Source: Schaalia odontolytica (GTDB lineage Bacteria > Actinomycetota > Actinomycetes > Actinomycetales > Actinomycetaceae). Taken from it: a DNA stretch of 64,000 nucleotides. A program made the translations under genes and the position numbers. Location of the stretch: NCBI RefSeq assembly GCF_009730335.1, contig NZ_CP046315.1:310001-374000 (forward strand). The letters run 5' to 3'. The notes below the pieces were generated by a model. It saw nothing but the letters and a program-made list of their open reading frames with translations. It was not told the origin of the DNA and ran no database searches. Shown in pieces: positions 1-64,000 of this stretch. Position 1 is the first letter of the stretch. Every line of letters starts with the position of its first letter.

Positions 1-846
1 TCCTTCGCGGCCATCGCCTCGTTCGCCTCCTACGCCACGATCGTGTTCCAGCTGAGCCGAGGAATCAACATCGGCCTTGTCGGGTCCTTCGCGATGGCGC
101 TGGCCATCGGAGCGCTCCTCGGCCTACTCAACGGCTACCTGATCTCCAGGTTCAAGCTCCCGACCCTCATCGTCACGCTCGGCACCCAGGGAATCTTCCA
201 AGGCTTCCTCCTGGCATACATCGGCTCGAAGTACATCGCCCAGCTGCCCGAGGGCATGGCGTCGGCCTCGACCGCGAACCTCGTCTCCGTCGAAACGTCG
301 ACGGGCGTCGCGCTGCTGCACTCCATGATCATCCCGGCCATCATCCTCGCGATCGTCATCGCACTGGTACTCAGCCGGACCATGTTCGGGCGCGCAATCT
401 ACGCGATCGGCGGCGACACCGAATCCGCCCACCGAGCCGGCATCAACGTCAAACGCACCCAAATCTGGGTGTACGTCATCGCCGGAACCCTCGCCGCAAC
501 CGCCGGCATGGTCTACATGATCCTCGGCAGGTCCGCCAACCCCCAGGAGCTCGTCGGCCACGAACTCGACATCATCGCCGCCGTCGTCCTCGGAGGTGCG
601 TCGATCTTCGGCGGACGCGGGTCGGTGCGCGGAACGATCCTCGGTGTGCTGCTCGTCCAGCTCATCAACAACTCGCTGATCCTCATCGGCGTCCCCAGCG
701 CCTGGCAGCGCGCCGCCGTCGGCCTGCTCCTCGTCGCCGGTGTCGGCATCCAAGCGCTCGCCGCAAAGCGCGCCGCGCGAACGCTGCGCGCCAAGAGCGC
801 CCAGGCCGACAACAGCAACGCCGTCCCCCAAGCCGTCGAAGGATGA
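1..846 (+). CDS. Sugar ABC transporter permease, RbsC/LsrC type (5' partial)
   Basis: Membrane permease of a carbohydrate ABC importer of the RbsC/LsrC type. The frame is open from base 1 with no stop, so the start lies upstream and 281 C-terminal residues are visible. Hydrophobic helices alternate with short loops, and the family's glycine-rich loop GGASIFGGRGSVRG lies in the C-terminal third. The stop overlaps the region where the next permease gene begins, so the two are probably translated together and form a heterodimeric channel. The substrate-binding protein and ATPase are not in the window and probably lie upstream. The substrate cannot be read from the sequence; the downstream DAK-type kinase genes suggest a short-chain sugar or ketose. 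Confidence 0.9.
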   Translation, partial: SFAAIASFASYATIVFQLSRGINIGLVGSFAMALAIGALLGLLNGYLISRFKLPTLIVTLGTQGIFQGFLLAYIGSKYIAQLPEGMASASTANLVSVETSTGVALLHSMIIPAIILAIVIALVLSRTMFGRAIYAIGGDTESAHRAGINVKRTQIWVYVIAGTLAATAGMVYMILGRSANPQELVGHELDIIAAVVLGGASIFGGRGSVRGTILGVLLVQLINNSLILIGVPSAWQRAAVGLLLVAGVGIQALAAKRAARTLRAKSAQADNSNAVPQAVEG

Positions 847-851
847 GTCCC

Positions 852-1940
852 ATGAACAAAACACTCCGCGACACAAACTCCCGGATTGATGGCTTCAGCG
901 CCTCGCTCCTCTCCCGGCTGCGCCGCGACCGGTCGATCGCCCGCATGGTCCTCATCCTCCTCGTGGCCATCGGAGTCTTTTCGATCCTCTCCCCGAGCGT
1001 GTTCCTCACGGGCCTCAACCTGCAGAACATGCTGCTCGGCGTCGCAGAAATCGGCATCCTCTCCATCGCCATGATGATCTCGATGGTCACCGGCGGCATC
1101 GACCTGTCGCTCGTCGCCATCGCGAACCTCTGCGCGATCACCGTGTCAACCCTGTACACCTCGAGCGCGCTGGGCGGATCCGAACAATGGGGCCCCGTCA
1201 TCATCCTCATCGGGCTGGGGGTCGGACTCCTGTGCGGCCTCGTCAACGGCGTCCTCATCGCCTACGTCGGCGTCACCCCGATCCTCGCCACGCTCGGCAC
1301 CATGCAGATCTTCAACGGCCTCGCAGTCGTGTGGACGGGCGGCAAAACCCTCTACGGATCCCCCGAGGCGTTGACGGCGTTCGGTAAGACCGCAGTCGCA
1401 GGAGTTCCCCTCCTCTTCATCGTCTTCGGACTCGTCGCCCTCCTCGTCGGATTCATCCTCAACCGCTCCCCGCTGGGACTGTCCCTCTCCCTCGAAGGGT
1501 CCAACGGGACGGCCGCCCGATTCTCCGGAATTCGTTCCTCCCGAATCCTGCTGAGCTCCTACCTGCTCACCGGATTCCTCGGCTCCCTCACGGGCATCGT
1601 GTTCATTGCACGAAATCCCACGGCCTCGGCGGACTATGGCGCCTCCTACGTGCTGCTCGTCATCGTCATCGCCGTCCTCGGTGGGACCAATCCGAACGGC
1701 GGTTTCGCCACCGTCGGCGGTGTTTTCCTGGCAGCCCTCACCCTGCAGGTCGTCCAAAGCGGCTTCACCTCCATGCGCCTGTCCGCCTTCCAGTACGCGA
1801 TCGCCCAGGGCGTCATCCTCATCGGCGTCCTCGTTCTCGACTGCGTCGACTGGAAAGACGTTCGAACACGCCTGACGTCAACGTTCAGGCGCCCACAACC
1901 AGCAGCCGCCCTCAATAGCGGCGCAACAGAAAGGAAATGA
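852..1940 (+). CDS. Sugar ABC transporter permease, RbsC/LsrD type
   Basis: Second permease of the same importer, about 362 residues with some ten predicted membrane helices and the RbsC-family loop VLGGTNPNGGFATVGG near the C terminus. Two in-frame ATGs exist, at 843 and 852. The sequence GAAGG (838-842) abuts the first but is about 9 nt from the second, so 852 is preferred. The gene ends in an ATGA overlap with dhaK. Gene order permease-permease-DhaK-DhaL on one strand with no gaps argues for one transcript that imports and phosphorylates a single substrate. Confidence 0.88.
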   Translation: MNKTLRDTNSRIDGFSASLLSRLRRDRSIARMVLILLVAIGVFSILSPSVFLTGLNLQNMLLGVAEIGILSIAMMISMVTGGIDLSLVAIANLCAITVSTLYTSSALGGSEQWGPVIILIGLGVGLLCGLVNGVLIAYVGVTPILATLGTMQIFNGLAVVWTGGKTLYGSPEALTAFGKTAVAGVPLLFIVFGLVALLVGFILNRSPLGLSLSLEGSNGTAARFSGIRSSRILLSSYLLTGFLGSLTGIVFIARNPTASADYGASYVLLVIVIAVLGGTNPNGGFATVGGVFLAALTLQVVQSGFTSMRLSAFQYAIAQGVILIGVLVLDCVDWKDVRTRLTSTFRRPQPAAALNSGATERK

Positions 1941-1942
1941 TC

Positions 1943-2944
1943 ATGAAGAAGATCATTAACAACCCCGACCAGTTCGTCGATGAGATGGTTGAGGGCATTC
2001 TCCTGGCACACCCCGATCAGGTACGCACCCCCGGAGACGACAGGCGCGTCCTCGTCCGCGCTGACAGCCCCGCACCCGGCCGGGTCGGCATCGTCACCGG
2101 CGGCGGCTCCGGTCACCTCCCCCTCTTCAAGGGCTACGTCGGCAAGGGTCTGTGCTCCGGCGTCGCCATTGGTAACGTGTTCTCCTCCCCGTCTGTCCAG
2201 CAGTGCGCCGACGCCGCCAAGGCCGTCGACGGCGGAGCGGGCGTGCTCTTCCTCTACGGCAACTACGGCGGCGACGTCTTCAACTTCGACCTGGCCGTCG
2301 ACCTCCTCGAACTCGACGGCATCGAGACGCGCACCGTCCTCGGCTGCGACGACGTGGCCTCGCAGCCCAAGGAACGCGCGAAGGACCGCCGCGGCGTCGC
2401 CGGCATCTTCTTCGCCTACAAGGCCGCAGGCGCTGCCGCTGAGCGCGGCGACAGCCTCGACGAGGTAGCCGCCGTCGCGCAGAAGGTCGTCGACAACACT
2501 GCCACCATGGGCGTCGGCCTGTCCCCAACGATCCTCCCGACCACGGGTGCCGCATCCTTCGACCTGCCCGAAGGTGAAATGGAAATCGGCATCGGTATCC
2601 ACGGCGAACCCGGCATCCACCGCGGCCCCCTCGGAACCGCCGACGAGATCGCGGACCAGATCCTCGACTCCGTCATCCCCGACCTGGGCCTGGCTGAAGG
2701 GGACCGTGTCGCCGTCCTCGTCAACGGCCTCGGTGCCACGCCCCTCGAAGAGCTCTACCTGCTCTACCGCCGCACCCACCAGAGGCTCGTGGACCTCGGA
2801 GTCGTCATCGAGCGCCGCTACATCGGTGAATACGCGACGTCCCTCGAAATGGCCGGCGCCTCGATCTCGCTGCTCAAGGTCGACGACGAGCTCCTCGAAC
2901 TCCTCGATGCGCCCGCCCAGTCCCCGTTCTTCAGGGAGGCATGA
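1943..2944 (+). CDS. dhaK: Dihydroxyacetone kinase-type subunit DhaK (DAK1 domain)
   Basis: Substrate-binding subunit of a DAK-family ketose kinase, about 333 residues, the normal length for bacterial DhaK. The motif GIHGEPGIH holds His220, equivalent to the histidine that forms a covalent hemiaminal with the carbonyl of dihydroxyacetone in characterised DhaK; GGGSGHLPLFKGYVG is the N-terminal glycine-rich loop. ATGs occur at 1937 and 1943; AGAAAGGA (1929-1936) sits at a working distance only from 1943. It is followed by dhaL in an ATGA arrangement. No dhaM (PTS phosphodonor) gene is seen. Linkage to a sugar ABC importer fits either dihydroxyacetone or a tetrulose such as erythrulose, since related actinobacterial DAK kinases act on erythruloses; the substrate is inference. 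Confidence 0.9.
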   Translation: MKKIINNPDQFVDEMVEGILLAHPDQVRTPGDDRRVLVRADSPAPGRVGIVTGGGSGHLPLFKGYVGKGLCSGVAIGNVFSSPSVQQCADAAKAVDGGAGVLFLYGNYGGDVFNFDLAVDLLELDGIETRTVLGCDDVASQPKERAKDRRGVAGIFFAYKAAGAAAERGDSLDEVAAVAQKVVDNTATMGVGLSPTILPTTGAASFDLPEGEMEIGIGIHGEPGIHRGPLGTADEIADQILDSVIPDLGLAEGDRVAVLVNGLGATPLEELYLLYRRTHQRLVDLGVVIERRYIGEYATSLEMAGASISLLKVDDELLELLDAPAQSPFFREA

Positions 2945-2946
2945 CA

Positions 2947-3639
2947 ATGCGTTCACCCGAACTCATCCAGCGCATTCAGGATTCGATGACGCTGCTCATC
3001 GAATCATCGGACGAGCTGCGTGACCTCGACCAGGTGCTCGGCGATGGCGACCTCGGCATCACGATCTCCGCGGGAGCCCGCGCGGTCATCGAGGCGCTCA
3101 AGGCCATGCCGACCGAGCCCGAACCCGCCCCCTCCGACGTCGCGCGCGCCTGCGCGAAGGCGTTCGCCAACGCCAACCCGTCAACCATGGCGGCGTTGGT
3201 CGCCGGCGGCCTTCTCGCCGGGTCCAAAGTGTGGGTCGGCTGCGAGGACGTCACTGCCGTCGAAGCCGAGGCCTTCATCCGCGCTGCGGCAAGCTCCATC
3301 TCTCACCGAGGCAAGAGCCAGGTGGGCGACAAGACCATCCTCGACGCGATGGTCCCCGCCGTCGATTCTCTCGCCCGCAGCATCGAGGCCAACCCCGCGG
3401 TCGCTTCGGAGAGCGCGCTCGCGGCGGCGGCCCTCGACAGCGCCATCGCCGACGCCGCCGAGGCCGTGGTCGCCACCCGAGACCTCCAGTCGCAGCGCGG
3501 CCGCGCCTCCTGGCTGCAGGACCGCTCGATCGGCCTCCAGGACCCCGGCGCCACAGCGTTCTTGCGGGCCCTCGAGGCCTGGCGCGACGCATCCACAGGC
3601 GAGCGCGGCCCCCGCGCGGCGGTCGTCGAAAACCTCTGA
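2947..3639 (+). CDS. dhaL: Dihydroxyacetone kinase-type subunit DhaL (DAK2 domain)
   Basis: Nucleotide-binding subunit partner of DhaK, about 230 residues, close to the usual 210. LGDGDLGITI is the DAK2 aspartate-rich loop that coordinates Mg-ADP in characterised DhaL. The C-terminal half is Ala-rich and helical, as expected for the DAK2 helical barrel. ATGs lie at 2941 and 2947; the strong AGGGAGG (2934-2940) is 6-7 nt from the second, which is chosen. It is the last gene of the unit and is followed by a 15-bp-stem terminator. Whether phosphate comes from a DhaM elsewhere in the genome or from ATP cannot be told here. Confidence 0.9.
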   Translation: MRSPELIQRIQDSMTLLIESSDELRDLDQVLGDGDLGITISAGARAVIEALKAMPTEPEPAPSDVARACAKAFANANPSTMAALVAGGLLAGSKVWVGCEDVTAVEAEAFIRAAASSISHRGKSQVGDKTILDAMVPAVDSLARSIEANPAVASESALAAAALDSAIADAAEAVVATRDLQSQRGRASWLQDRSIGLQDPGATAFLRALEAWRDASTGERGPRAAVVENL

Positions 3640-3658
3640 GGCTGCGGCTTAGTTGGTG

Positions 3659-3692
3659 GGGGGTGGGGTTCCCGGTTGGGAACCCCACCCCC
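3659..3692 (+). terminator. Terminator hairpin after dhaL
   Basis: A perfect 15-bp stem, GGGGGTGGGGTTCCC (3659-3673) with GGGAACCCCACCCCC (3678-3692) around a GGTT loop, 20 bp after the dhaL stop. It closes the permease-dhaKL unit and separates it from the minus-strand defence pair. Confidence 0.85.
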
Positions 3693-3789
3693 TCTCCCTA
3701 TGTTGTGCATTCGTTGGTTGCCCGAGTGCCGTGCCAATGCGGCAGCGAAGCGCGCGTCACGTCGACGCGCATGTCTGCCAATGGCAGCG

Positions 3790-5793
3790 TTAAGACTCTT
3801 CTGCTGGCGATTCTGACTCTTGAGTATCGACCGAGCCGACTTCGGTGTTAGCGGCTTCCTTGGAGGAGTCAGACGCTAGGCCCCACAGCTTGACGAGATC
3901 GATCGTCTCGTTGTCGGGTCTGCGCTCCGCGGGCAGTTCATCGATCTTAACGATCGCGGGAATCTGGACGCTGGTGCCGGAAATGATGCAGGTGCCACAG
4001 GGTAATAATGGAATCGATTCGAATGATTTCCCGTCGATAAACGTAACGGCGTTCTTCACGGACCCAAGGTCGACAGAACTGATCAGTCGGTGAAGAAAAT
4101 AGTGGTGAAGCTGTGAAGAAATTGTCGGAGAAATCTCGGCAGGCCTCTGTGATGCGAGAGTGATAAAGACGCCGAACTTTCGCCCCTCTTTGATAATTAT
4201 TTCGAAGGTTTCAAGGCGTGTATTTCTCCATGAGTCGCTCGCCAAATTAACTTCACGAGATAAAATATTATGTGCTTCCTCAATTATAATATTAAGATAA
4301 TGAGAGCCTTTAGAGGAAGTCTGAAGCCTTTTATGTTCCACATACTTCGCGCGAGTGACAATAAGTGGAATCAGCTGGCGTTCGTCAAGTGAGGCAAACT
4401 TGAGGTTGATGATCTCCAATAGATGATGCGGTGTTTCAGACTTACTTGTAAAAGTGAACCAAGAGCGAAGCATGTGAACGCAATTGTCAAGTCTTAACAT
4501 GAGAGGGTGAAGAGTGTTTTCATTGGCGATGCTACTAATGATTTCTTCCATGAAGCGAATCTTCACCTTGATTGTAAACAGCGACAGGTCGCTCAGGTTT
4601 GGTAGAAACCCTTGGGGAAACAATGATGCAAAGATGTTATTTAGCTCACGTCGAAAATTTGGATCACTGGGATATGTGTATCCGGTAGCTGTTTTGATGT
4701 GAAAAGATTGAGTCCCTGTATGAAATCGAAGTTCATTGCGAAAGCTGTCAAGGATGTTTAGAAAATCGTGGTTCCATTGCGGGGTGAGATGGTGTACAGA
4801 AACTAGGAAATCAAATAAATGATTTACTTCGGTAGCATGCTCATGTAGAACGGTGAAAAACTGTATGAAAATGGCGTGAATTTGTGAAGCTAGGTCGAAG
4901 TTGTCTAATAAGCGACGAAGTGCGCTTAGGATGAAAGGGCGCTGGATTTGCTCAGATGCTTCAAGAAGTGTGAACCAAAAGTCCTTGTCATTGAGAATCT
5001 TGTAATCTAGCGGAATGTGTGCATATTTAGGGCAGTTACCCATGGTTCCTGAGTTTGCTGGGCCGTACACTATTCGAAATGCGTCTTCGCAAAGCACTTG
5101 GTCTGAGTGGCTTGAGCAATACTCTCCGTTGAAGTCGAAGAGTAAAAAGTGTGAATTTGTGAGTAGTGTTCTTGATGACTTGGTTTGTTTGAGCTTCGTA
5201 AATAGTTGTGTATAAAGTTGGGTGAGTGTATATGATTTTCCCGAACCGGTCGTTCCGAAAATTCCGATATGACCAGAGAAGAGTGTGTTGATGTCAAGGT
5301 TGATTGGAATTGTGCTGTCGGATGCGAGATGGCCGATTGTTATCTGTGTGTTCGGTTTGAAGGATGATACGTAAATTTTTGAAGTTTGTTCTGGAGATGC
5401 TAGGTAAGCGATATTGCCGATCAGTGGACTTGTTTGCGATCCCGAGACAAAGTGCGTCTGGAACGGTGATACCGAAGTGTCCTTTTGGAATTCACCGAGC
5501 AGAGAGGTCTTTAGGATGCGTGTGTTGCGATCTACATCCCGCTGGTAGTCGCTGTTTTCCCAAGCGCTACTCTCGATGAGCTCTTCTTCATCGACCTGTA
5601 CGACGAGGTGTGCGTAACCCCGACGGACGACAAGAAACGAGCCGATCGAGACGTTACTGATGATCTCGCCCTGAAATATCAGGCTGGAGTCGTTTTTGTC
5701 GACGTCAACAGTGATGTCAATCCGCCGTCCACGTACCGCCGTCACCGTACCGATTCGCAGCGATGAGATCTCTTTCCCGGTATAGGAGGTCAT
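3790..5793 (-). CDS. herA: HerA-type ATPase of a SIR2-HerA anti-phage system
   Basis: Predicted hexameric DNA translocase/ATPase of 667 residues. The N-terminal ~100 residues look like a HAS-barrel (beta-rich, IGTVTAVRGRRIDITVDVD). A HerA/DUF87 ATPase core follows, with Walker A GTTGSGKS (Lys near residue 186) and Walker B NIIIEEAHN (Glu pair near 505), then a conserved FITLASQRPAEISPTISSQ segment. In known SIR2-HerA (Nezha) systems HerA assembles with SIR2 and together they degrade NAD+ and/or DNA on phage infection. The start overlaps the SIR2 stop by 4 bp (ATGA), so the pair is co-translated. Base composition is far more AT-rich than the flanks (one 60-base line near 4.26 kb is only about a quarter G+C), a clear sign of horizontal transfer. 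Confidence 0.88.
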   Translation of the reverse strand: MTSYTGKEISSLRIGTVTAVRGRRIDITVDVDKNDSSLIFQGEIISNVSIGSFLVVRRGYAHLVVQVDEEELIESSAWENSDYQRDVDRNTRILKTSLLGEFQKDTSVSPFQTHFVSGSQTSPLIGNIAYLASPEQTSKIYVSSFKPNTQITIGHLASDSTIPINLDINTLFSGHIGIFGTTGSGKSYTLTQLYTQLFTKLKQTKSSRTLLTNSHFLLFDFNGEYCSSHSDQVLCEDAFRIVYGPANSGTMGNCPKYAHIPLDYKILNDKDFWFTLLEASEQIQRPFILSALRRLLDNFDLASQIHAIFIQFFTVLHEHATEVNHLFDFLVSVHHLTPQWNHDFLNILDSFRNELRFHTGTQSFHIKTATGYTYPSDPNFRRELNNIFASLFPQGFLPNLSDLSLFTIKVKIRFMEEIISSIANENTLHPLMLRLDNCVHMLRSWFTFTSKSETPHHLLEIINLKFASLDERQLIPLIVTRAKYVEHKRLQTSSKGSHYLNIIIEEAHNILSREVNLASDSWRNTRLETFEIIIKEGRKFGVFITLASQRPAEISPTISSQLHHYFLHRLISSVDLGSVKNAVTFIDGKSFESIPLLPCGTCIISGTSVQIPAIVKIDELPAERRPDNETIDLVKLWGLASDSSKEAANTEVGSVDTQESESPAEES

Positions 5794-7151
5794 GCGCTTG
5801 CCTTTCGCAGAATATCCGCGATCGCGTGGATATCAAGACGTTGATGGTCTTTCGCTTCGGTTCCGAGCGCTTGCCCAAAACGGGGGCCGACCACTAGCTC
5901 GATGTTCGGGTATTCTTTGGGGGAGTAGCCCAGGTAGTCCGCGATCGTCGTCGTTGTGTCTCTGGAGTAGCAGAAGATAATGACCTTCAGGGTTGGATTC
6001 GCCTTAGCGGCACGAGTTACGAGTGAACGGATGTGCTCGTCTGCGAATGAAAAGCCCATCACAAGAAGGCTCGTATTAGGAAGCTCTAGCTGGTTCGAAA
6101 GGCGCCGTAGTTGGTCGTAATACGTCTCGTTGAGAACGGTTGAGGCGAACTTTCCTTTATTTGGAAGCACGACGGCCAACTTGTTGCGCGCTTTGTCTAG
6201 CTCATCGAGCTTTGCAACTAGATTATTCTTTCCGTGTTTGCGCTTTTTTGCGAGCTTAAATGTGGTCTCCGCTTGAATTTTCAGCGTCTCGAAGTCTGCT
6301 GATGTTTTGGTGCTGGTCTCTGTTGTGCGTGATTCGCTCGGCTCCGAGGTGTTCGGCCTGATCTCAGGCTGGCGTTCACCAAATCGGCTAATTGCGCCAA
6401 ACAGTTCCTTGATCTCTTCGAGAATTTGGTAGCTATCATCTATGGTCAGCTGGTCACCGTCGTGGCGCCACGATGCGCATCCGTGAATCTTCACGAGGTT
6501 CGCCGATGGGATTTCGGTTCGGTACCCAAGGCCGATTCCGTTCGAGAAGACGCGATTGCCAAACGTTTGTTGCCCGACAATGCGGGAAAAACGACCCAGG
6601 TATGCAGAGTTTGTCGGGATTCCCGCCTCATCCAGAGCCAGGTCCATACCTAGGTCGTAATTTGAGGTGAAGAACGTGACCTGTTTTGGCTTATCAACAG
6701 ATTCGCGGTTTGCAACCGTCTGAATTGCCTCGGTGCAGAAGTCCTTGTAGGCAGCTCGGGTTTGTTGAATGTCGTCTTCGGAGTCCTCTTTACTCCCAGT
6801 CACATATTCGATATTTCGATAGATGGAACCCATGAAGAAACGGCGATCTATCTCCGCCTCGATCAGGCGGTAGATCACTTCGCGGTCTTTTCCTAGGGTG
6901 TTTTTCTTGTCGTCGAGTTTTACGCGCAGCTCTTCCAAATTACCCAGAGTTCGGAACGCAGGCATCGAGCATCCAGCGCCGAGGAGGAAGTTGATGTTCG
7001 TGCTTTCCAGGGTCTTGCGCAAGTCACTGAAGAAGTCCTGGTCTACCTCCCTGAATGGAACGTGCGTCGTGTCGTTGGCTGCGTGATCTTCAGGCACGGT
7101 TCTTCCTTCATTGGCTAGTTGGACTGCAGAATCTTGTTGCTGAGACGTCAC
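5790..7151 (-). CDS. SIR2-family NADase-type effector of SIR2-HerA system
   Basis: 453-residue SIR2-domain protein. The NAD-binding motif FLLGAGCSMPAF lies near residues 55-66, FFTSNYDLGMDLAL follows, and VKIHGCASW places the expected catalytic His at about residue 223; LLVMGFSFADEHIRSL is the SIR2_2-type C-terminal motif. This is the domain order of defence SIR2 proteins that cleave NAD+, not of deacetylases with zinc ribbons. The best start is a GTG at 7151; there is no convincing Shine-Dalgarno, so the start is not certain. It is the first gene of the two-gene unit and the sensor/effector partner of the HerA ATPase downstream. Composition is moderately AT-rich compared with the window. Confidence 0.88.
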   Translation of the reverse strand: MTSQQQDSAVQLANEGRTVPEDHAANDTTHVPFREVDQDFFSDLRKTLESTNINFLLGAGCSMPAFRTLGNLEELRVKLDDKKNTLGKDREVIYRLIEAEIDRRFFMGSIYRNIEYVTGSKEDSEDDIQQTRAAYKDFCTEAIQTVANRESVDKPKQVTFFTSNYDLGMDLALDEAGIPTNSAYLGRFSRIVGQQTFGNRVFSNGIGLGYRTEIPSANLVKIHGCASWRHDGDQLTIDDSYQILEEIKELFGAISRFGERQPEIRPNTSEPSESRTTETSTKTSADFETLKIQAETTFKLAKKRKHGKNNLVAKLDELDKARNKLAVVLPNKGKFASTVLNETYYDQLRRLSNQLELPNTSLLVMGFSFADEHIRSLVTRAAKANPTLKVIIFCYSRDTTTTIADYLGYSPKEYPNIELVVGPRFGQALGTEAKDHQRLDIHAIADILRKASA

Positions 7152-7318
7152 TTGAGCGAGCGAGTTGGACCGTGTTTGCCCTCGCCATTCATGTACGTCT
7201 TTGTCATGTGTCTCACGATAGCGTGTTTGTTAGTAAGTGTGTGCGTTGAGCCTCGGGGCATCGTACATACAAGTCGAATGCTGCTCGCCTACGCGCCTCA
7301 TGGAGTCCACACAACAAG

Positions 7319-7348
7319 GTGGGGGACCCCCACCCGGGGGTCCCCCAC
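7319..7348 (-). terminator. Terminator hairpin after nhaC
   Basis: Perfect 13-bp stem GTGGGGGACCCCC / GGGGGTCCCCCAC with an ACCC loop, 15 bp beyond the stop of the minus-strand antiporter gene. It ends the xyl-malY-nhaC unit. Apart from this hairpin nothing further was identified between 7152 and 7363. Confidence 0.82.
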
Positions 7349-7363
7349 TTCAACAACAAACTC

Positions 7364-8821
7364 TCAGCCCTCCGCTTCGAGGGCTTTCTGCTCCTCGGGC
7401 GTGAGCTTCGCGATGCCGATGCCCGTGGCCGCCCACACGAGGGCGAAGAAGATGGCGATCCAGTTGGAGATCGCCCAGGGCATGTAGGCGAGGGTGGCGA
7501 CGCCCAGGGTGCCGGCCATGTAGGCGCCCGCAGACGTCCACGGCAGGATGGGTTCCCACACGGTGGCCGCGTCCTCGATGGTTCGCGACAGGTTCTTCGG
7601 GTGCAGGCCCCGCTTGATGTACTCGCCGCGCAGCATCTCGCCCGGGATCAGCAGGGACACCTGGCCGTTCGACGTAATGCCGATGACCGCCAGGCCGATC
7701 ACGATCGTCGACGCGATCAGCGCGAAGGTCGACTTCACGGGAGCCAGCAGGCTCGAAATCAGCACGTCCAGCGACCCCGACACGGACACGGTGCCCGCGA
7801 AGGCGATCGCGCAGAAACAAATCAGCAGGACGCTCATCATCGAGTTCATGCCGCCGCGCTCCAGCAGGCGCGTCACGTCCTCGATGACGGAGTCGGCCTG
7901 GAAGCCGCTCTTGCCGACCATGTCAACCTTGAAGCCGTTCACGGAGGCGACGACCGAGTTCGAGAAGGACACTCCCTGGAACACGACCGCGTTGAACATG
8001 GCGGTCGCGCATGACACCAGCATGACGGGCACGGTCGGCATCTTCATGACCGAACCGACGAGCACGACCAGGACGGGCACCAGCAGGAGCAGGTTCCAGT
8101 TGAAAGCCGAATCGAGGGTCGAAAGGATCGTGCCGACCTTCTCGGGCACGGTTCCGCCCGAGGACTGCAGGCCGAAAATCAGGTACACGACCGCCGAGGT
8201 CAGGAACGCCGGAATGGTCGTCCACATGAGGTGTCGAATGTGCGTAAACAGGTTCACGCCCGTGGCCAGCGACGCGATGTTCGTCGTGTCCGACAGGGGA
8301 GAGAGCTTGTCGCCGAAGTAGGCGCCCGCCACGATAGCGCCCGCCACCATCGGCAGGTTCGCATCCATGCCGACGGCAACGCCCATGAAGGCGACGCCGA
8401 TCGTGCCCGCGGAACCCCACGAGGTACCCGTGCACAGCGACACGATCGCCGTCACGACCAGCGCGATGAGCGCCAGGAACTGCGGGTTAATGATCTTCAA
8501 ACCGTAGTAGATGAGCATCGGGATCGTGCCTCCCGCCATCCACGTGCCGATCAAGGCGCCGACGACGATGAGGATCAGAACAGCCGGCATGGTCTTTGCG
8601 ATCTTCTCGGAGATCGCGCCGATGATCTCGTCCCACGTGTAGCCCAAGGTCATGGCGACAATGCCGGCAACCACGGCCGACGCGATGAGCAGCGGCTCCA
8701 CCGGGAGGCTCGCCGCAATGTAGCCGCCGCCCAAAAGGACGATCAGTGTGACCGCGGGAATCACCGCGACCAGGAGAGATGGAGTGCGGTGAGCCCGCTT
8801 CTCCGAGGAGGTGACTGACAT
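7364..8821 (-). CDS. nhaC: Na+/H+ antiporter, NhaC family
   Basis: Inner-membrane antiporter of about 485 residues with roughly a dozen hydrophobic helices, the usual size for NhaC. Segments such as CTGTSWGSAGTIGVAFMG and GAYFGDKLSPLSDTTN match the conserved core of this family (Asp and Ser/Thr-rich discontinuous helices). Two ATGs are in frame, at 8842 and 8821; AGAAAGGA lies 6 nt upstream of 8821, so that start is used and the MKKKGLT extension is probably leader. It lies 48 bp after malY and is the last gene of the xylAB-malY-nhaC run. It may equally exchange malate/lactate or amines, as NhaC-family members do; substrate is inference. Confidence 0.86.
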   Translation of the reverse strand: MSVTSSEKRAHRTPSLLVAVIPAVTLIVLLGGGYIAASLPVEPLLIASAVVAGIVAMTLGYTWDEIIGAISEKIAKTMPAVLILIVVGALIGTWMAGGTIPMLIYYGLKIINPQFLALIALVVTAIVSLCTGTSWGSAGTIGVAFMGVAVGMDANLPMVAGAIVAGAYFGDKLSPLSDTTNIASLATGVNLFTHIRHLMWTTIPAFLTSAVVYLIFGLQSSGGTVPEKVGTILSTLDSAFNWNLLLLVPVLVVLVGSVMKMPTVPVMLVSCATAMFNAVVFQGVSFSNSVVASVNGFKVDMVGKSGFQADSVIEDVTRLLERGGMNSMMSVLLICFCAIAFAGTVSVSGSLDVLISSLLAPVKSTFALIASTIVIGLAVIGITSNGQVSLLIPGEMLRGEYIKRGLHPKNLSRTIEDAATVWEPILPWTSAGAYMAGTLGVATLAYMPWAISNWIAIFFALVWAATGIGIAKLTPEEQKALEAEG

Positions 8822-8869
8822 CGTCAATCCTTTCTTTTTCATTGCGTCCGCGCGCCAGTGCGCGTCCGC

Positions 8870-10051
8870 TTAGTTCGATGCGAGCGCCGTGATCGCTTCG
8901 CACAAGCGCTCCAAAGCCCGCACCAGGTCGCGCTCGGGAAGCGCCACGTTGATGCGGAAAAATCCCTCGTACTCGGAACCGAAGTCCTCGCCCGGGGACA
9001 CCGCGACCCGGGAGGTGGCCACGGCCTCGTCGAGAGAAGCGGACGAGGCCAGGTACGCCCGGGCGTCCACCCACACCAGGTAGGTACCGTCGGGGTCGAC
9101 GACTCGTGCCCGAGGCAGCGTGTGGCGCAGGTACTCGACGGCCACGCGAAGGTTTGCGTCGATGCGATCGCGCAACTCATCCACCCAGGCCTCGCCGAGG
9201 TTCCACGCGGCGATCGTCGCGGGAATCGCGAAGAAATTCGGGTTGTGCAGGCCCATGAGGCGCTTGGCTTCCTCGAGGTGCGCCCCGAGTTCGCCGCGCA
9301 CCGCGATCGCCGAGGCCTCCAACCCCGCGCTGTTAAACGTCTTCCCGGGGGATGCGCACTGAATGAGGCGCCCCGTCTCCCACAGGCGCGGCGCGACGGC
9401 CGCGAGCGGCCGGTACCGGTTCCTGCCCGGCCGTTGGAAATCCGCGTGAATGTCGTCGGAAAGCACCAGCAACTCCCACTGACGTGCGAGAGAAGCAACC
9501 ATCTCCATCTCGCTCTCAGTCCACACGCGACCCGTCGGGTTGTGTGGGCTGCACCAGAGCAGCAGGTCCGCGCCCTCCATCGCGCGGGCGAACACATCCT
9601 CAGGAATCCGAGGGGTATCGCCCGACAGGTCGAGGGGCACCCGGCGCAGCTCGCACCCGGCGCGTTCCACGACCTCGATGATCGGCCCATACGCCGGTTC
9701 CAGCGTCACCACGCGCGGAGGGCGCCCCAGTGACCCCGGAAGGACTATCGAGCACAGGGCCGACACGCACTGGACGATGCGCGGGAAAAAGTGCACGTCG
9801 CCCGGATCGACCGCCCACCCGTGGCGGCGCTCCTGCCAGCGGGCCGCGGCCTCGCGAAAGTCATCGAAGACCTCCGTGTAGCCGAAAATCCCCTCCGCGC
9901 ACGCGTCCACGATCGCGCGCGACACCTCCGGGCACGTCGCGAACTCAATGTCCGCGACCGACAGGGACAGCGCATCCTCGCCCAGGTGCGCGGCCAGCAA
10001 GTCCCACTTCGCGCTGTGCGTCCCCCAGCGGGTGATCGTCTCGTCAAACAT
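8870..10051 (-). CDS. PLP-dependent aminotransferase, MalY/PatB family
   Basis: 393-residue fold-type I PLP enzyme of the MalY/PatB (cystathionine beta-lyase) branch. CASPGKTFNSAG carries the Schiff-base lysine, Lys237; LLWCSPHNPTGRVWT and the N-terminal DRWGTHSAKWDLL-like segment (here ITRWGTHSAKWDLL) are typical. The family cleaves C-S bonds in cystathionine or cysteine conjugates. Its start overlaps the xylB stop by 8 bp, so translation is coupled to xylulokinase. The metabolic reason for its place in a xylose operon is unclear; in enteric bacteria MalY also represses the maltose system, so a regulatory side role cannot be excluded. Confidence 0.87.
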   Translation of the reverse strand: MFDETITRWGTHSAKWDLLAAHLGEDALSLSVADIEFATCPEVSRAIVDACAEGIFGYTEVFDDFREAAARWQERRHGWAVDPGDVHFFPRIVQCVSALCSIVLPGSLGRPPRVVTLEPAYGPIIEVVERAGCELRRVPLDLSGDTPRIPEDVFARAMEGADLLLWCSPHNPTGRVWTESEMEMVASLARQWELLVLSDDIHADFQRPGRNRYRPLAAVAPRLWETGRLIQCASPGKTFNSAGLEASAIAVRGELGAHLEEAKRLMGLHNPNFFAIPATIAAWNLGEAWVDELRDRIDANLRVAVEYLRHTLPRARVVDPDGTYLVWVDARAYLASSASLDEAVATSRVAVSPGEDFGSEYEGFFRINVALPERDLVRALERLCEAITALASN

Positions 10052-11414
10052 CGGAGCCGCCCGCCCCCGGGTCCGCCACGTTCAGGGCGGCCGCCTGCTT
10101 CGCCGCCCCCAGGGCGACGTACTCGGCGGGGGAGGGGACCTCCACCTCGGCCCCCAGGATGCCCGAGGCCAGGGCCCGAACCGCTCTCGACCGCGCCCCG
10201 CCGCCGACCATGACCACCCGCTCGATGGGCACACCCTGCGCGCGCACCGCGTCCAGAGCCCCGCGCATGAGCGTCAGCAGCCCCTCGACCGCCGCGCGAG
10301 CCACGTGCGCGGGGTCGCAATTCGCCAGCGTCATGCCCTCCAACGTCGCCGTCGCATCCGGCAGATTCGGGGTGCGCTCGCCCTCGAAGTACGGGATCAG
10401 GCGCAGACCTCCCGCGTCCGGAACCGACAGGGCGGCCTCGTCGAACTCCTCGTACCCCAGGCCCGTCACCCGCCTCATCGCGTCGATAATCCGCGACGCG
10501 TTCAGCGTGCACGCCAGCGGCAGCCACCGGCCCGACGCGTCCGAAAAGCCCGTGACCAGGCCGGACGGATCCGACACGGCAGACTCCGACACCGCCGCGA
10601 CCACGCCCGACGTCCCCAGACTCAGCATTGCCGCGCCCGGACCCAAGTCCACGCCGAGGGCCGCCGCCGCGTTATCACCAGCGCCCGGCCCCAGGGCGAT
10701 CTCGCCCCAGCCGCGCGCCTCGTCCCCGTGAGCCACAACCTCGTACGGTTCCGCGATCCGCGGCAGCACGATGTGCTCGGCCCGCTCCTCGTCACAGCGC
10801 AGCGCCTGGGCGAGAATGTCACGCCGATACGCCGACCCCGACCGATCCACGTACCCCGTCCCCGAGGCATCCGACCGATCCGTCGCCAAGCCCTCCAGGC
10901 CCAAGCGCTCGAAACCGCCCGCGATCCGCCACGTCAAATAGTCGTGCGGCAAGCACACCGCAGCCACGCGCTGCGCCGCCTCCGGCTCGTGATCCGCCAA
11001 CCACCGCAGCTTCGTGACCGTTAACGACGCGACGGGAACCGAGCCCGTGGCATCGGCCCACCAGGCCTCGCCCGTCGAATCCCCCTCGCGCTCCGCGATC
11101 AAATCCCGAGCCGCGCCCGCGCTCCTCGTGTCATTCCACAGCAGCGCCGGACGAATCACCTCACCGCGCTCATCCAACACAACCATGCCGTGCTGCTGGG
11201 CGCCCACGCTGAGCGCCCGCACGTCATCCAACCCGCCGGCCGCAGCCACGGCCTCGTTCAACGCGTCCCACCAGGCGCGTGGATCAACCTCGGTGCCCTC
11301 CGGATGCGGCGCGCGACCCTCGCGCACCACCTCGCCCGACACCGGATCCCACACGACCACCTTGCATGACTGCGTCGACGAATCGACGCCCGCAACGAAA
11401 GGCCTCTCGCCCAT
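10044..11414 (-). CDS. xylB: Xylulokinase (FGGY family)
   Basis: About 456 residues. Phosphorylates D-xylulose to xylulose-5-phosphate with ATP. FVAGVDSSTQSCKVVVWD is the N-terminal ATP-binding phosphate-1 segment, SVGAQQHGMVVLD holds the family's substrate-site region, and MVGGGARSRAVRAL is the C-terminal adenosine motif. The frame stays open far upstream, but the ATG at 11414 has GAGGAG 7 nt before it and begins exactly at the conserved N terminus. It lies 26 bp downstream of xylA and overlaps malY by 8 bp. Confidence 0.93.
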   Translation of the reverse strand: MGERPFVAGVDSSTQSCKVVVWDPVSGEVVREGRAPHPEGTEVDPRAWWDALNEAVAAAGGLDDVRALSVGAQQHGMVVLDERGEVIRPALLWNDTRSAGAARDLIAEREGDSTGEAWWADATGSVPVASLTVTKLRWLADHEPEAAQRVAAVCLPHDYLTWRIAGGFERLGLEGLATDRSDASGTGYVDRSGSAYRRDILAQALRCDEERAEHIVLPRIAEPYEVVAHGDEARGWGEIALGPGAGDNAAAALGVDLGPGAAMLSLGTSGVVAAVSESAVSDPSGLVTGFSDASGRWLPLACTLNASRIIDAMRRVTGLGYEEFDEAALSVPDAGGLRLIPYFEGERTPNLPDATATLEGMTLANCDPAHVARAAVEGLLTLMRGALDAVRAQGVPIERVVMVGGGARSRAVRALASGILGAEVEVPSPAEYVALGAAKQAAALNVADPGAGGSDV

Positions 11415-11440
11415 CACACAACTCCTCGTCGAAGAGACGA

Positions 11441-12616
11441 TCAGCCGATCAGGTGACGCATCGCCTGCTGGTACAGCTCCACGAAGTGGTACTCGCGCTC
11501 GCCGGCGGCCTGCGCGTCGAACTCCTCGTAGGAGCTGCGATCCGCCAGGAAGTCCTCGAGGGACTCGCCCGCGGCCAGCGTCGACTCGCCCAGCTCGGGA
11601 ACCGATGCAGCCTCGAGCAGTTCCTGGGTGACCGGATCCTCGCGGAACCCGCGGGCCTTGGCCGCCAGCGTCAGGTACATCTCGATGTTCGCGCGCGCGG
11701 ACTCCCACACGCCCTCCATGCCCTCCGTGCGGCTCGGCTTGTAGTCGAAGTGGCGCGGACCCTCGTAGCGCGGGCCACCTCCCGGGAAGCCGTTTTCCAG
11801 CAGATCGACCGTGAAGAACGCGCTGGCCAGGTCGCCGTGACCGAACGCCTTGTCCTGGTCGTACTTAATACCCGACTGGCCGTTGAGGTCAATGTGGAAG
11901 AGCTTGCCCGCGTTGAGCGCCTGCGCGAGCGCATGCGTGTAGTTCAGGCCCGCCATCTGCTCGTGGCCCGTCTCCGGGTTCAGGCCCACGATGTCACCGT
12001 GCTCAAGCTGCGCGATGAGGGCCAGCGCGTGGCCGACCGTCGGCAGGAAAATGTCGCCGCGAGGCTCATTCGGCTTCGGCTCCAGGCCGATCTTCAGGTT
12101 GTAGCCGCGCGACTTGATGTAGGCGGCGACCGTATCCAGGCCCTCCTTGTAGCGGTCAAACGCCGCATTTAGGTCCTTCGACGAGTCGTACTCCGCGCCC
12201 TCGCGCCCGCCCCACATGACGAAGGTCGTCGCGCCCATCTCCGCAGCCAGATCCACGTTGCGCAGGATCTTGCGCAGGCCAAAACGGCGGATCGAACGGT
12301 CGTTGTTCGTCAGGCCTCCGTCCTTGAAGACGGGGTGCGTGAACGTGTTCGTCGTGACCATCTCAATGACGAGGCCAGCCGCGTCGGCCGCCTCCTTCAC
12401 CTTCATGACGCGGTCGTGACGCTCCTGATCCGACGCGTCAAAGCCGAACACGTCATTGTCGTGGAAGGTAATGCCCCATGCGCCGACCTCCGCGAGCTTT
12501 TCCGTGTACTCCCACGGATCCAGGACCGGGCGGGTCCCCGTACCAAAGGGGTCGACCGCATTCCAGCCGACTGTCCACAGGCCGAAGGAGAACTTGTTGT
12601 CGGGGGTGGTTGTCAT
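11441..12616 (-). CDS. xylA: Xylose isomerase
   Basis: 391 residues, the size of the short actinobacterial class of xylose isomerases. Converts D-xylose to D-xylulose using two divalent cations. Catalytic His52 and Asp55 are in [29 protein letters not shown] and [15 protein letters not shown] contain the metal ligands. GAAAGGA stands 7 nt before the ATG. First gene of the minus-strand run; the divergent ROK gene 267 bp away is its likely repressor. Confidence 0.96.
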
Positions 12617-12768
12617 GGTGGTGTCCTTTCGAACGTCGGTGTTCAGTTGGAGGCGATGGTGCTGCGTCGTCGGTGGCGCTGCGTATCGTTGTGCGGTGGC
12701 GGATCTTGGTGCGTGTGCCGGTCCCGCGGATTTGGTCGCGCGGGCGTTGCGCGCCGTGTTTGCGTCGT

Positions 12769-12786
12769 CACAATTTATTTGTTGTG
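12769..12786. promoter_or_regulatory. Candidate operator between xylA and ROK repressor
   Basis: Inverted repeat CACAA-N8-TTGTG in an unusually AT-rich island of the 267-bp divergent xylA/ROK gap. ROK-type XylR proteins bind AT-rich dyads in such positions. The rest of the gap (12617-12883) shows only the leaderless -10 box of the ROK gene (TAGCCT, 12872-12877). Confidence 0.45.
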
Positions 12787-12883
12787 GGATAAAACTTAAT
12801 ACCTGTGTGCGCGTTCGTCAAGGCCCTCCGACAAGTCCGTGCGACGGGTGGGCACCGCTACCCCGACACGGTAGCCTGGGTCC

Positions 12884-14206
12884 ATGCTGACCCGTTCCGA
12901 CAGCGCCAACGACGCCGGCCGCATCAGTCGCGGACCGGTCGCTTCGCCGTGCCCCTCGGAGCGGGGGATGGGTGCTCAGAACCGTGGTGTGAAGTCGGAA
13001 AATGTGCGCGCATCCAACATGTCGACGGTGCTGCGCAACATCCTCACCTTGCCGGGCGAGGTCACGCGTGCAGGCCTCTCGCAGCGCACCGGAATGACGC
13101 GCGCGACTATCTCGCGGCTCGTGGACGACCTGGTGGGTGCCGGACTCGTGCGAGAACTCGAACCTGGCGACGGCGGCGGTCGTGGCCGACCGGCCAACCG
13201 CCTCACCCCCGCGGAGGGCAGCGCCGTCGCCCTCGGCGTCGAAGTGGACGTCGCGAGCCTCGATGTCATGCTCGTCGACATTGCAGGACGGGAGCTCGGG
13301 CGCCGCCGGATTGAGCGCGATTTCGCCGACAGCGCACCGGAGGAGACGATGGCGCTCGCGGCCCGAGAGGCCCACGCTCTGTTAGAGGGCACCCTGCCCG
13401 ATGGCGCCCTGTTCCTGGGGACGGGCGTCGGGTTGCCGGGCTTGGTGTCGCCGACCCGGCTGGCGCTCGCCCCGAACTTGGGGTGGCGAGACATCCCGCA
13501 TGACCAGCTACTTGCCCCGCTCGCCGACCTGAACCCGGTGGTCGTCGCGAACGAAGCGGACCTGGCGGCCTACGCGGTTGCTTACACACGACCGGGGGTG
13601 GCCGGTGGTCCGTCGACATTCGTGTACGTGTCGGGCGAGGTGGGCGTCGGTGCTGGCGTCATCGTCGATCATCGACCGATGAGTGGGGCGCGTGCCTGGT
13701 CCGGCGAAATCGGGCACATGTGCGCGGATCCGAATGGGCCGCTGTGCCGCTGCGGGGCGCGCGGATGCCTCGAGGCTTACCTGGGTGTGCGCGCCCTCGC
13801 CGAGCATGTGGGCGCCCCCGCGGGGTCCGGGCCGCGTGGGATTCTGCGTTGCGCGGGCCTCGTCGACGAGGCCGGGGCGAAGACCTCCGGGTCTCTTGGT
13901 GTGAGCGCGGAGCAGGAGCGTGCCCGAGCCGTGCTGGCGGAGGCCGGGGCGGCCCTCGGGCGCGTGTTGTCGGGGGTCATCAACGCGATGGACATCCCGC
14001 ACGTCGTGCTGGGCGGTGCCGTCGCCGAGCTGAGTGGTGCCCTGCTGGATCCGGCGCGCGAGGAAATCGAGACACGCACGCTGCAGGCCCCGTGGTCCTC
14101 GCCGATCGTTGAGGTGCTGCCGGATTCTGCGTCGCTGACGGTTCGGGGTGCGGCGTTCCGAGTGCTGGATGCACTCGTGGATGATCCCGCTGCCTTCCTG
14201 GGTTAA
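12884..14206 (+). CDS. ROK-family transcriptional repressor (XylR-like)
   Basis: 440 residues. An N-terminal winged helix-turn-helix (TRAGLSQRTGMTRATISRLV, about residues 60-85) is followed by a ROK sugar-kinase-like domain with the zinc motif CRCGARGCLEAYLG. Such proteins are XylR/NagC-type repressors that release DNA on binding a sugar. Divergent transcription from xylA makes xylose the likely effector. The ATG at 12884 has no Shine-Dalgarno, but TAGCCT ends exactly 6 nt before it, a leaderless promoter arrangement seen at several genes here. Confidence 0.88.
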   Translation: MLTRSDSANDAGRISRGPVASPCPSERGMGAQNRGVKSENVRASNMSTVLRNILTLPGEVTRAGLSQRTGMTRATISRLVDDLVGAGLVRELEPGDGGGRGRPANRLTPAEGSAVALGVEVDVASLDVMLVDIAGRELGRRRIERDFADSAPEETMALAAREAHALLEGTLPDGALFLGTGVGLPGLVSPTRLALAPNLGWRDIPHDQLLAPLADLNPVVVANEADLAAYAVAYTRPGVAGGPSTFVYVSGEVGVGAGVIVDHRPMSGARAWSGEIGHMCADPNGPLCRCGARGCLEAYLGVRALAEHVGAPAGSGPRGILRCAGLVDEAGAKTSGSLGVSAEQERARAVLAEAGAALGRVLSGVINAMDIPHVVLGGAVAELSGALLDPAREEIETRTLQAPWSSPIVEVLPDSASLTVRGAAFRVLDALVDDPAAFLG

Positions 14207-14225
14207 GCGCGTTCTATCGGAGCGC

Positions 14226-14375
14226 TCACCAGTTGCCCAAGCCCAGGTAGTACAGCGGGTGGGTGAGGACTGCGACGACGCGGTCGCGGTATTCGAGGGG
14301 CAGCATCGGGAAGATGACGATCGCGGCCAGGACCGCGACGATCAGCGTCACGAGGATGCGTTTCTTGGTGCTCAT
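14226..14375 (-). CDS. Small membrane protein, 49 aa
   Basis: 49-residue protein with one strongly hydrophobic helix (ILVTLIVAVLAAIVIFPM) after a basic MSTKKR start, and a short C-terminal tail ending LYYLGLGNW. AAAGGAG lies 6 nt before the ATG, and the start overlaps the preceding gene's stop (ATGA), so it is translationally coupled to it. Not recognised as a named family. A type II orientation single-pass protein working with the upstream membrane protein is the simplest reading. Confidence 0.7.
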   Translation of the reverse strand: MSTKKRILVTLIVAVLAAIVIFPMLPLEYRDRVVAVLTHPLYYLGLGNW

Positions 14376-15220
14376 GCGTGGCTCCTTTGTGTGGTTGCGA
14401 GTTCCATGTGGGCCTCGGCGAGGATGTCGTTGACGAGGTCGACGCCGTCCGGTGTGGCCAGGAGCGGGCGGTCTTTGGGGTGCTCGTTGAAGTGTCGCAT
14501 GAGGGCGTCGAGGCCGGTGAAGGGGATGCCGATGCGCTCGGAGGACATGCTCCACGGCCCGCCGTATGTGTCGGGGTCTGCTTCGAGAAACATCGTTGGA
14601 TGGATGATGTCATCGATGGTGACGTTATCCGTCCACAGGATGGTGATGTCCCGGTCGTTGGAGTCTTCCTCGACGGACAGCAGCTCCGGGAAGTGGAAGG
14701 AAATTCCCTCAGGGGTCAGAGTTGTCTTTTGCTTGTCAGTGAGGGCGATGACGAGATCCTTGCCGGGGTTACGTGTGCACTCGAGATAGGCCATGGACGC
14801 AGCGGCGAACACATACAGCGCCGCATGGAAGGGTTGTCCGGTCGTGAAACCCGCGGCCATCGTCCAGCCTGCGAAAGCGTAGAGCAGGAATCCAGTCGTG
14901 ACGAGCGCGATGGACTGGTGGTTGCCCGGAATGACGATGGAGCCGTCCTCGTAATGGGGACGTGATGACCAGAATGGTCGCACACTTTGCTCGACGAGGT
15001 GGGGGAGTGCGGCGGCCAGGTACAGAGGGAACCAGATGAAAATGAGCGGTATTCCGTCGGTGTGAGTGAATGAGGAAATCCCGTAGGCGCCCACCGCCAA
15101 GGCGGCGTTAACAACAATGGCGATCGCAGTGAGCTTCCAGAAACCTCGTGCCGCCAGGTCCACACCCCGAGGAGAACTGTCGTGGGGTCTTCTTGCCAAA
15201 AATGAGGAAGGCCGAGCCAC
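14372..15220 (-). CDS. Uncharacterised membrane protein
   Basis: About 282 residues, no family recognised. Residues ~35-140 contain about four hydrophobic helices in two pairs (FWKLTAIAIVVNAALAVGAY, then IPLIFIWFPLYLAAALPHL, followed by two more), and the C-terminal half is soluble and acidic. The frame is open to 15325, but the preferred start is GTG 15220: GGTGGAG precedes it at about 8 nt, and a 20-codon ORF ends only 2 nt upstream. It is coupled to the 49-residue protein downstream. Function unknown. Confidence 0.6.
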   Translation of the reverse strand: MARPSSFLARRPHDSSPRGVDLAARGFWKLTAIAIVVNAALAVGAYGISSFTHTDGIPLIFIWFPLYLAAALPHLVEQSVRPFWSSRPHYEDGSIVIPGNHQSIALVTTGFLLYAFAGWTMAAGFTTGQPFHAALYVFAAASMAYLECTRNPGKDLVIALTDKQKTTLTPEGISFHFPELLSVEEDSNDRDITILWTDNVTIDDIIHPTMFLEADPDTYGGPWSMSSERIGIPFTGLDALMRHFNEHPKDRPLLATPDGVDLVNDILAEAHMELATTQRSHA

Positions 15221-15222
15221 GC

Positions 15223-15285
15223 TTACCACTCCACCTGTGCACCGGTGGTCTGCCTCCGAAGGGTGCAGAAAGGCTCGTTGTTCAT
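15223..15285 (-). CDS. Possible 20-aa leaderless upstream ORF
   Basis: Twenty-codon ORF (MNNEPFCTLRRQ..., stop TAA) ending 2 nt before the GTG of the membrane protein gene. TAGCGT stands exactly 6 nt before its ATG, the same leaderless promoter geometry used by other genes in the window. It would place a leader peptide on the transcript. The alternative is that it is the original N terminus of the membrane protein, separated by a frameshift. Confidence 0.4.
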   Translation of the reverse strand: MNNEPFCTLRRQTTGAQVEW

Positions 15286-15375
15286 GATCCGACGCTACCA
15301 GGAGTGTGACGGAGGCAGCAAGCATGAGCGTCTGAGCGCCTTGCTACGAATCAGCAGCCCTGATTCGATGTCTGA

Positions 15376-15580
15376 TGAAACCGGCGACGCCTTTGCGGGT
15401 GCTCGGCGAGGGGTGCATGAAACCCGTGACACCTTTGCGGGCGGAAAATGGACTGAATTTGGCTGTTTTGTGCGAGCAGAGGTGTCATCGGTTTCAAACG
15501 TGTGCGCCAAGGAGCTCGCAGAGGTGTCAGTGGTTTCATCTCGGGGCAGTGATCCACCCGCATTGGTGTCATCGGTTTCA
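15376..15580. repeat. Five copies of a TGAAACC-N3-GACACC motif, two direct and three inverted
   Basis: Non-coding DNA. Copies at 15376-15399 and 15418-15441 read TGAAACC-N3-GACNCCTTTGCGGG; copies at 15481-15496, 15523-15538 and 15565-15580 read the reverse complement GGTGTC-N3-GGTTTCA. Facing copies can pair as long hairpins. No protein-coding frame explains the pattern. Confidence 0.75.
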
Positions 15581-15626
15581 GGCGAGGTGGTTGGCGGGTG
15601 TTGTGAGGCGGCTGTGACTCTCAGCG

Positions 15627-15788
15627 GCGCGAAAAAACTCGCCCAGCAGGAGTGGATTCTGGAACAAACCGCGAAAAAGTTCGCCCTGCGAGTGAAAATA
15701 GGCTGATTTTGGGCAGTTTTGGCGGTGCTGGGCGAACTTTTTCGCGCGTGGACACTGATGGAGGCGAGCAGGGCGAATTTTTTCGCGC
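15627..15788. repeat. Four copies of an 18-nt GCGCGAAAAAGTTCGCCC motif in nested inverted order
   Basis: Copies at 15627-15644 and 15669-15686 are followed by inverted copies at 15730-15747 and 15771-15788. Outer copies 1 and 4 match each other at 17 of 18 positions, as do inner copies 2 and 3, so the array is a nested double hairpin. It directly follows the first motif family. Confidence 0.75.
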
Positions 15789-15863
15789 TTGTGTGGCCTA
15801 GTCGCGGGTGAGGGGCCTGGCTGTGGTGACTGTGGTGGTGTTCGGAGTCGGCCCCCCGAAAAG

Positions 15864-15968
15864 TCGCATGCAATTCGATTGGGAGAAGTTTCAATAAAGT
15901 CTGAAAACGTTGCAATTCCAATGATCTCAATTCAAGGTTTGAAATAGTGTCGGGGGAATTGCATGCGA
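15864..15968 (+). repeat. 105-bp element with 13-bp inverted termini, copy A
   Basis: Starts TCGCATGCAATTC and ends with its perfect reverse complement GAATTGCATGCGA. An internal AACGTTGCAAT block is shared with copies near 22.1 and 46.8 kb. No coding capacity. It may be a MITE-like non-autonomous element or a structured-RNA repeat. Confidence 0.7.
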
Positions 15969-16043
15969 AATTGCGTGTGGGTTCAGGAATGAGGGGCGTG
16001 AGGGCCGGGTGTTAGGGCTGGGGGCGAGCGACGGGGTCCCAGT

Positions 16044-16177
16044 AGGGGCCTGGCTGCGGTGCCCGTGGGCGGTGGCGGGGCCTGGCCGGGCTTCGAGACG
16101 ACGCGCCGAGCGAAGCTCGCGGCGCGGACGGCGAGCGGGCGGGCCGCCGCCCACGGGCACACCAAGCAGCCAGGCCT
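16044..16177. repeat. Long imperfect inverted repeat (about 30-bp arms)
   Basis: Left arm 16044-16072 (AGGGGCCTGGCTGC, then GGTGCCCGTGGGCGG) pairs with right arm 16144-16177 with only small bulges. The spacer carries its own apical hairpin CGAGC-GAA-GCTCG. A stable RNA or cruciform of about 134 nt is possible. The remainder of the non-coding stretch 15286-16379 holds the two motif arrays, element A and the direct repeat before the DUF4956 gene. Confidence 0.6.
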
Positions 16178-16317
16178 GACACAGCACGCGGCGCCCAGGC
16201 AAGCAATCGAGAACACAGCAAGCAAAACCCCAGAAACACAACGAAAAGTGCCCGCTCAAACACTGGCATTCACAGCTTCACAGCAACATGCCGAAAAGTC
16301 ATATGGGAAATATGAGA

Positions 16318-16339
16318 GCTTCATAGGTTCTTCATAGGG
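16318..16339 (+). promoter_or_regulatory. 11-bp direct repeat, PHO-box-like
   Basis: GCTTCATAGGT followed immediately by TCTTCATAGGG, 11-bp periodicity, about 40 nt before the start of the DUF4956-VTC operon. Tandem 11-bp direct repeats are bound by OmpR/PhoB-type regulators such as PhoP in actinobacteria. A weaker GCTTCACAG lies 44 bp upstream. Confidence 0.45.
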
Positions 16340-16379
16340 TCGAGTGGGGAAATTGGTGCATCGACAAAAGGAGACACCA

Positions 16380-16922
16380 ATGACCGCCCTGATTCTGATC
16401 GCCATTGACCTGGTTGCCATGGCCGCTCTCGTGTTCGGCCTGTACTTCCCACGGCACCGCCGCGCTGACCTGGTCGCAGCTTTCCTCGGTGTGAATGTCG
16501 GCGTCCTCGCCGTCACGATCATCCTCGCGAACTCGACAGTGAGTGCGGGCCTCGGCCTCGGCCTCTTCGGTGTTCTCTCGATTATCCGACTGAGGTCCGA
16601 CCAGATCTCGCAGACGGAAATCGCCTACTACTTCGCCTCGCTGGCCCTCGGCCTGCTGACGGGCATGTCCTCGGCGGTGACCCCGCTGCTGGGAGGACTG
16701 ATCGCCCTGATCCTTGTGGCCCTGGCCTTCGGTGACTCGAAGCTGATCTTCGGCCGCTACACCTCGCAGACCGTCCAGCTGGACCGCGCGATCGCCGACC
16801 CGGCCGAACTCAAGGCGGCCCTCGAGCAGCGCCTCGGCGCGTCCGTCGCCTCGGTCAGCGTCGTCAAGCTCGACCTCGTGAACGACCTGACTCTCGTGGA
16901 TGTGCGCTCGAAGGTCGCCTGA
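16380..16922 (+). CDS. DUF4956 membrane protein
   Basis: 180 residues with four hydrophobic helices in the first ~120 residues and a small soluble C-terminal alpha/beta domain, the layout of DUF4956 proteins. The conserved LFGVLSIIRLRSDQISQTEIAYYF is its hallmark region (residues ~55-80). AAAAGGAG is 6 nt before the ATG at 16380, favouring this over a longer in-frame extension. DUF4956 genes commonly sit beside VTC-domain polyphosphate polymerases, as here (67 bp upstream of one). Role unknown; probably a membrane partner of the polymerase. Confidence 0.85.
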   Translation: MTALILIAIDLVAMAALVFGLYFPRHRRADLVAAFLGVNVGVLAVTIILANSTVSAGLGLGLFGVLSIIRLRSDQISQTEIAYYFASLALGLLTGMSSAVTPLLGGLIALILVALAFGDSKLIFGRYTSQTVQLDRAIADPAELKAALEQRLGASVASVSVVKLDLVNDLTLVDVRSKVA

Positions 16923-16988
16923 CACGCCAGCCCACCCGCCGCCCGCCAGCGAACACCCCACAGACCGCCACTACCAAGGACACGACTC

Positions 16989-17810
16989 ATGAACGCCACC
17001 CTGAACTCGATTCTCGCCGACCTCGACTCGATCGGCCTCGATGAACTGAATAAGCGCGCGGCGATGCTGACCCGAGTGGACCGCAAGTACGCGCTGGACG
17101 CCGCCACGGCCTCGGCGATTCTGAGCCGCCTCCCCGAGGACGTGTTGGTCCTGAACATCGACGGCCAGGTGTCCCAGGGCTACGCCTCCACCTACTACGA
17201 CACCCCCGACATGGATTCGTACTTGCTGACCGCGCTCAAGCGTCGCCGTCGCTTCAAGGTCCGCACCCGCTCTTACCTCTCGTCCAAGGCCTCGTTCCTG
17301 GAGGTCAAGACCCGCGGCCCGCGCGGCGTGACCGTCAAGAAGCGTATGCCGATCTCTTGGGACGAGGCCGGGGCTCCTCTCGCGGGTGAGCGCCGCCAGT
17401 GGGTGACCGGCAAGGTTGAGAAGACGGGATACGGCCATCTGGTGCCCGCCCTTGAGCCGGTCCTGGCTGGGTCCTACGAGCGCAACACCCTGCTCCTGCC
17501 CGGTGGCGTGGGACGCGCGACGGTGGACACGAACCTGTTGTGGCGCTCGCTGCGCACGGACGGCACCGAGGTTGCTCGCCCCGACCTGGTCATTATCGAA
17601 ACGAAGTCGGGTGCGACCCCATCCGTGGTGGACCACCTCCTGTGGGAGGGCGGCGTGCGACCCGTGAAGATCTCCAAGTACGGGACCGCGATGGCCGCCA
17701 TGCACCGCCTGCCCGCGAACAAGTGGCACCGCACGCTGGACCGTTACTTTCACGAATACGTGGAGGTCCCCGAGCTCGCGCACGACGCGCCCCTCGCGAT
17801 GGCGGCCTGA
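16989..17810 (+). CDS. VTC-domain polyphosphate polymerase-like protein
   Basis: 273 residues. VTC domains form a tunnel-shaped fold that in yeast Vtc4 makes polyphosphate from ATP. Visible family features are TRVDRKYAL (residues ~19-27, basic tunnel entrance), YASTYYDTPDM, KRRRRFKVRTRSYL and FLEVKTRGPRGVTVKKRM, which supply the conserved Arg/Lys residues lining the tunnel, and a late LVIIETKS glutamate (metal ligand) segment. It lies between DUF4956 and a secreted beta-helical lipoprotein, an arrangement also met around CotH-type spore/surface protein kinases. Enzyme activity in bacteria of this subgroup is inferred from the fold. Confidence 0.85.
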   Translation: MNATLNSILADLDSIGLDELNKRAAMLTRVDRKYALDAATASAILSRLPEDVLVLNIDGQVSQGYASTYYDTPDMDSYLLTALKRRRRFKVRTRSYLSSKASFLEVKTRGPRGVTVKKRMPISWDEAGAPLAGERRQWVTGKVEKTGYGHLVPALEPVLAGSYERNTLLLPGGVGRATVDTNLLWRSLRTDGTEVARPDLVIIETKSGATPSVVDHLLWEGGVRPVKISKYGTAMAAMHRLPANKWHRTLDRYFHEYVEVPELAHDAPLAMAA

Positions 17811-17907
17811 CAGACCTAACACCGGCGCCCGCAGTTTCGACAGCACATGAAACGAAAGCGCTGAGCATAAGAAACACAAGCTTTAACTGCACGAAAGAGA
17901 CAGACAT

Positions 17908-19818
17908 ATGAAAGCCCTTCAGAAAATTTGGACCCCCGCCCGGACGATCGGCGCGATCGCCCTCGTTGGAACGCTGGCGCTGGGTGCGTGCAGCGCATCG
18001 GGAACGGCCTCCTCGTCCTCCGCGACGACCACCGCCACCGCAGCCGTCGCCGCCTCCGGAACCAACGGCGACACGACCGCGCCGCCCACCGCGGCCGACG
18101 CCCTGGCCTCGAACGCGAAGGCCTCCCACGTGAAGGACAGTGACTGGAAGGCCTCGGACGCCGTCGACGTGACGCTCAGCGGCGCGACCGCGACCTCCTC
18201 GTCCGACGCCGTGTCCGTCAGCGACGGCGTGCTGACCATCTCCAAGGCTGGCGTCTACAAGCTCAGCGGCTCCTTCACCGGAAAGGTCGTCGTGGCCGCA
18301 GGGTCCGAGGACCAGGTCGTCCTGATTCTCGACAATGCGACCATCACCTCCTCCACGGGCACCGCGATCGAAGCGACCAGCGGTGACGACCTCGTCCTGT
18401 CTCTCGAGGGCACCTCGACGATCACCGACGGCACCTACACCGGCACGGAGGACGCGAACGCGGCCATCTACGCCGACATGGACCTCACCGTCACCGGCTC
18501 GGGCACGCTCAACGTGACCTCCGGCGCCTCGGACGCGATCACCTCCAAGGATGACCTCTACGTCCTGAGCGGCACGATCAACGCGACCGCCTCGGATGAC
18601 GGCCTGCGCGGCAAGGACTCCCTGACGATTGCGGGCGGCACCGTCACTGTGAACTCCGGCGGCGACGCCCTCAAGTCCGACCAGGACAACGACGACACCA
18701 AGGGCTACGTGTCCATCGTGGACGGCACCGTCACCCTGACCTCGGGAGGCGACGGCATCGACGCGTACACCGACGCGATCGTCACCGGCGGCACCCTGTC
18801 GATCACCTCGGGCGGCGGCGCCTCGGCCGGCAAGCCCTCCACGGGCTCGACCAAGGGCATCAAGGCTCAGACCTACATCATCGTCGACGGCGGCACGACC
18901 ACCATCGACGCGGGGGATGACGCCATCCACTCCAACGGCGCGCTGCGCTTGAGCTCGGGCACGATCACCGCCGCCTCCGGCGACGATGGCGTGCACACCG
19001 AGGTCGCGGCCGTCCTGGACGGCGCAACCGTGACCGTCACGCAGTCGAACGAGGCCCTCGAGGGCGGCCTCATCACGATCTCCGACGGCACCGTCGACCT
19101 GACCTCGAGCGATGACGGCATCAACGCCTCGGGTTCGATCACTGTCGAGGCCGGCCTGGCCGCCGTCGCCGAGTCCAGCTCCGATACGACCACCACCACG
19201 ACCACCACCCAGCAGATGGGCCCCGGTGGCATGGCTGACGGCGGCGGCTCGATGGAGGACACCGGCGAGCAGCTGAACATCACCGGAGGCACCGTGACCG
19301 TCAACGCGAACGGCGACGGCCTCGACTCCAACGGCTCGCTGACCATCAGCGGCGGCACGACGACCGTCTACGGCCCGGCGTCCGGCGCGAACGGCGCCCT
19401 GGATTCCAACGGCGCCATGAGCATCACGGGCGGCACGGTCATCGCCTTCGCCACGAACGAGATGGTGGAGACGCCGACCACGACCGACGGCCAGGGCTGG
19501 ATCTCCGCTGCGGCTTCCGGCTCCGCAGGGGCGACCGTGACGATCACGGACTCCTCCGGCTCCGTCCTGGGTACCTACACCTCGCCCAAGGCCTTCGGAA
19601 ACGTCATCTACTCGACCTCCGGCATGACCAACGGCTCCACCTACACGGTGAGCGTCGACGGCACATCCACTGAGGCGACCGCCGGCCAGGGCGGCGGAAT
19701 GGGCGGCCCCATGGGCCCCGGTGGCCCGGGTCAGGGTGGCCAGCCCCCGGCGGGTGGCCAGCCCCCGGCGGGCGGTCCGGGTCAGGGCGGTCAGCCCCCG
19801 GCCGCACCCCAGGGCTGA
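17908..19818 (+). CDS. Secreted carbohydrate-binding-domain lipoprotein (DUF4353-like)
   Basis: 636 residues. A basic N terminus, a hydrophobic segment and the lipobox LGAC (Cys28) mark a lipoprotein. A Ser/Thr/Ala linker leads to a long repetitive right-handed beta-helix-like region with many ITGGTVTV and SSGTITAASGDDGVH-type strands rich in Asp and Gly, typical of the carbohydrate-binding DUF4353 family. The last ~45 residues are Gly/Pro/Gln-rich, built from GGQPPAGG units. It is the third gene of the DUF4956-VTC unit and ends at a strong terminator. The repeated DDG/DGDGLDSN loops look calcium-binding; that is inference. Confidence 0.82.
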   Translation: MKALQKIWTPARTIGAIALVGTLALGACSASGTASSSSATTTATAAVAASGTNGDTTAPPTAADALASNAKASHVKDSDWKASDAVDVTLSGATATSSSDAVSVSDGVLTISKAGVYKLSGSFTGKVVVAAGSEDQVVLILDNATITSSTGTAIEATSGDDLVLSLEGTSTITDGTYTGTEDANAAIYADMDLTVTGSGTLNVTSGASDAITSKDDLYVLSGTINATASDDGLRGKDSLTIAGGTVTVNSGGDALKSDQDNDDTKGYVSIVDGTVTLTSGGDGIDAYTDAIVTGGTLSITSGGGASAGKPSTGSTKGIKAQTYIIVDGGTTTIDAGDDAIHSNGALRLSSGTITAASGDDGVHTEVAAVLDGATVTVTQSNEALEGGLITISDGTVDLTSSDDGINASGSITVEAGLAAVAESSSDTTTTTTTTQQMGPGGMADGGGSMEDTGEQLNITGGTVTVNANGDGLDSNGSLTISGGTTTVYGPASGANGALDSNGAMSITGGTVIAFATNEMVETPTTTDGQGWISAAASGSAGATVTITDSSGSVLGTYTSPKAFGNVIYSTSGMTNGSTYTVSVDGTSTEATAGQGGGMGGPMGPGGPGQGGQPPAGGQPPAGGPGQGGQPPAAPQG

Positions 19819-19830
19819 GGCTTCCCAGTA

Positions 19831-19866
19831 GTGCGCCCCGCGTGATTGTCGACACGTGGGGCGCAC
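19831..19866 (+). terminator. Terminator hairpin after the lipoprotein gene
   Basis: 14-bp stem GTGCGCCCCGCGTG (19831-19844) with CACGTGGGGCGCAC (19853-19866), one G-U pair, 8-nt loop, 12 bp after the stop codon. Confidence 0.8.
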
Positions 19867-20012
19867 GCATGCCTGCATCGCGTCTTTTTCGCCGAGGCCT
19901 CGGCCGGTATCTCACGCCCGCACCCTCGCTCGCCACCCCCGGGATCAGCGCAACTAAACTGGACCCAAAGGACGAGGCCCCGGCCTCGTCGATGACAATG
20001 AAAGGACCCCTC

Positions 20013-20468
20013 ATGCTCCCCTCCGAAAAGCTCGCCGAGCTCGGCCTCGAACTGCCCGCCGTCGCCACGCCCGTCGCCGCGTACGTGCCCGCCGTCATCG
20101 ACCGTGGCGTCGTGCGCACCTCCGGCCAGATCCCCGTCGTGAACGGCGAGCCCGTGTGCATCGGCGCGGTCGGCGAGGACGGCGCGGACCCCGAGGACGC
20201 CAAGGACGCGGCGCGCGTGTGCGCCCTCAACGCCCTGGCCGCAGCCGCCTCCGTTGCGGGCGGCATCGACAACCTCGCGGGCGTCGTGAAGGTCGTGGGC
20301 TTCGTGTCCTCGCGCCCCGACTTCTACGGGCAGGCCGGCGTCATCAACGGCGCCTCGGAGCTGTTCGGTGAGATCTTCGGCAGCCAGCACGCGCGCAGCG
20401 CCGTGGGCGTCGCCGCGCTGCCCCTCAACGTCAGCGTCGAGGTCGAGGCCGAGTTCCTCATTAAGTGA
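20013..20468 (+). CDS. RidA/YjgF-family protein
   Basis: 151 residues of the RidA-like branch that deaminates or binds reactive imines/enamines formed by PLP enzymes. VVRTSGQIPVVNG, AAASVAGGIDNLAGVVKVVGFVSS and the C-terminal PLNVSVEVEAEF are family segments. It belongs to the longer YjgF_endoribonc-like subgroup, not the short archetype, and the canonical C-terminal Arg-Cys-Glu triad is not obvious, so catalysis is not assured. Start 20013 follows AAAGGA at 7 nt; an in-frame extension further upstream has no signal. Confidence 0.85.
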   Translation: MLPSEKLAELGLELPAVATPVAAYVPAVIDRGVVRTSGQIPVVNGEPVCIGAVGEDGADPEDAKDAARVCALNALAAAASVAGGIDNLAGVVKVVGFVSSRPDFYGQAGVINGASELFGEIFGSQHARSAVGVAALPLNVSVEVEAEFLIK

Positions 20469-20550
20469 ACGCGCGGACGCGGCTGAGGCATGCCTACACT
20501 GGGTAAGGTTCGCTGAAATGGCCCGTCGGGCCGAAGGATAAGGAAAAGAC

Positions 20551-21189
20551 ATGACTGACCGTCAGATGTTCAAGCTGGTCGACGCCAACACCGTCCCCTC
20601 CGAGGGCGGCGGCTGTGGTTGCGGCTGCGGTGGCGAGGGTAAGAAGGCGCGCGCCGAGCAGGCTCCCGAGCAGGCGCCCGCCGAGCACGCCGGCTGCGGC
20701 TGCGGCGGCCATGAGGCCGCTGAGCAGGCCCCCGCCGAGCACGCCGGTTGCGGCTGCGGCGGACACGACGCTCCCGCCGAGGCTGCTGAGGCCCCCGCCG
20801 AGCAGGGCGGCTGCGGCTGCGGTGGCCACGACGCTCCCGCCGAGCGTCCCCACGAGATGGCCGCCGAGCCCATCGAATCCACGGCCGGTGGCTGCGGCTG
20901 CGGCGACGGCGCCCCCTCGGCGGGCAACGTCCACGCTGGCGGCGCCGGCGTCATCCACCGCCCCGGCGCGGACGAGCTGGTCATCCACTCGATCCCCCGC
21001 GTTGTGCGCCACGCGGTCCTCTTCGCGGCGGTCGATAACCTGCCCGTCGGCGAGAACATCCAGATCTGCGCGCCCCACCAGCCCGAGCCGCTGTTCGCGC
21101 ACCTGCAGGACTCCGAGCAGCACTACCGCGTGGAGACCCTCGAGGTCGGCCCCGTGGATTGGCGCTACCGCATCACGCGTCTCGCCTGA
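20551..21189 (+). CDS. DUF2249 protein with N-terminal CGCGGH repeat array
   Basis: 212 residues. The C-terminal ~75 residues (IPRVVRHAVLFAAVDNL...) match DUF2249, an uncharacterised domain found with hemerythrin and nitric-oxide-related proteins. The N-terminal ~120 residues hold five Cys-rich blocks: GGCGCGCGG, AGCGCGGHEA, AGCGCGGHDA, GGCGCGGHDA and GGCGCGDGA, separated by Ala/Pro/Glu linkers. The Cys-Gly-Cys-Gly-Gly-His units look like metal or Fe-S/copper ligands. RBS AAGGATAAGG is just before the ATG. A TACACT -10-like box lies about 55 nt upstream. The DNA of the linker repeats is near-identical, so the array can expand by slippage. Confidence 0.78.
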   Translation: MTDRQMFKLVDANTVPSEGGGCGCGCGGEGKKARAEQAPEQAPAEHAGCGCGGHEAAEQAPAEHAGCGCGGHDAPAEAAEAPAEQGGCGCGGHDAPAERPHEMAAEPIESTAGGCGCGDGAPSAGNVHAGGAGVIHRPGADELVIHSIPRVVRHAVLFAAVDNLPVGENIQICAPHQPEPLFAHLQDSEQHYRVETLEVGPVDWRYRITRLA

Positions 21190-21426
21190 GGCTCTTTGAC
21201 ACGACGAGGCCGTGGCCGACTCTCGCTTTCCCGCGTGGCTGGCCACGGCCGCGTCGTATGCGCACGAAGACGTGGCCTTCCAATGCCTCGCGCATCTGTG
21301 CGCCGACGTGCTCGCACGGGCGCCTATTCCCATGACTGGTCCGGTGCCTGACGACGTGCGGAGATGGGCGCGCGTTGGGGTGTCCATTCGCGTGCCTGGG
21401 AGCGTCCGACCCGGTACCGTTGGTGT

Positions 21427-21906
21427 ATGAGCTTCTTTGACATGACTTCTGACGCCGACGTTGAGGACGACCTGGATCGCGTTGAGACCGACGTGGTCGT
21501 GGACTGCGACATTGAGGCCGCGTGGGCGCTCGTGTCGGAGCCGGGCTGGTGGGTCAACGATGGCCCGCTGGGTGACCACGAGGTGACGCTCGGGGATGAC
21601 GGAATTTATCGCGTGAGCGACCCGGACGCCGGCGACTGGCTGATCGAAAAGGCCGACGAGGATCCGACGGACGTCGTCGCCTTCCGCTGGTACCCGCTGG
21701 CCGACGACGAGCTGCCGGACGAGTATGCGACCCGCATCGAAATCTCCCTGTCCGAGGAGCGTGGCGGCGTCGCCATCCACGTGGAGGAGTCGGGTCTGGC
21801 GTCGGTCTCCGACGACGAGGCCGAGGCCCGCCAGGCGTACGAAGACGAGGTCGGCATGTGGGAGCAGGTCCTGAGTGCCGCGAAGAACTACCTCGAGGGC
21901 CGCTGA
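21427..21906 (+). CDS. SRPBCC/AHSA1-like protein
   Basis: 159 residues. VVDCDIEAAWALVSEPGWWVND and the C-terminal long helix resemble START/AHSA1 lipid-binding folds (activator of Hsp90 ATPase 1-like). Very acidic (many Asp/Glu). The ATG at 21427 lacks a Shine-Dalgarno; TACCGT ends 6 nt before it, so translation is probably leaderless. Function not known. Confidence 0.75.
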   Translation: MSFFDMTSDADVEDDLDRVETDVVVDCDIEAAWALVSEPGWWVNDGPLGDHEVTLGDDGIYRVSDPDAGDWLIEKADEDPTDVVAFRWYPLADDELPDEYATRIEISLSEERGGVAIHVEESGLASVSDDEAEARQAYEDEVGMWEQVLSAAKNYLEGR

Positions 21907-22010
21907 GTCTCTGAGTTTCTGCGCCGGCATCTGGGGATGCCGGTGGTGTTCCGCTGTCGTGGCATTTCGCGGGCGAATGACGCGTAGTGAGCGCGTTGCC
22001 CGACTTTGCA

Positions 22011-22036
22011 CCCCCGCAGCCTCACGGCTGCGGGGG
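22011..22036 (+). terminator. Terminator hairpin
   Basis: CCCCCGCAGCC-TCAC-GGCTGCGGGGG, perfect 11-bp stem, followed by CTGTTTGTT. It ends the SRPBCC transcription unit. Confidence 0.88.
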
Positions 22037-22102
22037 CTGTTTGTTAGCGGTGTGGTTCATGGATCGTGAGCTGAGTGTCCGTCCGTGTGTGTCCCCGAAA
22101 TT

Positions 22103-22209
22103 TCGCATGCAATTCCCGTGCGGATACTTCAAAAGTTTAAGTCAGAACGTTGAAATCCTGCGGTTTTCAGCGTGTTGTTGTGTGTGGCCGTCAGGGAATT
22201 ACGTGCGGA
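22103..22209 (+). repeat. About 107-bp element with inverted termini, copy B
   Basis: Begins TCGCATGCAATTCCC and ends GGGAATTACGTGCGGA; extended by two bases the arms pair at 14 of 17 positions, the differences being C/T changes. It shares the AAGTCAGAACGTTG block with copies A and C. No coding capacity. Confidence 0.65.
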
Positions 22210-22329
22210 ATTGGTGAATGTGGGAACAGTGGCGGGGCATAGGCTGCGGGCTGCCGGGCGCTCGCCGAGGTTGTGCTTGTGGGCGTGGGCGCTGCACCCG
22301 ATCCGTAGGCAGTGCACCCGTTCTGATCG

Positions 22330-22540
22330 GGTGTAGCGTCCCGTAAGAGGTGTAGCGTCCCGTAAGAGGTGCAGTGCCGGGTGTAGGAGTTGTCGGGCGA
22401 ACCATGGTGGAGCTTGTGACTCCGAAGCGTTGCGCCATTTTGGGGAGCAATGCACTAGATGGGGGGCATTGCACTGGATAGTAGCTAGTGCAATGCCCTG
22501 CTAAGTAGTGCAATGCTGGCGAAAATAGTGCAATGCCTCC
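22330..22540. repeat. Non-coding short-repeat cluster
   Basis: Two perfect tandem units of 19 bp, GGTGTAGCGTCCCGTAAGA (22330-22348 and 22349-22367), are followed by GTGCAATGC-type motifs: GCATTGCAC at 22467 and three TAGTGCAATGC at 22486, 22506 and 22526, with a one-base variant at 22447. With element B and a terminator this accounts for most of the gene-free stretch 21907-22572. Confidence 0.65.
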
Positions 22541-22572
22541 CGGTGCACGCCTCCTGCGCTGTGAGCTGCGCT

Positions 22573-23070
22573 CTACCGTTCCGAGGCCTCTCGTTCTGTT
22601 GCCACATGATCAGTGGCCTCACGTTCAGCCGCCTCACGCTCCGCCTCGCGGGCTGCCTTCTTGGCGCGGGCGTGCGCTTCGACCTCTTCGGGGGTGAGGG
22701 GTCCCTGCGTCGAACCTTCGCTGCCGTCGGTGCGCTCCCACGAAATAGCGAGGCTGTCGCGTGCGCCGAAGCGCGCCAGGTGGATGCCGACGATGAATTC
22801 GAGGCGATCGGCGCGCTCGGGCTCCGTGCGCAGCTCAAGCCTCAGATCAGAAGCCGACGCGATCACGTCAAAGCGCCCCAGAACCGGACCCTCGCGGTCG
22901 AACAGCAGGTATCCGCTGCCCGCCTCCTCGTCCCAGGAACCCGTGATCTTGTGGCCCATGTGGCTCACGAGCTGCTTGCCGTAGCGCGCAGCCCGCTCGG
23001 TGGGAACCGTGGCCACGGAGATCAGGGGGTACGAGGTCTCGCCCGTCGAACGCGTCGAATTCTGTGTCAT
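22573..23070 (-). CDS. DUF2218 domain protein
   Basis: 165 residues. The first ~100 match DUF2218 (ARYGKQLVSHMGHKI, LLFDREGPVLGRFDV), a small alpha/beta protein often linked to siderophore or iron-uptake loci. The last ~50 are a charged Ala/Arg/Glu helix (KKAAREAEREAAEREA), likely coiled coil. Reverse-strand box TAGGTT ends exactly 6 nt before the ATG, so it is probably leaderless. Function unknown. Confidence 0.8.
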   Translation of the reverse strand: MTQNSTRSTGETSYPLISVATVPTERAARYGKQLVSHMGHKITGSWDEEAGSGYLLFDREGPVLGRFDVIASASDLRLELRTEPERADRLEFIVGIHLARFGARDSLAISWERTDGSEGSTQGPLTPEEVEAHARAKKAAREAEREAAEREATDHVATEREASER

Positions 23071-23230
23071 AAGGCAAACCTAACTTGAATGCGCTTGCTC
23101 TGCCATGCGTAGCTCTGGATTCGGTTATGAGCGTACCTGTGCGGTAGCGTTGGATAGTCAAGCGCGTCACGCGAGCGCGCAAAGGCCTCGCAAAAAGTCC
23201 CCGGGCAGGGAGCAGGCGGAAGGAACAACG

Positions 23231-24700
23231 ATGACAGTTGAGCACGTCGAACACGGTAAGCCCCAGCAGGGTGGTGAAAAGCTTCAGCGCACGCTGAAGA
23301 ACCGCCACATTCAGCTGATCGCCATCGGTGGCGCGATCGGTACGGGCCTGTTCATGGGCTCGGGTAAGACGATCTCGGTCGCGGGCCCCTCGATCCTTCT
23401 GGTCTACATGATCATCGGCGCGGTCCTCTTCCTGTTCATGCGCACCCTCGGTGAGCTGCTGCTCTCCGACCACAAGTACGCGACCTTCGCGGATATCGCC
23501 CGCGACCTCATCGGCCCGTGGGCCGGCTTCGTGACGGGGTGGACCTACTGGGCGTGCTGGGTGGTCACCGGCGTCGCGGACATGATCGCTATCACCGGCT
23601 ACACGCACTTCTGGTGGCCGGACCTGCCCGCGTGGATCCCCATCGGCGCGACGACTCTGCTGCTCTTTGCCCTCAACGCGATGACGGTCAAGGCCTTTGG
23701 TGAGACGGAGTTCTGGTTCGCGCTCGTCAAGATCGTCGCGATCATCGCCCTGGTCATCGTCGGTTTCGCCATGGTCGCCATGGGTACGGTTGACGAGGAG
23801 GGAACCGTGGCCGCAGTCTCGAACCTGTGGAGCCATGGCGGCTTCTTCCCGACCGGATTCACCGGCTTCCTCGGCGGCTTCCAGATCGCCCTCTTCGCCT
23901 TCATCGGGATCGAGATGGTCGGCACGACAGTCGCCGAGACCGACGACCCGGACAACACCCTTCCCAAGGCCGTCAACTCCATCCCCGTTCGCATCATGCT
24001 CTTCTACGTGGCGGCGCTCGCGGCCATCATGATGGTGACCCCCTGGGATCAGGTGAGCCCCGAGAAATCGCCCTTCGTCACGATGTTCTCGCTGACCGGG
24101 CTGGGCGCCGCGGCCACGATCGTCAACCTGGTGGTCCTCTCCTCGGCCGCGTCGAGCGCGAACTCGGGTATCTACTCCACGTCGCGCATGCTCTACGGCC
24201 TGGCCCGCCAGGAGCAGGCGCCCGGCGTCTTCGCCCGTCTGTCCAGCCACCATGTGCCCCTCAACGCCCTGTTCCTGTCCTGCGTGTGCCTCCTGTCGGG
24301 CATCGTCATCATGGGGATGGGCGGCTCGATCTCCGCGGCCTTTACGCTGGTGACCTCGGTGTCGGCCACGCTGTTCATGGGCGTGTGGGTGGTCATCGTC
24401 GTGTCCTACCTGGTCTACCTGCGTAAGCGCCCGCAGCTGCATGCCGCCTTGAAGTTCAAGGCCCCCGGCGGCGCGATTAGCGCCTGGATCGTGCTTGCGT
24501 TCATGGGCTGCATGGGCGTCATCCTGGCGATGTGGGACGATACTCGCCCCGGCCTCGTCTATTCCCTGATTTGGATTGCGTTCATCGTGGGCGCGGCCTT
24601 CGCGAACCGCCATTTCCTGCTGCGTCGCGCGTCGCGCGGTGTCCTCGGTGACGGGGGCACGGGAGAGGGCCCTCATACCGGCCCCCACCTGCATGAGTAG
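23231..24700 (+). CDS. cycA: D-serine/D-alanine/glycine permease, CycA type
   Basis: 489 residues, twelve predicted helices, APC superfamily (AAT family). KNRHIQLIAIGGAIGTGLF at residues ~22-40 and DLIGPWAGFVTGWTYWACW are close to E. coli CycA, and EFWFALVKIVAIIALVIVG follows as in that protein. Imports small neutral amino acids with protons. AAGGA precedes the ATG at 23231; a longer upstream frame is judged non-coding. Monocistronic, with the TPP riboswitch of the next unit right behind it. Confidence 0.87.
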   Translation: MTVEHVEHGKPQQGGEKLQRTLKNRHIQLIAIGGAIGTGLFMGSGKTISVAGPSILLVYMIIGAVLFLFMRTLGELLLSDHKYATFADIARDLIGPWAGFVTGWTYWACWVVTGVADMIAITGYTHFWWPDLPAWIPIGATTLLLFALNAMTVKAFGETEFWFALVKIVAIIALVIVGFAMVAMGTVDEEGTVAAVSNLWSHGGFFPTGFTGFLGGFQIALFAFIGIEMVGTTVAETDDPDNTLPKAVNSIPVRIMLFYVAALAAIMMVTPWDQVSPEKSPFVTMFSLTGLGAAATIVNLVVLSSAASSANSGIYSTSRMLYGLARQEQAPGVFARLSSHHVPLNALFLSCVCLLSGIVIMGMGGSISAAFTLVTSVSATLFMGVWVVIVVSYLVYLRKRPQLHAALKFKAPGGAISAWIVLAFMGCMGVILAMWDDTRPGLVYSLIWIAFIVGAAFANRHFLLRRASRGVLGDGGTGEGPHTGPHLHE

Positions 24701-24730
24701 CGCAATGAATACCAAGTGACTATGCTCACC

Positions 24731-24820
24731 AGAGTGCCACGGGAGCTCGAACCGAGCTGAGAGGGGACCACCCCCGACCGTAGAACCTGATCCGGATCAT
24801 ACCGGCGTAGGAAGGCTCTT
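24731..24820 (+). promoter_or_regulatory. TPP riboswitch (THI element)
   Basis: Conserved blocks GCTGAGAGG (24756-24764) and GAACCTGATCCGGATCATAC followed by CGGCGTAGGAA (24783-24813) are the TPP-binding core. The P1 strands AGAGTGCC (24731-24738) and GGCTCT (24814-24819) close it. It precedes the thiamine-precursor ECF transporter genes, so these are shut off when thiamine pyrophosphate is abundant. Confidence 0.95.
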
Positions 24821-24850
24821 CCCTCGTGGCCGCTGTGCAACACGAAGGGA
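24820..24850 (+). promoter_or_regulatory. Hairpin masking the ykoE ribosome-binding site
   Basis: TCCCTCGTG (24820-24828) pairs with CACGAAGGGA (24841-24850), one bulged A; the right arm contains the Shine-Dalgarno GAAGGGAG of ykoE. It starts where the riboswitch P1 helix ends, so it may be the expression platform for translational control. Confidence 0.6.
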
Positions 24851-24860
24851 GTATTTTCGC

Positions 24861-25460
24861 ATGGCATCCACTGCTCCGTCCCTCCGCTGGAGGGTCATTG
24901 ACATCGTCACCGCCGCCGTCCTGGGCGTCGCCTGCGGCCTCATTTTTGTTGTCTGGAACCAGGTGGGCGGCGCAAGTTACGAGTTCCTCAAGACCATCGG
25001 CCCCGGCGTGGGTGGCCTGGTGACGGGTGTCTGGCTGCTGGGCGGCACGCTCGGTGGCTACGTCATCCGCAAGCCCGGCGCCGCGCTCTTCGTCGAGCTG
25101 ATGGCGGCGACCGTCTCCATGGCCCTGGGTTCCCAGTGGGCCGTCGAGACCATCTACTCGGGTCTCGCGCAGGGCCTCGGCGCGGAGGTCGTCTTCGCCC
25201 TGGTCGCCTACCGCCGCTTCAACGCGACGATCGTGGGTGCTGCGGGCGCCGTGTCCTTCGCGTTCGAGTGGGTTCTCGAGCTCTTCCTCTCCGGCCACCT
25301 CGCAAAGGGCGTGCTCTACAACGTGATCTACCTCGTGTGCGGCATGGCGTCGGGCATCGTTCTGGCCGGCCTGCTCGCGTGGGCGCTGACGAATGCGCTC
25401 GCGAAGACGGGTGCCCTGGATCGCTTCGCCTCCGGCCGTGGAGCGCGTGAGCTTGTCTGA
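24861..25460 (+). CDS. ykoE: ECF transporter S component for HMP/thiamine (YkoE)
   Basis: 199 residues, about six hydrophobic helices, matching the YkoE substrate-specific subunit for hydroxymethylpyrimidine/thiamine. Its place directly behind a TPP riboswitch and in front of an ECF ATPase/EcfT fusion fixes the substrate class. GAAGGGAG is 9-10 nt before the ATG. Confidence 0.92.
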   Translation: MASTAPSLRWRVIDIVTAAVLGVACGLIFVVWNQVGGASYEFLKTIGPGVGGLVTGVWLLGGTLGGYVIRKPGAALFVELMAATVSMALGSQWAVETIYSGLAQGLGAEVVFALVAYRRFNATIVGAAGAVSFAFEWVLELFLSGHLAKGVLYNVIYLVCGMASGIVLAGLLAWALTNALAKTGALDRFASGRGARELV

Positions 25461-27855
25461 TTCCCGATCCATGGACGAGGCCCACTCCGCCTCCTCCCGC
25501 CCCGCTTCCTCCCCGGACGGCCAGGTGCCGCTGGGTGAGGGCGCGCGCGTGTGCGCGCGCGGCTGGGGATGGCGTCACGCCGGGCGCAAGAACGCCGTGC
25601 TGTCGGGTGTTGATCTCGATATCGCGCCGGGCGAGCGCGTGCTGGTGTTGGGCCCGTCCGGGTCGGGCAAGTCGACGCTCATGGGTGGCTTGGCCGGCCT
25701 GCTGGGCGGCGCTGAGGAGGGCGATGCCACCGGCACGCTCACCGTCGACGGCGTCGCTCCGGCCGAGGCGAGGGGCCGCGTGGGCCTGCTCATGCAGGAC
25801 CCCGAGGCTCAGGTGGTTCTCGCCCGCGTGGGCGATGACGTGGCCTTCGGCATGGAAAACCTGGGGGTTGCGCGCGAGGAGATCTGGCCGCGCGTGGAGA
25901 ACTCGCTCGAGGCAGTGGGCCTGAGCGTCCCCCTGGATCATTCGACGACGGAGCTGTCGGGCGGGCAGAAGCAGCGGCTGGCCCTGGCGTCGATTCTCGC
26001 GATGGGCCCTGGCCTGCTGCTCCTGGACGAGCCCACCGCGAACCTGGACCCGAGCGGCGTCGCCGAGGTGCGCGCCGCCGTCGAAACCGTCGTCGAGCGC
26101 ACGGGCGCGACCGTGGTCGTCGTCGAGCACCGCGTCGACGTGTGGGCCTCCCTCGTGGATCGCGTCATCGTGGTCGCGGACGGTGCGATCGCCGCAGACG
26201 GCCCGCTCGACGAGGTCCTCGCGCAGCAGGGCGACGCCCTGCGCGAGCGCGGCATCTGGCTTCCCGGCGACGACGTCGCCGCCGAGGTCGGACCCGCCCC
26301 CAAGGTCCCACCGGCCTCGTCCGAAAGCCCGGAAGGGGGAGCGCGAGGCACCACCCCGATCACCCGCGTCACCGACCTGACGATCGGCTACGACGCGTCC
26401 GCCCCCGTACGCAGCGGCATCGACCTGACGATCGAGCGCGGCGTCTCCACCTGCATCGTTGGCGCTAACGGCGCCGGAAAATCAACCTTTGCCCTGACGC
26501 TCGCGGGTCTCCTGCCGCCCCTTGCGGGCACGGTCGAGGTCGAGACCGCCGACGGCACGGACGGTGACCCGCACGAGTGGAGCAGCAAGCAGCTGCTCGG
26601 CCGCATGTCCATGGTCTTCCAGGAGCCGGAGTATCAGTTCCTGGCCGCCACCGTCGCCGAGGAGCTCGCGATCGGCCCGCGCGCCGCCGGCATGACCGAC
26701 GAAGAGATTGCCCCCCTCATCGACGAACACCTCGAGGCCCTGGGCCTGACCAAACTCGCGCGCGCCAACCCCATGACGCTGTCAGGCGGCGAGAAGCGCC
26801 GCCTGTCGGTGGCGACCGCGCTCATCAGCGCCCCCGAGCTGCTGATCCTCGACGAGCCGACCTTCGGCCAGGACCGCGGCACATGGCTGGGCCTCGTGCG
26901 CCTGCTGCGCGCCGCCCTGGAGCGCGGCGTCACCCTGGTGTCGATCACGCACGACCCCGCGTTCGTGGCCGCGATGGGCCAGCGCGTCGTCGACCTCGGG
27001 CAGGTCGGCACGCGCGGCGCGGCCCCCGAAGATTCCACGGACGAGGCCGGGTCCGCCCCCGCCGGGAACGTTCACGATCGCGGCCCGAAGCGCGGCGCCC
27101 GAGGCCTCCTCGTGCGTACGAATCCCGTTGCCCGCGTGCTCGCCCTCCTGGTCGCAACCACGCCCCTGCTGATCACGATTGACCCGGTGAGCGCGGCCGT
27201 TGCCGTCATTCTCGAGCTCGCGCTCATGCCCCTGTCGGGCGTGTCGGCGCGCAGCTTCTTCCTGAAGGCGACGCCGCTGCTGCTGGCCGCGCCGCTCGGC
27301 GCGCTGTCCATGCTGCTCTACGCCTCACCGGGAGGAACCGTGTACTGGCAGTTCGGGCCGGCAGCGGTTTCGGACCACTCGATGTGGCTGGCGCTGGGCA
27401 TCGGCCTGCGCATGTGCGCGATCGTCCTGCCTGCGATTGCTCTGCTCGACCGCATTGATCCGACAGACATGGGTGACGGGCTCGCGCAGATCCTGCACCT
27501 GCCCGCCCGCCCCGTGCTGGCGGCGCTCGCGGGCGCGCGCATGACGTCGCTGATGGCGGCCGACTGGAAGGCCCTTGAGCGGGCGCGCCGTGCCCGAGGC
27601 GTGGGTGACTCCTCGCGCATCCGTTCCTTCCTGCGAGGCTCCTTCTCGCTGCTGGTGTTCGCGCTGCGTCGCTCCGGCAAGCTGGCCACCACGATGGAGG
27701 CAAGGGGCTTCGGCGCGGAAGGCAAGCGAACGTGGGCACGCCCCTCGCGCCTGCGCGCTGCCGATGCCGTCCTCATGGTTGTCGCCATCGCCCTGCCCGC
27801 GATCGCGCTGGCCGCGAGCATCTGGGCGGGTACCTTCGCCCCGGTGGGCCGATGA
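25447..27855 (+). CDS. ECF energy-coupling fusion: two ABC ATPases plus EcfT (YkoD-YkoC type)
   Basis: About 802 residues. ATPase 1: Walker A VLVLGPSGSGKSTL, signature LSGGQKQRL, Walker B LLLLDEPTANLD. ATPase 2: Walker A IVGANGAGKSTF, signature LSGGEKRRL, Walker B LLILDEPTFGQD. The C-terminal ~260 residues are the EcfT membrane scaffold, with RARRARGVG and MEARGFG as the two coupling motifs that grip the ATPases. The fusion carries every module except the S component encoded just upstream. GTG 25447 overlaps the ykoE end; ATG 25471 is an alternative and neither has a good Shine-Dalgarno. Confidence 0.88.
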   Translation: MSLSDSRSMDEAHSASSRPASSPDGQVPLGEGARVCARGWGWRHAGRKNAVLSGVDLDIAPGERVLVLGPSGSGKSTLMGGLAGLLGGAEEGDATGTLTVDGVAPAEARGRVGLLMQDPEAQVVLARVGDDVAFGMENLGVAREEIWPRVENSLEAVGLSVPLDHSTTELSGGQKQRLALASILAMGPGLLLLDEPTANLDPSGVAEVRAAVETVVERTGATVVVVEHRVDVWASLVDRVIVVADGAIAADGPLDEVLAQQGDALRERGIWLPGDDVAAEVGPAPKVPPASSESPEGGARGTTPITRVTDLTIGYDASAPVRSGIDLTIERGVSTCIVGANGAGKSTFALTLAGLLPPLAGTVEVETADGTDGDPHEWSSKQLLGRMSMVFQEPEYQFLAATVAEELAIGPRAAGMTDEEIAPLIDEHLEALGLTKLARANPMTLSGGEKRRLSVATALISAPELLILDEPTFGQDRGTWLGLVRLLRAALERGVTLVSITHDPAFVAAMGQRVVDLGQVGTRGAAPEDSTDEAGSAPAGNVHDRGPKRGARGLLVRTNPVARVLALLVATTPLLITIDPVSAAVAVILELALMPLSGVSARSFFLKATPLLLAAPLGALSMLLYASPGGTVYWQFGPAAVSDHSMWLALGIGLRMCAIVLPAIALLDRIDPTDMGDGLAQILHLPARPVLAALAGARMTSLMAADWKALERARRARGVGDSSRIRSFLRGSFSLLVFALRRSGKLATTMEARGFGAEGKRTWARPSRLRAADAVLMVVAIALPAIALAASIWAGTFAPVGR

Positions 27856-28445
27856 GAGGCCCGACCTGGGAAGACGTGAGCGGGGGAGTGGGCCTGAGGG
27901 TCACCGTCCCCGTCACGATGGGCCCCGATGAGGCCGCCCGCGAGCTCGCCCCCCGCCTGAGTGCCCTGGCGGGGGAGCGGGCCCCGGCCTCGTCTGGTGA
28001 GGCGGGCGCGCGCCCCGGCGTCCCGGTCGTCACGATCGACGGCTACTCCGGCTCCGGCAAGTCCACGCTGGCCGCCGCGCTTGCTCGGCTCGTGAACGGC
28101 TGGCAGGTCCTGCACCTTGACGACTGGTACCCCGGCTGGGACGGCCTCGCGGAGGGCGCCCACATCGCGCGTCGAATTGCCGCCGATCTGCGGGGAGGGC
28201 GTGCCTCCTCCTACGAGGCCTGGGACTGGGAGAACGGTAGAACCGGGGCGACGATCAGCGTCCCCCTCGCCCCGACGATCATTGAGGGCTGCGGCGCCAT
28301 CGACGCCGAAGCCGACCTCAGCGTGTGGATCGCCGACCCCGGCGAGGACGAACGACGCAGCAGGGCGCTCGCGCGCGACGGGCAGACTTACGCGCCGCAT
28401 TGGCAGCGGTGGGCCGACCAGGATCTGGGGCGCTCGCTACCATAG
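27852..28445 (+). CDS. P-loop kinase, uridine-kinase-like
   Basis: 197 residues. Walker A VVTIDGYSGSGKSTLA near residue 60, then HLDDWYPGWDGL, the acidic substrate/lid segment found in uridine kinase-like nucleoside kinases. Starts in an ATGA overlap with the ECF fusion, so it belongs to the TPP-controlled unit. A role in nucleoside, HMP or thiamine phosphorylation is possible but not shown by sequence alone. Confidence 0.72.
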   Translation: MRGPTWEDVSGGVGLRVTVPVTMGPDEAARELAPRLSALAGERAPASSGEAGARPGVPVVTIDGYSGSGKSTLAAALARLVNGWQVLHLDDWYPGWDGLAEGAHIARRIAADLRGGRASSYEAWDWENGRTGATISVPLAPTIIEGCGAIDAEADLSVWIADPGEDERRSRALARDGQTYAPHWQRWADQDLGRSLP

Positions 28446-28449
28446 GTGT

Positions 28450-29973
28450 ATGCTGCCGCCACATCCTGAACTGCCGCTGTGGGCGTGGCTCCTCTTTGGG
28501 GCTTTCGAGTTCGCCATCCGTATCATTGCGCTCGGCATCGTCCCCAAGCATCGCCGCGCCTCCACGTCGACGGCGTGGCTGCTGCTGATCTTCCTGTGGC
28601 CGCTCCTGGGTGTGCCGCTGTATGTCATCTTCGGTTCGTGGTGGGCGATGGGTCGGCGGCTCGACGACGACCCGGAGGCCCGCCAGCTGGTCGATGCCAT
28701 CGTGGCCGGCTCGACCGCGCCCGACCCTGAGAACTACGAGGTGCCGGACTGGCCCGACGGCTTGCCCGCAGGCTCGGACGATGACACCGCCTCGATCATG
28801 CGACTGTCCGGGACCCTCAGCGGCTTCCCGGCCTCTGTGGGACGGGTTGGTCGCCTCTACAACGACACTGCCGAGACCTTCCGGGCCATGGCCGCCAGCA
28901 TCGACGCGGCGACCCACCACGTGAACGCCCTGTACTACCAGACGTCCTGGGATGAGTACACGGCCCCCTTCTACGAGGCCCTCGAGCGCGCGGTCGCGCG
29001 TGGCGTCACCGTCCGCCTGCTCGTCGACCACCACGGCATGCGCACGATCCCGGGCCACAAGGACTTCCGCCGCCGCCTGAACGCCATGGGCATCGAGTGG
29101 CACGAGATGCTGCCCTTCGCCCCGCTGCGCGGGCAGATTCGCCGCCCCGACCTGCGCAACCACCGCAAGATCCTCGTCATCGACGGGCGTGAGGCCTACG
29201 TCGGCTCCCACAACCTCGTGGCCCCCGACTACGACACCCCCTCGTACGCGAAGTCCGGCATGCTCTACGACGACACGAGCGTGTCCGTCACCGGCCCCAT
29301 CGTCGCGCAGATCCAGGCGGTCTTCGCCGTCGACTGGTACTACGCGTGCAAGGAGATCCTCACGCCCGAGGTCCTCACCCCGCCCGCCGCGCAGCTGGCG
29401 GCCAAGAACGAGGACACGCACATCTCGGCCATGCAGATCATCCCGTCGGGTCCCGCGTTCAAGGGCGAGCCGAACCTGCGCGCCTTCGTCCACATGATTT
29501 CGTTGGCGCGCACGCACGTGTCGATCACGAGCCCCTACTTTATCCCGGACGAGGCGCTCATGACCGCCCTGATGAACGCGGCGCTGTCGGGCGTGGAGGT
29601 CGAGCTTTTCGTCTCCGAGCAATTTGACCAGTTCCTGGTCGGCCACGCGCAGCGCTCGTACTATGGGCCGCTGCTCAAGGCGGGCGTGCGCATCCACCTG
29701 TACCGCAAGCCGCGGATGCTGCACTCCAAGTACATGATCGTCGACGGCAGCCTGTGCTTCATTGGATCGTCTAACATGGATGTGCGCTCCTTCGGCCTCA
29801 ACTACGAGATCGTGCTCGTCGCCGACAGCTCGCGCCTGGTGGAGATGCTGCATGGCAACGACGAGCGCACACGTCAGCAGTCGCGCGAACTGACCTACGA
29901 GGAGTGGCGCGGCCTGCCGTGGCACGTCCATTACATCGACAACGTGTGTCGACTGGGGAGCTCGCTCCTGTGA
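28450..29973 (+). CDS. cls: Cardiolipin synthase (phospholipase D family)
   Basis: 507 residues. Two N-terminal membrane helices (LPLWAWLLFGAFEFAIRI, TAWLLLIFLWPLLGVPLYV) precede two HKD motifs: HRKILVIDGREAYVGSHN and HSKYMIVDGSLCFIGSSN. Condenses two phosphatidylglycerols, or PG and another lipid, into cardiolipin at the membrane. ATG 28450 has TACCAT 6 nt upstream and no Shine-Dalgarno, a leaderless start. The end overlaps the methyltransferase start by 4 bp. Confidence 0.93.
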   Translation: MLPPHPELPLWAWLLFGAFEFAIRIIALGIVPKHRRASTSTAWLLLIFLWPLLGVPLYVIFGSWWAMGRRLDDDPEARQLVDAIVAGSTAPDPENYEVPDWPDGLPAGSDDDTASIMRLSGTLSGFPASVGRVGRLYNDTAETFRAMAASIDAATHHVNALYYQTSWDEYTAPFYEALERAVARGVTVRLLVDHHGMRTIPGHKDFRRRLNAMGIEWHEMLPFAPLRGQIRRPDLRNHRKILVIDGREAYVGSHNLVAPDYDTPSYAKSGMLYDDTSVSVTGPIVAQIQAVFAVDWYYACKEILTPEVLTPPAAQLAAKNEDTHISAMQIIPSGPAFKGEPNLRAFVHMISLARTHVSITSPYFIPDEALMTALMNAALSGVEVELFVSEQFDQFLVGHAQRSYYGPLLKAGVRIHLYRKPRMLHSKYMIVDGSLCFIGSSNMDVRSFGLNYEIVLVADSSRLVEMLHGNDERTRQQSRELTYEEWRGLPWHVHYIDNVCRLGSSLL

Positions 29974-30824
29974 GCGCTCCCGACAACGAGGCCGTGGCGG
30001 GGCGCGCGGCCACCACTCATTCGTGGCCTCAGTACGGGGATCGTGACGCGATATCGAACAGTGTGTCCGCTTCGCTCGATGTCAATCCCTTCGTCGGTGA
30101 GGGCGGCGCCTACGATTCCGTGCGCCCCGCCTACCCGGACGAGGCTGTGGCCGCGTTGATCGACGCAGCGCAGCGCGCGCGGAGAGAGAACATGCCGGGC
30201 CGGGGCGGCCCACTGCGCGCCGCCGACATCGGCGCGGGCACCGGCAAGATGAGTGAGCTCCTGGCTCGCGGCGGTCTCCTCGTCGACGCGGTCGAACCGT
30301 CCAAGGCGATGCGCACCCAGGCCTCGTCGATCGAAGGCGTGACGTGGCACGGCGGCGTTGCGGAAGACATAGGGTTACCGAACGGCGTGTATGACATCGT
30401 CGTGTTTGCCCAGTCCTGGCATTGGATGGATCCGGAGCGTGCGGGCCTCGAGGCCGCCCGGATCCTGGCACCCGGCGGCGCGCTCGCCATCGTGTGGAAC
30501 CAGATGGCCGTGTCGATTCCGTGGGTGCATCGCCTGACGCGCATCATGCGCTCGGGCGACGTACACCGCCCCGACAGGCCGCCCATGCCGGGCGGCGGCT
30601 TCGCCCCGATGACCCTCACCCAGGTCGCATGGGAGGACCGTATGACCCCCGAGGAGATCCTCACCCTGGGCACGACCCGCTCCTCGTACATCCGCTCGTC
30701 GGAGGCGGGGCGTGCGCGCATGCAGGAGAACCTACGCTGGTACCTCTACGAGCACCTTGGGTACGCGCCGGGGGAGCTGGTCACCATCCCGTACGCGACC
30801 CTCGTGTGGCTCACCCACCTGTGA
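29970..30824 (+). CDS. Class I SAM-dependent methyltransferase
   Basis: 284 residues. Motif I AADIGAGTGKMSELLARG, then VDAVEPSKAMRTQA and DIVVFAQSWHWMD, the order of a Rossmann methyltransferase of the UbiE/trans-aconitate type. GTG start within a GTGA overlap with cls, preceded by GGGGAG at 9 nt. Substrate unknown; coupling to cardiolipin synthase hints at a lipid or envelope substrate. Confidence 0.83.
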   Translation: MSAPDNEAVAGRAATTHSWPQYGDRDAISNSVSASLDVNPFVGEGGAYDSVRPAYPDEAVAALIDAAQRARRENMPGRGGPLRAADIGAGTGKMSELLARGGLLVDAVEPSKAMRTQASSIEGVTWHGGVAEDIGLPNGVYDIVVFAQSWHWMDPERAGLEAARILAPGGALAIVWNQMAVSIPWVHRLTRIMRSGDVHRPDRPPMPGGGFAPMTLTQVAWEDRMTPEEILTLGTTRSSYIRSSEAGRARMQENLRWYLYEHLGYAPGELVTIPYATLVWLTHL

Positions 30825-30852
30825 GAGGTGGGCGAGCCGAGCGCGCGGGACG

Positions 30853-31365
30853 TCAGTGAATGGGCTCCAGGAACCTGTCCGAGGAACCCTCAGGCATGGG
30901 GAGCGGGCGCTCCCGCGCGGCACGCAGAGCGGGGTCAAGGACGGCCAGGACCGGGTCCCAGGTGTGCAGCGGATGAGTGATCGTGAAGCCTGCTGACTGG
31001 CTGTTCAGAACGATCTCCTCGTAGACCTGGATCGTCACGCCGTTGTACTCGTGAGCGACGTGCTGGAGGAAGTAAGAGTTCGGGAGGTAGGTGACCTCCT
31101 GGAGGTTGAAGTTGGGAGCCCCCTGAAGGATCGGCGTGAGGTCGCGCCCGTTGGCGCCGACGACGATGGCGACCTCCGGCCGGGCTAGGTTGTTCGTCGC
31201 GATCTCGAGGCTGTGCGTCGTGGCGGTGAGCGTCGGCGAGCCGACGACCCGCACCCGGTCCACTGCGCGATCGACGTAGCCGCGGAAGGTGATCTGCGGC
31301 TTGGCGGGCAGCTTGTTGAGGAGGTTGAGGAGCGCGCGGGTCTGATCGGAGTAGTTGTCGGTCAT
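30853..31365 (-). CDS. Possible ADP-ribosyltransferase-fold protein
   Basis: 170 residues. ITFRGYVDRAV (residues ~25-35), TATTHSLEIATNN (~48-60) and QEVTYLPNSYFLQ resemble, in order, the Arg, Ser/Thr and Glu-containing strands of R-S-E type ADP-ribosyltransferase folds, and VYEEI follows. The resemblance is by eye and the catalytic serine is replaced by Thr/His, so activity is uncertain. No signal peptide. AGGAAG is just before the ATG. It is convergent with the methyltransferase gene and divergent from the next. Confidence 0.5.
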   Translation of the reverse strand: MTDNYSDQTRALLNLLNKLPAKPQITFRGYVDRAVDRVRVVGSPTLTATTHSLEIATNNLARPEVAIVVGANGRDLTPILQGAPNFNLQEVTYLPNSYFLQHVAHEYNGVTIQVYEEIVLNSQSAGFTITHPLHTWDPVLAVLDPALRAARERPLPMPEGSSDRFLEPIH

Positions 31366-31624
31366 CGGTCTTCCTGGGTCGTGTGGGGTGCGTCGTGGGT
31401 CCGTTGCGCCGTTGTTTGAACCGTTTCCGGTGGTGACGAAGTCGGTGGTGCTATGCCCACGGTATCCGATTGTGACCGTGTGGGCGACACTGAATGATCG
31501 GGCCCCGTATGAACGTCATGCGCGACGTGAATGCGGTGGTCGTGTGCTCAGCCCAGAAACGTGTGGGAGCAGGTGCCTCGTGCCGCTCCTGAACGCCTCG
31601 GCTGCGCCTGGCACAATGGGGGCC

Positions 31625-33346
31625 ATGGCTGTCTCGTTTCTGGGAGTGATCGCCGCCCTCGCCATGTACGCGGTGAGCGTGGCGCCGTCGCTGATGGCTC
31701 GCTCGTGGGCGTGGCATGCAGTCGCCTCGGGCGTCCTCGTGTCCTGCGGGTACATCGCGGGTGTGGTCATCCAGAACGTGGGTGCCCGCGTCATCGCCAT
31801 GACAGGCCTGACGATCCGCGCATCCGAGCCCGTCGAGATCGGCTTCCGCGTCTGCGTCGCCGCCCTCTTTGCGATCTGGTGGCTTTACGCGGTCATCCAG
31901 TCCCACCGTCGCGCCCGCGTTGCGGCCAGGCTCGTGAACATGCCGGGGGAGACCTTCGGCGAGTATCTCCTGGGCACGGCCGGCACGGTCGTCATCGCCT
32001 GGTGCCTCATCGCGATCGTGGCTGGCCTGAATCGCTTGGGGCGCATGCTGATCGGGGTGCTCGGCGGCTACATGCCGCGCCCGGCGGCGATCGTCGTGGG
32101 CGTCGCGATCCTGGCCGCCATCGTCTTCTTCCTGACCTCCAACGTGATCCTGCGCGGTGGGATCGGCTTCTTCCGCCACCATGCCGAGCAGATGAACACG
32201 CGTACCGCTCGCGGCATCTACAAGCCTTTCGTGCCCGAGCGCTCCGCCTCCCCGGCCTCGCCCGTCACCTGGGAATCCGTCGGCGGTCAGGGGCGCGTCT
32301 TCCTGGGGCGCGGCCCCTCGCGCCTCGACATCGCCCAGGTCACCGGCGGCGAGGCCATGGAGCCGATCCGCGTCTACTCCGGCATGCCCGCGGGTGGGGC
32401 GGGCATCGAGCAGGCCGCGGCGACGGTGGTCGCCGAGCTGCGCCGCACGGGTGCCTTCGATCGTGCCGTCATTCTCATCGCCGCGTCGACCGGCTCCGGC
32501 TGGGTTGACGAGTGGCAGGTCCAGCCCCTTGAGTTCCTGACGCGCGGTAACTGTGCCACCGCTTCGCTCCAGTACTCCTACGTGCCCTCGGCCCTCAACT
32601 GGCTGACCGGCCTCGAGCCAGCGCAGGAGGCATCGGCCGTGCTATTTCGGGCGGTGCGGGCCGAACTCGACGCGATGGACGAGGCTGACAGGCCCGCTCT
32701 CTTCGTCTGCGGTGAATCCCTGGGGGCTTTCGCCTCGCAGTCGGTTTTCTCCTCGGTCGAGGAGGCGCTCTCCCAGGTGGATGGGGCCCTGTGGGTGGGG
32801 ACCCCCGCCTTCACACCGATGCACGCCGAGCTGACGAGTGCCCGCCACAAGGGAAGCCCCGAGGTCGCGCCCGTCGTCTACAACGGTCGGCGCGTGCGCT
32901 TCGTGAACGAACCCTCCGACCTGCGCACCGACCTCTACGGGCGCGAGCTGGGGCCGTGGGGCTTCCCGCGCATCGTCTACGCCCAGCACGCCTCCGATCC
33001 GGTTGTGTGGTGGAACCGCAAGCTCCTGTGGACCCAGCCGGATTGGCTGCGCGAGCGGGCGGGCCGCGATGTGTCGCCCTTCGTTGAGTTCACGCGCTTC
33101 GTCACCTTCATTCAGGTGCTCGCCGACCTGCCCGTCGCGGGGACCGCTCCCGGCAGCCATGGCCACACCTACAACGAGGAGCTGATCCCCCTGTGGCGGG
33201 CGATCCTCGGCTTCGATCTCCTCTTCGATGAGGCCCCGACCCACCCGCGCTTGGCAGCCCTGGATGGTGAGTGGGTGGACGAGGAGATGGTGGAGCGTAT
33301 CGGCATCGTCGTGCGGGCGAACCTGGAGCTGTCGGACCGGCAGTAG
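31625..33346 (+). CDS. Abhydrolase_9 family membrane-anchored hydrolase
   Basis: 573 residues. About five N-terminal helices (~1-185) are followed by a soluble alpha/beta hydrolase domain with nucleophile motif LFVCGESLGAFASQ, typical of actinobacterial Abhydrolase_9 proteins. CACAAT ends 7 nt before ATG 31625; another ATG three codons upstream is possible. Likely faces the cytoplasm or envelope; substrate unknown. Confidence 0.82.
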   Translation: MAVSFLGVIAALAMYAVSVAPSLMARSWAWHAVASGVLVSCGYIAGVVIQNVGARVIAMTGLTIRASEPVEIGFRVCVAALFAIWWLYAVIQSHRRARVAARLVNMPGETFGEYLLGTAGTVVIAWCLIAIVAGLNRLGRMLIGVLGGYMPRPAAIVVGVAILAAIVFFLTSNVILRGGIGFFRHHAEQMNTRTARGIYKPFVPERSASPASPVTWESVGGQGRVFLGRGPSRLDIAQVTGGEAMEPIRVYSGMPAGGAGIEQAAATVVAELRRTGAFDRAVILIAASTGSGWVDEWQVQPLEFLTRGNCATASLQYSYVPSALNWLTGLEPAQEASAVLFRAVRAELDAMDEADRPALFVCGESLGAFASQSVFSSVEEALSQVDGALWVGTPAFTPMHAELTSARHKGSPEVAPVVYNGRRVRFVNEPSDLRTDLYGRELGPWGFPRIVYAQHASDPVVWWNRKLLWTQPDWLRERAGRDVSPFVEFTRFVTFIQVLADLPVAGTAPGSHGHTYNEELIPLWRAILGFDLLFDEAPTHPRLAALDGEWVDEEMVERIGIVVRANLELSDRQ

Positions 33347-33716
33347 GGGGCCCGCGGCGTGCCGGGACGTGTTTGTCGAGGTCGCAGGCCTACCGCGTGC
33401 CTGTGTGTGTTAGTTCGCGATGATAGTTACCGTGTCAACTGAATTCTGGATCATCCAGAATTTCAGTCTTTTAAGAGGGTTGTCGGCGAACATGTGCACT
33501 TTTGTCGCGAAATGTATGTTCATCGGTCAGTGAATGTGTTGAAACCTCGCTGATAAGAAGGTTAAGGATCTCCTTTTTCCCTCGCAATGCCTTGTAGCTA
33601 CTGAATGGTAAGTCAGTAACGCATTGCTAGGTATCTGGTTACACGTATCGCGTAAATTGTGAGCTGCTGAACCTAACCGTTTGGAATGGCTCGCACGAAT
33701 CAACATTGGAGTGGGC
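33347..33716. other. AT-rich gap with hairpin and degenerate promoter
   Basis: 370 bp noticeably AT-richer than its surroundings. Contains a hairpin (33438-33467, listed separately) and TTGCTA-N16-TATCGC (33624-33651), which has the spacing of the downstream protease promoters but poorer boxes. No convincing ORF. Confidence 0.55.
33438..33472 (+). terminator. Hairpin followed by CTTTT
   Basis: ACTGAATTCTGGAT pairs with ATCCAGAATTTCAGT (one bulged base), then TCTTTT. It is about 90 bp after the Abhydrolase_9 gene, a likely intrinsic terminator. Confidence 0.65.
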
Positions 33717-34565
33717 ATGTCATACACATTTCACAGGGCGTTGATCGCAGCCCTGGCAGTAACCTCTCGCCCGACGCGATCCTCTATCGCCGCGTCGTCG
33801 ATTTCCCCGGCAACGTCACCGCTGACGGGAAGCACCACCACACGTTCACCATCACGTTGTCGGACATCCAGGCAGCCTGGTCCAAGGACGGCCACACTGA
33901 CGCCCTGCCCGCGACCGTCAAGCTCGTCGCATGGGGCAGCGACGGCCTGCCGGAAAATGCCAACATGACGAAGGTCAATTGGTCCGGCGACGATATTGAC
34001 GTCCTCAATGTCGATGAGAAGTCAGGCCTCGTGACTGCCCAGAAGGAAGGCTGTTCGGATGTTAGGGCTGTCGCCGACTACACGGATCCGACGGTCTTCG
34101 ACCCGGTGATGGCCAGCGTACAGGTCTGTGTCAGCGAGCTGGACAAGGACGAGATTGCCGTCAATCACCTCTGCGTGGACCTGGAGGAGGGTGAGACTGT
34201 TACCCTTCAAGCCGTTGCTTCCCGAGAAGTTCAAGGATGCCACCCTGCCCGATGGAACTGTCACAACGGCGGCGACAATCGCCGTTGTGAAGTCTGTGAA
34301 GCAGGATGCGAATGCGCCTGCTCCGTGGGTTGAGCCCCAGCCTGCTCCCGATCCGCAGCCCGCTCCCGCCCCGATGGGCGCCTGGGTGATGGACTCGGTC
34401 GGCTGGTGGTACCGCAACGCTGATGGCAGCTACCCGACGAACACCTCGATGGTGATCGACGGACGCACCTACCGCTTCGATGGACGCGGCTACATGCGTA
34501 CCGGCTGGGTCCTGGTCGACGGCACGTGGTACTACCTGCACGGCTCGGGCGTGTGGGTCATATGA
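33717..34565 (+). pseudogene. Decayed S8-type surface protease paralogue (catalytic domain lost, frameshifted)
   Basis: The leader CATTGGAGTGGGCATG and a signal-peptide-like start (MSYTFHRALIAALAVT) resemble those of the intact paralogues. Frame changes near 33770 and again near 34200. The middle segment (YRRVVDFPGNVTADGKHHHT ... LSDIQAAW ... VKLVAWG) aligns with the paralogues' domain before their repeats (FYRHVFTDNEATTAADG ... KDIAQAW ... LLAWDYG). A Big_2-like stretch follows, then two or three terminal choline-binding-type repeats (GWVLVDGTWYYLHGSGVWVI). The propeptide and whole subtilisin domain are missing. Best explained as an internal deletion plus frameshift. Confidence 0.75.
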
Positions 34566-34598
34566 TCTGATCGAGGCCTCGACACCGGGCAATACTCC

Positions 34599-34632
34599 GG
34601 GTCCGGGATCGCAGCAACGCGCTCCCGGACCC
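34599..34632 (+). terminator. Terminator hairpin after the pseudogene
   Basis: GGGTCCGGGA (34599-34608) with TCCCGGACCC (34623-34632); inner bases extend the stem after one mismatch. Same style as those after each intact protease gene. Confidence 0.75.
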
Positions 34633-34684
34633 TGTGCGTTAGACGCTTCAGCTCCTCTTCACATATCAGTAAGCAATACCGTGA

Positions 34685-34712
34685 TTGTCAGGGGGATCAC
34701 GTGAGGTATGTT
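34685..34712 (+). promoter_or_regulatory. Promoter of protease gene 1
   Basis: TTGTCA (34685-34690), 16-nt spacer, TATGTT (34707-34712), 80 nt from -10 to the ATG. The same boxes and spacing recur before genes 2 and 3. Confidence 0.7.
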
Positions 34713-34786
34713 GTAAGGAGACGGCTGGTACACCGACGTACCGGGTGCCACTGGCATTCCGTCCCCCAACATATCGGAGAAGGTTT

Positions 34787-37700
34787 ATGTCAACGAAGAA
34801 ACCGGCTGCCCTCCTCGCCTTCGTCGGCGCGTGCGCGCTCGCGGTCACCGGGCCGGCCACCCTGGCCTCGCCCGTGTCCCCGGGCTCATCCGGCGTCAGC
34901 GATGGCGCAGCTGCCCTGCCCACGGGCGACATCGATACGGCGCTGACCTCGAAGAGCGGGCAGTCCGCGCCCTCCTCGACCGACACAGAGGCGGACCCGG
35001 CGCGCGTCGTCGGCGTCATCGTCCAGCTTGAGGACAGCGCGTCCCGAGAAGGCACGATCAGTGAGATCAACGAGGCCGTGGCCTCCCTCTTCCCCGGCGC
35101 CTCGGCACAGGTGGAGCGCGAGTACGACAACGTCATGTCGGGCTTCTCCCTCAAGGCCCCCGCTGGTGCGCTGGACGCGATCCGCCGTGCCCCGGGCGTG
35201 CGTGCCGCGTTCCTTGAGCGCGAGGGGCGTGTCAGTGATGTGGCCACGCCCGATGCCGAGGGCGGCATCGAGTCCTCACAGACCGGCGGGCAGGACCCCG
35301 CTAACCTGAGTGCCCATCTCATGATGCATATCGACCAGGTCGCCCAGAAGGGCGAAGGAAAGGTCATCGCCGTCATCGACACGGGCGTCGACATGACGCA
35401 TCCGGCTTTTACTGGCGAACTCGCGGGAACGCCCCCGCTCACCCCGCAGAAGGTCGCTGCGATGACCTCGCAGCTGGGTGAGGGCAAGACCGGCGTCTAC
35501 GTCTCGCAGAAGTTCCCCTTCGCCTACGACCACGCGGATGGCGACAATGACGCGTCGCCGGCGAAGACCCCGAACGGCTCCCACGGGACCCACGTCGCCG
35601 GCATCGCCGCAGGTAACGCTGACAAGATCGTCGGCACCGCTCCGAACACCCAGGTGATCGTCGCGAAGGTGACACGCAGCGAGGACGATGCGCTGCTGGA
35701 CTCGGCGCTGCTCGCCTCGCTTGACGACATGCTCGTCCTGCACCCTGACGTCATCAACCTGTCGCTCGGGTGGACGGCTGGCATGGATAACGAGGCCGAC
35801 TCGGTGTACGCGACCGTGTACAAGAAGCTGCAGGAAGCGGGTATCACCGTCAACGCGGCCTCGGGTAACGCCTTCTCCACCGGGTACGGAAACAACTCTG
35901 GCAAGGGTCTGCCCTATGCCTCGGACCCCGACTCCTCGGTCATGGACGAGCCGGCCACGTATTCCTCGGTGGTTGCCGTCGCCTCGGTCGAAAACGCCCT
36001 GCTCCGCAACGCCTTCACCGTCAATGGGAAAGACATTGGATACCAGCGCGCTCGCGGCCTCAACGGTGAGAAGGTCGCCTTCTTCTCCGACCTGCCCGCC
36101 GGCACCTACGAGTACGTCGACGCCGGGTTCGCCTCCGAGGAGGACGCCGCCGCGCTCAAGGCGAAGTACCCGGACGGCCTCGCCGGAAAGATTGCGCTCG
36201 TTTCCCGCGGCAACATGACCTACCAGAAGAAGGTCGAGAACCTCTACGACCTCAAGCCCGCCGGAATCGTCGTCTACAACAACGTGTCGGTTGGATCCCT
36301 CATCGCCATGAATCTGACGACGCAGGACATGCCCGCCGCGTTCATCTCCCAGGCTGATGGCCAGGCCATGCTGGACGCCCCCGAGCACAAGCTCTCGATC
36401 GCCGAGGGCCAGGTCCTGCCGCAGTCCACCGTCTACGAGGCATCGGAATTCTCCGCGTGGGGCGTGTCCCCGGACCTGCGCCTCAAGCCCGAGATCGCGG
36501 CGCCCGGTGGCGAGGTTTTCTCATCGATACCGGACGGTGCGTACGAGCAGTCCTCCGGTACGTCGATGGCCACGCCGCAGATGGCGGGCGTCAGTACGAT
36601 CGTGCTTCAGCGTGTGCAGTCTGATCCGCTGTTTGCGTCGATGAGTGCGCGTGAGAAGGTTGATGTGGTGCAGAACCTGATGATGGGTACGGCCCGGCCG
36701 CTGACGGACGCTGCGCAGACTTCGGGTGCGCTTTATTCGCCGCGTAAGCAGGGTGCCGGCCTTGTGGATGCGTTGGCGGCGACGACCTCGTCGGTGTATC
36801 CGACCGTTGTGGGTGCGCCCGAGCAGTCTCGTCCCAAGGCGGACCTGGGGGATGGGACGAAGGGTTGGCATTTTGATGTCACTTTGCACAACCTCTCGGG
36901 TGTTTCGGCTACCTATGAGTTGAGTTCGCAGGCCCTCTCTGAGATCGTCGAGGGTGGTTTCTTTACCGAGCATTCCGCCGATTGGCGAGGCCGGGGCGTG
37001 GAGATCGCGTACTCGGGCGCGGCGTCCGCGTCGGCTGAGGGCGCGACTGTCACAGTTCCCGCGAGCGGTGAGGTTAGCGTCGGCATTGACGTCACGCCCG
37101 GGGCTGAGTTTGCTTCCTACGTCGCGGACAACACGCCGAATGGCACGTTCCTTGATGGTTTCGTGCGCTTTGCGTCGAAGACCGAGGGCCAGCCCGACCT
37201 CTCTGTGCCTTACCTGGGCTTCTACGGTGACTGGGGCAAGGCACCTATCTTCGACGCCCTCGCCTCGGATGGCGGAGCGCACACCCGGGCCTCGGCTATC
37301 GTGAACGGCAAGACCGGGGAGTCCCTCGGCTACAACCCCCTCGTCAAGGCAGCCGACCGCACCGGAAACCCCAACCCGCAGCGCTACGTGATCTCCAGGT
37401 CCACAGCCTCGGGCGCATCGACGATCCTCGAACCCCGCACGGGCACGCTGCGCAGTGTCCACTCGCTGACCAGCACCTACACGAACGAGGCCGGGGAGAC
37501 AGTCTTCTCCGTGACCAACCACCAGAACTGGAAGTCCGTCTACCTGACGAGCACCGAGGAGAACACCTGGGTCGAGGCCTACCACGAGTCCACGGCCTTC
37601 GATGCGAAGGCTGAGAAGTTCGCGCACATGCCCGACGGCGCCTACACGCTGCGGATTGCCGCCTCCAACGATGGCCCGTCGCGTGCCGAGCAGTCGATCT

Positions 37701-38605
37701 CCTATCAGTTCCGCCTCGACACGACGGCACCGTTCATCTCCGAGCTGTCGTATCGCCAGAAGGACGAGGACTTCGTCGTGACCTTCGATGTCGCCGACGA
37801 CTCGCCGCTGGCGGCCGTCGACCTGCACGATCCCGCCGACGGGCTGTGGTTCTACCGCCACGTCTTCACCGAGAGTGAGGGTAGCGTCGGCCCCGACGGT
37901 CGGTACATGTACCACGTCGAGATCCCGCTCAGTGTTATCGAGCAGGCGTGGGCCGACCAGGGCGGCACTGGAGACGTCATCGCCAACCCCTACGTCCTCG
38001 CGTGGGACTACGGCCTCAACCCCTCCGAGGTCTTCCCGATCGACCTGCCCAGCGGCAACCTGGGCACGGCCAGCGCGTGCACGGATATAGCGGGAGGCCG
38101 CTGGATGCAGGACTCGGTCGGCTGGTGGTACCAGTGCGCCAACGGCAGGGACTACCTCTCGGGCGGCTGGTTCACCATCAACGGCCGTGACTACCAGTTT
38201 GGGCCCGCCGGGTATATGTCAACCGGTTTCGTCAAGCGCGACAATGTTGGCTGGATGTACATGGATTCCGAGGGCACCCCGGTGAGTGGCTGGGTGCTTG
38301 ATAGCGTCTACGGTGGCCCCTACTGGTATTACCTCGATCCTGAGACAAAGGTGATGCGTACCGGATGGCTGGCCGATGGTGGCTCCTGGTACTACCTGAC
38401 GGGCTCTGGTGCGATGGCTGTCGGCTGGGTCAACGACGGTGGGACCTGGTACTACCTGAGCGCCTCGGGCAAGATGGCGACCGGCTGGGTCAACGACGGT
38501 GGTACCTGGTACTACCTGTCTCCCTCGGGAGCCATGTTGACGGGCACGCACGTGATCAATGGGCGCACCTACGTCTTTGACGATTTGGGAGCCTGGGTGC
38601 GATAA
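34787..38605 (+). CDS. S8 subtilisin-like cell-surface protease 1 (lactocepin/C5a-peptidase type)
   Basis: 1,272 residues from ATG 34787 (GGAGAAGG upstream). Order: signal peptide (~1-28), I9-type propeptide (~70-150), S8 catalytic domain with triad Asp198 (VIDTGVDMTH), His266 (GSHGTHVAG) and Ser593 (GTSMATPQMAG), a PA-type insert (~440-535), Fn3-like domains of the C5a-peptidase kind, a further beta domain and about eight choline-binding-type repeats (~1100-1272; YYLTGSGAMAVGWVNDGG). Secreted, autoprocessed and held on the wall by its repeats. From about 36.59 to 37.21 kb codons switch to T/G-ending forms unlike the rest, a mosaic sign. Substrates unknown; host or competitor proteins are plausible. 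Confidence 0.9.
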   Translation: MSTKKPAALLAFVGACALAVTGPATLASPVSPGSSGVSDGAAALPTGDIDTALTSKSGQSAPSSTDTEADPARVVGVIVQLEDSASREGTISEINEAVASLFPGASAQVEREYDNVMSGFSLKAPAGALDAIRRAPGVRAAFLEREGRVSDVATPDAEGGIESSQTGGQDPANLSAHLMMHIDQVAQKGEGKVIAVIDTGVDMTHPAFTGELAGTPPLTPQKVAAMTSQLGEGKTGVYVSQKFPFAYDHADGDNDASPAKTPNGSHGTHVAGIAAGNADKIVGTAPNTQVIVAKVTRSEDDALLDSALLASLDDMLVLHPDVINLSLGWTAGMDNEADSVYATVYKKLQEAGITVNAASGNAFSTGYGNNSGKGLPYASDPDSSVMDEPATYSSVVAVASVENALLRNAFTVNGKDIGYQRARGLNGEKVAFFSDLPAGTYEYVDAGFASEEDAAALKAKYPDGLAGKIALVSRGNMTYQKKVENLYDLKPAGIVVYNNVSVGSLIAMNLTTQDMPAAFISQADGQAMLDAPEHKLSIAEGQVLPQSTVYEASEFSAWGVSPDLRLKPEIAAPGGEVFSSIPDGAYEQSSGTSMATPQMAGVSTIVLQRVQSDPLFASMSAREKVDVVQNLMMGTARPLTDAAQTSGALYSPRKQGAGLVDALAATTSSVYPTVVGAPEQSRPKADLGDGTKGWHFDVTLHNLSGVSATYELSSQALSEIVEGGFFTEHSADWRGRGVEIAYSGAASASAEGATVTVPASGEVSVGIDVTPGAEFASYVADNTPNGTFLDGFVRFASKTEGQPDLSVPYLGFYGDWGKAPIFDALASDGGAHTRASAIVNGKTGESLGYNPLVKAADRTGNPNPQRYVISRSTASGASTILEPRTGTLRSVHSLTSTYTNEAGETVFSVTNHQNWKSVYLTSTEENTWVEAYHESTAFDAKAEKFAHMPDGAYTLRIAASNDGPSRAEQSISYQFRLDTTAPFISELSYRQKDEDFVVTFDVADDSPLAAVDLHDPADGLWFYRHVFTESEGSVGPDGRYMYHVEIPLSVIEQAWADQGGTGDVIANPYVLAWDYGLNPSEVFPIDLPSGNLGTASACTDIAGGRWMQDSVGWWYQCANGRDYLSGGWFTINGRDYQFGPAGYMSTGFVKRDNVGWMYMDSEGTPVSGWVLDSVYGGPYWYYLDPETKVMRTGWLADGGSWYYLTGSGAMAVGWVNDGGTWYYLSASGKMATGWVNDGGTWYYLSPSGAMLTGTHVINGRTYVFDDLGAWVR

Positions 38606-38637
38606 GCTCCCCGTCTCTCATTCTGTCAAGACCCTGA

Positions 38638-38681
38638 CCCGGGCCCGAGAACGTTGCTATGTAAGTGTTCTCGGGCCCGGG
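38638..38681 (+). terminator. Terminator hairpin after protease 1
   Basis: CCCGGGCCCGAGAAC (38638-38652) and GTTCTCGGGCCCGGG (38667-38681), perfect 15 bp. Confidence 0.85.
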
Positions 38682-38733
38682 ATTCATTACTGGGTAAAAT
38701 AACCGTCATCTGTTTCTCTTTGTGAAATAAAGT

Positions 38734-38761
38734 TTGTCACAAGACTTGTCTGCGGTATGTT
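38734..38761 (+). promoter_or_regulatory. Promoter of protease gene 2
   Basis: TTGTCA (38734-38739), 16 nt, TATGTT (38756-38761), 81 nt to the ATG. The 5' leader can fold through GACGGCCG (38768-38775) and CGGCCGTC (38806-38813) and ends in the shared CGTCGACACATTGGAG ribosome-binding leader. Confidence 0.75.
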
Positions 38762-38836
38762 GGCAGTGACGGCCGACACGACGAGATTCTCGCCGTGCTC
38801 GAACACGGCCGTCCGTCGACACATTGGAGTAGGCAT

Positions 38837-41800
38837 ATGACAACGAAGAAACCAGCGACGCTCCTCGCGCTGGCTGGCACCGCCGCGCTCGTGGTTGCCG
38901 GCCCCGCGGCCCTCGCATCCCCGCCAACCCCGGCGGATACCCGACCCGACGCGGGCGCCACGGCCTCGTCCCTGCCCGTTGGTGACGTGGATACCGCGCT
39001 CACCTCGAAGAGCGGGGAGACCACCCAGACTGAGCAGGCCCCGACGACCGACGAGGTTGACCCCGCCGCAGTCGTCACGATCGTCGTCCAGCTCGACGAC
39101 GGCGTAGACCGCACGGCCTCCCTCGCCTCGATCAACGAGGCCGTGGCCGGCGCATTCCCCGGCTCCTCCACCCAGGTGGAGCGCGAGTACGACAAGGCCC
39201 TGCAGGGCTTCGCGCTGAGCGCCCCCGCCGGATCCCTCGACGCGATCCGCGCGGTGAACGGCGTCAAGGCCGCCTTCCTCGATCGCGACACCCACGTCGA
39301 TGGCGTCGACGATCAGGTCGCCGGAGAGGGTGCGACGAACTCCTCGCGCATCGCCACCCAGGACCCCGCCAACCTCAGCGCGCAGCTGATGATTCACGCT
39401 GACCAGATCACCCAGAAGGGCGACGGCAAGGTCGTTGCCGTCATCGACACGGGCGTGGATATGACGCACCCCGCGTTCGCGGGTGCCCTGCACGGGACTC
39501 CCGGGCTTTCCGAGGACAAGGTTGAGGCCCTGACCCCCCAGCTGGGTGACGGCAAGACCGGCAGCTACGTGTCAGAAAAGTTCCCCTTCGCCTACGACTA
39601 CGCGGATAACGACCCGGACGCCTCGCCGACCGGCGAAGCCGGATCGCACGGCACGCACGTCGCCGGCATCACCGCGGGCAACGCGGGCGAAATCGTGGGC
39701 ATCGCCCCCGACGCGCAGATCATCGTCGCCAAGGTCGCCCGCAGCAGCAACGGCGGCATCCCGGACTCGGCACTGCTCGCCGCTCTCGACGACATGGTCA
39801 TCCTGCACCCCGACGTCGTGAACCTATCCCTCGGACAGACCGGAGGCATGGATAACGAGGCCGACTCCATGTACGCGACCGTCTTCAAGAGCCTCCAGGA
39901 CGCCGGCGTCACCGTGAACGCGGCCGCCGGCAACGAGTACACCGCCGGATACGGCAACCTGTCCGGCAAGAACCTGCCCTTCGCCTCCGACCCTGACTCC
40001 TCGGTTCTGTGCGAACCGGCGTCCTACTCCTCGGTCGTGTCCGTGGCCTCGGTCGACAACTCGCTGGCGCACAGCGCCTTCACCGTCGGCGACCGCGACA
40101 TCGCCTACCAGCGCGCCGGTGGCGCCGACGGCCAGAAGATGCCTGACCTGTCCGACCTGACCGGAGGTCCCTTCGAGTACGTCGACGGCGGCATCGGTTC
40201 ACCCGAGGACGGCGAGGCTTTGAAGGCCAAGTACCCCGAGGGCCTCGCGGGCAAGATCGTGCTGGTCAAGCGCGGTTCTCTTACCTTCCAGGACAAGTTC
40301 AACAACATCGCCGGCTCCAAGCCCGCCGGCTTTATCGTCTACAACAACGTGCCCGGTGACTCGCTCGTGGTCATGAGCCTGGCGACGGACGGCGTTCCCG
40401 CCGCCTTCATCTCGCAGGCTGACGGCGAGGCCATGCTGGCCGCCGCCGACCACCACCTGAGCGTCGCCCCCGGCAAGGTCGTGCCCCCGAGCTCGAAGTA
40501 CTCCATGTCGAGCTTCTCCTCGTGGGGCGTCACTCCGGACCTGCGCCTCAAGCCCGAGGTTAGCGCCCCCGGTGGCAACATCTACTCGGCCGTGCCCGGC
40601 GGCACCTACGAGTTCATGTCCGGCACCTCGATGGCGACCCCGCAGATGGCGGGCGTGAGCGCCGTCGTCCTGCAGCGCGTCCAGAACGATCCGCTGTTCG
40701 CGTCCATGAGCGCGCGCGAGAAGGTTGACGTCGTCCAGAACCTCATCATGAGCACGGCGGCCCCCATCGTCGACCCGCTCCAGGACACCGGTGCCCCGTA
40801 TTCCCCGCGCAAGCAGGGCTCGGGCCTGGCGAACGTCCTGGCGGCCACGACCTCGTCCGTGTACCCGATCGTCGTCGGAGCCCCCGAGCAGTCCCGACCC
40901 AAGGCGGACCTGGGGGACGGCACGAAGGGCTGGCACTTCGACGTCACGCTGCACAACCTGTCCGGCGCCGAGGCCACCTACGAGCTGAGCTCGCAGGCGC
41001 TGTCGGAGATCGTTGAGGGCGGGTTCTTCACCGGCCACTCCGCCGATTGGCGAGGCAAGGGCGTGGACATCGCCTACTCCGGCGCGGCCGTGAGCGGCAC
41101 CGATGAGGGCGCGATCATCACCGTTCCCGCGAACGGCGAGGCGACCGTGGGCGTGGACGTCAAGCCCGGCGCCGACTTCGATGCCTCCGTCGCACAGAAC
41201 ACACCCAACGGCACCTTCCTCGACGGCTTCGTGCGCTTCACCTCGAAGACCGCGTCCCAGCCCGACCTGACGGTGCCCTACCTGGGCTTCTACGGAAACT
41301 GGGGCAAGGCCCCCATCTTCGACGCCCTCGCCTCCGAAGGCGGTGCCCACACGCTCGCCTCCTGGGTCTACAACGGCACGACGGGCCAGCAACTGGGATA
41401 CAACCCCCTGGTCAAGGACGCTGATCGTATCGGACTGCCCACCTCGAGCAAGAACGTCATCTCTCGCTCGGATGCCTCGGGTGCTCCCACGGTTCTCCAG
41501 CCCCGCACGGGCACGCTGCGCAGCGTCCACACCCTCAACGCCGCGTACACGAACGCCGCCGGAGAGACAGTCGCGACCTTCACGCGATTCATGAACTGGA
41601 AGTCCGCGCTCGATTCCTCCACCGGCAAGATGACGTGGGTCGAGCAGGGGCACGATCCGATGTCCCTGGACGCGCGCGCAGACGCGTACAAGAACCTGCC
41701 CGACGGCGCCTACAAGCTGACGCTGTCCGCGCACAACGACGGCCCCTCGCAGGCCGATCAGTCGATCTCCTACGAGTTCCGCCTCGACACCGCCGCGCCC

Positions 41801-42661
41801 GTCGTCTCCAACCTGGAGTACAAGGGCGAGGGTGCCGACACGGTCCTGTCCTTCGACATCACGGACGCGTCGCTGCTAGCCGCGATCGACCTGCACGACC
41901 CGGCCGACGGCCTGTGGTTCTACCGCCACATCTTCACCGATAACGAGGCCACCACCGCCGCGGACGGCACGCGCGCCTACCACGTTGAAATCCCCTTCAA
42001 GGACATCGCCCAGGCGTGGACCGACCAGGGTGGCTCTGGTGAGGTCATCGCTCACCCGTACCTGTTGGCCTGGGACTACGGCCTCAACCACTCCGAGGCC
42101 CTGACCCTGAACCTGCCCAGCGACAACACCGGCACCGCCGACGCGTGCGCGAGCACCGAGGGCGGCCACTGGACGAAGGACGCGGCCGGCTGGTTCTACA
42201 CCTGCGCCGACGGTACGAGCTACCTCAAGGGCGGCTGGTACACGATCAACGGCTCGGACTACCTGTTCGGCCCGTCGGGCTACATGGCGACCGGCTTCCT
42301 CAAGCGCGCCGATGGCCAGTGGGTCTACGCGAACGAGTCCGGCGCCCTCGTGGGTGGCTGGGTGCGTGACGGCGGCTCCTGGTACTACCTCGACCCCACC
42401 ACAAAGGTCATGGCCACCGGTTGGGTCGCCGACGGCGGCTCGTGGTACTACCTCACGTCTTCCGGTGCTATGGCCATCGGCTGGGTCAACGACGGTGGCT
42501 CCTGGTACTACCTGTCCGGCTCGGGCGCGATGGCGACGGGCTGGATCAAGGTTGGCGGCCTCTGGTATTACCTGGGACCCGATGGTGCAATGCTCACCGG
42601 CACCCAGGTCATCAACGGACGCACCTACGTCTTTGACGGTAGCGGCGTATGGGTTGGGTGA
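38837..42661 (+). CDS. S8 subtilisin-like cell-surface protease 2
   Basis: 1,274 residues, same architecture as protease 1. Triad Asp204, His271, Ser598. GGAG precedes ATG 38837 by 7 nt. Complete propeptide, PA insert, Fn3-like region and C-terminal repeat block ending in QVINGRTYVFDGSGVWVG. Stretches such as 41262-41345 and 41505-41560 are almost identical at DNA level, including silent sites, to protease 3, while other parts differ, consistent with gene conversion. Own promoter and terminator, so each paralogue can be expressed separately. Confidence 0.9.
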   Translation: MTTKKPATLLALAGTAALVVAGPAALASPPTPADTRPDAGATASSLPVGDVDTALTSKSGETTQTEQAPTTDEVDPAAVVTIVVQLDDGVDRTASLASINEAVAGAFPGSSTQVEREYDKALQGFALSAPAGSLDAIRAVNGVKAAFLDRDTHVDGVDDQVAGEGATNSSRIATQDPANLSAQLMIHADQITQKGDGKVVAVIDTGVDMTHPAFAGALHGTPGLSEDKVEALTPQLGDGKTGSYVSEKFPFAYDYADNDPDASPTGEAGSHGTHVAGITAGNAGEIVGIAPDAQIIVAKVARSSNGGIPDSALLAALDDMVILHPDVVNLSLGQTGGMDNEADSMYATVFKSLQDAGVTVNAAAGNEYTAGYGNLSGKNLPFASDPDSSVLCEPASYSSVVSVASVDNSLAHSAFTVGDRDIAYQRAGGADGQKMPDLSDLTGGPFEYVDGGIGSPEDGEALKAKYPEGLAGKIVLVKRGSLTFQDKFNNIAGSKPAGFIVYNNVPGDSLVVMSLATDGVPAAFISQADGEAMLAAADHHLSVAPGKVVPPSSKYSMSSFSSWGVTPDLRLKPEVSAPGGNIYSAVPGGTYEFMSGTSMATPQMAGVSAVVLQRVQNDPLFASMSAREKVDVVQNLIMSTAAPIVDPLQDTGAPYSPRKQGSGLANVLAATTSSVYPIVVGAPEQSRPKADLGDGTKGWHFDVTLHNLSGAEATYELSSQALSEIVEGGFFTGHSADWRGKGVDIAYSGAAVSGTDEGAIITVPANGEATVGVDVKPGADFDASVAQNTPNGTFLDGFVRFTSKTASQPDLTVPYLGFYGNWGKAPIFDALASEGGAHTLASWVYNGTTGQQLGYNPLVKDADRIGLPTSSKNVISRSDASGAPTVLQPRTGTLRSVHTLNAAYTNAAGETVATFTRFMNWKSALDSSTGKMTWVEQGHDPMSLDARADAYKNLPDGAYKLTLSAHNDGPSQADQSISYEFRLDTAAPVVSNLEYKGEGADTVLSFDITDASLLAAIDLHDPADGLWFYRHIFTDNEATTAADGTRAYHVEIPFKDIAQAWTDQGGSGEVIAHPYLLAWDYGLNHSEALTLNLPSDNTGTADACASTEGGHWTKDAAGWFYTCADGTSYLKGGWYTINGSDYLFGPSGYMATGFLKRADGQWVYANESGALVGGWVRDGGSWYYLDPTTKVMATGWVADGGSWYYLTSSGAMAIGWVNDGGSWYYLSGSGAMATGWIKVGGLWYYLGPDGAMLTGTQVINGRTYVFDGSGVWVG

Positions 42662-42693
42662 GATGAGGTGATCAGCACCTAACGGTGTTCATG

Positions 42694-42737
42694 TTCGGGT
42701 CCGGGAACCTTGCTGCGTAAGTGTTCCCGGACCCGAA
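42694..42737 (+). terminator. Terminator hairpin after protease 2
   Basis: TTCGGGTCCGGGAAC (42694-42708) with GTTCCCGGACCCGAA (42723-42737), perfect 15 bp. Confidence 0.85.
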
Positions 42738-42789
42738 ATCATGCTGACAGTAAAATAATGTCCAATCGTTTCCCAATGTGAAACAAAGT

Positions 42790-42817
42790 TTGTCACATGC
42801 GTCTTGTGCGGTATTTT
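42790..42817 (+). promoter_or_regulatory. Promoter of protease gene 3
   Basis: TTGTCA (42790-42795), 16 nt, TATTTT (42812-42817), 82 nt to the ATG; leader again ends in CGTCGACACATTGGAG. Confidence 0.75.
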
Positions 42818-42893
42818 GACAGTGACGGCCGGCACGGTGGAGTCCCCTCCTCCTGCCAACACAGTCACCCGTCGACACATTGGAGTTACCCAC

Positions 42894-45800
42894 ATGACAA
42901 TGAAGAAAACAACGGCGTTCCTCGCGTTCGCCGGCGCCTGCGCGCTGGCGGTGACAGGGCCCGCGACGCTCGCAGCGCCGCCAAGTCCCGCAGACGCGCA
43001 TCCCGCTACCGGAGCCACGGCCTCGTCCCTGCCGGTCGGTGACGTCGATACCGCGCTCACCTCAAAGAGCGGGCAGACCTCCCAGCCCGACCAGGTCACG
43101 CCGACCGCCGAGCAGGATGCTTCGGCGATCGTCGGGATCATCGTGCAGCTGCACGAAGGCTCGGACCGCGCGGCATCCCTCGCCTCGATCAACGAGGCCG
43201 TGGCCTCGGCATTCCCGGGCGAGAGCGCCCAGGTGCAGCGCGAGTACGACAAGGCCCTCGAAGGATTCGCGCTGAGCGCGCCCGCCGGCTCCCTCGACGC
43301 GATCCGCGCGGCGAGCGGCGTCAAGGGCGCATTCCTTGAGCGCGAAACGCGCGTCAGCGATGTCGACGAGGTCGATGCCGAGGGCGGTAGCCAGGCTCCC
43401 CGGCTCTCGACCCAGCATCCCGACAACCTCAGCGCCCAGATCATGATGCGTGCCGACCAGCTCACCCAAAAGGGTGAAGGCAAGGTCGTCGCCGTCATCG
43501 ACACCGGCGTCGAAATGACCCACCCCGCATTCTCTGGCGCAATGCCCTCGACGCCCGCGCTTACTGCGGACAAGGTGGGGGCCCTGACCCCGCAGTTGGG
43601 CGAAGGCAAGCAGGGCGTTTACGTCTCTGAGAAGTTCCCCTTCGCCTACGACTACGCGGACGGTGACAACGACGCGATGCCCGCCAAGGGATCGTACGGC
43701 TCCCACGGCACGCACGTCGCCGGCATCACCGCCGGTAACTCCGACCAGATCGTCGGAGTCGCCCCCGAGGCGCAGATCATCGTCGCGAAGGTCTCGCGCA
43801 GCTCGGACGGCGAGATTCCCGACTCGGCGCTGCTCGCCTCCCTCGACGACATGGTGGTCCTGCACCCCGACGTCGTGAACCTGTCCCTTGGACAGCTCGG
43901 CGGCATGGATAACGAGGCCGACTCGGTGTATGCCTCCGTATTCAAGAAACTCCAGGATGAGGGCGTCTCGGTCAACGCCGCGGCCGGCAACCACTACTCG
44001 GCCGGATACGGCAACACCTCCGGGCGCAACCTTCCGTACGCCTCCGACCCCGACTCCTCAACCCAGTGCGAGCCCGCGACCTACTCCTCGGTCCTCGCCG
44101 TGGCCTCGGTCGATAACCTCCTGTCCTACAACGCCTTTTCCGCCGCCGGAAAAGACATCGCCTACCAGCGTGCGCGCGGCGCGAACGGCGAGAAGGTCGC
44201 CGAAATCGCTGAGCTGGCCGCCGGATCCTACGAGTACGTCGACGCCGGATTCGCCACCGAGGAAGACGCCGCCGCCCTCACAGCCAAGTACCCCGGTGGC
44301 CTGGCGGGTAAGTTTGCCCTGGTCTCACGCGGCAAGCTGACCTTCCAGAAGAAGATCGAGAACCTGGCGGCGCTCAAGCCCGCCGGCATCCTCGTGTACA
44401 ACAACGTCGCCGGCGACTCACTCATGCTCATGAGCATCACGACCCTGGACGTGCCCGCCGCGTTCATTTCCCAGGAGAACGGTCAGGCCATGCTCGCGGC
44501 CGCAGATCGTCACCTGACCCTCGTGGATGGCAAGACCATCACCCCGAACTCGAACTATTCGATGTCGGACTTCTCCTCGTGGGGCGTCACCCCGGACCTG
44601 CGCCTCAAGCCCGAGGTCAGCGCCCCCGGCGGCAGCATCTACTCGGCTGTCCTGGACGGAAACTACGATCACCTCTCCGGCACGTCCATGGCGACCCCGC
44701 AGATGGCCGGTGTCAGCGCTGTGGTCCTGCAGCGTGTCCAATCTGACCCGTTGTTTGCGTCGATGAGTGCGCGCGAGAAGGTCGACGTCGTCCAGAACCT
44801 CATCATGGGTACGGCTCGCCCCATCGCGGACGCCGCCCAGGAGAACGGTGTCTTCTATTCGCCGCGTAAGCAGGGCTCGGGCATCGTTGACGCCCTGGCT
44901 GCCACGACCTCGTCGGTGTACCCGACCGTGGTCGGTGCTCCCGAGCAGTCCCGACCCAAGGCGGACCTGGGGGATGGGACCACCGGATGGCACTTCGATG
45001 TCACGCTCCACAACCTCGGCGCCGCACCCGCGACCTACGAGCTGAGCTCCCAGGCCCTGTCCGAGGACGTTGACGGTGGATACTTCACCGGCAGCTCCAC
45101 GGATTGGCGAGGCCGCGGGGTTGAGATTCGCTATTCCGGCGCTGCAACGGCTGCCGCCGAAGGCGCGACTGTTACCGTCCCGGCCGGTGGTCAGGCGACG
45201 ATCGGCGTGGACGTCACCCCCGGCGACCAGTTCGCCGCCTTTGCGACGGCTAATACGCCCAACGGCACCTTCCTTGACGGTTTCGTGCGCTTCGCTTCGA
45301 AGACAGAGTCCCAGCCCGACCTGACCGTGCCCTACCTGGGCTTCTACGGAAACTGGGGCAAGGCCCCCATCTTCGACGCCCTCGCCTCCGAAGGCGGTGC
45401 GCACACGCTACCCTCGGGTATCTATAACGGCGCGAGCGGGAACATCCTCGGCTACAACCCGTTCACCAAGACGAGCGACCTTACGGGTCTGCCCAAGGCT
45501 GACCGCTACGTGATCTCTCGGTCCGAGGCCTCGGGTGCTCCTACCGTCCTCGAACCGCGCACGGGCACGCTGCGCAGCGTCCACACCCTCAACGCCGCGT
45601 ACACGAACGCCGCAGGAGAGAAGGTTGCATCCTTCACGCGTTACCAGAACTGGAAGTCGGGTATCAGCCCGAGTACCGGCAGGATGACCTGGGTCGAAGA
45701 AGGCCACGAGCCGACGTCGCTCGACCTGCGTTCCGATGCATTCAAGGGCTTGCCGGACGGTGCCTACAAGCTGACGCTGTCGGCGCACAACGACGGTCCT

Positions 45801-46715
45801 TCGCAGGTGGAGCAGTCGATCTCTTACGATTTCCGTATCGATACGGTTGCGCCCGTTGTCTCCAACGTGACCTACACCGGGGAGGGCCAGGACATGGTCG
45901 TCTCCTTCGACGTCTCCGACTCCTCGCCGCTGGCTGGGATTGACGTGCATGACCCGGCCGATGGCCTGTGGTTCTACCGCTACGTTTTCTCAGACAGGGA
46001 GGGTAGCCTCGGGGCGGATGGGACCTACACGTACCACGTTGAGGTTCCCTTCAAGGATATTGATGCTGCGTGGGGTTACCAGGGTGGCTCGGGCAGCGTC
46101 ATTGCCCACCCGTACCTGTTGGCCTGGGACTACGGCCTCAACCACTCCGAGGCCGCGACCCTCGATCTGCCCAGCGATAACCCCGGCACGTCCGAGGCGT
46201 GCGCGAGCACCGAGGGCGGCAACTGGGTCAAGGACGGCGCCGGCTGGTGGTATGCCTGTGCAGGTGGCAAGGATTACCTCAAGGGCGGCTGGTTCACGAT
46301 CAACGGCTCGGATTACCTGTTCGGCCCGTCGGGCTACATGGCGACCGGTTTCCTGAAGCGGGTTGACGGCCAGTGGGTCTACGCGAATGAGTCCGGTGCC
46401 CTCGTGGGTGGCTGGGTGCGTGACGGCGGCTCCTGGTACTACCTTGACCCTGCGACCAAGGTGATGAAGACCGGCTGGGTTGCAGATGGTGGTTCCTGGT
46501 ACTACCTCACGGGTTCCGGTGCTATGGCGTCCGGCTGGGTCAACGACGGTGGCTCCTGGTACTACCTGAACGCTTCCGGAAAGATGGCCACCGGCTGGCT
46601 CAACGTGGGCGGCTCCTGGTACTACCTGTCTCCCTCCGGCGCCATGCTGACGGGCACACAGGTCATCAACGGACGCACCTACGTGTTCGACGCGAACGGA
46701 GTCTGGGTGCGCTAA
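42894..46715 (+). CDS. S8 subtilisin-like cell-surface protease 3
   Basis: 1,273 residues. Triad Asp203 (in VIDTGVEMTH), His271, Ser598. Same domain order as its neighbours. ATG 42894 follows the GGAG leader; an in-frame extension of 30 codons upstream runs into the promoter and is rejected. Divergence between paralogues is concentrated in the linker after the signal peptide, the surface loops of the catalytic/PA region and parts of the Fn3-like region, while the active-site strands and repeats are nearly constant, suggesting different substrate preferences on a fixed scaffold. Confidence 0.9.
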   Translation: MTMKKTTAFLAFAGACALAVTGPATLAAPPSPADAHPATGATASSLPVGDVDTALTSKSGQTSQPDQVTPTAEQDASAIVGIIVQLHEGSDRAASLASINEAVASAFPGESAQVQREYDKALEGFALSAPAGSLDAIRAASGVKGAFLERETRVSDVDEVDAEGGSQAPRLSTQHPDNLSAQIMMRADQLTQKGEGKVVAVIDTGVEMTHPAFSGAMPSTPALTADKVGALTPQLGEGKQGVYVSEKFPFAYDYADGDNDAMPAKGSYGSHGTHVAGITAGNSDQIVGVAPEAQIIVAKVSRSSDGEIPDSALLASLDDMVVLHPDVVNLSLGQLGGMDNEADSVYASVFKKLQDEGVSVNAAAGNHYSAGYGNTSGRNLPYASDPDSSTQCEPATYSSVLAVASVDNLLSYNAFSAAGKDIAYQRARGANGEKVAEIAELAAGSYEYVDAGFATEEDAAALTAKYPGGLAGKFALVSRGKLTFQKKIENLAALKPAGILVYNNVAGDSLMLMSITTLDVPAAFISQENGQAMLAAADRHLTLVDGKTITPNSNYSMSDFSSWGVTPDLRLKPEVSAPGGSIYSAVLDGNYDHLSGTSMATPQMAGVSAVVLQRVQSDPLFASMSAREKVDVVQNLIMGTARPIADAAQENGVFYSPRKQGSGIVDALAATTSSVYPTVVGAPEQSRPKADLGDGTTGWHFDVTLHNLGAAPATYELSSQALSEDVDGGYFTGSSTDWRGRGVEIRYSGAATAAAEGATVTVPAGGQATIGVDVTPGDQFAAFATANTPNGTFLDGFVRFASKTESQPDLTVPYLGFYGNWGKAPIFDALASEGGAHTLPSGIYNGASGNILGYNPFTKTSDLTGLPKADRYVISRSEASGAPTVLEPRTGTLRSVHTLNAAYTNAAGEKVASFTRYQNWKSGISPSTGRMTWVEEGHEPTSLDLRSDAFKGLPDGAYKLTLSAHNDGPSQVEQSISYDFRIDTVAPVVSNVTYTGEGQDMVVSFDVSDSSPLAGIDVHDPADGLWFYRYVFSDREGSLGADGTYTYHVEVPFKDIDAAWGYQGGSGSVIAHPYLLAWDYGLNHSEAATLDLPSDNPGTSEACASTEGGNWVKDGAGWWYACAGGKDYLKGGWFTINGSDYLFGPSGYMATGFLKRVDGQWVYANESGALVGGWVRDGGSWYYLDPATKVMKTGWVADGGSWYYLTGSGAMASGWVNDGGSWYYLNASGKMATGWLNVGGSWYYLSPSGAMLTGTQVINGRTYVFDANGVWVR

Positions 46716-46758
46716 TGCGCGTCTGCTCTGGATCACTGATTCGCTGATTCACGAGGCC

Positions 46759-46797
46759 GGGGCCCGGGAACGCTCACTGCGAGCGCTCCCGGGCCCC
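46759..46797 (+). terminator. Terminator hairpin after protease 3
   Basis: GGGGCCCGGGAACGCTC (46759-46775) with GAGCGCTCCCGGGCCCC (46781-46797), 16 of 17 pairs, 5-nt loop. Confidence 0.85.
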
Positions 46798-46798
46798 G

Positions 46799-46901
46799 TC
46801 GCATGCAATACCCTCAAGACCATCTTGTAAAGAGTATCTATCGTCGAAATTGCAACGTTTGCGGATGGTGATGAACAGCCGTGCAATCGAATTGCATACG
46901 A
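46799..46901 (-). repeat. 103-bp element with inverted termini, copy C (reverse orientation)
   Basis: Begins TCGCATGCAATAC, ends GAATTGCATACGA. Read on the minus strand it starts TCGTATGCAATTCGATTG and carries AAACGTTGCAATT at the same offset as copy A. It directly abuts the protease 3 terminator. With that terminator and a lone TATGTT -10 box (46968-46973) it fills the 306-bp gap before the next gene. Confidence 0.65.
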
Positions 46902-47021
46902 GTTTATGGTGATCGTGCGCGCGCAGCTTGATGTTGGGCCGCGAGCACCCCGGCTACGCGCCTGCGGTATGTTGGAGGTGTCAGCACGACAGTGCACGCC
47001 CGCAGCAAGGAGCAGATAACC

Positions 47022-47486
47022 ATGAAGAAGCCAGCCGTTTTCCTGGCCGGGGTGGGTACGTGCGCACTCGCGGTCGCAAGTTGTTCCACCGCGACGTCGC
47101 CGACGCCCGCGTCGCAGTCCGGTCCTCCCGAGGACTCTGCCCAGTCCGCGCCGGGAGCCACGGCCTCGCCGACGATCGACCCCGACACCGCACTGACGTC
47201 CAAGAATGGGCAGAGCGGCCCGAGCGCGCAGTCCGGCCAGGAGGCCGATAGCTCGGTTGTCATCATCGTCCAGCTCGTGGAAGGCACGGACGGCGAGACG
47301 ACCCTCGCCTCGATCAACGAGGCCGTGGCCTCGGCATTCCCGGGCGGGTACGTTTCCGTGGAGCGCGAGTATCGCAACGCCTTAAAAGGCTATGCGCTGC
47401 GCGCGCCCGCCGGGTCGATCGATGTCATTCGAGCGGTGAGTGGCGTCCAGGCGGCATACCCGGACGGCAACAACCTCCTCCAGTAA
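47022..47486 (+). CDS. Stand-alone S8 propeptide / I9-type inhibitor-like lipoprotein
   Basis: 154 residues. It corresponds to the signal peptide plus propeptide of the three proteases (SSVVIIVQLVEGTDGETTLASINEAVASAFPGG..., LRAPAGSIDVIRAVSGVQAAYPDG), then stops where their catalytic domain would start. The signal peptide ends AVASC (Cys21), a lipobox the full-length paralogues lack, so it is probably membrane-anchored. ATG 47022 follows AAGGAG. A terminator lies right after the stop, so it is a self-contained gene, not the stub of a larger one. Free subtilisin propeptides act as inhibitors or folding chaperones; here that role toward the neighbours is inference. Confidence 0.75.
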   Translation: MKKPAVFLAGVGTCALAVASCSTATSPTPASQSGPPEDSAQSAPGATASPTIDPDTALTSKNGQSGPSAQSGQEADSSVVIIVQLVEGTDGETTLASINEAVASAFPGGYVSVEREYRNALKGYALRAPAGSIDVIRAVSGVQAAYPDGNNLLQ

Positions 47487-47490
47487 GCGA

Positions 47491-47532
47491 ACATCCGGCT
47501 GCCTCGCGCCGGGACGCGTGACAGCCGGATGT
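47491..47532. terminator. Bidirectional terminator hairpin
   Basis: ACATCCGGCTG (47491-47501) and CAGCCGGATGT (47522-47532), perfect 11 bp, between convergent genes. Confidence 0.75.
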
Positions 47533-47551
47533 AGATGCGCGCAGTAGGACC

Positions 47552-50500
47552 CTAGATGAGGTCCTTCTTCTCCATGTACTTCATGGCCAGCCAGCCGAAC
47601 GGGATGCGGCCGTAGAAGGTGACGAGACGGTAGAGCAGAGCCGTCGCGATTGCGACCGACGAGGAGATGCCCGCGACCGTCAGGCCTGAGGTCAGCGCCG
47701 TTTCAACAGTACCGATACCGCCCGGTGAGGGGATGAAGGAGCCGGCCGCGTTCGCCGTCAGGTAGGTGATTGACACCGTGGAGAAGTTCAGCGAACCACC
47801 CATGGCGAGCAGGGCCGTCCAGAACGAGCCCACGTAGCCGATGTTCATCAGCAGGTTGCCGCCCACGACCGCGGCGAGGCGACGGGGCTGGCCGATGATC
47901 CACAGGAGGCGCGGGTAGACCTGCTGCCAGGTCGGCTGAATCTTCGACCAGATCCAGCGGCGCACCTTCGGTACGGCGACAATGATGCCGACCGCGACCA
48001 TGACGACCGCGACGACACCCAGGATGGTGCCGTAGGGGACCGACACGGACAGCGAGGATCCGGCGATCACCATGACGAGGAGGAGCAGGATGATCGTGAT
48101 GAGCGCCTGCGAAATCTGCATGAGCGTCACCGTCGTCACCGCCATGGCGGTCGGGACGCGGCGCTTGCGCAGGTAGCGCAGGTTGAGGGCAGCGGGTCCC
48201 ACGCCGGCGGGCGCCACGATCGTAATGATCGAGGCCGCGACCTGGGCGACGAGCGTCTCGCGCAGGCTCAGCTTCTCGGGCGACAGAGCAACAAGCGGGA
48301 CCGCGGAACCGACCCAGATGAGGCAGGCGAGCAAGGCGGAAGCGAGCATCCACCACAGGTTCGCGCTCTTGACCGTGGTCACGATGTCGCTGAAGTTCAG
48401 CGAGCTGACGACGATGAAGACGGCGATGAACGCCACCGCGATCGTGAAGATCGTGCGTGGGCGGAATCGCTGCAGGTCAGCGGTGTGCGCGGTCTCGGCC
48501 TCGGAGTCTCCCACGAGGGCGGCGCGCAGTTCGCCCAGCAGGTCGGAACGGCGTAGGCGCTGATTGATCTCGGCGGGCAGCACGGGCTTCTGGATGACGG
48601 GGGCGCACGCGATCAGCGTATCCTCACCGACGCAGCGTCGACCGGCCTCGAGCGCGCGCTCAGGTCCCACGGCAAGTGCGGTGAGGACCAGCATCTGCGC
48701 GATGTCGATGGACTGGTTCAGTTCGGTGGTCGCGACCTCGCCGGAATCCCAGTCGAGCAACCACACGTCCGAGGAAGAGTCGACGACCACGGCCTCGGGG
48801 GTGAGAGCACGGTGCGAGATGCCGCGCGAGTGCGCGAAGTGCAGCTGCTCCCATGCGCGCTCCAGGATCTCATCCGACGCGTTCTCGCCGAGCTCCGTGA
48901 GCGGAGTCGTGGGGGGCAGAGCGGACATGACCAGGATGATCGAGTCGGAGGCTGAGGCGATGCCGATCGGTTCCTGTGTGAACACGCCTGCGCGCAGCGC
49001 CTGCAGCGTCGTGAAGGAGGAGCGCTCGGCCTGAGCCTTGAGCGAGGGCGACACCCAGCGGCTGATGCCGCGCAGGCGCAAGTTGTTCCACATCTCGAGG
49101 AGCGTGCCGGTCAGTTCCTGGCCGGGGTCCATGGCGATGATCTCGTAGGCGAGGCCCGTGTCGCTCCATGCCTGGTAGTGGCGGTGATGGTCTTGGATCG
49201 GGCGGCGCGTCACCGTGACGCCCATGTCGCCGAGGTCGGCGGGCATCTGGGTGAGGCGGCCGCGCGAGTTCTCAGCGACGGCCCACGTAGCCAGGGGCTC
49301 CTCGGTCGTGTCGAGGTCGGTGCGTACGATCCGCGAGGGCGTAATCCCGATGTTGAGGAGTGCCTCGACGAGTTTGGCTCCCTTTGCCCGCTGGTCGTCA
49401 TAGCCCATGATCCACCGCGAACCCGAGCCGAAAGCGCGGCCCAGGAAGACGGAGATGAAGGCGACGGGCAGGGTCATGGACGAGCGCAGCACGCCGAGGA
49501 TGAGAATGATCCACAGGCCCGTCCATCCCCACTTGATGGCCTTCATCGACTGTGCCTCGCCGGCGGAGGTGAACAGCGCGCACAGGGTAACGATGACCAG
49601 GTTGATGGCGATCGCGATGCCGGTCTGTGAACCCTGCGTGGCAAGCGCGCGGTCGACGCTCAGCGGCGCCGTCAGGTCGGAGGGCAGCAGGCCCGTCAGC
49701 AGGATGATGATCCAGCCGCCGACCGCGGCCACGAGGCTCGTCACGAGGACCTGGATGATCGCCTGGAGGCGTTTACGCAGCGCGAGCGAGACGATCACGA
49801 GGATCGGCGTGGTCAAAATGATGAGGCCCTCGGTGATGCTCACGGGCAGGATGAGGATCTGGCGGACGAGCTGGAAGCTCAGGACGTCCATGGTGACGCC
49901 GCGCGTGGTCGCGCTGGCCAGCGCGCCGATCGTCCAGATGAAGAGAATCGCGATGAGGGAGATGACGACGTCGACGAGGTCTTCGCGGCGGCGGCGCACG
50001 GGCAGGATGCGGTCAGCGATGTAGACGGGGCGGGGCAGTCGCATGCGGCGTACGGGAAGGTTTGCGGCGATTTCGCCGGTAGCCGGGGGCGCGGCGGATT
50101 CAATATCCGCGTCCTTGTCGCCGGTGGTGGCCTCTGTGTCGGTCTCCGTGGTGGCCTCTGGCGCGCTGGCCTCGGCCTCGTCGGTGGGTTCCTCGGAGCT
50201 GGCAGCGGCGTTATCGGCCGTGGGCGCGGGCGGGGGAAGCAGAGGATCCGCCGCGCCCTCGTTATTCGTCGACGAGGCAGGGGTGCCCTGGTCGGCGTCC
50301 GCGTGGCTGGGAGGAATGCTGGGCGGCATGGCTACGGGCGCGGTCGTCGTGTCCGGCGTGACGACGGGCTCCATGACCTCGGTGCGCGCCTCCGAGGAAG
50401 GGGCCTCCGGGGGCGGGGGAGCCTGCGGGGGTGCCCCGGCCTCGTCGATCATCCCCATGAGGGTATCCACCCCGGATGTCAAGGGGTCGGCGGAGGAATC

Positions 50501-50566
50501 GGGGACGAAGAGGAGGTTCGTGCCCCCGACCGGAGAACCGTCGTGTGAATCCTTGCGCTTCCTCAT
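47552..50566 (-). CDS. Flippase-like membrane protein with degenerate kinase domain
   Basis: 1,004 residues. An acidic, Pro/Ala-rich N-terminal tail (~1-180) precedes a membrane segment (~200-380), then a kinase-like domain whose catalytic loop reads GISHRALTPEAVVVD (His585; HRD is HRA and the usual Asn is lost) and WLLDWDSGEV in place of DFG. The C-terminal ~320 residues are a multi-helix LPG_synthase_TM/UPF0104 flippase-like domain ending in MKYMEKKDLI. Similar fusions occur in actinobacteria with roles in lipid transfer or envelope assembly. Reverse-strand TAGGAT ends 7 nt before ATG 50566, a leaderless start. Confidence 0.82.
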   Translation of the reverse strand: MRKRKDSHDGSPVGGTNLLFVPDSSADPLTSGVDTLMGMIDEAGAPPQAPPPPEAPSSEARTEVMEPVVTPDTTTAPVAMPPSIPPSHADADQGTPASSTNNEGAADPLLPPPAPTADNAAASSEEPTDEAEASAPEATTETDTEATTGDKDADIESAAPPATGEIAANLPVRRMRLPRPVYIADRILPVRRRREDLVDVVISLIAILFIWTIGALASATTRGVTMDVLSFQLVRQILILPVSITEGLIILTTPILVIVSLALRKRLQAIIQVLVTSLVAAVGGWIIILLTGLLPSDLTAPLSVDRALATQGSQTGIAIAINLVIVTLCALFTSAGEAQSMKAIKWGWTGLWIILILGVLRSSMTLPVAFISVFLGRAFGSGSRWIMGYDDQRAKGAKLVEALLNIGITPSRIVRTDLDTTEEPLATWAVAENSRGRLTQMPADLGDMGVTVTRRPIQDHHRHYQAWSDTGLAYEIIAMDPGQELTGTLLEMWNNLRLRGISRWVSPSLKAQAERSSFTTLQALRAGVFTQEPIGIASASDSIILVMSALPPTTPLTELGENASDEILERAWEQLHFAHSRGISHRALTPEAVVVDSSSDVWLLDWDSGEVATTELNQSIDIAQMLVLTALAVGPERALEAGRRCVGEDTLIACAPVIQKPVLPAEINQRLRRSDLLGELRAALVGDSEAETAHTADLQRFRPRTIFTIAVAFIAVFIVVSSLNFSDIVTTVKSANLWWMLASALLACLIWVGSAVPLVALSPEKLSLRETLVAQVAASIITIVAPAGVGPAALNLRYLRKRRVPTAMAVTTVTLMQISQALITIILLLLVMVIAGSSLSVSVPYGTILGVVAVVMVAVGIIVAVPKVRRWIWSKIQPTWQQVYPRLLWIIGQPRRLAAVVGGNLLMNIGYVGSFWTALLAMGGSLNFSTVSITYLTANAAGSFIPSPGGIGTVETALTSGLTVAGISSSVAIATALLYRLVTFYGRIPFGWLAMKYMEKKDLI

Positions 50567-50640
50567 GCCGCCTATCCTATATTCGCGGTCAACAAAGGTA
50601 GGGTTAGGGTGATACATCCCCGGCAGAAAAGGGCCCTATC

Positions 50641-51306
50641 GTGACCTGGTCGACACTCGTGACCGCATCAGATCCGTCGATGCTGCACACCGTTATCGAG
50701 TGGTTTAAAAATCCCGAGACTCTGCTCGTCGTCATGGGGCCGTGGGTGCTGTGGGGAACGATGCTCATCGTCCTCATCGAGTCGGGTGTCCTGTTCCCGG
50801 TGCTGCCCGGTGAATCCCTGTTGTTCACCGCCGGCCTGCTCCACGACCGCCTCGGCCTGCACCTGCCGACGCTCATCCTCCTCGTCGTCGTCGCGGCCTT
50901 CATCGGAGCGCAGATCGGCTACTTCCTGGGCGCCAGGTGGGGGCGTCGCTTCTTCAAGCCCGACGCTCGCATCCTCAAGACCGCGCACCTGGAGAAGGCG
51001 GAGCACTACTTCACGAACTACGGTGGCCGCTCGCTGGTCATCGGACGTTTCATCCCCTTCGTGCGCACCTTCATTCCGATCGCAGCGGGCATGGCTCGCT
51101 ACCCCTACCCGAAGTTCCTGGCCTTCAACACGCTGGGTGCCGTCGTGTGGGGTGCGGGCTTCATCCTCGCGGGTTCGCTCCTGGGCAACGTGCCCTTCGT
51201 GCACGACAACCTGACCCTCATCCTCGGCGTCATCATCCTCGCGTCGGTCCTGCCCGTCATCATTGAGATTGTGGGCAAGCGCCGCGCCGCTTCCGACAAG
51301 GAGTAA
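50641..51306 (+). CDS. DedA-family membrane protein
   Basis: 221 residues, DedA/VTT fold (undecaprenyl-phosphate or lipid scramblase family). Conserved LPVLPGESLLFTAGLL-type and GRFIPFVRTFIPIAAGMARYPY-like segments (GRFIPFVRTF) hold the usual Glu and Arg residues. GTG start after AAAAGGG. It is 3 bp from the next gene and probably co-transcribed. Confidence 0.9.
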   Translation: MTWSTLVTASDPSMLHTVIEWFKNPETLLVVMGPWVLWGTMLIVLIESGVLFPVLPGESLLFTAGLLHDRLGLHLPTLILLVVVAAFIGAQIGYFLGARWGRRFFKPDARILKTAHLEKAEHYFTNYGGRSLVIGRFIPFVRTFIPIAAGMARYPYPKFLAFNTLGAVVWGAGFILAGSLLGNVPFVHDNLTLILGVIILASVLPVIIEIVGKRRAASDKE

Positions 51307-51309
51307 TCC

Positions 51310-53586
51310 ATGCTGGCCTGGTGGATGCTGCTCCCGACCCTGCTGGCCATGATGGTCGCCCTGGTCCTGCCGGGGTTCATGTGGCTGAGGGCGGGAGGTC
51401 GTTCGTCGCTCGTCGCGATCGGAGCGGCTCCGGCGTTCACCTTTGGCCTGATCACGATCCTGTCCGTCGCCTACCCGGTGCTCGACATCGAGTGGGAGCC
51501 CTCGACGGCGCTGCCGATCCTCGGCATGAGTGCCCTGGGAGGTGCCGGCGCCTGGAGCCTGAGCTTCTTCCGCCGCAGCAACGACGGATTCTCCCTGCGG
51601 GGAGTTCCCCTGCGCGAGGCGATCGGCGTGCGCAAGCCGATCGGCGGACGCCAGGCCGCGATCCGCGCGGCCACGTGGGGAGCGATCCTGGTGGGCTTCG
51701 TCCTCGCGGCGTTGCCCCTCGTGATGGGCGCGGCCCCATCGAACCCTGTCCAGCAGTGGGATCCGACGTTCCATCAGAACGGCGTGCACGCGATGCTGTA
51801 CGGCAAGAACGCCAGTCCCTTCGGTGGCCTCCACGAGCTGTACGGCGGCCGTAACGTCTACTATCCGACGGGCTGGCACGCTTTTGTCTCGCTGTTCGCG
51901 CGCTACGACTCGGTCATCCAGGCCTCGAACGTGTCCTCGCTGGCGCTCATGGCCGTATGGGTGGTCGGCCTGGCGGCCCTCGTCTCGGTGCTGACCGCGT
52001 CGCGCAGCGCGATCATGGCGGCGCCCATCATCGGCGGGTTGTTGCTCAATATGCCCGCCGATGCGCTCACCATGTACAACCAGTGGCCCAACTCGACGGG
52101 CACCGCTCTGGTGCCGGGTCTGGCGGCCATCGCGATCGTCGCGGGGCGCAGGCTGGTCGCCGACCTGCGCGCGGGCGAGGTGCTGCATGCTTTCCTGCGC
52201 CGTATCCCGCAGGCGGTGTTCCTCCTCATCGGTGCCATCGGCCTCGTCGGCGCGCACCCGAGCGCCGCCTTCTCGATCCTCGCGTTCCTGATCGCGCCGC
52301 TCCTCGCCTCCATCGCGTCCCTCGCCCGACGCGCCTACGGTCGCGGTGGACGAGGCCAGCTCGTCGCCCTGGCGTGGGGCGCCATCGCGTTTGTCGTCGT
52401 CGCGGCACCGCTCCTCGCGCTGTCGTCGTCAAAGATCCGGGCCATGGGCAGTTACCGGCGCGACGGCAGCAACTGGGGCGAAGCCTTCAGCCACGCATTC
52501 CTGCCCTACCCGCCCTTCTCCAACACCGCCGGCAACGCTCAGTGGATGATCGTCCAGCTCATTCTCCTGATCATCGGCATCGCGGCGACCGCCCGCCTCC
52601 ACCTGCTGTTCCGTCGCACGGATCCCCTGGAGCGTGCCGCCGAGCGCGCCGGACTCACCGATGACGCGGGTGTGGAAGCGGAGGAGGGCACCCTGGCCTC
52701 GGCCCAAGAGATCGAGGAAGCCGAGGAGGAGGCGCAGCCCCTGCCGTTCTGGCCGTTGGCCTCCTATACGATCCTTGCGGCCCTCACCGCCCTGGCGTAC
52801 TCGCCCGACTCGGCGCTGCGCACCTACCTGCTGGCCCCCTGGTACAAGGATGCCCGTCGCATTATGGGCGTCGAAGACATCGCGCTGACGATCCTCATGG
52901 CGGTCGGTGTCGCCGCCATCGTTCGTCTCATCCACGCCGCGTGGACGAGGTCGCTGCAGCGGATCCTCGCCGAACGAGGAGCCGACGACAATATCGAGGC
53001 GCCGCGTTGGCCAATCCAGTTCGCTGTCGGCCTGCTCGTGCTGGTCCTGTCCGGCTTTGGCGCCATCGACGCGCGGAACGCTGCGGTCGCCCAGGTGTAC
53101 GATCCGAATCGCCTGGGCAAGCCGGGTATGGCCACGATGGGTGAGCTCGCCATGCTGCGCCGCATGCCGTACACGACCGCCCCCGACGCGCTCATTCTGG
53201 GCGACCCGATCGCGGGCGCGGCGTACTCCGAGATGATCGGCGGTCGTAAGGCGGTATTCCCGCAGCTGAGCACCGCTAACAAGGATGTGGCCTCGCAGAA
53301 GATCCTCATCCAGCGTTTCCACGATATCGGGACCGATCCCGAGGTGTGCGAGGTCGTGCGCAGGCTCGGCATTACCCACTTCTACGAAGAGGAAGACGGA
53401 GCCTACTACAACTTCATGAGATCCTCCCGTCACCCCGGCCTCTACAACGTGGACACGTCCACCGGCTTCGAGCTGGTCGACGCGGGCGGCACCGCGAAGC
53501 TGTGGAAGATCACCGCGTGCGGCGAGGTGACGCCGGGTGGTGGACGCGAGGCCTTCGCGAACGGCGTGACCGGCTCCCGCGACTGA
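51310..53586 (+). CDS. DUF6541 family polytopic membrane protein
   Basis: 758 residues, about twelve or more hydrophobic helices, then a soluble C-terminal region with GDPIAGAAYSEMIGGRKAVFP. Resembles DUF6541 membrane proteins and the large GT-C type glycosyltransferases of actinobacteria; the PTGWHAF and QWDPTFHQNG loops could be catalytic. AAGGAG is 5-6 nt before the ATG. Function not established. Confidence 0.75.
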   Translation: MLAWWMLLPTLLAMMVALVLPGFMWLRAGGRSSLVAIGAAPAFTFGLITILSVAYPVLDIEWEPSTALPILGMSALGGAGAWSLSFFRRSNDGFSLRGVPLREAIGVRKPIGGRQAAIRAATWGAILVGFVLAALPLVMGAAPSNPVQQWDPTFHQNGVHAMLYGKNASPFGGLHELYGGRNVYYPTGWHAFVSLFARYDSVIQASNVSSLALMAVWVVGLAALVSVLTASRSAIMAAPIIGGLLLNMPADALTMYNQWPNSTGTALVPGLAAIAIVAGRRLVADLRAGEVLHAFLRRIPQAVFLLIGAIGLVGAHPSAAFSILAFLIAPLLASIASLARRAYGRGGRGQLVALAWGAIAFVVVAAPLLALSSSKIRAMGSYRRDGSNWGEAFSHAFLPYPPFSNTAGNAQWMIVQLILLIIGIAATARLHLLFRRTDPLERAAERAGLTDDAGVEAEEGTLASAQEIEEAEEEAQPLPFWPLASYTILAALTALAYSPDSALRTYLLAPWYKDARRIMGVEDIALTILMAVGVAAIVRLIHAAWTRSLQRILAERGADDNIEAPRWPIQFAVGLLVLVLSGFGAIDARNAAVAQVYDPNRLGKPGMATMGELAMLRRMPYTTAPDALILGDPIAGAAYSEMIGGRKAVFPQLSTANKDVASQKILIQRFHDIGTDPEVCEVVRRLGITHFYEEEDGAYYNFMRSSRHPGLYNVDTSTGFELVDAGGTAKLWKITACGEVTPGGGREAFANGVTGSRD

Positions 53587-53758
53587 CGATCGGTCGGTTT
53601 CCTGGGGGAGTCCGCCGCCTGGGGGAGTTTCGCGCGAGGCCGGCGGCGCGCCTCCGTGAGGCTCGCCCGGCCTCGGAACCCGCGCGATTGGCCACAATGC
53701 GCCCTCGTCCCCGAAACGAGGCCGCGCCACTCTCTTCGCTCTCGTTACCCTTGACACC

Positions 53759-54766
53759 ATGACGACGAACATTCCCGGCCCCGCGCCCCTCGGTGACAAG
53801 CTTCGTATCGCCTTCCTTGGCCCGTTCGGCACGTTTACCGAGCAGGCTGTCCACCAGGTCGCGCCCGCCGGCGCGATCCTCATGCCCATGACGAGTGCCC
53901 CGCAGGCGCTCGCGGCCGTGCGCCGCGGCGAGGCCGACCGTGCCGTCGTCCCGATCGAAAACTCTATCGAGGGCGGCGTCAATGCGACGTTGGATTCGCT
54001 CTCGCATGGCGACCCCCTCGTCATCGTTGCAGAGATGCACGTGCATGTTGTCTTCCAGCTGGCCGTCCTGCCGGGTACTCGCCCCGAGGATATTCGCCGT
54101 ATCGGGACGCACCCGCACGCGTGGGCGCAGTGCCGCGGCTGGGTTGAGGAGACCTTCCCCGGCGCGATCCACGTGCCCGCCACGTCAACGGCCGCTGCCG
54201 CCGAGCTCCTCTCGGATGGTGACGCGTCCTTCGATGCCGCCTTGTGCAACGCGGTCTCGGTCAACACCTACGGCCTGGAGGCCCTGTTCACCGACGTCGC
54301 TGACAATCCGGGCGCGATCACTCGCTTCGTCCTGGTGGCTCGCCCCGGCGTGGTGCCTCCTCCGACCGGCGCGGACAAGACGACCATCCAGGTTGCCCTG
54401 CCGGTCAATAAGTCGGGTGCTCTGCTGACCCTCCTTGAGCAGTTCTCGGCGCGCGGCGTCGACCTGTCCCGCATCGAGTCGCGTCCGAGCGGTGACGGCC
54501 TCGGCAATTACACGTTCAGCATTGACATCGTCGGCCACATCCGTGAGGAGCGCGTTCAGGCAGCCCTCGTCGGCCTGCACCGTTACTCGCCGGATGTTCG
54601 CTTCATGGGTTCCTACCCGCGTGTCGACGGCGTGCGAGCGTCGGTTGCCCCTGGTACGACGGACGAGGCCTTCCGCGCGGGTCGCGCGTGGGTTGCGGAC
54701 CTGCTGCACGGTGGGGATGGCATGGGTGAGGCTGCGGGCAACGCCCCGTCCTGGCCGCTGGCCTGA
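53759..54766 (+). CDS. pheA: Prephenate dehydratase with ACT domain
   Basis: 335 residues. Converts prephenate to phenylpyruvate in phenylalanine synthesis. The catalytic periplasmic-binding-like domain shows FLGPFGTFTEQAV, VVPIENSIEGGVNATLD, and AITRFVLVARP with the conserved Thr-Arg-Phe. A regulatory ACT domain follows with LSRIESRPSGDGLGNYTF, the phenylalanine-binding ESRP motif. TACCCT ends 7 nt before the ATG and there is no Shine-Dalgarno, a leaderless start. Confidence 0.95.
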   Translation: MTTNIPGPAPLGDKLRIAFLGPFGTFTEQAVHQVAPAGAILMPMTSAPQALAAVRRGEADRAVVPIENSIEGGVNATLDSLSHGDPLVIVAEMHVHVVFQLAVLPGTRPEDIRRIGTHPHAWAQCRGWVEETFPGAIHVPATSTAAAAELLSDGDASFDAALCNAVSVNTYGLEALFTDVADNPGAITRFVLVARPGVVPPPTGADKTTIQVALPVNKSGALLTLLEQFSARGVDLSRIESRPSGDGLGNYTFSIDIVGHIREERVQAALVGLHRYSPDVRFMGSYPRVDGVRASVAPGTTDEAFRAGRAWVADLLHGGDGMGEAAGNAPSWPLA

Positions 54767-54799
54767 CGCCCGCGTCGCCGCGCTGAGCCTATAGGCGTC

Positions 54800-54830
54800 G
54801 CCCCGGCCTCGTATCAGACGAGACTGGGGC
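54800..54830 (+). terminator. Terminator hairpin between pheA and the diacylglycerol kinase gene
   Basis: GCCCCGGCCTCGT (54800-54812) pairs with ACGAGACTGGGGC (54818-54830), one G-U and one mismatch. Placed between convergent genes. Confidence 0.65.
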
Positions 54831-54851
54831 ACGCTCTATGACGGGGCCGAC

Positions 54852-56171
54852 TTAGCCGGGCAGGAGCTCCATCCATGTGCGCTCCGCGGGCACGGCGATG
54901 TCGAGGGCGCCGGCCTGCATGCGAATGTGCATGGTGTGGGCGAGTCCGATCGCGTCGCCGTCCACCTGGCACACCTGGGCCTCTTCGGCCGTGACGGACG
55001 CACCCTTCGCCTGGCGGAACGCGACCTTGCCGGTCGAGACGGGCAGGTTGATCGGGCGTAGGCCGATGAGCTGGCCGAGCATCTTCCAGGTCACGTCAGC
55101 CCAGCCGAGCAGGCCGGCGAGCGCGTCAACCGCGATGACGTCGATGAGGCCGTCCGACAGCTCTGCATCGGGGGCGAGAACCAGCATCTTCAGCTCGCCC
55201 GCGTTCGCGAACATGACGGACCGGGCCTCGATGCGGGTGATCTCATCGGCGGGTGAGCGCAGGGGTTCGGCGCTAGCCGAGGAGGCCTCGTCCAGGGCCT
55301 CTCCCGTGATCTGATCGCCGACGCCCAGGGGGTCCGCCACTCGAGCGGCGGGTGAGCGTAGGGTGAGGCGCGCCTTCATGCGCGGAACGCCCATCGCACC
55401 CAGGCCGGCCCACACGTAGGCGATCCATCCGATGCGCTTCTTCAGTTCGGGGTTTGTGTCCGCCATCGTTGCACCGTCGTATCCCATGCCCGCGACGACG
55501 AGGCACGCGTACTCGTCCGCGCGCGGCTCATTCGACGAGGCGGGGGCGCCCTGGTCCGCAGCGCTGGCTTCGGGGTGTAGCGCGGTGCGTGCCGCGAGGC
55601 GCAGTCCGCCCTCGGCGGGCTGAGTGGACTCCTGGGTGACGTCTTCAATGCGTACCCACGCCAGGTCGACGGCGCGGTGGTTGCGGTCGAGCGCGACGGC
55701 GAGGGCCTCTTCGGGGTCGTCGGGGACGGAGAGGTTTCCGGCCAGGACGTTGCCGGTGCCCACGGGGATAATGCCCATGCGGACGCCGGATCCTGCCATG
55801 CCGGCTGCGACGGCGCGCACGGTCCCGTCTCCGCCTGCGGCGATCACGATGGTGGCACCTTCCTCAAGGGCTCGTACGGCCTGACCGGTGCCCGGGTCTT
55901 CGCGGGTGGTCTCGCGCCAGTGCATGTGGTCGACGCCGAGCTCTTTGGCCTTGCGGTTGATGCGGTCCTTGAAGGCCTGTGGGTCCTCGTGCTTCGAGGG
56001 ATTCATGATGATCCAGGGGCGGGGACGTCCGCGCGTCGGGTCGTCCACCGACGCGGGGATGTCGAGGGCCTTGCGGCGGCGGTGCTTGCGGGTCAGGGCT
56101 GTTGCGACGCGTGCGGCTCCGATGGCTCCGGCTCCGACAGCGGCGGCGAGTACCCACGGTGTTGCGTCCAT
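54852..56171 (-). CDS. Diacylglycerol/lipid kinase family protein
   Basis: 439 residues. N-terminal membrane helix, then WIIMNPSKHEDP and IVIAAGGDGTVRAVAAG (the GGDGT ATP-binding loop) and GIIPVGTGNVLAGNL, the DAGK catalytic signature. A longer than usual insert (~200-250) is Ala/Glu-rich. Recycles or phosphorylates diacylglycerol or a related lipid. Reverse-strand TACGCT ends 6 nt before ATG 56171, a leaderless start. Confidence 0.88.
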   Translation of the reverse strand: MDATPWVLAAAVGAGAIGAARVATALTRKHRRRKALDIPASVDDPTRGRPRPWIIMNPSKHEDPQAFKDRINRKAKELGVDHMHWRETTREDPGTGQAVRALEEGATIVIAAGGDGTVRAVAAGMAGSGVRMGIIPVGTGNVLAGNLSVPDDPEEALAVALDRNHRAVDLAWVRIEDVTQESTQPAEGGLRLAARTALHPEASAADQGAPASSNEPRADEYACLVVAGMGYDGATMADTNPELKKRIGWIAYVWAGLGAMGVPRMKARLTLRSPAARVADPLGVGDQITGEALDEASSASAEPLRSPADEITRIEARSVMFANAGELKMLVLAPDAELSDGLIDVIAVDALAGLLGWADVTWKMLGQLIGLRPINLPVSTGKVAFRQAKGASVTAEEAQVCQVDGDAIGLAHTMHIRMQAGALDIAVPAERTWMELLPG

Positions 56172-56273
56172 ATGCCTAGCGTATCCCGCTTTATGCCTGT
56201 GGATGTGTTGTGAAGTGTCTTTTCGTTGCACTTCGTGTCATCGGATGGGACCTGCAGCGTGCTCGCCGCCATG

Positions 56274-56349
56274 TTGTTCACACGGTTATGCACCAAAGGT
56301 GGATAACTTTCAGGTTTTTGAGGACCTCATGGGTGTAGTTTGTGCATAA
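56274..56349. promoter_or_regulatory. Cluster of four DnaA-box-like sites
   Basis: TTGTTCACA (56274-56282, +), TTATGCACC (56286-56294, +), TTATCCACC (56298-56306, read on minus) and TTATGCACA (56341-56349, read on minus) within 76 bp of the dgk/serS gap. GGTTATGCAC and GTGCATAACC also form a 10-bp inverted repeat. Consensus DnaA box is TTWTNCACA. The gap otherwise holds only the two leaderless promoters. Confidence 0.55.
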
Positions 56350-56425
56350 CCTTGACCTCCTGTTTTGAATTCAGAATCGTGGTGGTAGGGGACACGGCGC
56401 GCCCACCTGGCATAGGATGGGACGC

Positions 56426-57703
56426 ATGATTGATGTGCGTGCCCTGCGTGAAAACCCCGAACCCGCCCGCGCCTCCCAGCGTGCCCGCGGAGCGAACCCC
56501 GGCCTCGTCGACGAAATTATCGAGGCCGACGTCGCCCGCCGCGAGGCCCTGCAGGCTTTCGAGACGCTGCGAGCCACCCAAAAGGAGGTCTCCAAGTCGG
56601 TGGGTCGCGCCTCTAAGGAGGAGCGTCCGGCGATCTTGGCTCAGGCTAAGGAGCTCGCCGAGCAGGTGAAGGCCGCCGAGGCTGCCGCCAACGCCGCCGA
56701 CGCCGAGGCCGACCGCCTCGCGCGCCTCCTGCCGAACCTCGTTCTCGACGGCGTGCCCGTCGGCGGCGAGGAGGACTTCGTGGTCCTGCGCCACGAGGGC
56801 CCCGCCCCCCGCGACTTTGCGGCCGAGGGCTTCGAGCCCCAGGATCACCTCGCGCTTGGCGAGGGCCTGGACGCGATCGACACCAAGCGCGGCGCGAAGG
56901 TCTCCGGCGCCCGCTTCTACTACCTCAAGGGCATCGGCGCCCGCCTCGAGCTGGCCCTCATGACGATGGCCATGGATCAGGCGCTCGCCAACGGCTTCGT
57001 GCCGATGATGACCCCGACCCTCGTGACCCCGCAGGTCATGGGCGGCACCGGCTTCCTCAACGAGCACTCTGACGAGATCTACTACCTGCCCGCCGACGAC
57101 CTGTACCTGACGGGTACGTCCGAGGTGGCCCTCGCCGGCTACCACGCCGACGAGATCCTCGACCTGAGCGATGGCCCCAAGCGCTACATGGGCTGGTCCA
57201 CCTGCTACCGCCGCGAGGCGGGCTCTGCGGGCAAGGACACGCGCGGCATCATCCGCGTTCACCAGTTCAACAAGGCTGAGATGTTCAGCTACTGCCGCCC
57301 CGAGGAGGCCGCCGAAGAGCACCAGCGCTTCCTCGCGTGGGAAGAGGAGATGCTCGCCAAGGTCGAGCTGCCCTACCGCGTCATCGACACGGCCGCCGGC
57401 GACCTGGGCACCTCCGCCGCCCGCAAGTTCGACTGCGAGGCGTGGCTGCCCACTCAGGAGCGCTACATGGAGGTCACCTCGACCTCGAACTGCACGACGT
57501 TCCAGGCGCGCCGCCTCGGCATTCGCGAGCGCCGGGAGGACGGCATGGCGCCGGTTGCCACTCTCAACGGCACTCTGGCCACGACCCGCTGGATAGTCGC
57601 CTTCCTGGAGAATCACCAGCAGGCGGATGGCTCGATCTATGTGCCCGAGGCCCTGCGTCCCTACCTGGGTGGACTTGAGGTTCTGAGCCCGGTCGCCCGA
57701 TGA
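56426..57703 (+). CDS. serS: Seryl-tRNA synthetase
   Basis: 425 residues, the normal size. Charges tRNA-Ser. An N-terminal coiled-coil arm (~30-100) precedes a class II catalytic core with motif 2 [18 protein letters not shown] and motif 3 [31 protein letters not shown] is the characteristic serine-site segment. ATG 56426 gives the usual [10 protein letters not shown] start; TAGGAT ends 7 nt before it. The ATG at 56417 lies inside that box and is rejected. Confidence 0.97.
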
Positions 57704-58617
57704 GCCAAGAGCGCTTCCTGACGGTCCCCTCCTCCGGGGAAGTTGCTCGCCCCTTCGAGGTTCTTCTCGACGAGGCCTCGGCCGCCCTGCCCGCCGACTT
57801 TCCGACGTCGGCGGGCGAGGTCCTTGTCGCGCTCGACATTGACGGCACGATCCTGACTGCCGCGGGGGCGACCCCGCGCGTGCTCGAGGGGATCCACGGC
57901 CTTGCCGCCGCGGGTGCCCAGGTGCTCATCGCCTCGGGCCGCGCGCTCGAGGGCGTCATCCCGGTCCTGGGTGCCCTGGAGTTCACGGACGGGTGGGCGC
58001 TGTGCAACAACGGCGCGACCCTCGTGCGCGTGAGCGGCGGGGAGTGCGAGATCGTCGAGGAACGCACCTTCGTGCCCGGTCCGATCCTGGAGGAGATCGC
58101 CGCCGCCGTGCCCGGCTCGGTGTTCGCATCGATGCCGCACCCCGACATCCTCCTCTCCGCTCCCTTCCCGAACAACGAGATCGAAGGGAGCGATCATCGC
58201 ATCGTGTCGATGGAGGAGCTTGCCTCCACGCCCACGCCAAAGATCGTCGTGCGCGCCGCCGAGATGGATCGTGAGGAGTTCGGTCGGATCCTGTCGTCCC
58301 TGGACGTGTCGCGCACCCATGAGGTGTTCGTCGGCTGGACGTCCTGGGCGGACATCGAGCCGCTCGGGGTGACTAAGGCGAGTGGCCTGGAGTCTCTGCG
58401 TCAGCGCCTCGGACTGCCCGCGTGCGGGACCGTTGCCGTTGGGGATGGCACGAACGACATCGCGATGATCGAGTGGGCGGCCTTCGGTGTCGCCATGGGT
58501 GGTGCCTCCGAGGAGGTGCGCGCCCACGCCGACCACGTGACGGCCGCCGTCGACAATGACGGCGCCGCCGCGGTCATGCACGCGATTATGCGCCGCTGCG
58601 GGGGTGCTGGCCGCTGA
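57700..58617 (+). CDS. HAD hydrolase, Cof/phosphatase type
   Basis: 305 residues. HAD motif [11 protein letters not shown], a sugar-phosphatase style cap, and motif [28 protein letters not shown]. Overlaps the serS stop by 4 bp (ATGA), so co-translated. Substrate unknown; Cof-type enzymes hydrolyse sugar phosphates or flavin/PLP phosphates. Confidence 0.87.
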
Positions 58618-58832
58618 GCCAGTCACCCATGATCTCAAAGGCCTGGTGAGGGTCGCCGATCTGGCAGTGCTGCGCCATGCGCAGAGTGCCTTGCCTCTCA
58701 TGCAAAACCGTTTGCCTCTTCCTGAAAAGCTCACATTCATCGCACAATAACAAACAGAGTGTTGCATACCGGACGGGGCAACCGCTATGCGTAGGATAAG
58801 CCTATCGATAGTGGAAAAATGATCGGAGAGAC
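58618..58832. other. Intergenic gap with a possible decayed reverse-strand fragment
   Basis: On the minus strand a 29-codon stretch reads MAQHCQIGDPHQAFEIMGDW... and ends inside the HAD gene. The codon choice looks coding-like, but no upstream part is found. Near 58.79 kb ATAAGCCTATCGATAG could be a TetR operator region: CTATCGATAG (58802-58811) is a perfect 10-bp palindrome 22 bp before the TetR start. Confidence 0.35.
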
Positions 58833-59432
58833 ATGTTCCTGCGTAGCGCAGATAAGCACGGGCGCGAAGCTGAGAAGAACCTTGACCTGCGCATCCGGAA
58901 GACGCGTCGGGCGATCCGTTCCGGCCTCGTGAAGGTGTGTCAGGCCAAGCCGTATGCGCACGTGAGCGTCACCGACATCTGCGCCGCGTCGATGGTCTCG
59001 CGCACGACTTTCTACGACCACTACACCGACAAGGACGCGCTCCTGGCCGAGGTCGTGTCCTTCCTCCTCGAAGAGATCACCCCTGCCCTCGAAGGCCTGT
59101 GGTTCGGTGAGGGACGCGACGCCCACGTTGTCGCCCGGCATCTCGCTGACGTGTACGCGCGCAATGGGCAAGCTCTGAAAACCCTGCTGGCAATCCGCGT
59201 GGGCGGCGAGGGGGATCTGCATGAGCAGCTTTATCGCACGTGCTGTTCGGTATTTACCGATTGGGCGCGCGGTCGCATGGATGACGAGGTGCTCCCGCTG
59301 GCCGCGGATGTCTACGCGTCCGTCGTCCTGACCTTCATCGAGCGCAGCGCCACCAAGCCCCTCACGGACAAGGAACTCGCCGCTATCGACCGCGCGCGTG
59401 AGCTCTTCATCGCGGGCTTCGGCGCTCAGTAA
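58833..59432 (+). CDS. TetR-family transcriptional regulator
   Basis: 199 residues. N-terminal HTH (AHVSVTDICAASMVSRTTFYDHYTDKDALL, the last part SRTTFYDHYTDKDALL being the recognition-helix signature) and a divergent helical ligand domain. CGGAGAG is a few nt before the ATG. The 10-bp palindrome CTATCGATAG upstream is a candidate self-operator. Target genes are not evident. Confidence 0.87.
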   Translation: MFLRSADKHGREAEKNLDLRIRKTRRAIRSGLVKVCQAKPYAHVSVTDICAASMVSRTTFYDHYTDKDALLAEVVSFLLEEITPALEGLWFGEGRDAHVVARHLADVYARNGQALKTLLAIRVGGEGDLHEQLYRTCCSVFTDWARGRMDDEVLPLAADVYASVVLTFIERSATKPLTDKELAAIDRARELFIAGFGAQ

Positions 59433-59433
59433 A

Positions 59434-59697
59434 CTAGCGGTAGATTCGAGACCGGTGATCGATATGGATGGCGAGGATCAATAACTCATCATCTTCGATG
59501 GAAGCAATGATCCGGTAGTTGCCGACTCGGTATCGCCAGAAGCCCGCGAGGTTGCCGGTCAGTCCTTTCCCGCGCGAGCGGGGATCCTCGCCGCTCGCAG
59601 TCTCGCGGAGGTAGTCGATGATGCGGCGCGCGGTTGGCTTATCGAGCTTGCTGAGCTGCTTCACTGCACGCGGTGACAGCTCAGCCCTCCAGGCCAA
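59434..59697 (-). CDS. RelE/ParE-superfamily toxin
   Basis: 87 residues. AWRAELSPRAVKQLSKLDKPT, LTGNLAGFWRYRVGNYRII and ILAIHIDHRSRIYR are the RelE-fold elements; the conserved Arg and Tyr/His-rich C terminus suits a ribosome-dependent mRNA interferase. The start overlaps the antitoxin gene end by 17 bp. Confidence 0.9.
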   Translation of the reverse strand: MAWRAELSPRAVKQLSKLDKPTARRIIDYLRETASGEDPRSRGKGLTGNLAGFWRYRVGNYRIIASIEDDELLILAIHIDHRSRIYR

Positions 59698-59923
59698 GAC
59701 TCTTCACCGCCTCGTCGAGGCTCACCGATGCGACTCGTCCGGCGCGAATGTCCTCGAGTTCGGCCTGCAGCGAGTAGGCGAGCTCAATCTCTTCAAGCGC
59801 TGACTCGATGGCGCGATTCATGTAGAACGACTTCGTTCGTCCCGTCCGCTGGGCGAGGGCCGTGAGGCGGGCGTCGATCTCAGGATCGAGCTTGACGGAG
59901 CGTGCGACCCGTGCGGTAGACAT
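59681..59923 (-). CDS. Ribbon-helix-helix antitoxin (RelB type)
   Basis: 80 residues. N-terminal RHH (RVARSVKLDPEIDARLTALA, then TGRTKSFYMNRAIESAL) for DNA binding and an acidic C-terminal toxin-neutralising tail. Preceded by a GAGGA-type site. Upstream gene of the pair, antitoxin first, as usual. Confidence 0.9.
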   Translation of the reverse strand: MSTARVARSVKLDPEIDARLTALAQRTGRTKSFYMNRAIESALEEIELAYSLQAELEDIRAGRVASVSLDEAVKSLGLEG

Positions 59924-59940
59924 GTGTCCTCCTCTAATGT

Positions 59941-59954
59941 GACTACGCGTAGTC
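59941..59954. promoter_or_regulatory. Palindromic operator of the toxin-antitoxin operon
   Basis: Perfect 14-bp palindrome GACTACGCGTAGTC 18 bp before the antitoxin start, with a further GTCTACG half-repeat next to it. RHH antitoxins autoregulate through such sites. Confidence 0.7.
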
Positions 59955-60060
59955 TACGCCCCCGAGTCGTCAGTTGGGAAAGGATTTTGGAGAGAGAAGG
60001 TGGGACATAGCGTTGATGTGATCAAACGACGTTGTCAATGCGGTGTAAATCTGCATATGG

Positions 60061-60128
60061 CGGACAGTGTGTCCGATAAACGTTCGTACGTCCCTGTCGC
60101 TACCTGCGCGAAAGTGTTACCGTTAACG
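60061..60128. promoter_or_regulatory. Two candidate operators upstream of the FGGY kinase
   Basis: CGGACA-GTG-TGTCCG (60061-60075) is a perfect 6-bp dyad, and TGTTACCGTTAACG (60115-60128) resembles a LacI-family sugar operator. They lie about 100 and 45 bp before the kinase gene. No regulator gene is adjacent. Confidence 0.4.
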
Positions 60129-60172
60129 CAACCCTGGCCCCGGCCTCGTCAATGAAGACTCAAGGAGCACAC

Positions 60173-61777
60173 ATGAGCACCGACCCTCGCGCCGCCATCG
60201 CCGCCGCTGACACCGCGCTCGGCATTGAGTTCGGCTCGACCCGCATCAAGGCCGTCCTGATCGGCCCCGACCACGAGGTGCTCGCCACCGGCGGCCACGG
60301 TTGGGAGAACCACCTCGAAGGCGGCCTGTGGTCCTACACCCTCGACGAGGTCGTCGCCGGCCTGCGCGCGGCCTACGCCTCCCTGGTCGCCGACGTGCGT
60401 GAGCGCTACGACGTCATCCCCGCGTCTTACGGCTCGATCGGTATCTCCGCGATGATGCACGGCTACCTAGCCTTCGACGCCGAGGGCAACCTGCTCGCGC
60501 CCTTCCGCACGTGGCGCAACACCAACACGGGGCGCGCAGCCGACGAGCTCACCCGCCTCTTCGGCTTCAACATCCCGCTGCGCTGGTCGATCGCGCACCT
60601 GCACCAGGCGGTCCTCGACTCCGAGGAGCATGCGCCGCGCGTCGCCCGCCTGACGACGCTGGCCGGTTGGGTCCACCACCAGCTGACGGGGCGCCACGTC
60701 CTGGGCGTTGGGGACGCCTCGGGCATGTTCCCGATCGACTCGGAGGCGGGCACCTACGTGGAGTCCTACCTCAACCAGTACGAGGCCCTGGTCGAGGCCC
60801 GGGTCCCGTGGCGCCTGCGCGACGTCCTCCCGACCGTGTTGAGCGCGGGCGAGGACGCGGGGACGCTGACCCCCGAGGGCGCCGCGCTCATCGACCCGAC
60901 CGGCACGCTCCAGGCCGGGATTGCGCTGTGCCCGCCCGAGGGCGACGCGGGTACCGGCATGATCGCCACGAACGCGATCGCCCAGCGCACGGGCAACATC
61001 TCGTGCGGCACCTCCGTCTTCCTCATGGCTGTCCTCGAGCGCTCCCTCGCCGAGCTGCACACTGAGATCGACATGGTGACGACGCCCGACGGCTCGCCGG
61101 TCGCGATGGTCCACTCGAACAACGGCGCGTCCGAGCTAGATGCGTGGGTCGGCTGGTTCGCCGACTTCGCGCGCCTCGTCGGTGCCGACGTGAGTGTCCC
61201 GGCGATCTACGACGCCCTCTACAACCACGCGCTTACGGGCGAGGCCGACGCGGGCGGCGTCATGGCCTACAACACGCTGTCCGCCGAGCCCCTCATCGGC
61301 CAGGAGGTCGCGCAGCCTGTCTTTACGCACACGGTCGACGCGCGCGTCAGCCTCGCGAACGCGGTGCGCGCCCAGCTCATGAGCATCTTCGCGGCCGTTC
61401 GCATCGGCGTCGACATTCTTCGCGGCGAGGGTGTGCACCTCGACTCCCTCTTCGCTCACGGCGGCCTCTTCAAGACCCCGGGCGTCGCTCAGCAGATCCT
61501 CGCGGACTCGCTGAACATCCCCGTCTCCGTGGGCGACACAGCGGGCGAGGGCGGCGCGTGGGGTATCGCGGTGCTCGCGCGCTACCGTGCGGTCCTCGCA
61601 GGGGACGAGGCCGCACCCGCCCTGCCGGACTACCTCTCCGAGCGGGTCTTCGCGGGTGCCTCGGTCTCCACCCTCGAACCCACCCACGAGGGTGTGGCCG
61701 GGTACGAGCGCTTCCTCGACGCCTACCGCGCGGCTCTGCCCGGCGTGGAGGCCATCGCCCGGGGCTCCGCCCGCTGA
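60173..61777 (+). CDS. FGGY-family carbohydrate kinase (ribulokinase/xylulokinase-like)
   Basis: 534 residues. LGIEFGSTRIKAVLIG (phosphate 1), GISAMMHGYLAFD, and SFAHGGLFKTPGVA-like LFAHGGLFKTPGVAQ near the C terminus. The size and the NTNTGRAADELTRLFGFNIPLRWS region fit the kinase subgroup found with pentose genes, but no araA, araD or transporter is near, so the sugar is unassigned. AAGGAG lies 6-7 nt before ATG 60173. Confidence 0.82.
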   Translation: MSTDPRAAIAAADTALGIEFGSTRIKAVLIGPDHEVLATGGHGWENHLEGGLWSYTLDEVVAGLRAAYASLVADVRERYDVIPASYGSIGISAMMHGYLAFDAEGNLLAPFRTWRNTNTGRAADELTRLFGFNIPLRWSIAHLHQAVLDSEEHAPRVARLTTLAGWVHHQLTGRHVLGVGDASGMFPIDSEAGTYVESYLNQYEALVEARVPWRLRDVLPTVLSAGEDAGTLTPEGAALIDPTGTLQAGIALCPPEGDAGTGMIATNAIAQRTGNISCGTSVFLMAVLERSLAELHTEIDMVTTPDGSPVAMVHSNNGASELDAWVGWFADFARLVGADVSVPAIYDALYNHALTGEADAGGVMAYNTLSAEPLIGQEVAQPVFTHTVDARVSLANAVRAQLMSIFAAVRIGVDILRGEGVHLDSLFAHGGLFKTPGVAQQILADSLNIPVSVGDTAGEGGAWGIAVLARYRAVLAGDEAAPALPDYLSERVFAGASVSTLEPTHEGVAGYERFLDAYRAALPGVEAIARGSAR

Positions 61778-61858
61778 CGAGGTATGGGCTGGGGTGAGTG
61801 GACCGGCTCGCCCAGCCCCCACCTCGTTGATTGAGCGAAACCCGCTACGATTACACCC

Positions 61859-62740
61859 ATGGGTAAAGCTAGCCGCCGTAAGAAGGTCACCGATCCCGCC
61901 AAGCTCAAGGCGTATCGCCCGCCGATCCCCTTCGTCGCGCGCCCCTACGAGGGCCTGCCGAAGGAGATCGAGCTGGTCGCCATGCGCGAGCTCATCCCGG
62001 CGGCCACGATGACCGCACGCACCGACGCCGACCACGGCGCCGTCGAATTTGACTTCGTCACTCTCCTGCCCGAGGGCCACCCCGCGATGGTGCGTCCCGA
62101 CGGCCGCATCCTCGTTGCGCTGCAGACCCGCTCGAACTCCGCGGACCTCAGCCACGACGCGGGTGCCGCGCTGCTCGCGGCCATCGCTGCGAAGGAAGCG
62201 GGCGACGAGGGCGTCATCTCGATCGACGTGCGCGAGCCGTCCGAGCGTCTCCAGGACATTGTCGACGTCGACAGCTTCACGGATATGAAGCTCGAGGAGG
62301 ACTTCTCCTTCTGGTTCGACCCGGCCGAGGAGATCGACGACCAGACGCGTCGCGCCCTCGAACAGAACCGCGACGAGATCATCCCGACCGAGCCCGTGCC
62401 CGGCGTCCCCGGCGCGTACTGGTGCGAGATGAACCGTAACTTCGTGCGTTTCCTGACGAATAACGACGAGACCAAGCTGTTCGACGCGCTCGCCCGTCTG
62501 GCCGCGCGCGGCGAGGCCAACGTCGGCGAGGGTTCCCGCTACGTGGGTTCCTTCCGTGCGTGCGGCCTGATCGTCCCGGTCTTCGAGCTGCCCGAGGGTG
62601 CCAGCGCGGCCGACGTCGCGCCCGGCACGCAGGCCCTTGCCAAGGCCCTCAAGGAGGCCCTCAAGGTCACCGAACGCCTGGATGACAAGGAGCGCCGCGC
62701 ACGTCAGGGCCTCGTTTCCCGAGCTGTGACGATTCGCTGA
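61859..62740 (+). CDS. DUF5926 family protein
   Basis: 293 residues of an actinobacteria-restricted family. Basic start MGKASRRKK, then PFVARPYEGLPKEIELVAMRE and a mid-protein acidic stretch. Soluble. TACGAT ends 7 nt before ATG, leaderless. Function unknown. Confidence 0.85.
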   Translation: MGKASRRKKVTDPAKLKAYRPPIPFVARPYEGLPKEIELVAMRELIPAATMTARTDADHGAVEFDFVTLLPEGHPAMVRPDGRILVALQTRSNSADLSHDAGAALLAAIAAKEAGDEGVISIDVREPSERLQDIVDVDSFTDMKLEEDFSFWFDPAEEIDDQTRRALEQNRDEIIPTEPVPGVPGAYWCEMNRNFVRFLTNNDETKLFDALARLAARGEANVGEGSRYVGSFRACGLIVPVFELPEGASAADVAPGTQALAKALKEALKVTERLDDKERRARQGLVSRAVTIR

Positions 62741-62781
62741 GGATAATTTTACCTATCGTTTAGATAGGTTTGTCGCTCACA

Positions 62782-62821
62782 TTACGGGCGGCGGGACGCG
62801 ATCGCGCCCCGCCGCCCGTAA
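62782..62821 (+). terminator. Terminator hairpin after DUF5926
   Basis: TTACGGGCGGCGGG (62782-62795) pairs with CCCGCCGCCCGTAA (62808-62821), with CGCGATCGCG inside. Its right arm runs into the -10 box of the next gene (TAAACT, 62819-62824). A smaller hairpin ACCTATC-GTTTA-GATAGGT lies at 62751-62769. Confidence 0.75.
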
Positions 62822-62831
62822 ACTGTTAGTC

Positions 62832-63680
62832 GTGAACTATCCCGCCGGATCTCGAGGTTCCCAGCCGCAGCGAGTCGCCGCCGTCATCGCTGCGCACAAC
62901 GTCGGACGCGCCGTCGCGGCCACCGTGCGCGCATGCCGCGCCATACCCAGCGTTGACCTCCTCATTGTTGTCGACGATGGTTCTACGGACGACACCGGCC
63001 GCGCCGCCCGTGCCGCAGGCGCCGTCGTCGTGCGCCACTCCGTTGAACGCGGGCGCGCCTCGGCCATCGAGACCGGCGTGAAGGTTGCCGCCATGCGCGA
63101 CCGCCCCGACGGGCCGCCCCGCCACATCCTGCTGCTCTCTCCTGACCTCGGCGACTCCGCGGTCGAGGCCACCGCCCTCGTTGAAGCCGTTTTCGCCCGC
63201 CAGGCCGACATGGCGATCGCCGTCCCGGCGACGGGTCGCGAGTACTCGGGCTACGGGCCGGGCGTCGCCCGCCGCCTCATCCGCCGCAAGACCGGCTGGA
63301 ACTGCCACTACCCGCTCAGCTACCAGCGCTGCCTGACGCGCGAGGCGATCGATGCGGCCATGCCGTTCAGCGGCCGCTATGTGCTCGAGGCGTCCACGAC
63401 GATCAACGTTCTGCGCGCGGGGCTCTCCGTCATGGAGGTCCCCTGCAACTTCGCGCACTCGGGCGCGGACCGCTCGCTCGGCTCGCTCAACCGCCCGGCA
63501 CGCATGTTCGATGCCGTGCGCGCCACGGTTAGCCAGCTCTTCCACTCCGACGCGCGCTCGAAGCGCCGCGCCGACCATGAACAGGGGATCGGCGTGCCCT
63601 ACCCGGCCCCCGCCTCGGCCCGCGACGAGGCGGAGGCCTCTGATCCTTCCGACGCGCGCCGCACGGAGATGGTCGGGTGA
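62832..63680 (+). CDS. Glycosyltransferase family 2 protein
   Basis: 282 residues. VAAVIAAHNVGRAVAATVRA and LLIVVDDGSTDDTG are the GT2 nucleotide-sugar binding strands; a metal-binding DxD-type is replaced by LSPDLGDS. The last ~60 residues are a disordered charged tail. GTG start 7 nt after TAAACT, leaderless. Overlaps the next gene by 4 bp. Likely transfers a sugar to a lipid or wall polymer. Confidence 0.85.
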   Translation: MNYPAGSRGSQPQRVAAVIAAHNVGRAVAATVRACRAIPSVDLLIVVDDGSTDDTGRAARAAGAVVVRHSVERGRASAIETGVKVAAMRDRPDGPPRHILLLSPDLGDSAVEATALVEAVFARQADMAIAVPATGREYSGYGPGVARRLIRRKTGWNCHYPLSYQRCLTREAIDAAMPFSGRYVLEASTTINVLRAGLSVMEVPCNFAHSGADRSLGSLNRPARMFDAVRATVSQLFHSDARSKRRADHEQGIGVPYPAPASARDEAEASDPSDARRTEMVG

Positions 63681-64000
63681 AGGGCCCGGATCGATTAGCC
63701 GTCGGTCGCTTCATCGCGACCTGGTGGCTACCAGCCGTCATTGCGTGCGCCGTCGGCGCGCTCTACGTCTGCTATTCGGTGGCGCAGTGGCGCGCGCTCG
63801 TCGCCCCCTCCTGGGACCTGGGCATCTTCGCCGAGGCCGTCCAGGCATACTCGCGCTTCGAAGCACCCATCGTCCCCATCAAGGGGCCGGGCTACAACCT
63901 GCTGGGCGATCACTTCCACCCGATCCTGGCGCTCCTGGGACCGATCTTTCGTCTCTTCCCCTCGGCGCTGACCCTCCTCGTCGTCCAGGACCTGCTGATC
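63677..64000 (+). CDS. DUF2079 membrane protein (3' partial)
   Basis: GTG at 63677 in a GTGA overlap with the glycosyltransferase; frame open to the window end, 108 residues visible. A first helix (TWWLPAVIACAVGALYVCYS), then SWDLGIFAEAVQAYSRF and GDHFHPILALLGPIF, which are the DUF2079 signature. Such proteins resemble GT-C mannosyltransferases and probably act with the GT2 gene on an envelope glycan. Confidence 0.85.
   Translation, partial: MKGPDRLAVGRFIATWWLPAVIACAVGALYVCYSVAQWRALVAPSWDLGIFAEAVQAYSRFEAPIVPIKGPGYNLLGDHFHPILALLGPIFRLFPSALTLLVVQDLLI

What the first reader, a model, noticed from the sequence alone, without database searches (positions are those of the whole stretch)
15864..46901. 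Three-copy ~105-bp element with TCGCATGCAATTC inverted ends
Seen directly at 15864-15968, 22103-22209 (same strand) and 46799-46901 (opposite strand). Termini are inverted repeats of 13-17 bp, and AACGTTG(C/A)AAT occurs at a constant offset. Lengths are 103-107 bp, copies lie in gene gaps, and no ORF fits. Changes in the arms are mostly C/T, which would keep G-U pairing in RNA. It looks like a MITE or a conserved structured RNA repeat, and it does not match any family I recognise.
Basis: seen in the sequence. Interest (0 to 1): 0.75.

Follow-up and report, generated by a model that had tools for sequence, protein, structure and literature searches.

The report
Repeat element tied to a nuclease
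A short repeated DNA element scattered between genes of oral Schaalia bacteria belongs to a wider family that pairs with a probable DNA-cutting enzyme encoded between two copies of the element, so it looks like an undescribed kind of small mobile DNA with its own enzyme.

Summary
The three copies are real, and a profile of the family finds only these three in the window. The own genome holds 29.
The element behaves as DNA, not as a structured RNA. Its inverted ends come in two forms (CGCA-TGC-AATTC or CGCA-CGT-AATTC), and both ends of a copy agree in 136 of 143 copies. Length is nearly fixed within subtypes; rare short forms, and a related family, change length in steps near whole helical turns.
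New finding: a partner gene, a DUF559/Vsr-like nuclease. Among 35 genus genomes its orthologs occur only in the six with most elements, with elements on both sides in five and on one side in the sixth. Its N-terminal part comes as two alleles that match the end type of the flanking elements and was exchanged relative to the rest of the protein.
Distant homologs in the family are often flanked by their own, differently ended elements. The window's genome lacks the nuclease; its copies look like relics.
Best reading: a REP/RAYT-like pair built on a homing-type nuclease. The association is well supported; cutting and copying are inferred.

The parts
15864..15968 (+). Element copy 1 (105 bp, TGC ends, subtype A): TCGCATGCAATTC ... 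GAATTGCATGCGA
   Evidence: (113.8 bits); absent from the conspecific genome G005 within a larger indel
15906..15925 (+). Central core of copy 1 (AACGTTGCAATTCCAATGAT), about 42 bp from each end core
22103..22209 (-). Element copy 2 (107 bp), mixed ends: TGC at the low-coordinate end, CGT at the high-coordinate end
   Evidence: (98.0 bits minus); ortholog in G005 91% identical
46799..46901 (-). Element copy 3 (103 bp, TGC ends with point changes), between a 1303-residue reading frame and a gene gap
   Evidence: (72.9 bits); identical copy at the orthologous place in G005

Best explanation
The element is the non-autonomous half of a two-part system. The other half is a roughly 311-residue protein with a C-terminal DUF559/Vsr-like (PD-(D/E)XK) nuclease domain, encoded between two copies of the element in relatives. 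Proposed mechanism: the N-terminal part (about residues 26-116) reads the end sequence CGCA-NNN-A(A/G)TT; protomers hold both ends of one element on the same face of the DNA across a loop that must be near a whole number of helical turns; the nuclease nicks or cuts at elements and repair copies another element into place, as in homing. This would spread elements, keep ends and length fixed and switch both ends together. In the window's lineage the nuclease is missing, probably lost, so the three copies are relics that persist and decay. Shown: dispersal, near-fixed length, two-state concordant ends, co-occurrence and flanking of the gene, allele matching, similar pairs elsewhere in the family. 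Inferred: binding, cutting, copying, loss.
For: Among 35 genus genomes, orthologs (81-100% identity) of the nuclease are in exactly the six with most element matches (G019, G020, G022, G001, G026, G023). Elements lie on both sides of the gene in five of six (one of these ten flanks is a 68-bp partial copy) and on one side in G023. Residues 26-116 form two alleles that match the end type of the flanking elements in 6 of 6, while residues 117-311 separate G020 and G001 from the other four, support 1.0; 19 of 21 allele-separating residues lie at 27-116. Genome-wide end counts follow the allele in 5 of 6 genomes. Distant homologs (34-49% identity and family level) are flanked by paired repeats in 12 of 26 loci against 15 of 387 control genes, with their own ends recurring through the genome. 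Length classes near whole turns. Both ends switch together between orthologous copies more often than independent change predicts. Weak matches of the nuclease domain to solved endonucleases and to a PADLOC homing endonuclease model at E 0.003.
Against: No binding, cutting or movement was seen. G023 carries the TGC allele but has 6 TGC to 15 CGT pairs. In G023 the 1,261 bp on one side of the gene hold no element. Two neighbouring gene families in the same cluster are also flanked on both sides (3 of 3 and 3 of 4), so flanking alone is weak. 14 of 26 distant homologs showed no paired flanks at the threshold. Control genes come from Schaalia loci only. The structure prediction failed (pLDDT 38). 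Six genomes are few and related.
Confidence: 0.68

Rival explanations
1. Ordinary MITE family moved by an unseen transposase; the nuclease gene is a passenger that sits between two copies.
For: Size, inverted ends, intergenic places and copy number fit a MITE. Presence of the gene and number of elements could share ancestry among few related genomes.
Against: No target duplication stands out in 198 copies. No longer element with these ends was noticed among the loci read, where unpaired ends were 46 of 392 and many are partners that scored too low. A passenger does not explain the allele match or the paired flanks of homologs with other ends.
Confidence: 0.14
2. A host-functional binding array or terminator-like element kept by selection; the nuclease-type protein is a domesticated DNA-binding partner (regulator or nucleoid protein) rather than a mover.
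For: The element is more alike than both 60-bp flanks in 48 of 78 orthologous pairs. Sites repeat about every 21 bp and length is nearly fixed. In gaps between genes of the same direction the element opposes the genes 58 to 17, though copies are not independent.
Against: 23 of 35 genus genomes have no match at E 1e-5, and G000 and G005 lack the protein but keep copies. Replacement in place and switched ends suggest exchange rather than plain conservation.
Confidence: 0.13
3. A structured RNA repeat.
For: Five of six window copy-strands fold better than shuffles (z -2.2 to -4.4; the sixth -0.3), and some left-half hairpins of subtype B look compensated (read by eye).
Against: No excess of G-U over A-C; two-state ends; no Rfam family over the elements at the gathering score and only two matches of 15.8 bits near copy 1 below it.
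Confidence: 0.05

Closest known systems
REP/REPIN repeats with RAYT transposases (PMC2817692: passages read, abstract included; PMC3116915: abstract and outline read)
   Same: Short dispersed extragenic elements with inverted ends; one gene flanked by two copies; enzyme and flanking repeats vary together; enzyme presence goes with repeat number.
   Different: The RAYT enzyme is a Y1 tyrosine transposase (PF01797), which is found in 0 of 35 genus genomes. Here the partner is a DUF559/Vsr-like nuclease, the element has three cores at about 42-bp spacing and a near-fixed length.
Bacterial MITEs such as Correia and RUP elements (review PMC10969869: passages read; RUP and Correia sizes near 105 bp are recalled)
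   Same: Size, inverted ends, intergenic location, clusters with other repeats.
   Different: No target duplication found, no parent transposon found, nearly fixed length with steps near whole turns, partner nuclease gene.
Vsr-like homing endonucleases (PDB 3r3p, named 'Mobile intron protein'; its identity as I-Bth0305I is recalled)
   Same: Weak sequence match of the nuclease domain (3r3p E 0.51; 3hrl 'Endonuclease-Like Protein' E 2.9e-5); replacement of elements in place resembles homing.
   Different: The gene is not seen inside an intron or intein; most of the moving DNA would be a non-coding element.
Integron attC sites and cassettes (recalled)
   Same: Elements of about 60-140 bp with inverted parts; genes between same-strand elements in one cluster.
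   Different: Ends do not match the recalled attC core; no integrase search was made.

Membership tests
REP/RAYT | Y1 tyrosine transposase (PF01797) in the genome | tested here: not met
   0 of 35 genus genomes; control rings in 5 of 14 named genomes
REP/RAYT | Enzyme gene flanked by two copies of the repeat | tested here: met
   met with a different enzyme: both sides in five of six genomes, one side in the sixth
REP/RAYT | Enzyme and flanking repeats vary together | tested here: met
   N-terminal alleles match flanking end type in 6 of 6; genome-wide majority in 5 of 6
MITE of a DDE transposon | Target-site duplication | tested here: not met
   198 copies, 2560 offset and length combinations, best cell 5 against 0.3 expected, none standing out
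MITE of a DDE transposon | Full-length parent element with the same ends and a transposase | tested here: inconclusive
   none noticed in the loci read; whole genomes were not scanned for transposases other than Y1
Structured RNA family | Base-pair covariation with G-U intermediates | tested here: not met
   G-U against A-C 13:23 and 57:67; two-state coupling within an arm
Known Rfam family | Match at gathering score | tested here: not met
   only a TPP riboswitch at 24729-24830 in the window
PD-(D/E)XK / DUF559 nuclease (partner gene) | DUF559 match above Pfam cut-off | tested here: met
   4 of 4 proteins, 27.9-29.3 bits against 20.6; PF18741 REase below its cut-off
PD-(D/E)XK / DUF559 nuclease (partner gene) | Nuclease activity | not testable with these tools
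   conserved acidic and His residues in the domain of 15 homologs; no assay
Homing endonuclease | Cuts a target site and is copied into it by repair | not testable with these tools
   only weak sequence matches and exchange in place

The most novel reading that the evidence does not exclude
A previously undescribed class of mobile DNA spread through Actinomycetaceae: miniature elements copied from site to site by a Vsr/DUF559 homing-type nuclease, with end recognition set by an exchangeable N-terminal domain, and with element length held near whole helical turns because one enzyme assembly must grip both ends of so short a DNA.
Probability: 0.45. Interest if true: 0.92.

Novelty: new variant of a known kind. 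Interest (0 to 1): 0.84.

Why it matters
REP/RAYT is the known case of bacterial repeats kept by a dedicated enzyme. A second case with an unrelated enzyme would show that such pairs arose more than once, would give a role to a widespread protein of unknown function (DUF559), and would offer natural enzyme and site pairs in which recognition switched by domain exchange. It makes the question of how miniature elements spread without a visible transposase directly testable.

Tried and rejected
Rfam over the window gave only a TPP riboswitch; near copy 1 at a relaxed threshold, two matches of 15.8 bits. RNA reading rejected on pair counts. RAYT rejected: no Y1_Tnp in 35 genomes. Target duplications: none. 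Clean empty sites: sought between G000 and G005 and in a few cross-species cases read in full; each difference was larger than the element or lay among other repeats. At the nuclease locus G000 and G005 have ptp and ccdA 88 bp apart, but the gap sequence of G005 differs from the carriers' flanks, so no clean insertion point shows. Viral contigs: no two-ended element of the TGC/CGT pattern; 22 single-end matches were not examined. Bifidobacterium: ramosum and saguini carry elements of similar size with other ends, reuteri was only a pattern hit; the nuclease profile found nothing at E 1e-5 in two of the three genomes and two weak hits in ramosum, so that family is unexplained. Structure prediction from four sequences failed (pLDDT 38); no fold search was made. 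Weak PADLOC and NCBIfam matches name no family. Literature: 14 library papers hold 'DUF559' and, by titles and starts of abstracts only, none links it to repeats; nor did the listings. That library lacks most subscription papers, so this is no proof of absence.

Full report
What is there. The window holds three copies of a roughly 105-bp element. A covariance model from 18 own copies finds 29 distinct places in the own genome (2.43 Mb, one contig) and 28 in a conspecific genome, G005 (places counted by hand; the weakest has E 0.0015). Over 35 genus genomes 12 have matches at E 1e-5 or better and 23 have none. The window most likely comes from the Schaalia odontolytica group (inference).

Anatomy. 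Ends: AAATT-T-CGCA-(TGC or CGT)-AATTC, inverted at the other end, with an outer C-run or G-run. Centre: AAACGTTGCAATTCCAACG in subtype A, AAACCGCATGATTTCAACG and relatives in subtype B; TTCAA-type sites lie between, so sites repeat about every 21 bp. Length: 81 of 88 subtype A copies share one length and 69 of 87 subtype B copies are one base longer; 24 further copies were not assigned. Between the AATT cores of the two ends the distance is 85 (89 cases), 86 (75), 87 (6) or 84 (2); rare short forms have 63 (3) and 43 (1), about two and four turns less. The three 63-bp forms have another interior with the same ends. Of 143 copies from ten genomes 67 are TGC/TGC, 69 CGT/CGT, one CGC/CGC and six discordant. 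Most came from a scan pattern that left the first and third base of this triplet free; ten came from other searches, in part fixed to TGC.

DNA rather than RNA. In the predicted stems of the two subtypes G-U cells (13, 57) do not exceed A-C cells (23, 67). The two switching columns of one arm are coupled about as strongly as the two arms (z 15.6 against 16.6 in subtype A, 17.7 against 12.0 in subtype B). That points to two recognised sequences, not to free pairing. Window copies do fold better than shuffles in five of six strands, as inverted ends must.

Turnover in place. Between genomes, 78 reciprocal orthologous pairs were found by flanking sequence. The element is more alike than both 60-bp flanks in 48, less alike than both in 4, between in 26. 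In the 56 pairs whose four ends are all TGC or CGT, 0, 1 or 2 ends are switched in 33, 9 and 14 pairs, against 25, 25 and 6 if ends changed independently. At some sites the flanks match and the element differs: XCEL against ORNL0103 has long flanks 95% identical (60-bp flanks 85% and 97%), element 81%, both ends switched. Gene conversion or replacement from other copies fits; it was not observed. Pairs share genomes and are not independent. Window copy 1 lies in a segment missing from G005, copy 2 is 91% identical there, copy 3 identical.

The partner gene. Among 1194 predicted genes around elements one family is flanked by elements within 300 bp on both sides in 4 of 4 cases; two neighbouring families in the same cluster are so flanked in 3 of 4 and 3 of 3. 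It encodes about 311 residues with a DUF559 match above cut-off and no Pfam match before residue 183 at E 1. Over 35 genus genomes orthologs at 81-100% identity occur in six: G019, G023, G022, G026, G020, G001. These are the six with most element matches (78 to 106, against 49 or fewer elsewhere; both strands counted and capped, so lower bounds). Elements lie 7-66 bp from the gene on both sides in five; one of these flanks, in G001, is a 68-bp partial copy. In G023 one side has an element and the 1,261 bp on the other side have none. G000 and G005 have no ortholog; at the same place their ptp and ccdA genes lie 88 bp apart. A ccdA gene tree puts G000 and G005 beside G023, among the carriers (support 0.88), which suggests loss; one gene is thin evidence. 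Exact two-ended pairs are 9 of 29 places in G000 and 5 of 28 in G005, which fits decay.

Specificity. In a tree of residues 26-116, G019, G020 and G023 (flanking elements TGC) separate from G022, G026 and G001 (flanking elements CGT), support 0.93. In a tree of residues 117-311, G020 and G001 separate from the other four, support 1.0, as in the ccdA tree. 19 of 21 allele-separating residues lie at 27-116. Exact pair counts TGC:CGT are G019 46:6, G020 34:10, G001 16:22, G022 14:19, G026 8:21; the exception is G023, 6:15 with the TGC allele. TGC-allele against CGT-allele genomes: Fisher p 6e-11 without G023, 1.5e-7 with it, treating copies as independent, which they are not.

Generality. Homologs at 34-49% identity in other genus members have matching repeats up- and downstream in 4 of 9 loci, family-level homologs in 8 of 17 (threshold E 1e-8; the 17 are the loci beyond the genus among those returned for 66 of 213 genomes with hits). 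Ordinary genes of Schaalia loci give 18 of 390, or 15 of 387 without the nuclease itself; Fisher p 2e-9 for 12 of 26. The ends beside the G010 and G004 homologs recur 39 and 58 times in those genomes, 10 times in G014 and 0-4 times in the other 32, at up to 2 mismatches. In G004, 25 two-ended copies have spacings 83 (3), 92 (1), 93 (19) and 104 (2), counted; R is 0.98 at 10.5 bp, but most copies are in one class, so the steps rest on five copies. A genus g3 family ending GATGACAAAC occurs in 6 of 213 genomes; all six have a nuclease hit. In several copies its centre CCGCATGATTCCAACG differs by one base from a common Schaalia subtype B centre, and copies flank the gene on both sides in G063 and G074.

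Mechanism. Shown: association, flanking, allele match, near-fixed and phased length, exchange in place. Inferred: the N-terminal part reads the ends, the nuclease cuts, repair copies. The domain has only weak matches to solved endonucleases (3hrl E 2.9e-5, 3r3p E 0.51).

Comparison. The pairing works like REP and RAYT (PMC2817692, passages read: rayt genes always flanked by two REPs, co-evolving with them), but the defining Y1 enzyme is absent, so it is not a member. It lacks the target duplication expected of a DDE MITE.

Noticed in passing
window about 15629-15790 and 16048-16176; G000 108150-108700: Long gene gaps hold several other repeat families with inverted ends, for example GCGCGAAAAAACTCGCCC...GGGCGAACTTTTTCGCGC and GGGCCTGGCTGCGGTGCCCGTGGGCGG...CCGCCCACGGGCAC.
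   Followed up: no
window about 22300-22360 and 22640: Short GTGCA/CATTGCACTA-type repeats beside element copy 2.
   Followed up: no
window 24729-24830: TPP riboswitch, 67.8 bits.
   Followed up: no
L050, L105, L131 (Bifidobacterium ramosum and saguini): Elements of about 107-120 bp with ends CGCA-AGA-AATTC and inner inverted repeats; no clear partner nuclease by the Schaalia profile.
   Followed up: partly
L156, L055, L046, L296-L299: In the nuclease cluster a 259-residue gene plus one element is present in some genomes and absent in others, as if genes between same-strand elements were lost or gained.
   Followed up: partly
L106 862-1331; G019 C1 475463, 475665, 475867: Tandem triplets of the element at about 179-bp and 202-bp spacing.
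   Followed up: no
197 copies in fetched loci: Between genes of the same direction the element lies opposite to the genes 58 times and along them 17 times; copies are not independent.
   Followed up: no
L082 about 1357-1450, L099 about 7784-7877, L120 about 1295-1388: A third interior type, about 83 bp, with the same ends and CACAAGTGAC inside.
   Followed up: partly
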